DNA of 32,016 nt from Marinobacterium profundum (lineage in GTDB: Bacteria > Pseudomonadota > Gammaproteobacteria > Pseudomonadales > Balneatricaceae), in contig NZ_BCNS01000137.1 in NCBI RefSeq assembly GCF_001528745.1, positions 1 to 32,016 of the forward strand. The letters run 5' to 3'. The translations under genes and the position numbers were made by a program. Below the pieces are notes generated by a model. That model saw only the letters and a list, made by a program, of their open reading frames with translations. It made no database searches and was not told where the DNA came from. Shown here piece after piece: positions 1 to 32,016 of this stretch (positions are counted from its first letter, which is position 1; each line of letters begins with the position of its first letter).

Positions 1-84
1 TTTCTATTTAACGCAAAACAGCACAAAAAACAGCCAAACTCAGGTGGCTCGCAGTAGGTTGAGTATTGTCGGACAGCCTCCTAG
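1..84. mobile_element. Right part of a CTAG-bounded miniature element (cut by window edge)
   Basis: Bases 2-84 are repeated exactly at 165-247 (offset 163). The block ends in CGGACAGCCTCCTAG, the same right terminus as the complete element that follows. The CTAG at 81-84 is shared with the next element, so the two sit head to tail with a single CTAG between them. No coding capacity is visible. The left end lies outside the window. Confidence 0.7.
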
Positions 85-247
85 GAGGCTGTCCGAGAAT
101 GCTGGCCGTAGCGAGAGCCGACTGATTTGAGCGGGTTTTTGCGGTGTTTTAAGGCGAATAGTGGTTCTATTTAACGCAAAACAGCACAAAAAACAGCCAA
201 ACTCAGGTGGCTCGCAGTAGGTTGAGTATTGTCGGACAGCCTCCTAG
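81..247. mobile_element. MITE-like element, 167 bp, 15-bp perfect terminal inverted repeats ending in CTAG
   Basis: The left end CTAGGAGGCTGTCCG (81-95) is the exact reverse complement of the right end (233-247). The interior has no ORF. It shares a motif with the element at 31483-31714: a GTAGCGAG block, then a run ending GGCGAATAGTGGTTCTATTTAAC. Both elements start and end with CTAG, which could be a duplicated or palindromic 4-bp target. The architecture suggests a non-autonomous derivative of an insertion sequence. The ends remind me of IS1182-type elements, but I cannot confirm this. The junction with the preceding copy forms a perfect 24-bp palindrome at 71-94. Confidence 0.75.
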
Positions 248-349
248 TGTGTTCACTTTTGCGGGGGCACATCAGAAACACAGCGGCCAGCCAGGTGCGA
301 CAGGGTCACAACCGGCTGCCGCCTTCAATGAAACAGGCAGAGAGCCTGA

Positions 350-1156
350 TCAGGCCTTTTTAATCATCCATTCGTGATCGGGGTCATTGTGGAAGATCCA
401 GGTACGTTCGGGGCCGGCCATTACATTGAGGTAATAAAGGTCATAGCCGTGGGCTGCTCCAACTGGATGATAACCCTCAGGCACCATCACCACATTGCGG
501 TCTTCCACCGCCATGGTTTCATCCAGGCTGCGATCATCCGTATAAACGCGCTGGAAGGCAAAGCCCTGGGGTGGGTTGATACGGTGGTAGTAGGTTTCTT
601 CCAGTCGAGTTTCCGCCGGAGCCGCGTCACGATCATGCTTGTGCGGCGGATAGCTGGACCAGTTACCGCCGGGGGTGAAGACTTCGCACACCAGCAGGTG
701 TTCTGCAGCCATGTTGCCGAACAGGATATTGCACACATGACGCTGGTTGGTACCCTCGCCTCGCATCTCGTAACGGGTATCAGCCGGGGTAATCAGGCGG
801 GCACCAAACTCGCCCTTGGCGAGTGCCTTGCACACCGCCAGCTCCAGTACTGTCGTGGCCGTGACGCGGTAACTATCCGAGGGCGGTACATACACGCTAT
901 AGGGCGCCTTCTGCTCGAATACGCTCATGCGCTCGCCAAGCCCAGTCCAGCTTTCCTGCTCGGTAGCGATATCCGCCAGACCACTGACCAGCACCAGGCA
1001 GACTTCCTGATCGCCAGTCGCCTGCTCCAGCACCTGGCCTGGCTGCAACTGGTAGACCTCAAAACCGACATAGTCCCAGCCAGCGGAGGCAGGCGTTATA
1101 CGCTGAATACAGCCCTGTTCATCGGGCGTTGTCGGGCGGGACAGGAGCTTGGACAT
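350..1156 (-). CDS. iolB: 5-deoxy-glucuronate isomerase IolB
   Basis: 268 aa, normal length for IolB. The enzyme isomerises 5-deoxy-D-glucuronate to 2-deoxy-5-keto-D-gluconate in cytosolic myo-inositol catabolism. The protein is a bicupin. Family-typical stretches include the central NILFGNMAAEHLLVCEVFTPGGNWSSYPPHKHDRD region with its metal-ligand histidines, ETYYHRINPPQGFAFQRVYT, and VVMVPEGYHPVGAAHGYDLYYLNVMAGP near the C terminus. The start at 1156 (MSKLLSRP) was chosen because AAAGGTGAA lies just upstream and because the longer frame, open to 1282, would run into the upstream gene. It lies 59 bp downstream of the RpiR-type regulator on the same strand, probably in one transcript. A weak hairpin (stem CAGGC/GCCTG, 334-348) follows the stop. 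Identification rests on recognisable family sequence and on iolCDEA next door. Confidence 0.95.
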   Translation of the reverse strand: MSKLLSRPTTPDEQGCIQRITPASAGWDYVGFEVYQLQPGQVLEQATGDQEVCLVLVSGLADIATEQESWTGLGERMSVFEQKAPYSVYVPPSDSYRVTATTVLELAVCKALAKGEFGARLITPADTRYEMRGEGTNQRHVCNILFGNMAAEHLLVCEVFTPGGNWSSYPPHKHDRDAAPAETRLEETYYHRINPPQGFAFQRVYTDDRSLDETMAVEDRNVVMVPEGYHPVGAAHGYDLYYLNVMAGPERTWIFHNDPDHEWMIKKA

Positions 1157-1215
1157 GAATTTCACCTTTATTAGGGTTAAGAGTTCAGTGGGTAGCAACC
1201 AGCCCCGCCCGGTAT

Positions 1216-2058
1216 TTAGCCGGCCACAGTCTGCTTGTCGACCCGGTAGGCCAGGCTGATCGACAGCGCCTGAGCCAGGCAAAGGGTGGAGCCAAGAGCA
1301 CGAAAACCATGTACTTCGGCATCGCGTACCACAAAACAGACAGAGGCCAGCGCCGCCAGCGGGCTGAGCTGACTGTCGGTAATCAGTATCAGCGGTACAC
1401 CGCGCTCGACCGCCGCCTTGGCGACGTCCTGGGTTTCCGGTGCATAGGGGTGGAAACTGGTGGCGATGATCGCATCGCCCTTGCCAATAGCACCGCCCTG
1501 CTCGGCGTACATGCCCCCCACGCCGTCAATCAGATAGGCGCGACGGTCAATATGACGCAGTGCATAGGCGAAATAGGTCGCTACCACAAAGGCACGGCGC
1601 ACACCCACCACATGGGTGGCTTCGGCTGCGGCCAGAATATCCACCGCCCGCTCGAGATCTTCCTCGCTGATGCTGTCGCGCAGCTGTTCCAGCGCCACGG
1701 CGCTGGCGCCGGCAAACTGTGACAGCAGCTGCAGCGGTGTATCCCGGCTGTCATCCCCCAGTTCTTCGCGCGCTATGCGGATGCGCTCGGTATAGCTGGG
1801 CGACTCCTGAATCAGCTTTTGCTGAAACAGCCGCTGCATTTCGCTAAAGCCGCTATAACCAAAGGCATTGGCAAAACGCACCAGCGTCGAAGGATGCACA
1901 CTGGCATCCTTGGCAATCACCGCAACGGTGCCAAAGGCAATCGCATTGGGGTTGTCCATCACATACTGCGCCACCTGGCGCAGGCGCTTGCTCAGCACCG
2001 AGTGCTGTTCAGCGATGGCTGACTTCAGATCGGCCAGTGTTTGGGGTACTGCATTCAT
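1216..2058 (-). CDS. iolR: MurR/RpiR-family transcriptional regulator of inositol catabolism (IolR-like)
   Basis: 280 aa. The N-terminal HTH_6 domain (about residues 1-77) contains the RpiR signature around VIAKDASVHPSTLVRFANAFGYSGFSE. A C-terminal SIS sugar-phosphate-binding domain (about 120-260) contains HVVGVRRAF and GKGDAIIATSFHPYAPET. A good ribosome-binding site (GGAGGG) sits 9 nt before the ATG. The gene is divergent from iolC and directly upstream of iolB. RpiR-type repressors (IolR of Sinorhizobium is the model I recall) regulate iol genes and are relieved by an inositol-derived phosphorylated intermediate. The GGAA-N6-TTCC sites in the divergent spacer fit that model. Family is certain. 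The specific role as iol repressor is inferred from position and sites. Confidence 0.88.
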   Translation of the reverse strand: MNAVPQTLADLKSAIAEQHSVLSKRLRQVAQYVMDNPNAIAFGTVAVIAKDASVHPSTLVRFANAFGYSGFSEMQRLFQQKLIQESPSYTERIRIAREELGDDSRDTPLQLLSQFAGASAVALEQLRDSISEEDLERAVDILAAAEATHVVGVRRAFVVATYFAYALRHIDRRAYLIDGVGGMYAEQGGAIGKGDAIIATSFHPYAPETQDVAKAAVERGVPLILITDSQLSPLAALASVCFVVRDAEVHGFRALGSTLCLAQALSISLAYRVDKQTVAG

Positions 2059-2113
2059 GGTTCCGCGTCCCTCCAGTGTTCAGGGTTCCTTATAACCCCC
2101 GCGCCACTGAATT

Positions 2114-2127
2114 GGAATGAAATTTCC
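2114..2127. promoter_or_regulatory. Putative IolR operator 1
   Basis: GGAATGAAATTTCC fits GGAA-N6-TTCC exactly. It lies 56 bp upstream of the iolR start codon, consistent with autorepression of iolR-iolB. GGAA-N6-TTCC is, as I recall, the motif proposed for rhizobial IolR. Use here is inferred. Confidence 0.55.
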
Positions 2128-2199
2128 AAAAATGAAGTAGCGCCGGCCTCTGCACCTGCTCGTGGCGGCATTAAGGCCCGTGCGATAACCCAACCATAA

Positions 2200-2213
2200 G
2201 GAATTTATGTTCC
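2200..2213. promoter_or_regulatory. Putative IolR operator 2
   Basis: GGAATTTATGTTCC is a second perfect GGAA-N6-TTCC site, 86 bp from the first. Confidence 0.55.
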
Positions 2214-2228
2214 TGTTTCAATATTCAC

Positions 2229-2242
2229 AGAATATTTATTCC
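2229..2242. promoter_or_regulatory. Putative IolR operator 3 (one mismatch)
   Basis: AGAATATTTATTCC deviates from GGAA-N6-TTCC at the first base only and starts 29 bp after the second site. The short spacing could allow cooperative binding. Confidence 0.4.
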
Positions 2243-2610
2243 ATATTGAAGGTCACAACATCCCCTTTAGCGCAGTATCTGTGTCTCTAAATAGCTGTCT
2301 GCAACCTATCTGGCCGGTACAGGAGCTTCTATAGGCCGTGGCTCTGACGTCATTTAAGACACTTAAATAAAAAATATTTTCCATTCTGTTGCTGTTATGG
2401 AATTTTTATTCTATTCTCGATCCAGACACTCACCACTAAGAGCTCACAGAGCCCGTGGGTAAACCGTACAGCTTGCCCTATGACCGCCACTAAAGCCCTA
2501 TAGTCGGTCATACTGAATAGCGAGCTGCCGGCAACAGATTTGGAATACTTTTTCAAATTACGACAATAAGCACAGTCGCCGTGGGACGCACGGCCCAGGA
2601 GCATCACCCT

Positions 2611-4545
2611 ATGAGCAACTTCAGCGCCAGCAGCGCAGACCGGCCACTGGATGTCATCTGCCTTGGCAGAGCCGCCGTGGACTTTTACGGCGATCAGATC
2701 GGTAGCCGTCTGGAAGACATGTCCGGCTTTGCGAAATACCTGGGGGGCTCATCGGCCAACATCGCCTTTGGTACCGCACGCCTGGGCCTCAAATCCGCCA
2801 TGCTGACGCGGGTAGGTGATGAGCACATGGGGCGTTTTGTGCGCGAAGAACTGGCCCGTGCCGGTGTTGATGTCAGCCATGTAAAGACTGACCCCGAACG
2901 TCATACCGGCCTGGTGATTCTGGGTATCAAGGATCAGGAAACCTTCCCGCTGATCTTCTACCGACGCGACTGCGCCGATATGGCGATAAGCCCAGATGAT
3001 TTCTCGCCCGAGTTTATTGCCTCCAGCCGCGCCCTGCTGATTACCGGCACACACTTTTCCACCGAACAGACCTACGCCGCCAGCAAAACGGCCATGGAAC
3101 ACGCCCGTGCCGCCGGTACCAAAGTCATTCTGGATATCGATTATCGCCCGGTACTCTGGGGCCTCACGGGTATAGGTGAAGGCGAAAACCGCTTCGTCTC
3201 CGATGACAGCGTCAGCGCCCACCTGCAAACCGTGCTGCCCTACTGCAACCTGATCGTGGGCACCGAGGAAGAAGTGCATATCGCCGGCGGCAGCACCGAC
3301 ACCATCACCGCACTGAAGAAAATTCGCGAGCTGAGCGATGCCACTATAGTGCTCAAGCTCGGCGCCCTGGGTTGCACAGTACTGGAAGGCGCCATCCCCG
3401 ACAGCATGGACAGCTTCGATGTCTTCACCGGCGTACGGGTAGATGTGCTCAATGTGCTGGGTGCTGGCGATGCTTTTATGTCGGGCTACCTGCGCGGCTA
3501 CCTGCGTGATGAAAGCCCCGAGCGTTGCTGCGCATACGCCAATGCCTGCGGCGCCCTGGTGGTGTCGCGCCACGGCTGCGCACCAGCCATCCCCAGTGGC
3601 GAGGAACTGGACTACTACCTGCTGCACGCCCACGAAATCCCGCGCCCGGACCAGGATACGGAGCTCAACTACCTGCACCGCGTTACAACCCGCAGCAATG
3701 GCGAGTGGAACGAAATTTGCGGCCTGGCATTTGACCACCGCAAGCAGCTGTTCGATATGGCCAAAGCAGTAGGCGCAGATCCTGTGCGCATAAAATCCCT
3801 CAAGCGCTTGCTGGTACAGGCTGCCCGTCGCGGCGCCGACACTGCGGGCCTCAACGGCAACGTCGGCGTACTGATCGACGATACCTACGGCCAGGATGCG
3901 CTGAACGATGTTACCGGCCAGGGCTGGTGGATCGGGCGCCCGGTGGAACTGCCCTCGTCTTTGCCAATCGAACTCGAAGGCGGCCGCTCCATTGGCTCAC
4001 GCCTGCGTGAATGGCCCCGCGAACACGTGGTGAAATGCCTGATTTTCTACCACCCAGACCACGCCATCGAGACCCGCCTGGCCCAGGAACGCCAGGCCAT
4101 GGAACTCTACAAGGCCTGCTGTGCCTCCGGCCACGAACTGCTGCTGGAGCTGATTCCCCCCAGGGACATGCCCCAGGACGACAGCACCCTGGTACGTTCC
4201 CTGGCCCGCTTCTACAACCTGGGAGTCCGCCCAGACTGGTGGAAACTACCCTCACCGAGTCGCAACGCCTGGGCACAGATCAGCGACCTGATCAAAACCC
4301 GCGCGCCCCATTGCCGTGGCGTGGTACTGCTGGGTCTGGATGCACCGATTGAGGAAATCCGCCAGGGCTTCAATAACACCGCAGGCTTTGATATCTGCAA
4401 GGGCTTCACCATTGGCCGCACTCTCTGGGCGAAGGAAAGCCGCCAGTGGCTGGCCGGCGAAATCGATGATGAAAGCCTGATCGACGGCGTCAGCAATAAC
4501 TACCTGCAACTGATTCAGTACTGGCGCGAACGCACCGCCAGCTAA
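2611..4545 (+). CDS. iolC: Bifunctional 5-dehydro-2-deoxygluconokinase IolC with C-terminal DUF2090 domain
   Basis: 644 aa from the ATG at 2611, chosen for AGGAG 9 nt upstream; an in-frame GTG at 2581 has no comparable site. Residues ~13-335 are a PfkB/ribokinase-type kinase: GGSSANIAFGTARLG near the N terminus, and NVLGAGDAFMSGYLRG around residue 281-296 with the catalytic Asp. It phosphorylates 2-deoxy-5-keto-D-gluconate. Residues ~345-640 match DUF2090 (WNEICGLAFDHRKQLFDMA near residue 364, then a barrel-like region). Single-domain IolC is ~325-340 aa, so this is a fusion, one known in other Proteobacteria. No separate iolJ aldolase gene is in this cluster, so the DUF2090 part is the obvious candidate for splitting the 6-phosphate into DHAP and malonate semialdehyde. 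That function is inference. It is the first gene of iolCDEA, 16 bp before iolD. Confidence 0.95.
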   Translation: MSNFSASSADRPLDVICLGRAAVDFYGDQIGSRLEDMSGFAKYLGGSSANIAFGTARLGLKSAMLTRVGDEHMGRFVREELARAGVDVSHVKTDPERHTGLVILGIKDQETFPLIFYRRDCADMAISPDDFSPEFIASSRALLITGTHFSTEQTYAASKTAMEHARAAGTKVILDIDYRPVLWGLTGIGEGENRFVSDDSVSAHLQTVLPYCNLIVGTEEEVHIAGGSTDTITALKKIRELSDATIVLKLGALGCTVLEGAIPDSMDSFDVFTGVRVDVLNVLGAGDAFMSGYLRGYLRDESPERCCAYANACGALVVSRHGCAPAIPSGEELDYYLLHAHEIPRPDQDTELNYLHRVTTRSNGEWNEICGLAFDHRKQLFDMAKAVGADPVRIKSLKRLLVQAARRGADTAGLNGNVGVLIDDTYGQDALNDVTGQGWWIGRPVELPSSLPIELEGGRSIGSRLREWPREHVVKCLIFYHPDHAIETRLAQERQAMELYKACCASGHELLLELIPPRDMPQDDSTLVRSLARFYNLGVRPDWWKLPSPSRNAWAQISDLIKTRAPHCRGVVLLGLDAPIEEIRQGFNNTAGFDICKGFTIGRTLWAKESRQWLAGEIDDESLIDGVSNNYLQLIQYWRERTAS

Positions 4546-4561
4546 GCCGGAGATAAGATTC

Positions 4562-6412
4562 ATGAAGACAATCAGACTCACCATGGCGCAGGCCGTCATT
4601 CGCTATCTGACGGCACAAAAAGTGCTGATCGACGGTGAACTCAAGCCCATGTTCGCCGGTTGCTGGGCCATCTTCGGTCACGGCAACGTGGCAGGCCTTG
4701 GCGAAGCGCTCTATCAGGTGCAGGACCAGCTGCCCACCTACCGCGCCCACAATGAGCAGGGCATGGCCCACGCCGCCATCGCCTATGCCAAGACGCTGAA
4801 TCGCCGACAGATGATGGCTTGCACCGCTTCCGCAGGCCCAGGTGCCGTCAATATGGTGACCGCCGCCGCCGTGGCCCACGTTAACCGTCTGCCAGTGCTC
4901 TTCCTGCCGGGGGATACCTTTGCCACCCGTCTGCCGGACCCGGTACTGCAGCAGGTCGAGAATTTTCATGACCATACGCTCACATCCAACGACTGCTTCA
5001 AGCCGGTAAGCCGCTTTTTCGATCGCATTACCCGCCCGGAACAGCTGCTGACCTCCCTGCCCCAGGCCATGCGCGTGCTGACAGATCCGATCGAATGCGG
5101 ACCTGTGACCCTGGCGCTGCCGCAGGATGTGCAGACCATGGCCTACGACTACCCGGAGCATTTCTTTAACGAGAAACTGCATCAGCTGCGCCGCCAGGCG
5201 CCGGATCAGCGCGAGCTAGAAGACGCCATAGCCCTGATTCGCCAGGCCAAGAAGCCACTGCTGATCGCAGGCGGCGGCGTGCACTACTCAGGCGCCCTGG
5301 AAGAACTGGATGCCCTGGTCACCCGCTTCAACCTGCCGGTGGGTGAAACCCAGGCCGGCAAGGGGGCCCTGCCCTGGGATCATGAACGGAATATGGGCAC
5401 TGTGGGTGTTACAGGTGCGGCCTCCACCAATGCACTGGCAGCAGAAGCCGACCTGATCATTGCCGTGGGCACCCGCCTGGGCGATTTCGCCACGGGTTCC
5501 CGCGCCCTGATCAACCCGAACGCCAAACTGCTGTGCCTTAACGTCGCCTCCTTCGATGCCATCAAACACAGGGCGCTGCCGCTGGTCGGCGATGCCAAAC
5601 TGGCGCTGGCCCTGCTGGAAGCTGGCCTGGACGGCTGGCAGCCCGAAGGCAACTGGATCGAAAAAGCGGCCCAGTTGCGCGTGCAGTGGAATCACTCAGT
5701 GGACGTGGCCACCACGGATAGAGGCACCAATCTGCCCACCGATGCCGAAGTCGTGGGTGCGGTAAACCGCGCTGCCGGCGAAAAGGACATAGTGGTCTGT
5801 GCCGCGGGCGGCTTGCCGGGCGAGCTGCAAAAACTGTGGCGTACCCGCTTTGATCGCGGCTACCACATGGAATACGGCTACTCCTGCATGGGCTACGAGC
5901 TGGCAGGTGGTCTGGGCGCCAAAATGGCCAAACCCGATTCCGAGATCTTTGTCATGGTGGGAGATGGCTCCTACCTGATGCTCAACTCCGAAATTGCCAC
6001 CTCGGTCATGCTGGGCCACAAGATCGTCATGGTGGTGCTGGATAACCGCGGCTTTGGCTGCATCCACCGTCTGCAGCAGTTCTGCGGCGGCCCCGGCTTT
6101 AACAACATGCTGGAAGACTGCCTCACCGTTGAAGGTGGCGCACCCAAAACCGACTTCGCAGGCCACGCCCGGGCACTCGGCGCCAGGGCTGAAAAGGTCG
6201 GTAATATTCAGCAACTGGAAGCGGCTCTGGAACGCGCCAAGGCCTCGCCTATCAGCTACCTGATCACCCTGGATACCGATGTCGTCAATGCCGCAGAAGA
6301 AGGCGGTTCCTGGTGGGATGTCGCCGTGCCCGAGGTATCGCCGCGCGAACAGGTGATGGAAGCACGCCGCCGCTACGAGTCCTTCAAGGCCCGTCAGCTG
6401 CAAAATATCTAG
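4562..6412 (+). CDS. iolD: 3D-(3,5/4)-trihydroxycyclohexane-1,2-dione acylhydrolase IolD (ThDP-dependent)
   Basis: 616 aa, usual length. The enzyme opens the ring of trihydroxycyclohexane-1,2-dione to give 5-deoxy-D-glucuronate using thiamine diphosphate. The N-terminal ThDP-binding domain has the activating Glu in YRAHNEQGMAHAAIAYAKTL (about residue 64). A central domain follows. The C-terminal domain carries the ThDP/Mg motif from GDGSYLML (about residue 466) to DNRGFGC. GGAG lies 9 nt before the ATG. It sits between iolC and iolE in the same operon and acts between IolE and IolB in the pathway. Confidence 0.96.
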   Translation: MKTIRLTMAQAVIRYLTAQKVLIDGELKPMFAGCWAIFGHGNVAGLGEALYQVQDQLPTYRAHNEQGMAHAAIAYAKTLNRRQMMACTASAGPGAVNMVTAAAVAHVNRLPVLFLPGDTFATRLPDPVLQQVENFHDHTLTSNDCFKPVSRFFDRITRPEQLLTSLPQAMRVLTDPIECGPVTLALPQDVQTMAYDYPEHFFNEKLHQLRRQAPDQRELEDAIALIRQAKKPLLIAGGGVHYSGALEELDALVTRFNLPVGETQAGKGALPWDHERNMGTVGVTGAASTNALAAEADLIIAVGTRLGDFATGSRALINPNAKLLCLNVASFDAIKHRALPLVGDAKLALALLEAGLDGWQPEGNWIEKAAQLRVQWNHSVDVATTDRGTNLPTDAEVVGAVNRAAGEKDIVVCAAGGLPGELQKLWRTRFDRGYHMEYGYSCMGYELAGGLGAKMAKPDSEIFVMVGDGSYLMLNSEIATSVMLGHKIVMVVLDNRGFGCIHRLQQFCGGPGFNNMLEDCLTVEGGAPKTDFAGHARALGARAEKVGNIQQLEAALERAKASPISYLITLDTDVVNAAEEGGSWWDVAVPEVSPREQVMEARRRYESFKARQLQNI

Positions 6413-6457
6413 CACTCGATAACAAACAATCTAATTGCTGCGATTTTGGAGAACAGA

Positions 6458-7357
6458 ATGAGTGTACGCATTGGTATCAACCCGCTGACCTGGACCAACG
6501 ATGACATGCCGGCGCTGGGCGCCGACACCTCGCTGGATACCTGCCTCACCGAAGGCAAGCAGGCCGGTTACGCAGGCTTTGAACTGGGCCAGAAATTCCC
6601 CCGTACCCCTGAAGCCCTGGGCCCGATTCTGGACAGCCACGGCCTGAGCCTGGTATCCGGCTGGTACAGCAGTGAGCTGCTGAACCGCAGCGCCGAAGAC
6701 GAAATCGCGGCGCTCCAGGGTCACTTGACACTTCTCAAGTCCCTCGGTGCCAAGGTCATGGTGTTCTGCGAAGTCACCGGCTGCGTGCACGGCCAGATCG
6801 AAACCCCGGTGACTCAGCGCCCGGTGATGAACGATGCCCAGTGGACCCTGTTCCTTGAGCGCCTGGATACAGTGGCCGAATACTGTCTCGCCCAGGGTGT
6901 GCGCCTGGCGTACCACCACCATATGGGCACCGTGGTCGAAACCGAAGCCGAAGTCGATCGCCTGATGGCCGGCACCTCCGATGCCCTGGGCCTGCTGCTC
7001 GACACAGGCCACATGACCTACGCCGGCGGTGACCCACTGGCGGTACAGCAGCGCCACGCAGACCGCATCTGCCATGTGCATTGCAAGGATATCCGTCCCG
7101 AGATCATGCGGGATGCCAAAAACCGTGACCTGAGCTTTCTCAGCGCCATGCTTAACGGTGTTTTCACCGTGCCGGGCGATGGCTTTATTGACTACGAAAC
7201 CCTGTTCAAGGCCCTTAAGGCCAGCAGCTACGAAGGCTGGCTGGTGGTTGAGGCCGAACAGGATCCAAGCGTTGCGCACCCGCTGACTTACGCGACCCTG
7301 GGTCGCAATCACCTGCAGCGCTTCTGTGACAATGCCGGACTCGAGATCCGCAGCTAA
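6458..7357 (+). CDS. iolE: Inosose dehydratase IolE (myo-inosose-2 dehydratase)
   Basis: 299 aa from the ATG at 6458, preceded by TTGGAG. A TTG-started extension at 6446 is open but would overlap the ribosome-binding site. The protein is a xylose-isomerase-like TIM barrel of the AP endonuclease 2 superfamily. The N terminus (MSVRIGINPLTWTNDDMPALG) is typical of IolE. Likely metal ligands are in LLLDTGHMTYAGGDP (about 178-192), HVHCKDIRPE and LVVEAEQDP (about 260). It dehydrates 2-keto-myo-inositol to the substrate of IolD. It lies 45 bp downstream of iolD and 45 bp upstream of iolA. Confidence 0.96.
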   Translation: MSVRIGINPLTWTNDDMPALGADTSLDTCLTEGKQAGYAGFELGQKFPRTPEALGPILDSHGLSLVSGWYSSELLNRSAEDEIAALQGHLTLLKSLGAKVMVFCEVTGCVHGQIETPVTQRPVMNDAQWTLFLERLDTVAEYCLAQGVRLAYHHHMGTVVETEAEVDRLMAGTSDALGLLLDTGHMTYAGGDPLAVQQRHADRICHVHCKDIRPEIMRDAKNRDLSFLSAMLNGVFTVPGDGFIDYETLFKALKASSYEGWLVVEAEQDPSVAHPLTYATLGRNHLQRFCDNAGLEIRS

Positions 7358-7402
7358 TACGAGCCTTGCGGGCACTCACTGACACGATTAAAAGGAAACA
7401 GC

Positions 7403-8905
7403 ATGAAAACTCTGGGCAACTACATCAACTGCGAACATGTCGCCAGCCAGAGCGGCCGCACCGCGACCGTCTACAACCCTGCCACCGGTGAGCCAAGCAT
7501 GAAAGTTGCGCTTTCCAGCGCCGACGAAACCCGTGCTGCCATCGCCTCTGCGCAGGAAGCACTAGAGGGCTGGAGCAAGGTTTCTCCGCTGAACCGCGCC
7601 CGTGTCATGTTCAAGTTCAAGGCACTGATCGAAGAAAACGCCGACGAAATTGCCGCCATGATCACCGCCGAGCACGGCAAAGTATTCTCCGATGCCAAAG
7701 GCGAGCTGACCCGCGGTCTGGAAGTGGTGGAGTTTGCCTGCGGCATTCCGCATCTGCTCAAGGGCGAGCACAGCCTGAACGTCGGCCGTGGCGTGGACAG
7801 CTACTCCAAGATGCAACCGGTGGGCGTTTGCGCGGGCATAAGCCCGTTCAACTTCCCCGCCATGGTGCCTATGTGGATGTTCCCGGTCGCCATCGCCTGC
7901 GGCAACACCTTCGTGATGAAGCCATCCGAGAAGGACCCGAGCACCACCTACCGTCTGGCAGAACTGCTGGCTGAAGCCGGCCTGCCCAAGGGTGTGTTCA
8001 ACATCGTTAACGGCGACAAGGAAGCCGTTGACGTACTGCTGACCGACGAACGTGTTGGCGCGGTCAGCTTTGTGGGTTCCACCCCCATCGCCGAATACAT
8101 CTACAAGACCGCCAGCGCCAACGGCAAGCGTGTACAGGCGCTGGGCGGCGCCAAAAACCACATGGTCGTGATGCCGGATGCCGATCCCGAACAGGTGGTT
8201 CACTCCCTGATGGGCGCAGCCTACGGTTCTGCCGGTGAGCGCTGCATGGCCATCTCAGTAGCGGTATGCGTGGGTGATGAAGTTGCGGATAACCTGATCC
8301 ATCGCCTGGGCGAAGAAATCGCCACCATGCGCGTAGGCCCCGGTGTCGGCCTGCCGGAAGAAGCCCATATGGGCCCACTGATCACCAAAGAGCACGCCGC
8401 CAAGGTCAAGGGTTATATTGACTCGGGCGTTGAAGACGGTGCCACCCTGGTGATCGATGGTCGCGAATTTGTGGCAGAAGGCCATGAGAATGGTTACTTC
8501 GTCGGCCCAACCCTGTTCGACAAGGTCCGCCCCGGCATGCGTATCTATGACGAAGAAATCTTCGGACCCGTGCTGTCCGTGGTACGCGTTGCGTCTTATG
8601 CGGATGCGGTGAAGCTGATCAATGATCACGAATACGGCAACGGCACTGCCATATTTACCCGCGATGGCGACAGCGCCCGTCAGTTCTGCGAAGAAATTCA
8701 GGTCGGCATGGTCGGTGTGAACGTCCCCATCCCGGTACCCATGGCCTTCCACAGCTTTGGCGGCTGGAAACGCTCCCTGTTCGGCCCGCTACACATGCAC
8801 GGCCCGGACGGCGTTCGCTTCTACACCAAGATGAAAACCATCACTGCCCGCTGGCCCACAGGCCTGCGCGCCGGCTCCGAGTTCTCGATGCCGACGATGA
8901 AGTAA
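7403..8905 (+). CDS. iolA: CoA-acylating (methyl)malonate-semialdehyde dehydrogenase IolA/MmsA
   Basis: 500 aa aldehyde dehydrogenase family protein. The catalytic Cys is residue 281 in GSAGERCMAIS. NAD-binding features include ISPFNFPAMVPMWMFPVA and FVGSTPIAEYIYKTA. IFGPVLSVVR and the FGGWKRSLFG segment match the MmsA subgroup. It converts malonate semialdehyde (or methylmalonate semialdehyde in valine breakdown) to acetyl-CoA or propionyl-CoA. Position as last gene of iolCDEA supports the inositol role. AAAGGAAA precedes the ATG. A strong terminator follows at 8980-9003. Confidence 0.95.
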   Translation: MKTLGNYINCEHVASQSGRTATVYNPATGEPSMKVALSSADETRAAIASAQEALEGWSKVSPLNRARVMFKFKALIEENADEIAAMITAEHGKVFSDAKGELTRGLEVVEFACGIPHLLKGEHSLNVGRGVDSYSKMQPVGVCAGISPFNFPAMVPMWMFPVAIACGNTFVMKPSEKDPSTTYRLAELLAEAGLPKGVFNIVNGDKEAVDVLLTDERVGAVSFVGSTPIAEYIYKTASANGKRVQALGGAKNHMVVMPDADPEQVVHSLMGAAYGSAGERCMAISVAVCVGDEVADNLIHRLGEEIATMRVGPGVGLPEEAHMGPLITKEHAAKVKGYIDSGVEDGATLVIDGREFVAEGHENGYFVGPTLFDKVRPGMRIYDEEIFGPVLSVVRVASYADAVKLINDHEYGNGTAIFTRDGDSARQFCEEIQVGMVGVNVPIPVPMAFHSFGGWKRSLFGPLHMHGPDGVRFYTKMKTITARWPTGLRAGSEFSMPTMK

Positions 8906-8979
8906 GACCCCGGAAAGGTCCCGCCTCGGCGGGGCCTGGCGTAGAAATCTCTGGCGCTTTGCAGCCCGAGACCCACTTT

Positions 8980-9003
8980 GGAGCCCTCGTGGCTCCTTTT
9001 TTT
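8980..9003 (+). terminator. Rho-independent terminator of iolCDEA
   Basis: Stem GGAGCC/GGCTCC with loop CTCGT is followed by seven T (8997-9003). It lies 74 bp after the iolA stop. A second GC-rich hairpin (GGTCCCGCC/GGCGGGGCC region, about 8917-8937) lies between, without a T run. Confidence 0.8.
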
Positions 9004-9159
9004 GTTGTGAGCCGTGATGTCGGGAATTCAAAGCCCGGGCCACAGCCGTAAGGCTTGATCTTGCAGCTATTCATCATTTCCTCATTGACCCGGCCGAGGA
9101 TCGCAGTCACCGTAGGCCACTGAATAAACGGAACCGCACCGAAAACACAGAGATCACCG

Positions 9160-9498
9160 ATGGTCAGATATTCCAAGCAGAAGGCACCCTCCCCCGAAAC
9201 CCAGGAAGAAGCGCTGGCAGTCGCCCGCGCCACCCAGCAGCCTGGGCAGACCAAAGAGCAGACCAAGCTGATCGCCAAGGGAATTCAACGCGGAATCGAT
9301 GAGTACAAGAAACAGCACAAGGCCAAATCGCGGGAACTGAACAAGCGGGTCAAACAGGTCAAGGCCCAGGGCCAGGTATCCGATGCCGAGGAACAGCCGC
9401 AAGAGTCCGAATCCGCAGGAAGCCCCGCGCTGCTGCCCTGGATATTGCTGGTGCTGTCCTGGGTGCTGTTTGCGGGCTTTGTGATGCTTAAACCCTGA
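9160..9498 (+). CDS. DUF2956 family small membrane-anchored protein
   Basis: 112 aa. The N terminus (MVRYSKQKAPSPETQEEA, then ARATQQPGQTKEQTKLIAKG) is the conserved part of DUF2956, a short gammaproteobacterial family of unknown function. Residues ~45-75 are strongly basic and probably helical (EYKKQHKAKSRELNKRVKQ). An acidic linker follows. A single C-terminal hydrophobic segment (LLPWILLVLSWVLFAGFVML, about 90-109) looks like a tail anchor. Only a weak ribosome-binding site (AGAGA) is visible. It stands alone between the iol terminator and a repeat region. Family assignment is from memory; no function is proposed. Confidence 0.8.
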   Translation: MVRYSKQKAPSPETQEEALAVARATQQPGQTKEQTKLIAKGIQRGIDEYKKQHKAKSRELNKRVKQVKAQGQVSDAEEQPQESESAGSPALLPWILLVLSWVLFAGFVMLKP

Positions 9499-10245
9499 GC
9501 TCAAACAGCGTTTAGTAGATCCAGCGACTGATCTAAGCATTGCTTTTTAATATAGCCAGGTGGGTGCAGGCCCGAAGGGGCGTAACCCAACACTGAACCA
9601 TCGGTTGATGGGTTTCGCTTCGCTGCACCCTACTTGGCGAATATGGCCCGGTAGGGACGGAAGGTTGGGTAAAGGAGCGTAACGACATGCCCAACAGCCT
9701 CGATTGATCGCCGCGCTCCGCTTTGCTCATCCTGCAACAGGATATTAGTTTGTGAAAACTCTAACCGCTAAAGGCCGAGCTAGAGCATTTTTATCTTACA
9801 TCGACCCATTGCGATGGTTGAGACGAGACTAAAGTGACTTTGTTGGAGCCTGTGCAGGCTGGGGTATCGGAGCGGTTTGATGGCGCATATTCCGCCTTGC
9901 TGGCGCGTTACTTTCTTTGCTCGTGCAAAGAAAGTAACCAAAGAAAGCACGCCCCGATGAAGCCTATTCGCTGCGCTCTGAGATCATTCAGCGGGCTGCG
10001 CTGACGGTACATCCATGTACCTCATCGCAGGCGCATCAGTCCCTGTTGCGCCCCTTCGGGCCTGATCGCAGAATGACCTCAGTGCTCGCCGGCTTCATAA
10101 GGGGGAAGCAAGAGCCGCTCTGATGGTTCGGTGGGCAGTAGGCAACTAGTACTTTCATCTTACCTCAACCCATATCCGGCCGCCTCGAAGCAAGGAAGAA
10201 CTCAAAACAACCTCGATCGACAGATAAGTGTTTCGTGAAAATGCT
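9499..10245. other. Gene-free 747-bp interval filled with repeats
   Basis: No credible gene. 9560-9720 holds short degenerate repeats of the type GGTTTCGCTTCGCTGCACCC and GGTTGGGTAAAGGAGCG, common as intergenic litter in Proteobacteria. From 9780 it is occupied by the segment with CTAGAGCATTTT ends and the structured repeat copy at 9907-10126. Confidence 0.7.
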
Positions 10246-10249
10246 CTAG
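9780..10249. repeat. 470-bp segment bounded by 12-bp inverted repeats CTAGAGCATTTT
   Basis: CTAGAGCATTTT at 9780-9791 and its exact reverse complement at 10238-10249 bracket the structured repeat copy. Inside the ends there is also an imperfect direct repeat (ATCTTACaTCgACCCAT near 9793 and ATCTTACcTCaACCCAT near 10156). The right end includes the cobQ stop codon. It could be a further CTAG-bounded insertion or chance. Confidence 0.4.
9907..10126 (+). repeat. Structured dispersed repeat, copy A (complete)
   Basis: Copy A begins with hairpin I (GTTACTTTCTTTGC/GCAAAGAAAGTAAC, 9907-9938). Outer arms ATGAAGCC (9957-9964) and GGCTTCAT (10091-10098) pair, as do inner arms 9979-9993 and 10067-10081 with two mismatches. 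Hairpin II is GGTACAT-CC-ATGTACC (10006-10021). Hairpin III is GGCGCA...TGCGCC around CAG-TCC-CTG (10030-10052). It ends with the conserved CATAAGGGGGA...GAGCCGCTCTGATG. Five more copies are listed below. ORFs across it are not conserved in frame between copies. Confidence 0.85.
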
Positions 10250-11721
10250 AGATCCAGCAGTCGATCCACCGCGCCCAGATCCAGATGCGCTTCCAGGCAA
10301 TCCGCCAGGCGGTCTATGCCGGCCTCGCGCAGTGCCTGATAGTCGGGGCTTGCCGCCTCGCTAAAGCCAGCCCAGGCCAGCAGCGCATCGGTAGCACTGG
10401 CCTGGTCGAACAGACCGTGTAGATAGGTTCCAAGAATCTGATTATCCAGACTCAGGGCACCTTCATCCCGGCCCTCGATTTGCAGCGCCGGGCGCTGCAG
10501 GCCCGCCCCCCGGGTAACACCCAGATGAATTTCGTATCCCGCCACAGTGGCGCCGTTCAGCATCAGGGTCCCGGTTACGTTGCGCAGCTGCTTGTGGGCC
10601 TCAAGTGTTGTTTCAATCTCAAGCAAGCCCAGACCTGCACTCATACCCGGAGCCCCTTCAATCCCCAGCGGGTCCTGCACCTGCTGACCCAGCATCTGAT
10701 AGCCGCCACAGATACCGATCAACTTGCCACCATAACGCAGATGCCGCTGAATCCGGGCTTCCCAGCCCTGGGCGCGCAACCAGTGCAGATCGCTGCGCAC
10801 CGACTTGGAACCCGGCAGAATAATCAGATCAGCAGGGCCCGGCGTCTCGCCTGGGCCCACAAACTCAAAATCTATCTGCGGGTGCAGGCGCAGTGCATCA
10901 AAGTCGGTGTGGTTGCTGATATGGGGCATAACCGGCACCTGTACCCGCAGGCAGGCGCCTTCGGGCCTGGCGTAATGATCCCGCGACACGGCATCTTCGG
11001 CTTCCAGGTGCAGGCCATGCAGATAGGGCAAAACCCCCAGCACCGGCTTGCCGGTACGTGCTTCCAGCCAGTCGAGGCCCGACTGCAAGAGCGCAATATC
11101 GCCGCGAAAACGGTTGATAACAAAGCCCGCCACCCGCGCCTGCTCGGTTTCGCTCAGCAGGTCCAGCGTACCCACCAGATGGGCAAAAACGCCGCCGCGA
11201 TCAATATCGGCAATCAGGATCACCGGACAATCCACTGCCTCGGCAAAGCCCATATTGGCGATATCCCGGGCGCGCAGATTGATCTCAGCGGGTGATCCCG
11301 CCCCCTCCACCACCACTGCGCGATACTGCTCACACAGGCGCCCGTGGGACTCCAGCACCGCCTGCATGGCGACCTTTTTGTAGTCGTGGTAGATGCCGGC
11401 TTCCATATTGGCAATGGCGTGGCCGTGGATAATCACCTGGGCGCCGGTATCGGAATTAGGCTTGAGCAGCACCGGGTTCATATCGGTATGGGGCGCCAGA
11501 TAACAGGCCTGTGCCTGCACCGCCTGGGCCCGCCCTATCTCACCGCCATCCACAGTGACGGCGCTATTGAGCGCCATGTTCTGTGGTTTGAACGGCGCCA
11601 CGGCGACACCCCGGCGCGCCAGTACACGACAGAGTCCTGCGACCAGAGTGCTCTTGCCAGCATCAGAGGTAGTGCCCTGGATCATCAGGGTATTGCTGAT
11701 CATAGGTGTTGTGGCGCTCAT
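10246..11721 (-). CDS. cobQ: Cobyric acid synthase CobQ (CbiP)
   Basis: 491 aa, normal length. It amidates adenosylcobyrinic a,c-diamide at four peripheral carboxylates, using glutamine and ATP, to give adenosylcobyric acid. The N-terminal ATPase domain starts [20 protein letters not shown] and has [13 protein letters not shown]. The C-terminal class I glutamine amidotransferase domain has the nucleophile Cys in [12 protein letters not shown] (about residue 330) and the catalytic His in YLHGLFDQ. The start codon overlaps the stop of the upstream decarboxylase gene by 4 nt (ATGA), indicating translational coupling. It is the last gene of the riboswitch-led B12 operon. No clear terminator follows, and its stop codon lies within the inverted repeat at 10238-10249. 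Confidence 0.96.
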
Positions 11722-12701
11722 GCATTTATCTCCGTCAAGGCCCTGTCCAACCGTGCCCAGCCGGCTTCATCCGGCGGCAAACCAAAGCGCAGGCTCGCGG
11801 GCAATTCAAACAATCGGGTAAAAATGGCCCGCTGCGCCAACTCCGCATGCAGGCGCGCAGCATCGGCGGCAGGAACCCACTGAAACAGGGCACAGCCACC
11901 AGCGGGTGCCAGATGATGGCGCTGCAACAGCGCGGCCAGGCGATCGCTTTCCCGGGCGAGCTGAAGGCGCATGGACTCCTGCCACCCCCGGTCATTAAGC
12001 GCCTGCGTGGCCGCCGCTCGGGCCGGCCCTGAGACGGCCCAGGGCCCCAGCAGTTCACGCAGCGGCTGCAGAATCTCGGGCTGTGCCAGTACAAAGCCCA
12101 CACGAATACCCGCCAGGCCAAAAAACTTGCCCACCGAGCGCAGTATGATAAGCCCCGGCAGCCCCACATAGGCCGCAAGACTTGCCTCGGGGGTCGCATC
12201 AATAAAGGCTTCGTCCAGCACCAGCCAGCCGCCGCGCGCCGCCTGCTGGCGCTGCCAGCCCAAGAGTTCATCGGCACTGATACGCTCGCCACAGGGGTTG
12301 CCCGGGTGAATCAGTACCAGCACATCAGACGCCGGCAGGCTCTCGCGCAACTCACCGGCGGATATCGGCTGCACCTCATGACCGGCAAGGCGCCAGGCGT
12401 GCTGATGTTCCTGGTAGCCCGGCGACATCACCCGCACCTCACAGGGGGCACGCAGTCTTGGCAACGCCTGAATGGCCGCCTGGGATCCGGCAACGGGCAA
12501 CAGACTGTCGCAGCCATAATAGGCAACCGCGGCCGTTTCCAGGCCATCGTCATCCTCGGGCAGGCGTGCCCAGCAGTGGGGGTCAAGCGCTGGCACCGGC
12601 CAGGCCTGGGGATTAAGGCCCGTCGACAGATCCAGCCAGCGGTGCAGCGCGATTCCCTGCTGCAGCGCTGCGCGGCGCAGCCGTCCACCGTGTTGCAGCA
12701 T
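11718..12701 (-). CDS. cobC: L-threonine-O-3-phosphate decarboxylase (CobC in Pseudomonas, CobD in Salmonella naming)
   Basis: 327 aa, PLP-dependent class I/II aminotransferase fold. It makes (R)-1-amino-2-propanol O-2-phosphate, the linker of the nucleotide loop. The N terminus ([30 protein letters not shown]) is typical of the family. The PLP lysine is in [29 protein letters not shown] and [10 protein letters not shown] match the cofactor-binding region. The ATG at 12701 is preferred because GGAG lies 7 nt upstream; an in-frame TTG at 12707 is too close to that site. It lies 58 bp after cbiB and overlaps cobQ by 4 nt. Confidence 0.92.
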
Positions 12702-12759
12702 GCTCAAACTCCATAGTCAGTTTTTAATCAGCAGCGCACTGCAACGCAAGTCGCAAAAT

Positions 12760-13716
12760 TCAGATCAGCAGACCCGCGACTATTAACACCAGAAGCCAGA
12801 GCGTGACGCTGTGCCGCACCAGCCGCAGCGCCCGGGGGATATCCTCAGGTACAGGTTCAGGCCCCTGCCCGAGCCAGGGCTTTTGCAGCCACTGCCCCCG
12901 GTAGCGTGCAGGCCCGCCAAGGCGAACACCCAGCGCCCCTGCGCCTGCCGCCATCACCGGGCCACCATTGGGGCTGTCGCAGGCCGCTGCCTGAGTGCGC
13001 CAGCAGCGCAACGCCACGCGGGTCTGGCCCAGCAGCGCATAGCTCAGCGCAGTTAGTCGGGCCGGCAGCCAGTTAAGCACATCGTCGATACGGGCGCTGG
13101 CCCGGCCAAAATACAGGTAGCGCGGCGACCGGTAACCCCAGCTGGCATCCAGCGTATTAGCCAGACGAAACAGCACTACACCGGGCAGGCCCGCCACGGC
13201 AAACCAGAACAGGGCACCAAATACCGCATCGTTGCCGTTTTCCAGAATTGACTCAATAGTTGATTTTTCAATATCCAGTGTTGCGGCGTCTCTACTGACT
13301 ATACGAGCTGCATAATCCCGGGCTGTAGCCTCTTCGCCCTGTTGCAAGGCTCTGAACACCGGTTGTGCATGATCGTGCAAACTGCGATGTCCCAGCGCCC
13401 AGTACAGCCCCAGCACCGCGGCCAGTTCCGCCAGCAGCGGTAGGCCGGACAGCCACCAGGCCAGCACAATCCCGGGCACCAACAGCAGCAGCCAGGCGAT
13501 TGCACCGGCGATAATCTGGGCTCTATCGCCCTGCCCCCAGCGGCCATGAAACGCTTGCTCGACCCGGGCCGCAAGGCGCCCGAAGGCCACCAGCGGATGC
13601 CAGCGCAGCGGCGGCTCACCCAGAACCCCGTCCAATACGACCGCCACCAGCATGATCAAGGCCGTCGTGAGCAGATCGCCTGAGTGCCATCCATCTCCCG
13701 TAAACAGGCCCGGCAT
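12760..13716 (-). CDS. cbiB: Adenosylcobinamide-phosphate synthase CbiB (CobD)
   Basis: 318 aa integral membrane protein with several hydrophobic helices. It attaches aminopropanol (phosphate) to adenosylcobyric acid. Near the N terminus, LDGVLGEPPLRWHPLVAFGRLAARVE is the CbiB signature. VSRDAATLDIEKSTIESILENGNDAVFGALFWFAVAG matches the conserved middle segment. RYRGQWLQKPWLG and the hydrophobic C terminus fit as well. The start overlaps the bluB stop by one base (TAATG). It works directly with the adjacent cobC-type decarboxylase product. Confidence 0.95.
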   Translation of the reverse strand: MPGLFTGDGWHSGDLLTTALIMLVAVVLDGVLGEPPLRWHPLVAFGRLAARVEQAFHGRWGQGDRAQIIAGAIAWLLLLVPGIVLAWWLSGLPLLAELAAVLGLYWALGHRSLHDHAQPVFRALQQGEEATARDYAARIVSRDAATLDIEKSTIESILENGNDAVFGALFWFAVAGLPGVVLFRLANTLDASWGYRSPRYLYFGRASARIDDVLNWLPARLTALSYALLGQTRVALRCWRTQAAACDSPNGGPVMAAGAGALGVRLGGPARYRGQWLQKPWLGQGPEPVPEDIPRALRLVRHSVTLWLLVLIVAGLLI

Positions 13717-14369
13717 TAACTCCTGTCCCAGCCATCGGTCGACAGCAAATCAGTCAGCGGCCGTGGCTCAGCCCAACCGCTGTCCTGCAGCATGGGGCGA
13801 GGATAAAAGGCTTCGACCTGCCCCAGACAGAGCACGGCCACCGGCTGACTTCCCGCAGGCATATCCAGCAGCTCTGCCAGGGCGACAGGATCAAACAGAG
13901 ATACCCAGCCCATGCCAAGACCCTCAGCGCGGGCGGCCAGCCAGAGATTCTGGATGGCACAGGACACCGAGGCCAGATCCATTTCCGGCAGGGTTCGACG
14001 GCCAAACACATGAGCTTCGCGCTTGTCTGCCAAGGCGACCACCAGCAACTCACCGCATTCGCGCACGCCTTCCACCTTGAGGCGCATAAACTCCTCTTCC
14101 CGCTCCCCCAGCGCCCGGGCGGTATTGCAGCGCTCCTGCTCCACCAGCGCAACAATAGCCGTTCGCAGCGTGGCATCGCAGATACGGATAAAGCGCCAGG
14201 GCTGCATCAGGCCCACACTGGGCGCACAGTGCGCCGCCTCCAATAGACGCGCCAGCACCTCAGCTGGCACAGCACCTGGTAAAAAATGCCGCATGTCACG
14301 ACGCTCGCGGATGGCGCGGTAAACCGCATCGCGCTCGGCATCACTGAAGCTTTGGTCGGGGCGGGTCAT
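13716..14369 (-). CDS. bluB: 5,6-dimethylbenzimidazole synthase BluB
   Basis: 217 aa from the ATG at 14369. The flavin-destructase BluB turns reduced FMN and oxygen into DMB, the lower ligand of B12. It is a nitroreductase-like protein. RERRDMRHFLPGAVP near the N terminus, CAPSVGLMQPWRFI, and AEGLGMGWVSLFDP are typical. An in-frame upstream ATG at 14423 would add 18 residues and overlap cobO by 47 nt. I chose 14369 by fit to the family N terminus, although neither start has a strong ribosome-binding site. Presence of bluB implies DMB-type cobalamin made aerobically. Confidence 0.93.
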   Translation of the reverse strand: MTRPDQSFSDAERDAVYRAIRERRDMRHFLPGAVPAEVLARLLEAAHCAPSVGLMQPWRFIRICDATLRTAIVALVEQERCNTARALGEREEEFMRLKVEGVRECGELLVVALADKREAHVFGRRTLPEMDLASVSCAIQNLWLAARAEGLGMGWVSLFDPVALAELLDMPAGSQPVAVLCLGQVEAFYPRPMLQDSGWAEPRPLTDLLSTDGWDRS

Positions 14370-14376
14370 GACTGTA

Positions 14377-15030
14377 TTAAAGTTCGATACCGTGCTGGGC
14401 CTTAACCCCCGCACGAAAAGCATGCTTTACATCACCCATTTCGGTGACGGTGTCGGCCAGCTCAATCAGCTCGGCCGGCGCGCCGCGCCCGGTGATGATC
14501 AGGTTCTGATGTGCAGGCCGTGCCTGGGCCGCCTCGATCACGGCTTCAAGGGGCACATAGCCATACTTGAGGGCGATACTGAGTTCATCCAGCACCACCA
14601 TGTGAATGTTCGGGTCGGACATCAGGCCGCAGGCGATATCAAAGGCGGCCATGGCCGCCGCGACATCCCGCTCCCGGTTCTGGGTCTCCCAGGTGAATCC
14701 CTCGCCCATAACGTGGTAGCTCACGCCCGGCAGTTTGCGAAAGAAGGCCTCTTCGCCTGTGCTGAAGGCGCCCTTGATAAACTGCACCACGCCCACGCGC
14801 TGACCGTGCCCCAAAGCGCGTGCCACCATGCCAAAGGCCGAGCTGCTTTTACCCTTGCCGTTGCCGGTCAGCACGACCACTATGCCGCGCACCGTATCGG
14901 CCCGGGCAATGGCGGCATCCACCACATCCTTTTTGCGCTTCATGCGCTCTTGATGGCGCAGTTCCTTAGCCGCCGCTTCAGACACCTGCTCAGCAGCGTT
15001 TTCGGGTGCTGCGGATGTTGAATCGCTCAT
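14377..15030 (-). CDS. cobO: Cob(I)yrinic acid a,c-diamide adenosyltransferase CobO (BtuR)
   Basis: 217 aa, P-loop CobA/CobO/BtuR family. It adds the 5'-deoxyadenosyl ligand to the cobalt of corrinoids, so it serves both synthesis and salvage. The charged N-terminal segment ends in RMKRKKDVVDAAIARA. The Walker A motif GNGKGKSSSAFGM lies at about residue 56-68. VVLDELSIALKYG and the C-terminal HAFRAGVKAQHGIEL are family-typical. The start overlaps the btuM stop by 4 nt. bluB starts 7 nt downstream. Confidence 0.96.
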   Translation of the reverse strand: MSDSTSAAPENAAEQVSEAAAKELRHQERMKRKKDVVDAAIARADTVRGIVVVLTGNGKGKSSSAFGMVARALGHGQRVGVVQFIKGAFSTGEEAFFRKLPGVSYHVMGEGFTWETQNRERDVAAAMAAFDIACGLMSDPNIHMVVLDELSIALKYGYVPLEAVIEAAQARPAHQNLIITGRGAPAELIELADTVTEMGDVKHAFRAGVKAQHGIEL

Positions 15031-15608
15031 GAGATCTCCCTGTGCTGGCTATGCCGCAGTTTCTCAGCCGACAACCAGGCCCCGTGCAGCAGGGTCGTCA
15101 GGCCTATATAAAACGCCATTGATTGCAGGCTCAGGGGCCCGTAACGCAACATGCGCTGGGCAAACTCGGCCAGAGTCGGATCGGCAAAACGCCCCGAGAA
15201 GTAATAGTAGCTGCCGCTGGAAATCAGCTGGCACAGGCTAGATGCGACCAATACCGACAGCAGCAAGTTGCCCAGCATGGACCAGTGCGCACGGTAACGC
15301 GTTGCCAGCCACTGTCCACCCATCCAGAGGGCGCCATAGGCCGGCAACAGCATCGGATAGGACACAGTGATGCACAGGTCAATAGCACCCTGAAAGCCCA
15401 CGGCGATCATGTCCAGCAGCACAGCTTCAAGCATCAGGCCGGCAAAGGCCCATTTGGATCTGAGGTAAAAACCGGCGATAAAAAACAGTGCCCAGGAAGC
15501 ACTGGGAAGATTTTCCAGGCTGGCAAAATGATGGCCGCGCGAGGCGGCCATCATCAGTGCCAGCACCAGGCCCAGCACAAGCTGGGCACGGGAGCTGAGT
15601 TGCAGCAT
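15027..15608 (-). CDS. btuM: BtuM-type solitary S-component cobalamin transporter
   Basis: 193 aa, hydrophobic, about six membrane segments. SASWALFFIAGFYLRSKWAF and DLCITVSYPMLLPAYGALW are the parts I recognise as BtuM, the ECF S-component-like B12 transporter described from Thiobacillus denitrificans. Residue 79 is a Cys, at the position of the cobalt-liganding Cys (about 80) of that protein as I remember it. AGGA precedes the ATG in the 14-bp gap after btuB, and cobO overlaps its end by 4 nt. Placement between the outer-membrane B12 receptor and the adenosyltransferase, under a B12 riboswitch, supports inner-membrane corrinoid uptake. No btuC, btuD or btuF is in the window. Confidence 0.85.
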   Translation of the reverse strand: MLQLSSRAQLVLGLVLALMMAASRGHHFASLENLPSASWALFFIAGFYLRSKWAFAGLMLEAVLLDMIAVGFQGAIDLCITVSYPMLLPAYGALWMGGQWLATRYRAHWSMLGNLLLSVLVASSLCQLISSGSYYYFSGRFADPTLAEFAQRMLRYGPLSLQSMAFYIGLTTLLHGAWLSAEKLRHSQHREIS

Positions 15609-15622
15609 TGTCTATGTCCTGA

Positions 15623-17410
15623 TCAGGGCTGGTAGGCCAGAGTCACGAAGAAAGTACGGCCTTCTTCGTTGTAATCCGCAGCAGTCTCGTACTCGTCATC
15701 AAACAGGTTGGAAACCCGTGCCTGTACCGACCAGTCCGTCGCCAGGGCATAGCTGACACGCAGATCCAGAGTGCTATAGCCATCGAGCTTGCGGCTGTTG
15801 GACAGGTTGTCGTAGCGCGATCCCTCAACATGCACACTGGCACCCAGACCCAGAGCACCGACCTGACGATCCAGATCCAGCTGCAGGGTTTCACTGGCGC
15901 GGCGCGGCAGTTCATTACCGGTATCCTTGTCTTCATGCTCCAGCAACGTCAGGTTACCGCTGAACAGCCAGGCACCCAGGGACTGCGTCAACACAGTTTC
16001 AATACCGCGAATACGAGCATTCTGTATATTGGCAGGGCCAAAGATCGAGGAGTCATAGGCGATCAGATCATCGATGCGGGTTTCATAAACGTTTACCGCC
16101 CAGCGACCATTGCCCAGCGGGCCAGAAAGACCCGCTTCCAGTGAGCGGGACTCCTCAGGGCCAAGATCAGCATTGCCGTAGCCCGGGTAGTAGAGTTCGT
16201 TAAAGCTCGGTGCCTTGAAGGCCGTACCGTAGCTCGCGCTCAGGCGCAGATCATTGGCCAGAGCATAGCCCCAGGCCAGACTGCCGGTATTGTGGCGGCC
16301 GAACTGTTCGTTATCGTCGCTGCGCAGACTGGCGATCAGATCATGTTGACCCAGGGACGCCTGGTACTGGGCAAAGGCACCCTTGTTGTCTCGCTCAGTC
16401 ACGTCAAAGTCCGTGTTACTGGAGACCTCATCATTCTGGTAATCCAGCCCCAGAGTCAGCAGATTGGACACACCGACAGCGATATCGTTCTGCCAGGAGA
16501 CATTGTCACGCTCAGTGTCAAAGCGGCTGCTGAAAACGCCATTCAGGAAGTTGTCACTCTCATCCCAGCTGCGACCCAGCTGCAGGCTCGACTGCCAGTT
16601 ATCCGTCAGTGCCGTAGAAATACGCGCCCCCAGCACCTGCTGGCGCGACTCGCTTTCGTTCTGGAAGCTGCCATCAAACTCAGTTTCACCGTCTGCGCGC
16701 AGCCAGTGCAGTTCCACCTCGGAGCTGTCGCCAAACTCACGCCCTACTCGCAGGGTTACAGCCCGGTTACTATAGCCATCCTTATCGGTCTCGCCATCAT
16801 TCTTAACGTCAAAGCCATCGGTATTTAAAGCGCTCAAGCCCAGATTAAACCAGCCATCGGCGTCACCGCCGGACAGACCGGCATCAGTCTGGTAGGTATC
16901 GTGGCTGCCAACGGACACACTGACACGCGGCTTGAGTTCACCCGAGGCTGTGCCCTTGCGGGTAAAAATCTGTATAACACCGCCAATGGCTTCGGATCCA
17001 TAAAGACTGGAGCGCGGCCCGCGTACCACTTCGATGCGTTCAATCTGGGACAACGGCATATCCTGGAAAGCAAAAGAGCCAAGGGTCGCCGAACCCACTT
17101 TGATGCCATCGATCAGCACCAGCACATGGTCGGAATTGGTTCCCCGCAGGAACACCGACGAGGACTGGCCAAGGCCGCCATTGTTGACGACAGAAAGGCC
17201 TGGCACGCGGCGCAGAATTTCCGGCAACAGCGTCGCCTGACTACGTTCGATTTCTTCACGGCTGATGACAGTGACCGAAGCCAGAGTTTCATCAGCGGTT
17301 TCGGCGGTGCGGGTCGCGGTCACAACAACCGGACTCATGGTCGTGGCCTGGTCGGCCAGTACCACAGAGGAGCTCAGCAGCAGGGCTGCCGGAAAAGCAT
17401 AAGACTTCAT
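15623..17410 (-). CDS. btuB: TonB-dependent vitamin B12 outer-membrane receptor BtuB
   Basis: 595 aa from the ATG at 17410 (AAGGA upstream). Residues 1-19 are a signal peptide (MKSYAFPAALLLSSSVVLA, cleaved before DQ). Next come a TonB-box-like MSPVVVTATRT and a plug domain (EEIERSQATLLPEILRRVPG, SVFLRGTNSDHVLVLIDG, IERIEVVRGPRSSLYGSEAI). The rest is a 22-strand-type beta barrel. The C-terminal strand is TFFVTLAYQP. BtuB is the usual length (~600 aa). The cobalamin riboswitch just upstream makes B12 the substrate with high confidence. It is the first gene of the seven-gene operon. Confidence 0.96.
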   Translation of the reverse strand: MKSYAFPAALLLSSSVVLADQATTMSPVVVTATRTAETADETLASVTVISREEIERSQATLLPEILRRVPGLSVVNNGGLGQSSSVFLRGTNSDHVLVLIDGIKVGSATLGSFAFQDMPLSQIERIEVVRGPRSSLYGSEAIGGVIQIFTRKGTASGELKPRVSVSVGSHDTYQTDAGLSGGDADGWFNLGLSALNTDGFDVKNDGETDKDGYSNRAVTLRVGREFGDSSEVELHWLRADGETEFDGSFQNESESRQQVLGARISTALTDNWQSSLQLGRSWDESDNFLNGVFSSRFDTERDNVSWQNDIAVGVSNLLTLGLDYQNDEVSSNTDFDVTERDNKGAFAQYQASLGQHDLIASLRSDDNEQFGRHNTGSLAWGYALANDLRLSASYGTAFKAPSFNELYYPGYGNADLGPEESRSLEAGLSGPLGNGRWAVNVYETRIDDLIAYDSSIFGPANIQNARIRGIETVLTQSLGAWLFSGNLTLLEHEDKDTGNELPRRASETLQLDLDRQVGALGLGASVHVEGSRYDNLSNSRKLDGYSTLDLRVSYALATDWSVQARVSNLFDDEYETAADYNEEGRTFFVTLAYQP

Positions 17411-17544
17411 TAAAAACAGATCCTTCCCGTACTCACCCGCACGGCAATCAACAAAGAGAGAGGTAACGCGGAAGGATACAAACGAGGACGCCGCGCGCAG
17501 TAAAATCTGAGCGCCTGCGTGCCGCTGCAAAGCCCTCCGCGATG

Positions 17545-17795
17545 CCGACAAATTGCTTTTGGCCGGTCTCCGGACTCACGACAGAATGCAGATGCACTCT
17601 GAAACAGCGCCTTCCCATGCATAAACACAGTGGCGTGTCGCTGTTGCGCGCAGCCTCCAGGCACCAGTGCCAAAAAGGGTGTACGTCGTTTACCGTTGCG
17701 GGGGCAGTGCCGGCATTGCCGCGATAGGGATAAACCCCGCCGTCAGGCGCACCGGCTTCCCGATTAAACCCAAGCGCAAAACCCTTGGGTACCAG
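17545..17795 (-). ncRNA. Cobalamin riboswitch controlling the btuB-cobQ operon
   Basis: Read on the minus strand, the conserved blocks occur in canonical order. TTTAATCGGGAAGCCGGTG is at about 17749-17767 and CTGCCCCCGCAACGGTAA at about 17690-17707. The B12-box region GCCACTG then GGGAAGG lies at about 17612-17636, and GAGTCCGGAGACCGGCC at 17561-17577. It ends ~135 nt before the btuB ATG, leaving room for an expression platform that I did not resolve. B12 binding normally turns expression off. Edges are approximate. Confidence 0.95.
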
Positions 17796-17863
17796 AAGCA
17801 GGGCGCATTGTAGGGGCAGGATGAGCGAATTACAAATGCAGGCAGGTGCTGCCAGATAAAGCA

Positions 17864-17897
17864 AAGCCCGCGATCCGAAAAACCGGACCGCGGGCTT
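17864..17897 (-). terminator. Terminator-like hairpin after the fadB-like gene
   Basis: Stem AAGCCCGCG/CGCGGGCTT (17864-17872, 17889-17897) extends inward through TCCG/CGGA, with a 6-nt loop. It lies 31 bp after the stop at 17928. On the minus strand it is followed by an interrupted T-rich stretch. It separates this gene from the riboswitch. Confidence 0.65.
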
Positions 17898-17927
17898 GGA
17901 AGATCCTGCACAGGCGATGGCAGATGC

Positions 17928-20069
17928 TTAAAAGAAGGTTTCACCGCCAAGCACGCGCACTTTCAATCCTTCGGTCAACTGGTAAAGCGCGCCACAGGCT
18001 GCATGACGTTCGACCCGCTGACAGAAGTCCGCCGCCCCCTGGCTGTCGATATAGCGCAGCGCACCACCGCGAAAGCGCGGGAAGCCCAGCCCAAGGATCA
18101 GCCCCATGTCCACCTCCGCGGCTGAGTCCGCAATACCATCTTCCAGGCAGCGTACCGCCTCCATGCACAGCGGAATCATCATGCGATCCAGAATATCCTG
18201 GTCACTTAGCTCCAGTGCAGGCCCCTTGGCCACATCTATCAGCTGCTGCGCCCTGGGTGCCGCCACCCGGGTGCGGCGGCCATTGTCATCCACAGCGTAT
18301 TCATAGAAGCCGCGACCATTCTTCTGCCCAAGGCAATCGGACTCCAGCAACTGCTCGGCAATGCAGACACCTTCGTGGGACATGCGCTCGGGGAAACCTT
18401 CGATCATTACTTTGTCAGCATGTACGCAGGTATCCAGACCAATCACGTCCATCAGGTAGGCCGGCCCCATGGGCCAGCCGAAGGTCTCCATCACCCGGTC
18501 GATGCGCTCGAAATCCACGCCGTCCAGCAGCAGGCGGTTAAAGCCGTTGAAATAGGGAAACAGAATGCGGTTCACCAAAAAGCCCGGGCAGTCGTTAACC
18601 ACAATCGGGCTCTTGCCCATGGCAACCGCGTACGCCAGGGTCGTGGCCAGGGTCTGGGGGCTGGTATCACGCCCCCTTATTACTTCCACCAGCGGCATCA
18701 AATGCACCGGGTTGAAAAAATGCATGCCGCAAAACTGCGCCGGCCGTTGCAGTGACTCGGCCAGTGAACTGATGGATATGGTCGAGGTGTTGGAGGTGAG
18801 CACCGCATCCTCGCGCAGCCTGGATTCCACGTCGGCCAGCACACTGGCCTTGATGGCGGCATTTTCCACCACCGCTTCCACCACCAGGTCCACCTGATCG
18901 AAGCCCTGGTATTCGAGCGTCGGGGTGATGGCCTGCAGCACCTGAGCTTTACCCGCCTCGTCCAGCCGGCCCTTCTGGATCTGTCGATCCAGCAGCTTGG
19001 CCGCCGTAGCCGTGCCCAGCTCCAGCGCCTGGGGCTGAATGTCCTTCATCAGTACGGGCGTGCCACTACTGGCGGATTGAAAGGCGACACCGCCCCCCAT
19101 TATGCCGGCACCAATGACCGCCGCCTGCTTGACCTGCCCCGCCTGCTTGAGGGCATTCTTGGCCTTGCGTTTGAGCAGCTGTTCGTTGAGGAAAAGGCCG
19201 ACCAGCGCCTGGGCCGAATCGCTTTTGAGCAGCTCAATAAAGCCCTGCTGCTCAGCCTGCAGCGCCGCCTGGAAATCCAGCGTGATATGGCGCAGTACCA
19301 GCGCCAGCACCCTGGGCCCCGCCGGATAATTGGGATCCAGCTTTTCGCCGAGTTTCTTGTCCAGCGCCGCCAGCTCACTGTGCAGCCTATCGCTGGCCAG
19401 CATCGGCGCCTGCTTGCGCTCACGTACCCGGCGCAGATCACAACCCGCCTTGATCTTGCCACGCAGCAGTTCAAGCGCAGTTTCATGCAGTGCATCGGGC
19501 TCAGCCACTGCATCCACCGCACCCTGCTCCAGTGCCACAGTGGCATTCTGCGGGCGCCCGCTGAGCATCCAGGACAGTGCTGCCTGCGCCCCTATCAAGC
19601 GACTCAGGCGTACAGTGCCACCCCAGCCTGGAAAGAGCCCCAGGTGAACTTCGGGCAGCCCCACCTTGCCATCGCTGGCCAGCACGCGAAAATCCGCCGC
19701 CAGCGCCATTTCAAAACCGCCTCCCAGGGCCAGGCCGTTGACCGCCGCCACCGACACCAGCGGCAGGCTTTCCATATCACACAGCAAATCATGTACGCTC
19801 GTCATCCAGGGCGCCAGCTCCTCGGCACCCTGCTTTGCGCGGTGCGCCAGTTCAGGGATGTCGGCACCAACGATAAAGTTAGACTTGGCACTGCGCAGCA
19901 GCAGGCCATCAATGCCCTGGGCTGCGCGCAACTGCTGCACCGCCGCCTGCAGTTCCGCGAACAGGGCACTGGTGAGGGAGTTGACCGATGCACCCTGCAC
20001 ATCGAATACCAGCTCGGCGATGCCGGGCTCTACAATCTGCAGGCTAATTGCCTGGCCTTCATACATCAT
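17928..20069 (-). CDS. fadB: FadB-type multifunctional enoyl-CoA hydratase / 3-hydroxyacyl-CoA dehydrogenase
   Basis: 713 aa, the length of FadB (~715). The start MMYEGQAISLQIVE was chosen by family fit and AAGGAT upstream. The N-terminal crotonase domain has both catalytic glutamates, in LALGGGFEMALAAD and VGLPEVHLGLFPGWGGT. The Rossmann NAD site is VIGAGIMGGGVAFQSA. The catalytic His is in GMHFFNPVHLMPLVEVIRG. NDCPGFLVNRILFPYFNGF and a C-terminal dehydrogenase repeat complete the protein. It hydrates trans-2-enoyl-CoA and oxidises 3-hydroxyacyl-CoA. FadB normally pairs with thiolase FadA from fadBA. Here no fadA follows: a hairpin and then the B12 riboswitch lie downstream. It is divergent from an AraC-family gene. 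FadJ-like or specialised paralogues are alternatives. Confidence 0.88.
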   Translation of the reverse strand: MMYEGQAISLQIVEPGIAELVFDVQGASVNSLTSALFAELQAAVQQLRAAQGIDGLLLRSAKSNFIVGADIPELAHRAKQGAEELAPWMTSVHDLLCDMESLPLVSVAAVNGLALGGGFEMALAADFRVLASDGKVGLPEVHLGLFPGWGGTVRLSRLIGAQAALSWMLSGRPQNATVALEQGAVDAVAEPDALHETALELLRGKIKAGCDLRRVRERKQAPMLASDRLHSELAALDKKLGEKLDPNYPAGPRVLALVLRHITLDFQAALQAEQQGFIELLKSDSAQALVGLFLNEQLLKRKAKNALKQAGQVKQAAVIGAGIMGGGVAFQSASSGTPVLMKDIQPQALELGTATAAKLLDRQIQKGRLDEAGKAQVLQAITPTLEYQGFDQVDLVVEAVVENAAIKASVLADVESRLREDAVLTSNTSTISISSLAESLQRPAQFCGMHFFNPVHLMPLVEVIRGRDTSPQTLATTLAYAVAMGKSPIVVNDCPGFLVNRILFPYFNGFNRLLLDGVDFERIDRVMETFGWPMGPAYLMDVIGLDTCVHADKVMIEGFPERMSHEGVCIAEQLLESDCLGQKNGRGFYEYAVDDNGRRTRVAAPRAQQLIDVAKGPALELSDQDILDRMMIPLCMEAVRCLEDGIADSAAEVDMGLILGLGFPRFRGGALRYIDSQGAADFCQRVERHAACGALYQLTEGLKVRVLGGETFF

Positions 20070-20281
20070 GATCGCATCCTTATGTTCAGTCGTTGCCGTT
20101 AGCCCGGGCGCCGGGCCAAAGCCACAGCTACCCATCAAATATCCCAACAGTCTGGATCAGCCAGGGGTGCGTCACAATGACAATCCCAGCCGTATAATTG
20201 ACATATCCGGACAGCCCACTTACCCGGGCCTGCCCTATTACGGCATAATCCGTGATCAGCATAGCCAATACGGACAGGCCC
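20070..20281. promoter_or_regulatory. Divergent promoter region fadB-like / araC-like
   Basis: A 212-bp spacer. TATAAT occurs at 20193-20198 and TTGACA at 20198-20203 on the plus strand, but neither has a good partner box at standard spacing. No clear operator was identified. Confidence 0.3.
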
Positions 20282-21289
20282 ATGAGTTCACCGCGTCATT
20301 CCATCTCGGTCCACTATGCCCGTACTTTTATTGCCGGGCTTGAACGCCGTGGCCACAACTGCGACGAGATGCTGCAGCGGGCGGGCCTGCACCGCGGCCT
20401 GCTCGACAATCCCCAGGTACGCATCACACCCCATCAACTCAGCGCCCTGGTGCAACAACTCTGGCACACTGCGGACGATGAATTTCTGTGTCTGGGCAGC
20501 CGCCCCTGCCGCTTTGGCATCTTTCCGCTGATGGCCCGTCAGGCGCTGTATGGCACGACCTTGCGCTCGGTACTGAGGCGCAGCTGTCACTTTTACAACC
20601 TGGTGTCCGAGGCGGTGGAATTTGGCTTTGATGAATGGGATGACAGCGCCCGCCTGAGCCTGCGTCTGACGGACCCGAGTATGGATACCGAGCACAGCCT
20701 GTGTGAATTCCTGCTGCTGATCTGGCACCGTTTCCCCGGCTGGATGATTGGTCGGCGGGTGGAACTGAGTCGCATGTGCTTTACCCACGCCCGCCCGCGT
20801 CACGCCGCCGAATACCGCCTGATGTTCCCGGCGCCCGTGGCCTACGAGCAGCCGTTCAATGGCTTCGAATTCAGCCGCGACCAACTCGATGCCCCCATAG
20901 TGCAGACGGTTGCCAACCTGCGTACGTACATGAAACGCGCCCCGCTTGACTGGTTTAGCCGCCAGGCCTTTTACCCCATCTATACTCGCCGCGTGCTGGA
21001 TCAGCTGGAGCGTGCCGACAGCCTGGCCAGCACCAGCATGGAAGATACCGCCAGCGCGCTGCACATGACCACCCGCACCCTGAGACGCAAGCTCACCGAT
21101 GAGGGCACCCACTTCCAGGATATAAAAGACGGGCTGCGCCGCGATACCGCCATCCATCTGCTGAGCCAGCCCAGCCTGCCGGTGTCGAGTATCGCGCGCG
21201 AACTGGGGTTTTCGGAGCCCTCGGCATTTACCCGCGCATTTCGGCACTGGACGGGGGTATCACCAAGCAGTTATCGCAAGAGGGAGTGA
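20282..21289 (+). CDS. AraC-family transcriptional regulator (Arabinose_bd N-terminal domain)
   Basis: 335 aa from the ATG at 20282. An in-frame GTG at 20252 has no ribosome-binding site. The N-terminal ~200 residues (SVHYARTFIAGLERRGHN, LGSRPCRFGIFPLMARQAL, FCLG-like core) match the ligand-binding domain of AraC regulators of the OruR/ArgR-like type. The C-terminal two-HTH domain is SMEDTASALHMTTRTLRRKLTDEG and SSIARELGFSEPSAFTRAFRHWTGVSP. Divergence from the FadB-like gene suggests that it controls that gene in response to a fatty-acid-derived or related ligand. That role is inferred only. Confidence 0.85.
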   Translation: MSSPRHSISVHYARTFIAGLERRGHNCDEMLQRAGLHRGLLDNPQVRITPHQLSALVQQLWHTADDEFLCLGSRPCRFGIFPLMARQALYGTTLRSVLRRSCHFYNLVSEAVEFGFDEWDDSARLSLRLTDPSMDTEHSLCEFLLLIWHRFPGWMIGRRVELSRMCFTHARPRHAAEYRLMFPAPVAYEQPFNGFEFSRDQLDAPIVQTVANLRTYMKRAPLDWFSRQAFYPIYTRRVLDQLERADSLASTSMEDTASALHMTTRTLRRKLTDEGTHFQDIKDGLRRDTAIHLLSQPSLPVSSIARELGFSEPSAFTRAFRHWTGVSPSSYRKRE

Positions 21290-21443
21290 GGTGGCTCGGG
21301 TACGGCAACCTTCCGCCATGCACGGCAATGCTCCGCAAGGCTGCGCAGGGGGCCCGTAGGGTGCTGATGAGCGAAGCGAATCGCACCGTTCACCACAGCG
21401 AATCGCACCCTTTACCGGTACGGTTCAACCACAGTTCAACCAC

Positions 21444-21503
21444 ATGGGTAACAGTTGAGTGCAATGACATAGGTAACAATTGAGTTCAATGACATAGGTG
21501 ACA
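21444..21503. repeat. 25-bp tandem repeat (2.4 units), related to sequence beside the IS630 end
   Basis: Unit 1 is 21444-21468, unit 2 is 21469-21493, and a partial third starts ATAGGTGACA. The consensus contains GGTAACAATTGAGTTCAATGAC. The reverse complement of a closely related unit lies at 31758-31789 next to the IS630-family transposase fragment. This suggests a footprint of the same element or its target. Confidence 0.55.
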
Positions 21504-21613
21504 CTTTGCAGGATTTTGATGCGTCAAAAATGGGGGATATATTCTTCGAAAGAATTTATATTACAAAGAGATAGGGTGATATTCTGATATTCCCTGTTAA
21601 GAGCTCTGGTTGT

Positions 21614-21830
21614 GTCACTTTCTTTGCTCGTGCAAAGAAAGTAACCAAAGAAAGCACGCCCCGATGAAGCCTATTCGCTGCGCTCTGAGATCATTCGGCG
21701 GGCTGCGCTGAAGGTACATCCATGTACCTCATCGCAGGCGCAACAGTCCCTGTTACGCCCCTTCGGGCCAATTCGCCGAATAACCCCAGTGCTCGCTGGC
21801 TTCATAAGGGGGATCGGAGCCGTTCTGATA
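21614..21830 (+). repeat. Structured dispersed repeat, copy B (complete)
   Basis: Hairpin I is at 21614-21645. Hairpin II is GGTACAT/ATGTACC (21713-21728). Hairpin III is AACAG-TCC-CTGTT (21742-21754). Inner arms ATTCGGCG (21693-21700) and CGCCGAAT (21774-21781) pair perfectly, whereas copy A has a mismatch. The 3' end CATAAGGGGGA...GAGCCGTTCTGAT is conserved. Confidence 0.85.
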
Positions 21831-21896
21831 TTTCAGTGTTGCTGACCCAGCTCTGCGTAATGACCGATAAAGCGCTGTCGCCGCCGCTTTTTCTTG

Positions 21897-22031
21897 CCCC
21901 TAGCCCCTAGCCCCTCGCACCTTTCTTTGCCACCTCGCCCCTTTCTTCGCCCCCTAGCCCCTAGAACCTAGCCCCTTTCTTTGCCACCTCGAACCTCGAA
22001 CCTCGAACCTCGCACCTTTCACCTTTCACCT
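21897..22031. repeat. Degenerate heptanucleotide repeat array
   Basis: About 19 units of 7 bp in phase, with variants CCCTAGC, CCTCGAA, CCTCGCA and CCTTTCA. The array ends 6 bp before the ilvY stop codon. A second short array of the same family lies at 28762-28792. Confidence 0.8.
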
Positions 22032-22036
22032 AAAAA

Positions 22037-22924
22037 TCACTGCTCTTGAATCAATGACCAGAACGCGTTCACCAGCGGGTTGCTGAGGTTTTTCTTCAGC
22101 GCAAACAGGCCTATATCGTAGGGCTCGAGTTCTGGCTGCACGTCGAGGATGCGAATGCGATCCGCCATGGGGCTGTTTTTGAGGACGATTTCGGGTACCA
22201 CGCCTATACCGAGCCCCAGACTCACCATGCTGACGATGGCCTCGTTGCCCGCCACCTGGGCGTAGATGCGCGGGTTGACGTCCATCTTGTGGAACCAGGC
22301 GTCGATACGTTTGCGGGCGATGCCGCCCTCCGCCAGTATCATGGGCACCTGGGCCCATTGCGCCGCCGAGGCCGGCGGGGTAAGGGGCACATCCGGGTCG
22401 CTCTGTTCCAGGGGTGCGATAAAGCGCAGCGGCGACACTGTGATCGGCTTGCAGACCACGCCCCTTGGCAGGGAGCGGGGTTGGGCTGCGATGCTGATAT
22501 CCTCTTCACCGGCGACGACCCGGGCTATGGCATATTCCGGGTCGCCGGTGTGCAGCTTGAGTTCTATATCCGGGAAGTCGTGGCGAAAGCGATTGAGCAG
22601 GTCAAACAGGATGCTGTACACAGCGGTGACCGAGCAGTACAGACTGATTTCACCGTGCAGCTGATCGGCCCCGCCCGCCAGTGCGTTACGAATCAGGTTC
22701 CACTGCGAAATCGCCTCGCGGGCGTACTGCTGGAATCTCTGCCCCTCATCGGTGAGGGAAACGCTGCGGTTATCGCGCCTGAACAGCGTGACACCAAGTT
22801 CGTCTTCCAGCTGGCGGATATTGCGCGACAACGCCGACAGGCTGATATGGCAGCTGGCGCTGGCGCGGCCAAAGTGCAGGCTGTCGGCCAGGGCGATAAA
22901 GTGTTTAAGAGTGCGTATGTCCAT
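22037..22924 (-). CDS. ilvY: LysR-family activator IlvY
   Basis: 295 aa LysR-type regulator. The N-terminal winged HTH is LKHFIALADSLHFGRASASCHISLSALSRNIRQLEDELG. The C-terminal effector domain closely follows the enterobacterial IlvY pattern (CSVTAVYSIL, LKLHTGDPEYAI, MILAEGGIARKRIDAWFHKM, GNEAIVSMVSLGLGIGVVPEIVLKNSP, LVNAFWSLI). IlvY activates ilvC when acetolactate or acetohydroxybutyrate accumulates and represses itself. The gene is divergent from ilvC, with 245 bp between starts, as in E. coli. Confidence 0.93.
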   Translation of the reverse strand: MDIRTLKHFIALADSLHFGRASASCHISLSALSRNIRQLEDELGVTLFRRDNRSVSLTDEGQRFQQYAREAISQWNLIRNALAGGADQLHGEISLYCSVTAVYSILFDLLNRFRHDFPDIELKLHTGDPEYAIARVVAGEEDISIAAQPRSLPRGVVCKPITVSPLRFIAPLEQSDPDVPLTPPASAAQWAQVPMILAEGGIARKRIDAWFHKMDVNPRIYAQVAGNEAIVSMVSLGLGIGVVPEIVLKNSPMADRIRILDVQPELEPYDIGLFALKKNLSNPLVNAFWSLIQEQ

Positions 22925-23169
22925 GGGGCTAGCTTAACCGTTATTGCAAAATATGGCACACGGTGTTGCGTTTATATCGATTTACGAAAGAAGGCATCTT
23001 CGCTACAGTAGCCCCACTAGATTTTCAGGCGGTGCAGCCCCTGAGCAAATCTGGAGGTATAATACCTCGCCAGATTTGATGGGCTGCACAGCGCTTTGTT
23101 TACGCAAGCCTGGCTTAATACGTTGTTTTAGCTGCTCTGGCAGCTGCTTACATATACGGGAATTTCAAA
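22925..23169. promoter_or_regulatory. ilvY-ilvC divergent regulatory region
   Basis: A 245-bp spacer. TTGC occurs twice about 22 bp apart (near 22944 and 22967) in an AT-rich stretch where tandem IlvY operators would be expected. The assignment is tentative. Downstream is the large inverted repeat 23032-23089, containing TATAAT at 23058-23063. Confidence 0.5.
23032..23089. repeat. Large nested inverted repeat in the ilvC leader
   Basis: Three nested arms pair perfectly: GTGCAGCCC (23032-23040) with GGGCTGCAC (23081-23089), CAAATCTGG (23046-23054) with CCAGATTTG (23070-23078), and AGGTA (23055-23059) with TACCT (23063-23067). That gives 23 bp in 58 nt, interrupted only by a small internal loop and a 2-nt bulge. 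The centre contains TATAAT. The ilvC ATG is 80 bp downstream. Confidence 0.8.
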
Positions 23170-24645
23170 ATGCCAAACAATTATTTCAACACCCTGCCCC
23201 TGCGTGAGCAGCTCGAGCAACTGGCCAAGTGCCGTTTCATGGACATTTCCGAGTTTTCAGACGGCGTTTCCGCTCTGAAAGGCAAGAAAATGGTCATCAT
23301 CGGTTGTGGCGCCCAGGGCCTGAACCAGGGTCTGAACCTGCGCGACAGCGGCCTGGATGTTTCCTACGCCCTGCGTCAGGCAGCCATCACCGAGAAGCGC
23401 CAGTCCTGGAAAAACGCTTCCGAGAACGGCTTCACCGTCGGCACATACGAAGAGCTGGTTCCTACCGCTGATATCGTCCTGAACCTGACGCCTGACAAGC
23501 AGCACACGTCCGTAGTGACCGCTGTTATGCCGCTGATGAAACAGGGTGCCTGCCTGTCCTACTCTCACGGTTTCAACATCGTTGAAGAAGGCATGAAGGT
23601 ACGTGAAGACCTGACCGTCATCATGGTTGCACCCAAGTGCCCGGGTTCTGAAGTTCGCGCTGAATACGTGCGTGGCTTCGGTGTGCCAACGCTGATCGCC
23701 GTTCACGAAGACAACGATCCCAAGGGTGAAGGCCTGGCCCTGGCCAAGGCATACGCCGTTGGCACCGGCGGCCACAAGGCCGGCGTGCTGATGTCGTCTT
23801 TCATCGCCGAAGTTAAATCCGACCTGATGGGCGAGCAGACTATCCTCTGCGGCATGCTGCAGACCGGCTCCCTGCTGTGCTTCGACAAGATGATCGAAGA
23901 AGGTGTTGACGCAGGTTACGCCTCCAAGCTGATCCAGTTCGGCTGGGAAACAGTGACCGAAGCCCTGAAATACGGCGGCGTGACCAACATGCTGGACCGC
24001 CTGTCCAACCCGGCCAAGATCAAGGCGTTTGATCTGTCCGAAGAGCTGAAAGTCATCATGCGTCCGCTGTACAACAAGCACCAGGACGACATCATCGACG
24101 GCACCTTCTCCCGCACCATGATGGAAGACTGGGCGAACGATGACAAAAACCTGCTGGGATGGCGCGCTGAAACCGCCGAAACAGCGTTTGAGAAGACTCC
24201 GGCCGGCGATGTTGAAATCTCCGAGCAGGAATACTTCGACCACGGCATCCTGATGGTTGCCATGGTTAAGGCGGGCGTTGAGCTGGCCTTCGAAACCATG
24301 ACTGCTGCTGGCATCGTTGCCGACTCCGCTTACTACGAGTCGCTGCATGAAACCCCGCTGATCGCCAACACAATCGCGCGCAAGAAATTGTACGAGATGA
24401 ACGCAACGATCTCCGATACCGCCGAGTACGGTTGCTACCTGTACAACCACGCTTGCCTGCCGCTGCTGGCCGACTTCATGAAGGGCATCAAGACCGACGT
24501 TATCGGTCGCGGTCTGCCGGTTGACGACAACGGTGTCGACAACGCCCGTCTGATCGAAGTCAACACAGCCCTGCGCAGCCACCCGGTTGAAGCTATAGGC
24601 GCTGTACTGCGCGGCCACATGGCCGACATGAAGAAGATTGTATAA
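23170..24645 (+). CDS. ilvC: Ketol-acid reductoisomerase IlvC, class II (long form)
   Basis: 491 aa, the length of E. coli IlvC; class I enzymes are ~330-340 aa. It converts 2-acetolactate and 2-aceto-2-hydroxybutyrate to dihydroxy acids with NADPH and Mg in valine and isoleucine synthesis. The N terminus ([20 protein letters not shown]) and nucleotide site [19 protein letters not shown] (about 43-61) match the enteric enzyme. [16 protein letters not shown] carries metal-binding Asp and Glu. Two knotted C-terminal domains follow ([38 protein letters not shown]). It is controlled by divergent IlvY. A strong terminator follows. Confidence 0.97.
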
Positions 24646-24660
24646 GTCTTCTTGAGTGAG

Positions 24661-24688
24661 CGATGCCTGCGGTACTGTGCAGGCATCG
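24661..24688. other. Perfect 10-bp stem-loop between ilvC stop and its terminator
   Basis: CGATGCCTGC and GCAGGCATCG flank an 8-nt loop. It has no T run, so it may stabilise the mRNA 3' end rather than terminate. Confidence 0.5.
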
Positions 24689-24694
24689 CGCACT

Positions 24695-24728
24695 AAAAAA
24701 GCCGGGACTTGTGTCCCGGCTTTTTTTT
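24695..24728 (+). terminator. Rho-independent terminator of ilvC
   Basis: Stem AAAAAAGCCGGGAC/GTCCCGGCTTTTTT with loop TTGT, ending in eight T. The A tract on the left arm makes it potentially bidirectional. Confidence 0.92.
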
Positions 24729-24794
24729 GAACGCAACTTTTCCAAAACGCCTGTTAAAGGTGCCTGAGCAACAACCCTGGCTGGATTCCCTCCC

Positions 24795-26237
24795 ATGACT
24801 ACTCGCCGCCCTATTCACCTGGAAGCGCTAACGATTCAGTTTGATGAGCGTTTTCAGCTAAACAATATCAACTGGCAAATTGAGCCCGAGCAGCACTGGG
24901 TCATCACCGGCACCAATGGCGCCGGCAAATCCGCCCTGGCTGCCGTGCTGGCAGGTGCCGGTGAGCGGGTCTCGGGCAGCCTTAGCGGCCTGCCTGCACG
25001 GGTCGGTGTAGTGTCCTTTGAGGCCCAGGCCGAGCTGATCGAAGCCGAACGCAAAAAGGATGACGCCGATATTCTCGATGTCATCTCCGAAGGCACCCCG
25101 GTGCATGAAATGCTGTTCAAGGACTGCGCAGACCCCGCGACCGCCCGCGATCTGGTGGCCCGATTCAAGCTGGAATACCTGCTGGATCGCGCCTTCAGAA
25201 AGCTCTCCACCGGGGAGTCGCGCAAGGTGATGCTCATTCGGGCGCTGTCCAGCAACCCCGAACTGCTGGTGCTGGACGAACCCTTCGATGGCCTGGATGT
25301 CGACACCCTGTCGATGCTGCAAGCCTATCTGGCCACGCTGATCGAAACCGTGCCCATGGTGCTGGTACTGAACCGCTTTGATGAATTCCCCGACTTCATC
25401 ACCGATATCGCCTACGTCAACCAGGGCGAGCTGCAGCTACAGGTGAAGCGCGATGATCCCAAGGCCTATGCCGAGCTCTATCAGCTGCTGCACCTCAAGA
25501 CCACCCAGCTGGCGGTGCCGCCCGCAGACCCTGAAACCGCCATCCCGGCGCTGGACCCAGCTCAGCCGCTGGTGCATCTCAATGGCGTGAGCATCAAGTA
25601 CGATGACAAGGCGCTGTTCAGCGACCTGGACTGGACCATCAACCCCAACCAGCACTGGCAGCTGAGCGGCCCCAACGGCAGCGGCAAAACCGGGCTGCTG
25701 TCGCTGATTACCGGCGACCATCCGCAGTGCTACGTCAACGATATCTTTGTGTTCGGTTTCAAGCGCGGCAGCGGCGAGAGCATCTGGCAGATCAAGCAGT
25801 TCATCGGCTATGTCTCCAGTGCGCTGCAGTGGGAATACCGGGTGGGCACCAGCCTGCGCAATGTCATCATCTCCGGTTTTTACGACAGCATCGGCCTGTA
25901 CAGCAAGTACAGCGACCGTCAGCGCCAGATTGCCGATCAGTGGCTCGCGCTGCTGGGCATGAGCCATCGCGCCGATCAGCCTTTCAACAAGCTGTCCTAC
26001 GGTGATCAGCGCCTGCTGCTGATCGCCCGCGCCATGGTGAAGCACCCGCCGCTGCTGATTCTGGATGAGCCCTGCCTGGGGCTGGATGACATGAACCGCC
26101 AGCTGGTGCTGGCACTGATCGAGAAGATCTGCGCCGGCACCGAGACTGCGGTGATCTACGTGAACCACCATCCGGAAGATCGGATAGAGGGGATCGAAAA
26201 CTACCTGGCGCTGAACGCGCCCACACCAACTCAATAA
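24795..26237 (+). CDS. modF: ModF-type tandem ABC ATPase
   Basis: 480 aa with two ABC ATPase domains in one chain and no membrane segment. The first domain has Walker A GTNGAGKSA (39-47), signature LSTGESRK and Walker B LLVLDEPFDGLD. The second has Walker A GPNGSGKTG (about 292), LSYGDQRLLLI and LLILDEPCLGLD. Segments such as LSLITGDHPQCYVNDI and IWQIKQFIGYVSSALQWEYRVGTSLRNVIISGFYDSIG follow E. coli ModF closely. E. coli modF lies beside the molybdate operon; its exact role is unsettled. Here there is no molybdate transporter nearby. The gene stands alone after the ilvC terminator and lacks an obvious ribosome-binding site. Confidence 0.88.
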   Translation: MTTRRPIHLEALTIQFDERFQLNNINWQIEPEQHWVITGTNGAGKSALAAVLAGAGERVSGSLSGLPARVGVVSFEAQAELIEAERKKDDADILDVISEGTPVHEMLFKDCADPATARDLVARFKLEYLLDRAFRKLSTGESRKVMLIRALSSNPELLVLDEPFDGLDVDTLSMLQAYLATLIETVPMVLVLNRFDEFPDFITDIAYVNQGELQLQVKRDDPKAYAELYQLLHLKTTQLAVPPADPETAIPALDPAQPLVHLNGVSIKYDDKALFSDLDWTINPNQHWQLSGPNGSGKTGLLSLITGDHPQCYVNDIFVFGFKRGSGESIWQIKQFIGYVSSALQWEYRVGTSLRNVIISGFYDSIGLYSKYSDRQRQIADQWLALLGMSHRADQPFNKLSYGDQRLLLIARAMVKHPPLLILDEPCLGLDDMNRQLVLALIEKICAGTETAVIYVNHHPEDRIEGIENYLALNAPTPTQ

Positions 26238-26298
26238 GACCAAAGCGCCCGGGCCTGTCAGGGGCCCGTGTACGCTTGCTCAATCCAGCTATCAGCTA

Positions 26299-27540
26299 TC
26301 AACGGCGACGACGATCCGGCTTCTTGCCCAGCGCACGCTCCCGCGCACGTTTATTCTGGGTGCCCCTGCTGACGCTGCGGGTATTGCGCACCTCTTTCGT
26401 CGGGTCCGGTTCATAGCCTGGCAACCATTGCTGCATCAAGCGCTCGTCGAGGATGACTTCTATCTGTTCCAGCAGGTAGTTTTCCGCCGGGCTCAGCAAC
26501 GATATTGCCATGCCGGAGCCGCCCGCACGGCCGGTACGCCCGATACGGTGGATATAGTCCTCGGCGTTGTAGGGCAACTCATGGTTGATCACATACTGCA
26601 GCTGATCGATGTCCAGCCCGCGTGCCGCCACGTCAGTGGCCACCAGCACCCGGGTATCCCCCGCCCTGAAGGCCTCCAGCGCCCGCTCCCGCGCACCCTG
26701 GGATTTGTCGCCGTGGATCGACTGGGTTTTTAGACCGTCCTTGCACATCTCGCTGGCGAGTTCATCCGCGCCCTGCTTGGTGCGGGTAAATACCAGCACC
26801 TGATGCCAGTTCTTGCTGCCGATCAGATAGGAGATCAGCTCGCGCTTGCGATCGGCATCCACCGCGTACACCATCTGCTCAACCCTGCGAGCGACAGTGT
26901 TGCGGGCGTCCACCTCAATCAGGGTGGGATCCTTCAGCAGGCTTTTGCTGAGTGCAAAAATCTCAGGCCCAAAGGTGGCGGAGAACAGCAGCGTCTGCCG
27001 CGCAGCCGGGATGGGTTTGATAATACGGCGCACTTCGTCGATAAAGCCCATATCCAGCATGCGATCCGCCTCATCGAACACAAGATGGCGCACCTGACTC
27101 AGATCCGCCGCCCCGCGACCAATCAGATCCAGCAGACGCCCGGGCGTTGCCACCAGAATATCCACGCCACTGGCGAGTGCCGCCATCTGGGTGTTAACAC
27201 TGGCACCGCCGTACACCAGCGCCGTCTGCAGCGCACTCTGGCTGCCGTAGGCCACAAAGCTCTTGTACACCTGCTGGGCCAACTCCCGTGTAGGCGTCAG
27301 CACCAGCGCCCGAATAGCGCGCTTGGGCGACGCGAATACGGGCGCCTCACTCAGCAGTTGCAGGATCGGCAGCGCAAAGGCGGCGGTTTTGCCGGTACCG
27401 GTCTGGGCGCCGGCCATCAGGTCTTGTCCTGCAAGAATGGCCGGGATGGTGGCAACCTGGATCGGCGTGGGTTCGGTGTAGCCCTGTTCGGTAACGGTAT
27501 CAATCAGTGACTGATTAAGACCGGTGGTGGAAAATCCCAT
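26299..27540 (-). CDS. rhlE: DEAD-box RNA helicase, RhlE-type
   Basis: 413 aa from the ATG at 27540. The frame is open further upstream, but that region is repetitive and not family-like. All helicase motifs are present in order: Q motif GYTEPTPIQ, AQTGTGKT (45-52), PTRELAQQ, VFDEADRMLDMGF, SAT, VFTRTKQGADEL, VLVATDVAARGLD and HRIGRTGR. The C-terminal tail is short and basic (NKRARERALGKKPDRRRR). RhlE-type helicases act in ribosome assembly and RNA turnover. It converges on modF with 61 bp between stops. The start has only a poor ribosome-binding site. Confidence 0.93.
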   Translation of the reverse strand: MGFSTTGLNQSLIDTVTEQGYTEPTPIQVATIPAILAGQDLMAGAQTGTGKTAAFALPILQLLSEAPVFASPKRAIRALVLTPTRELAQQVYKSFVAYGSQSALQTALVYGGASVNTQMAALASGVDILVATPGRLLDLIGRGAADLSQVRHLVFDEADRMLDMGFIDEVRRIIKPIPAARQTLLFSATFGPEIFALSKSLLKDPTLIEVDARNTVARRVEQMVYAVDADRKRELISYLIGSKNWHQVLVFTRTKQGADELASEMCKDGLKTQSIHGDKSQGARERALEAFRAGDTRVLVATDVAARGLDIDQLQYVINHELPYNAEDYIHRIGRTGRAGGSGMAISLLSPAENYLLEQIEVILDERLMQQWLPGYEPDPTKEVRNTRSVSRGTQNKRARERALGKKPDRRRR

Positions 27541-27862
27541 GGCGTTGTCTGGCTCTGCTGGTCGGGGTGGTGGGCGGGTATTATACCTGTTGTTGTGGGG
27601 CGATCTGGTGTCTTGGTGGTCTAATTTAACGCGAGCGGTTTGATATCCAATTGCAGGCTGGGCAAAGCGGAGCCTGCCCGTCGAGCACCGACTTTCGTAG
27701 GGTGCCAATGAGCCTGCGAATTGCACCGTGCGGCGGTAGGGTTCTGCCTAATCGTTGAATGTCGCCAGGCTGTGCGAAAGCAAGGTCGGAGGTATATATA
27801 GCAACCGGTGCAGGCGGACGCTTCATCGATTCTTGATGGTCCATGTAACACCTTCTTGGCGT

Positions 27863-28075
27863 GTCACTTTCTTTGCTCGCGCGAAAGAAAGTAACCAAAG
27901 AAAGCGCGCCCCAATGAAGCCTTTTCGCTGCGCTCCGACGCCATTGTGCGGGCGCCGCTAACGCACATCCATGTGCTAATCGGCATCGATACAGTCCCTG
28001 TATCGACCTTTCGGCCTGATCGCACAATGACTCCAGTGCTCGCTGGCTTCATAAGGGGGAACGAAGCCGTTCTGG
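27863..28075 (+). repeat. Structured dispersed repeat, copy C (complete)
   Basis: Hairpin II is GCACAT/ATGTGC (27963-27976). Hairpin III is TCGATACAG/CTGTATCGA (27986-28006). Inner arms are CATTGTGC (27942-27949) and GCACAATG (28022-28029). All are perfect and all differ from copies A and B with compensating changes. Confidence 0.85.
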
Positions 28076-28109
28076 CGTATTGGCGTATTGGCGTATTGGC
28101 GTATTGGCG
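28073..28109. repeat. 8-bp microsatellite TGGCGTAT, 4.6 units
   Basis: Four exact TGGCGTAT units at 28073-28104, then TGGCG. The equivalent place after copy D (about 28613) has roughly one unit. Confidence 0.9.
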
Positions 28110-28353
28110 GTGCGAGATTAACGGCTGCAATTTGATATTCGAATGTAGGATGGGCAAAGCAGAGCTTGCCCATCGGGAACTGGCTTTTGTAGGATGCCAA
28201 TGAGCCTGCGAATTGCATCATGCGGCGGTAGGGTTCTGCCTAATCGTTGTATGTCGCCAGGCTGTGCAGAAGCAAGGTGGGAGCATATATAGCAACCTGT
28301 GTAGGCGGACGCTTCGTCGATCCTTGATGGTCCATGTAACGCCTTCTTGGCGT

Positions 28354-28613
28354 GTCACTTTCTTTGCTCGCGCGAAAGAAAGTAACCAAAGAAAGCGCCC
28401 CAATGAAGCCTTTCGCTGCGCTCTGAGATCATTCAACGGGCTCCGCTGACGGTACATCCATGTACCTCATCGGAGGCGCAACAGTCCCTGTTGCACCCCT
28501 TCGGGCCGGATCGTCGAATGACCTCAGTGCTCGCCGGCATATGGCCATGGATGGCCAGTAGCCAGAAAATGCAGGAGCAATTTTCTGCTCATAAGGGGGA
28601 TTGGAGCCGTTCT
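28354..28613 (+). repeat. Structured dispersed repeat, copy D (with internal insertion)
   Basis: Hairpin II is GGTACAT/ATGTACC. Hairpin III is GCAACAG-TCC-CTGTTGC. Near the 3' end about 50 bp are inserted between CGCCGGC and CATAAGGGGGA. The insert holds two hairpins of its own: GGCCAT/ATGGCC (28543-28556) and CAGAAAAT/ATTTTCTG (28563-28587). Confidence 0.85.
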
Positions 28614-28761
28614 TGCGTATTGGCGGTGCCGGGTTAACGGTTGCGATTTGATATTCGAATGTAAGATGGTCAAAGCGGAACCTAACTATCGGGCACTGGA
28701 TTTTTGTAGAGTGCCAATGAGTTTGCGAATTGCACCATGCAGCGGTGCAGCTGCTCTATAG

Positions 28762-28792
28762 CCTCGCACCTCGCACCTCGCACCTCGCACCT
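28762..28792. repeat. Short heptanucleotide array CCTCGCA
   Basis: Four exact CCTCGCA units at 28762-28789, then CCT. Same family as 21897-22031. Confidence 0.85.
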
Positions 28793-29175
28793 GCGATTTT
28801 CTCCTTCCAACTTGATCCTGTTTTAGGCATTATTCGGTGAGCACCGACGGAGTACTGGTGCAATGCTTTGATCGTCAAAAGTAATCGTCAGCTAAGCAAC
28901 GGAAGCCAGGCTGGGTGAAATCCCTCCCCCCATTCCCCTGCTTTACTGGCCCTGCCTGCGCAGCATCGCAAGACGGCATTCAGTCTTCGAGCGGGCGGTA
29001 GCGTGGTTTTTAGGTTCGTTCGGCAGAGTTGGCAAAAAGAGTTGGCTGTATCAATATGATCTGAACAGCTCACTCTACTTGGCATTGCGCCTGATTTTGA
29101 CGAGAATCCATCAGGAAATACAGGCCACAGGAAAAACGGCCTTCAAGGATAGAATACAATTCTACAGGAAGAAAC
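28793..29175. other. Gene-free stretch, no identifiable feature
   Basis: 383 bp between the repeat block and the small membrane protein. Short ORFs exist on both strands but lack start context or recognisable content. I see nothing else in it. Confidence 0.5.
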
Positions 29176-29643
29176 ATGGAACCCTTAAGCCTCAGAGTAA
29201 AATTCAAGGATGCATTGAAGATTGCCATCAAAAATACTTGGTTACCATTTCTATTAGGGATTGGGCTGGCTGCTTATAGAGGAAGCATCAATTCAGACAG
29301 CATTGCGCTCGTATCTCTACTGCTGACTGGAATACTAGCTATTGTAGCTTTACTTCTATGCTCTATACCCTGTCTAGAATTAACTAGAGCTGGTATTAAC
29401 TTCAAAAACTGGCGAGGTAGAGATGAGTTCTGCGGTTGGAGTAACGATCTAACCTTGGTGCGAACAAAACAGGGAGGCTATCTAGCCTATTTGTTAAAAA
29501 ACTCACATCAAAATAAAACTTATAAAGTTCCAAGCGTTTTATTCACATACCCCGAAGTTCATAATTTTATAAATACGTATGCGCCAAGATCTCATGTTTT
29601 CAGGGGCCATCTTAGTGACTCCTCCGGTCCTTACTTGCAATGA
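29176..29643 (+). CDS. Hypothetical small membrane protein
   Basis: 155 aa, not recognised. CAGGAAG lies upstream of the ATG. Residues ~20-37 (NTWLPFLLGIGLAAYRG) and ~42-67 (SIALVSLLLTGILAIVALLLCSIPCL) are hydrophobic and could form a two-helix hairpin. The remaining ~85 residues are soluble and mixed, including NFKNWRGRDEFCGWSNDLTLVRTKQGGYLAYLLKNS. That layout, two helices then a compact beta-rich domain, resembles bacterial PH-like membrane proteins, but this is only a resemblance. AT content and codon use (many ATA, TTA, AAA) differ sharply from the iol and cob genes, suggesting acquired DNA. The VOC gene starts 28 bp downstream. Confidence 0.55.
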   Translation: MEPLSLRVKFKDALKIAIKNTWLPFLLGIGLAAYRGSINSDSIALVSLLLTGILAIVALLLCSIPCLELTRAGINFKNWRGRDEFCGWSNDLTLVRTKQGGYLAYLLKNSHQNKTYKVPSVLFTYPEVHNFINTYAPRSHVFRGHLSDSSGPYLQ

Positions 29644-29671
29644 GTATCAACACCCGTAAAGGAAGTCAATA

Positions 29672-30052
29672 ATGTTCACAGTAAAAGCAACCCAGCACGT
29701 TTTGGCGGTCAATGATCTTGAGAAGAGCGAGAGCTATTTTCTCGACAAGCTTGGATTTTCGGTTCGGTTCCGGGTGGGTGGCTGGTCGTTCCTTAGTCTG
29801 TGCAGCTTCCATGTGATGCTGGGACACTGCCCCGACGAGGTACCGGCCCGCGATACGCATAACCATTCGTACTTCGCCTATGTGAATTGCGACGGCATTG
29901 ATGAGCTCTACAGTGACTACCAGCAGCGCGGCGCCGAGATATGCCAGGCAATATCCGACAAGCCCTGGGGTTTACGGGAGTTTGGTGTTATCACCCCAGA
30001 AGGCCACCGAATCATGTTCGGCGAAGACATTGAGCCATCAGAGAATGCATAA
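29672..30052 (+). CDS. VOC-superfamily (glyoxalase / bleomycin-resistance-like) protein
   Basis: 126 aa, one VOC domain length. The start (VKATQHVLAVNDLEKSESYFLDKLGFSVRF) is the classic first beta-alpha-beta unit. The end (GLREFGVITPEGHRIMFGEDIEPSE) has the usual PEGHRIMFGE motif with a likely metal-ligand Glu. AAGGAAG precedes the ATG. Substrate unknown. It may be co-transcribed with the small membrane protein upstream. Confidence 0.85.
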   Translation: MFTVKATQHVLAVNDLEKSESYFLDKLGFSVRFRVGGWSFLSLCSFHVMLGHCPDEVPARDTHNHSYFAYVNCDGIDELYSDYQQRGAEICQAISDKPWGLREFGVITPEGHRIMFGEDIEPSENA

Positions 30053-30177
30053 TTAGTCGACATAGCAGATTCAAAGAAGCGTGGTAGCTTTTAGCGATAA
30101 TCGCAGGCGTTATGAATCAGCATTAAATCCAGATAAGTGATGGGATGAAGTCAGTTTTATATAATTCAATCCAAAAC

Positions 30178-30297
30178 ATCAGAGCGGCCCCTTTCCCCCT
30201 TATGAAGCCAGCGAGCACTGGTGACATTGTACGATCAGGCCCAAAGGCGAACAGCAGAGACTGCTGCGCCGGCGATTAGATGCAGGATGCTCCCACT
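30178..30297 (-). repeat. Structured dispersed repeat, copy E (5' truncated)
   Basis: On the minus strand it keeps hairpin III as CAGCAG-TCT-CTGCTG (30252-30266), a remnant of hairpin II, and the conserved 3' end CATAAGGGGGA...GGCCGCTCTGATG. Hairpin I and the 5' outer arm are missing. Confidence 0.75.
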
Positions 30298-30370
30298 CTT
30301 CATCGTTACAGCATGCGTTATAAAAAATATGAAATGCAGACAGGTGGGGAGCAGATTAAAACGTCTAATA

Positions 30371-30550
30371 CATCAGAGTGGCCTCCTTCCCCCTTATGAA
30401 GCCGGCGAGCACTGGCGTCATTGTGCGACAAGGACCGCAGGGGCGAAGACAGGGACTGTCGAGCCGGCGATTAGGAACAGGATGTTCCGTTAGCGCCGCC
30501 AACATAATGGCGTCCGAGCACAGCGGAAAGGCTTCATCGGGGCGCATTCT
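30371..30550 (-). repeat. Structured dispersed repeat, copy F
   Basis: On the minus strand both outer arms (ATGAAGCC and GGCTTCAT) are kept. Hairpin II is GGAACA-TCC-TGTTCC (30474-30488). Hairpin III is GACAG-TCC-CTGTC (30448-30460). Hairpin I is not recognisable at the 5' end. Confidence 0.8.
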
Positions 30551-30665
30551 TCAAGGTAAATAAGACAACCGATATCATATTTTAAAAAAATCGCCCCCAA
30601 CATCACTATTATTGGGAGCACCCTTTCATTAAATCATCACAAGCTGACTTTAGCCCACTTCCAAT

Positions 30666-31313
30666 TTATCCCTGCTCAGCAATCTCCGCTAAAACCTGCT
30701 TGAACACTTCCGTTGGATGAGCTCCGGTCACCGCGCTCTTGCGGTTAAACACTATGGTCGGCACCGATGAAACACCCATACTGCGCCAATATTCTTCTTC
30801 CCCGGCAACTTTATCGCGGGCAGCCGGATTATCCAGCTCCGCCAATGCCTCTGCGGCATTCAGGCCTACGGATTCCAGGACTCTAGCCAGAATCTGCTTG
30901 TCGGATACATCCTGCCGGTTGCTAAAGAAGGCTTCAAACAGGCGCATTTTAAGCGCATGTTGCTTGCCCTGCTCAGCGGCATATTCCAGCAGGATATGGG
31001 CATCGCGGGTGTTAACCATTTTCATGTCGTCAAAATAGTCGAACCTGAAGCCCAGCTCGCCGGCTATCTTGGTCATGTTGGCCCGCGCCTTGATGCTCTC
31101 TTCAGGCGTGCTGCCATATTTTTTGGCGACGTGAGCACGCAGGTTTTCACCCTCGGCCGGCATGTCTGGGTTCAATTCGAACGGCTTCCATTCGATTTCA
31201 ACCCTGTCTTCCAGCCCCAGCTCAGTAATCGCCTTTTCCAGGTACTTGTAACCAATGATGCACCAGGGGCACACGACATCCGAGATGATGTCGATCTGAA
31301 TCTTGTCCGCCAT
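30666..31313 (-). CDS. DsbA-family oxidoreductase, FrnE-like
   Basis: 215 aa without a signal peptide, so cytoplasmic. The CPWC active site is at residues 15-18, in DIISDVVCPWCIIGYKYLE. The thioredoxin fold is interrupted by a helical insertion, and GVSSVPTIVFNRK near the C terminus holds the cis-Pro loop. The family (FrnE, polyketide or 2-hydroxychromene isomerase-like DsbA proteins) is often linked to redox stress. AGGA lies 6 nt before the ATG. TTTGAAC-N4-GTTCAAA palindromes lie 60-100 bp upstream, suggesting control by a TetR-type repressor, though no such gene is in the window. Confidence 0.9.
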   Translation of the reverse strand: MADKIQIDIISDVVCPWCIIGYKYLEKAITELGLEDRVEIEWKPFELNPDMPAEGENLRAHVAKKYGSTPEESIKARANMTKIAGELGFRFDYFDDMKMVNTRDAHILLEYAAEQGKQHALKMRLFEAFFSNRQDVSDKQILARVLESVGLNAAEALAELDNPAARDKVAGEEEYWRSMGVSSVPTIVFNRKSAVTGAHPTEVFKQVLAEIAEQG

Positions 31314-31372
31314 GTTAGTCCTCGCCTCTCAATTCGCGCGTCGCGCCATTCAATGCCCACATCCTAACCAGA

Positions 31373-31390
31373 TTTGAACAATCGTTCAAA
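31373..31390. promoter_or_regulatory. Palindromic operator-like site upstream of the FrnE-like gene
   Basis: TTTGAAC-AATC-GTTCAAA is a perfect 18-bp palindrome 60 bp upstream of the start codon. It has the form of a TetR-family operator. Confidence 0.6.
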
Positions 31391-31395
31391 TTGAT

Positions 31396-31412
31396 TTTGA
31401 ACAACTGGTCAA
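31396..31412. promoter_or_regulatory. Second, imperfect operator-like site
   Basis: TTTGAAC-AACT-GGTCAA repeats the left half exactly, 23 bp from the first site, with one mismatch in the right half. Confidence 0.45.
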
Positions 31413-31482
31413 CCTTGTACTTGAAGCAACGCGTTAATCCCACTCAGACGAAGTTCATGCACATCAGCATGCTCCCCGCAGC

Positions 31483-31714
31483 CTAGCAGCCTGTCGGACT
31501 TGATCGGTCGTAGCGAGGGAAAGACCGATTTGAGGCAGTTTTTGGGCTCTTTTGAGGCGAATAGTGGTTCTATTTAACACTTGGAACGCAGTGTAAAGAA
31601 CCGTTTTAGCGGGGTCGCAGACCGAGGAGCCTGCGACGAGTAAAAAAGAGCACATAAAATGACCAAATTCAGCTTTTCCGCAGTAGATCAGTGGTAAGTC
31701 CGACAGGCTGCTAG
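31483..31714. mobile_element. MITE-like element, 232 bp, 18-bp perfect terminal inverted repeats with CTAG
   Basis: CTAGCAGCCTGTCGGACT at 31483-31500 is the exact reverse complement of 31697-31714. The interior shares GTAGCGAG and the run ending AGGCGAATAGTGGTTCTATTTAAC with the elements at 1-247, but the right half differs. No transposase is encoded. Confidence 0.8.
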
Positions 31715-31811
31715 CACTACATATCCAAGGTCCAGGAATTAAAGTTTCCTGTAAAGGGTTACCCATGTCATTGAACTCAACTGTTATTAACCCGGCGGAT
31801 AAATACATCGA

Positions 31812-32016
31812 TCACGCTGCATACAGAATGTGTCCTGCCCGGAAATATGTTTTTACCCGTTCTGGCCGACGTTGCAATGTGAGCATGCATGATCGAGTGC
31901 GTTTCTTCAGGTCTTCAATCGAGCGGACCGCCGGACCACTGTGCACCATGTTTTTCAGGTCGCAGTTCAAGTATTCATCCGGGTTCAGTTCAGGCGAGTA
32001 CGCTGGCAAAAAGAAC
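31812..32016 (-). CDS. IS630-family transposase, C-terminal part (continues past window edge)
   Basis: The open frame runs to the window edge and reads FFLPAYSPELNPDEYLNCDLKN, the conserved third-acidic-residue region of IS630/Tc1-type DDE transposases. A basic C terminus follows. Only about 68 residues are inside the window, so intactness cannot be judged. The outer end of the element is probably between about 31715 and 31811, where a GAGTTCAATGAC sequence related to 21444-21503 is found. Confidence 0.85.
   Translation of the reverse strand, partial: FFLPAYSPELNPDEYLNCDLKNMVHSGPAVRSIEDLKKRTRSCMLTLQRRPERVKTYFRAGHILYAA

Follow-up and report, generated by a model that had tools for sequence, protein, structure and literature searches.

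The DNA analysed here is a stretch of 32,016 nucleotides from Marinobacterium profundum (contig NZ_BCNS01000137.1), referred to below as the window. It carries six copies of a structured repeat, labelled A to F, and two reading frames that lie between facing copies (Table 1). All six copies of the original prediction were recovered by BLAST and profile searches, and the helices quoted there are present in the copies; the apical loop of hairpin III in copy E, given as TCC, is TCT. The count of six is real but covers a small part of the family, which numbers 67 pieces in the loci collected from the genome that the window belongs to. Similarly, the unit of about 200 nt is indeed a repeat, but it is modular and longer than stated. 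About 450 bp of the flank upstream of copy B are common to two other copies.

Table 1. Positions of the repeat copies, their modules and the enclosed reading frames in the window.
Feature	Position	Strand	Evidence or detail
Copy A as MITE, structured repeat inside	9780..10249	+	left end AGAGCATTTTTATCTTAC, right end GTGTTTCGTGAAAATGCTCTA
CTAG flanks of copy A MITE	9780-9783 and 10246-10249		
Copy A repeat	9886-10138	+	BLAST and profile searches
Copy A 5' module: G+C hairpin 1, palindrome, third arm	9892..9947	+	sequence
Copy A palindrome GTTACTTTCTTTGC/GCAAAGAAAGTAAC	9907-9938	+	
Copy A third arm CAAAGAAAG	9939-9947	+	
Copy A branched core	9949..10104	+	covariance model R1, 177 bits; alignment A1
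Copy A core, GGUACAUGGAUGUACC and CAGGGACUG hairpins	within 9949..10104	-	
Copy B, between convergent genes	21595..21843	+	core 21656-21811; BLAST/profile, R1, gene calls
Copy C, leading unit of a tandem pair	27840..28087	+	core 27906-28058; BLAST/profile, R1
Copy D, with optional insert of ~50 nt	28331..28632	+	core 28395-28544; BLAST/profile, R1
Tail module, after last copy of arrays	28798..29028	+	BLAST, alignment
ORF of 155 aa, between facing copies	29176..29643	+	no Pfam match; not called by codon-score finder
Glyoxalase-family gene, between facing copies	29672..30052	+	PF00903, E 4.7e-11; called by codon-score finder
Copy E, truncated	30162..30299	-	BLAST/profile
Copy F	30352..30566	-	core 30390-30545; BLAST/profile, R1

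Among the copies listed, the order of the unit is hairpin 1, a AAAGAAAG palindrome, a third AAAGAAAG arm, a branched core of about 156 nt and a tail that runs to about GGTGG; two inserts are optional. Closing pairs in the 5' module vary jointly across these copies (GT/AC, CA/TG, GA/TC and CC/GG). The 5' module with its AAAGAAAG repeats lies outside the covariance model; among 44 class-wide matches, its direct-arm motif stands 5' of the core in 25 and 3' of it in none. The tail module gave 27 BLAST hits, the window included, of which 25 lie 58-256 bp past a same-strand copy and the remaining two, each 31 bp long, 896 and 1389 bp past one; this search covered loci collected around copies, so the nearness is biased.

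What is conserved in the repeat? The nucleic-acid fold is kept by selection, and its covariation is supported at three scales (29, 39 and 46 sequences). Of the cells in A1, in which 29 Marinobacterium cores were aligned by MAFFT, 88.6% are paired, compared with 80.2% in 500 shuffled controls and 34-40% when the structure is slid, a comparison in which the fold has an advantage over the slid versions because it was partly derived from the A1 sequences. Double changes occur in 27 of the 57 pairs, and 131 cells are double-changed (38.8 in shuffled and 14-23 in slid controls); none of the 500 shuffles reaches the observed values for paired cells, double-change pairs or double-changed cells. The number of further pair types is chance-like (52 against 50.6, with 175 of the 500 shuffles as high). 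In the class-wide alignment A4 (46 matches), 714 cells are changed on both sides against 221.7 after shuffling; A3 and A4 were fitted to a covariance model, and eight of the 46 A4 matches helped to build the model R2. The claims that the helices covary, and that structure rather than coding is conserved, are thus borne out by paired double changes beyond chance. Both hairpins carry TCC loops in 29/29 cores of A1, and in 45/46 and 43/46 matches of A4, a class-wide count that is partly circular in that R2 rewards TCC loops.

In loci collected from five Marinobacterium genomes there are 229 matching pieces. A covariance-model search of gammaproteobacterial genomes found the family beyond this genus, in 31 of 369 genomes (its own included) and 27 of 272 genera at an E-value of 0.01 or better. 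A DNA-level search outside Marinobacterium matched seven of 38 genomes, all of one genus; the covariance models reached further. The first 43 nt alone matched in a plasmid search, in five Caballeronia records, and a phage search gave no matches to the repeat. The ACTTTCTTTGC hairpin had been regarded as common in Proteobacteria, and it is present in unrelated taxa such as Caballeronia (10 of 398 genomes of the phylum, its own included). As anticipated, no named Rfam family matches the repeats, either at the gathering score or among the weaker matches listed, and no description of this repeat unit was found in the open-licence literature. The repeat adds a strongly covarying structured family, found in 27 of the genera sampled from the class and unmatched by Rfam here. 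Near one copy, an RT-3 Rfam match fell below the cut-off.

By codon-score gene calls, copies avoid genes and are mostly placed next to their 3' ends. In Marinobacterium, none of 129 copy clusters is inside a called gene, and 137 of the 182 neighbours called are oriented toward the copy; the corresponding counts in nine other genomes are 0/28 and 35/45. Combined, none of 157 placements is intragenic, and most neighbours have their 3' ends facing the copy.

The repeat is dispersed within genomes, and copy A was inserted into CTAG as a MITE of 462 bp. Terminal inverted repeats (AGAGCATTTT..AAAATGCTCT) together with a CTAG target-site duplication were found for the copy A class only. In genome G001 (locus L109), the orthologous CTAG-containing stretch lacks the insert, which is also absent from G002, G003 and G006; the sequence beside copy A (~9530-9775) is likewise missing from these four genomes, so the difference may not stem from one event. 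The proposed mobility is thus demonstrated for copy A and its class, by empty orthologous sites and by the CTAG/TIR ends. The copy A unit recurs in part or whole at 13 further aligned loci. Within the window the MITE end patterns occur at copy A only. The family as a whole resembles MITEs in the TIRs and CTAG of copy A, and both ends lie within 180 nt of 19 of the 229 pieces, but by this distance test at least one end is missing from each of the other pieces, and no autonomous partner with CTAG ends was recognised: where the end patterns were mapped (the window, L137 and 15 loci), no end pair was seen to surround a transposase-sized stretch. The family consists of non-autonomous intergenic repeats that are mobile at least in part.

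What might the conserved fold do? We tentatively favour a partly mobile, fold-selected repeat whose reverse strand is a predicted CsrA-binding RNA, a reading that could well prove wrong. The TCC loops of the plus strand become ANGGA hairpins, the CsrA/RsmA motif, on the reverse strand. This would be the working strand, and it would often be read as the 3' terminal part of a neighbour's transcript. Its core would present two adjacent ANGGA-loop hairpins, GGUACAUGGAUGUACC and either CAGGGACUG or GACAAGGAUGUC, and such paired hairpins have the shape that a CsrA/RsmA dimer binds. Transcription would terminate at the closing stem and the GUGCUUUCUUU after it, where copies A and B have a terminator-like site on the reverse strand. 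The repeats would thereby protect or regulate the upstream mRNA via CsrA, and many of them together would titrate it. On sequence grounds, binding of CsrA by the reverse strand is plausible: A(N)GGA loops occur on this strand in 45/46 and 42/46 of the A4 matches for the two hairpins, the pairing expected of a CsrA/RsmA-binding RNA, and csrA (PF02599) is present in 7/7 genomes of the genus. Several points count against the CsrA reading. Copy number and csrA number are unlinked, with one csrA each in G001 (61 pieces), G004 (one match) and G005 (two matches), terminator counts are near chance, and the conserved loops would suit a DNA-hairpin enzyme just as well. If CsrA does bind, genomes would hold tens of dispersed CsrA sites, and mobile DNA would wire and titrate a global regulator.

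Wobble pairs give mixed evidence that leans towards the reverse strand acting as RNA. In a MAFFT alignment of 82 cores, A.C, which the reverse strand would show as G.U, accounts for 117 cells in 34 pair types and G.T for 47 cells in 21 (34 against 21 pair types, one-sided binomial 0.052). In A1, restricted to pairs at least 80% Watson-Crick, the two are level at 15 to 15; the pair at columns 27-138, which is G.T in 28 of 29 sequences, was excluded by this filter. A4, where model fitting favours plus-strand G.U, has 132 G.T against 59 A.C over all pairs. Because A3 and A4 are model-biased, the strand test was also run on A1 and the 82-core alignment. No reverse-strand promoter was found in the copy A and B stretches.

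CsrB/RsmZ sRNAs also have hairpins with ANGGA loops; they are dedicated genes with few copies, in contrast to the tens of dispersed copies here with two ANGGA hairpins each. Neither CsrB nor TwoAYGGAY gave an Rfam match at the gathering score, nor up to E 1 or 0.1 among the matches listed. The Rsm consensus is given in PMC6849547 as 5'-A/UCANGGANGU/A-3', and PMC4333381 describes paired GGA-loop hairpins as a CsrA signature, naming as proposed CsrA-binding RNAs TwoAYGGAY (RF01731) and the reverse complement of Bacillaceae-1 (RF01690). These share two GGA-loop hairpins with the present repeats, which differ in being dispersed, have three hairpins rather than two, and add a long closing stem as well as the AAAGAAAG module; Bacillaceae-1 was likewise absent at the gathering score and among the weaker matches listed.

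A serious possibility, though a doubtful one, is that the repeat is a single-stranded DNA hairpin element, with its fold and loops read as DNA by a trans-acting recombinase or HUH enzyme and facing copies forming the ends of mobile gene cassettes. A dispersed fold without coding is consistent with this, and the three AAAGAAAG arms resemble repeated protein sites. Within 2.5 kb, facing pairs outnumber back-to-back pairs by 9 to 0 class-wide (L321 and L326 included) and by 6 to 2 in Marinobacterium. However, Marinobacterium has two facing and three back-to-back pairs at 2.5-6 kb, 63 of its 71 neighbours below 2.5 kb are tandem, and most class-wide copies (20 regions) have no partner. Six of the nine class-wide facing pairs enclose ORFs of at least 90 aa, three of them with Pfam matches (HEPN_AbiU2, T5orf172 and DUF4760); the ORFs of L287, L294 and L291 had no Pfam match, and the codon-score finder made no call for those of L287/L323, L294/L324 and L321. 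Facing pairs in Marinobacterium enclose Imm33, a sulfotransferase, the glyoxalase, a DDE transposase fragment and a UG17 RT with SLATT_5. Three facing pairs, 91-173 bp apart, have no gene between them. Moreover, no linked enzyme was found, RAYT genes lying mostly away from copies, and the A.C excess of the 82-core alignment is not expected from a DNA role that is symmetric. Such a system, if real, would be a route by which accessory or defence genes are carried singly, independently of integrons.

Handling by a REP-type (RAYT) nuclease, as once suggested, is unsupported. GTAG is not conserved (21/125 cores on the plus strand, 13/125 on the minus), and RAYT genes are mostly away from copies: three of 50 Y1_Tnp loci, partly overlapping and many with flanks of 1.5 kb only, hold a copy, and one more RAYT-like gene lies in the G000:C80 cluster (24.2 bits, cut-off 23). 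CGTC occurs anywhere in the core in 53/125 cores on the plus strand. REP/REPIN sequences, described in PMC3733652 as 20-40 bp and GTAG- or CGTC-tagged, are likewise dispersed intergenic palindromic repeats, whereas the repeat here measures about 250 nt and has neither a conserved GTAG nor more than a few RAYT genes nearby.

It is unlikely that the repeat is a bidirectional terminator or 3'-end stabiliser, kept for its position between convergent genes without a specific protein ligand. Its location at gene 3' ends would suit this role, as would the stem followed by CTTTCTTT on both strands and the terminator-like site of copies A and B. However, terminator counts are near chance (2 against 0.6 and 2 against 1.0 expected in the copy A and B stretches), g17 relatives were seen without T-rich arms, and constant GGA/TCC apical loops on covarying stems are left unexplained. 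A functionless repeat, spread as a MITE passenger, whose arms would stay complementary through template switching and through gene conversion between copies, is very improbable: copy A does ride in a CTAG MITE, modules are exchanged among the copies listed, two L304 copies differ mainly in the outer arm and in a hairpin III that is replaced yet still paired, and one head-to-head half-element is fused at the palindrome, but many genera share the fold, the loops and the 5' module, and among 19 MITE copies divergence is lower in stems (0.040) than at unpaired sites (0.065). These 19 copies show 13 double changes that restore pairing, next to 12 single changes to G.T and 17 to A.C.

The CsrA reading could also be joined to cassette movement, although this is quite unlikely to hold as a whole. 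Facing repeats would then bracket single accessory or defence genes in a class-wide, non-integron gene-cassette system, a putative hairpin-specific enzyme would move them, and the outward strand would dock CsrA and thereby link expression of the cargo to the regulon of this protein. Integron attC arrays are similar in placing structured sites in arrays beside accessory genes; by contrast, pairs around single genes here face each other rather than running head to tail, with attC boxes judged by eye. An integron-type integrase gene (split intI) adjoins one array in G001, and intI fragments lie near arrays in G002.

The repeat forms a dispersed family that extends across the class and whose fold is under selection. 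Alignment A1, made with MAFFT alone, comprises 29 Marinobacterium cores: 25 less than 90% alike from the 150-160 nt set and another four put in by hand. In it, 27 of 57 pairs carried double changes, and the 131 double-changed cells compare with a shuffled mean of 38.8 and with 14-23 when slid; further pair types, one of five measures, were not above the shuffles. The same picture emerged from 46 class-wide matches at 36 loci (8 of the 46 had served to build the model R2), in which 53 of 57 pairs were doubly changed. The 714 such cells compare with 221.7 in the shuffles and a maximum of 170 on sliding; the alignment, fitted to the model, leans toward structure.

How far does the family reach? 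All six copies of the original prediction were recovered in the window. BLAST gave 69 matches in the window's own genome, some being the palindrome alone on the opposite strand, and a profile search of fetched loci gave 229 pieces across five genomes (G000, the window's own, 67; G003 64; G001 61; G006 24; G002 13), or 178 once merged with a 50-bit cut. The 3'-end pattern matched 21 stretches among GTDB contigs, 20 of them in Marinobacterium sedimentorum or M. rhizophilum and one in a Sphingomonas, and DNA search found the repeat in 7 of 38 genomes, all of a single genus. Within the order, a covariance model of the core (R1) had matches in 10 of 293 genomes, the window's own among them; two genomes of another family had best E-values of 1e-16 and 1.6e-12, and the seven remaining genomes match weakly (9.7e-4 to 9.4e-3). 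Nine genomes were picked for the AAAGAAAG motif, and six had an R1 match at E 1 or better; G321 was the only one below 0.01 (1.8e-4, 3.1e-4), both its matches directly following the motif. A second model, R2, made from 39 matches, was run on the class and reached E 0.01 or better in 31 of 369 genomes (the window's own included) and 27 of 272 genera. Since eight candidates were scored per genome, the copy counts are minimum values; the E-values are rough. The AAAGAAA..CAAAGAAA motif, which lies outside the model, was upstream in 25 of 44 matches and downstream in none (two of the 46 were too short), and its palindrome form was upstream in 26 of 44, that side alone being counted. Twenty of the class-wide loci had no Rfam match at gathering score.

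The order of the parts of the unit is given in the table. Part of the copies carry an optional insert, CTCTTTACCTTGAAG with matching CTTCAAGGTGAAGAG, and others an insert of ~50 nt near the end.

Parts of the repeat unit and features observed around its copies
Feature	Location	Description
5' start of unit		G+C hairpin
Palindrome after hairpin		ACTTTCTTTGC/GCAAAGAAAGT
Third palindrome arm copy		AAAGAAAG, then CCCC
Closing stem of core		ATGAAGCC/GGCTTCAT, then long inner stem
Hairpin II of core		contains ACATCCATGT
Hairpin III of core		contains CAGTCCCTG
Hairpin IV of core		contains CCCTTCGGG; GGGG after the three hairpins
3' tail of unit		GCCGYTCTGATRTHTCGGTGG; flanks diverge beyond
Segment beside copy A	window 9530-9775	likewise missing at that place in four related genomes
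Tail module	window 28798-29028	~230 bp, core CGTCAGCTGAGCAACGGAAGCCAGGCTGGGTGA ... GGGCGGTAGCGTGG; closes arrays
Short tandem repeats adjoining copies B, C, D	window 21890-22017, 28073-28109, 28762-28792	many 7-8 bp units
Head-to-head half-element	L170 883-1288	between two 106-bp MITEs; two 5' modules fused at AAAGAAAG palindrome
Integron-type intI	L137 (G001:C1:2713200-2722000) 243-1246	split over two frames; directly adjoins tail module and array
N-terminal intI fragments	G002 877192-877572, 5175398-5175520	near arrays
Island between facing repeat arrays	G000:C80, L051 8504-12161	RT_UG17, SLATT_5, RAYT-like gene, another ORF
Cobalamin riboswitch	window 17544-17811 (-)	RF00174, 88.4 bits; precedes 642-aa ORF
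RT-3 RNA match	L003 1392-1526 (-)	below threshold, 26.4 bits (cut-off 40.5)

Copies of the repeat sit outside the called genes and mostly at the 3' ends of these. A simple codon-score finder put none of 129 Marinobacterium copy clusters inside a gene; 5' neighbours pointed toward the copy in 86 cases and away in 20 (none in 23), and 3' neighbours toward in 51 and away in 25 (none in 53). Nor did any of 28 matches from 20 regions of nine other genomes lie inside a gene, with 21 toward, 6 away and 1 none on the 5' side, and 14, 4 and 10 on the 3' side.

Which strand is at work? The near-constant loops read TCC on the plus strand and GGA on the reverse. They are present in 29 of 29 A1 cores and kept in 45 (hairpin II) and 43 (hairpin III) of the 46 class-wide matches; by a stricter stem test, 110 of 125 Marinobacterium cores have two TCC hairpins and 122 at least one. 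Wobble pairs can tell the strands apart: single transitions give G.T and A.C equally, and a plus-strand A.C is a reverse-strand G.U. Among 82 MAFFT-aligned cores, A.C exceeded G.T in cells (117 vs 47) and in pair types (34 vs 21, binomial 0.052). In A1 the counts were 46 vs 17 when pairs had to be at least 60% Watson-Crick, falling to 15 vs 15 at a limit of 80%, and in the alignment of the 46 matches fitted to the model G.T was ahead (132 vs 59). These counts lean toward the reverse strand as the working one; they leave RNA versus DNA unsettled.

A reverse-strand RNA of the repeat, putatively bound by CsrA, is a possible reading, slightly less likely in view of the mixed wobble results, and each of its rivals is rated very slightly higher than before. 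The Rsm consensus, given in PMC6849547 as 5'-A/UCANGGANGU/A-3', agrees with hairpin II (ACAUGGAUGU) and with the hairpin III of a g17 relative (ACAAGGAUGU). The Marinobacterium hairpin III is mostly CAGGGACUG. CsrA binding has been proposed, in PMC4333381, for TwoAYGGAY and the reverse complement of Bacillaceae-1, the motif being paired because CsrA is a dimer. All seven genus genomes have csrA, and among them its number does not track repeat copy number.

The main rival to this CsrA-bound RNA is recognition of the hairpins as DNA, with gene cassettes also moved. Facing pairs, with 3' ends inward, bear on it. Among Marinobacterium pairs closer than 2.5 kb, six faced and two stood back-to-back (2 vs 3 at 2.5-6 kb), and 63 of 71 neighbours were tandem. 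The class-wide loci gave nine facing and no back-to-back pairs below 2.5 kb, the nine being seven plus L321 and L326, with L323 and L324 repeating two of the seven; L324 also holds a back-to-back pair 9.1 kb apart, and tandem pairs occur in L283, L263, L293, L311 and L321. Six of the nine enclose ORFs of at least 90 aa, with Pfam matches to HEPN_AbiU2, T5orf172 and DUF4760; in three of the six the enclosed ORFs had no Pfam match, and the close pairs L290, L265 and L326 hold no ORF of that length. The codon-score finder left uncalled the ORFs in L321, in L323 and between the facing copies of L324. Between the facing copies of the window lie a glyoxalase and a 155-aa ORF; one G001 pair has a glyoxalase with an AAA-like ORF, a DDE transposase fragment also being enclosed in that genome, G003 copies enclose Imm33 and a sulfotransferase, and those of G000:C80 a UG17 reverse transcriptase with SLATT_5.

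One class of copies moved as a MITE. Copy A lies inside such an element with CTAG at either end, and the insert is absent from the orthologous place in four related genomes, CTAG being present in G001. The right part of the element is a MITE of ~106 bp that also occurs alone. Of the 229 pieces, 19 have both MITE ends within 180 nt (10 in G000, 8 in G001, 1 in G003), 29 have the left end and 26 the right end. No autonomous partner of the copy A MITE was recognised in the 15 loci, the window and L137, where its ends were mapped. All seven genus genomes carry Y1_Tnp genes; of the 50 partly overlapping loci surrounding these, 3 contain a repeat copy. Other copies form arrays with differing flanks and a common tail module, which in 25 of 27 BLAST hits, all from loci fetched around copies, follows a same-strand copy by 58-256 bp. 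TCACGAA heptamers occur 3' of several array copies. The fused 5' modules in L170 suggest recombination at the AAAGAAAG palindrome. The ORF after the cobalamin riboswitch resembles a TonB-dependent receptor.
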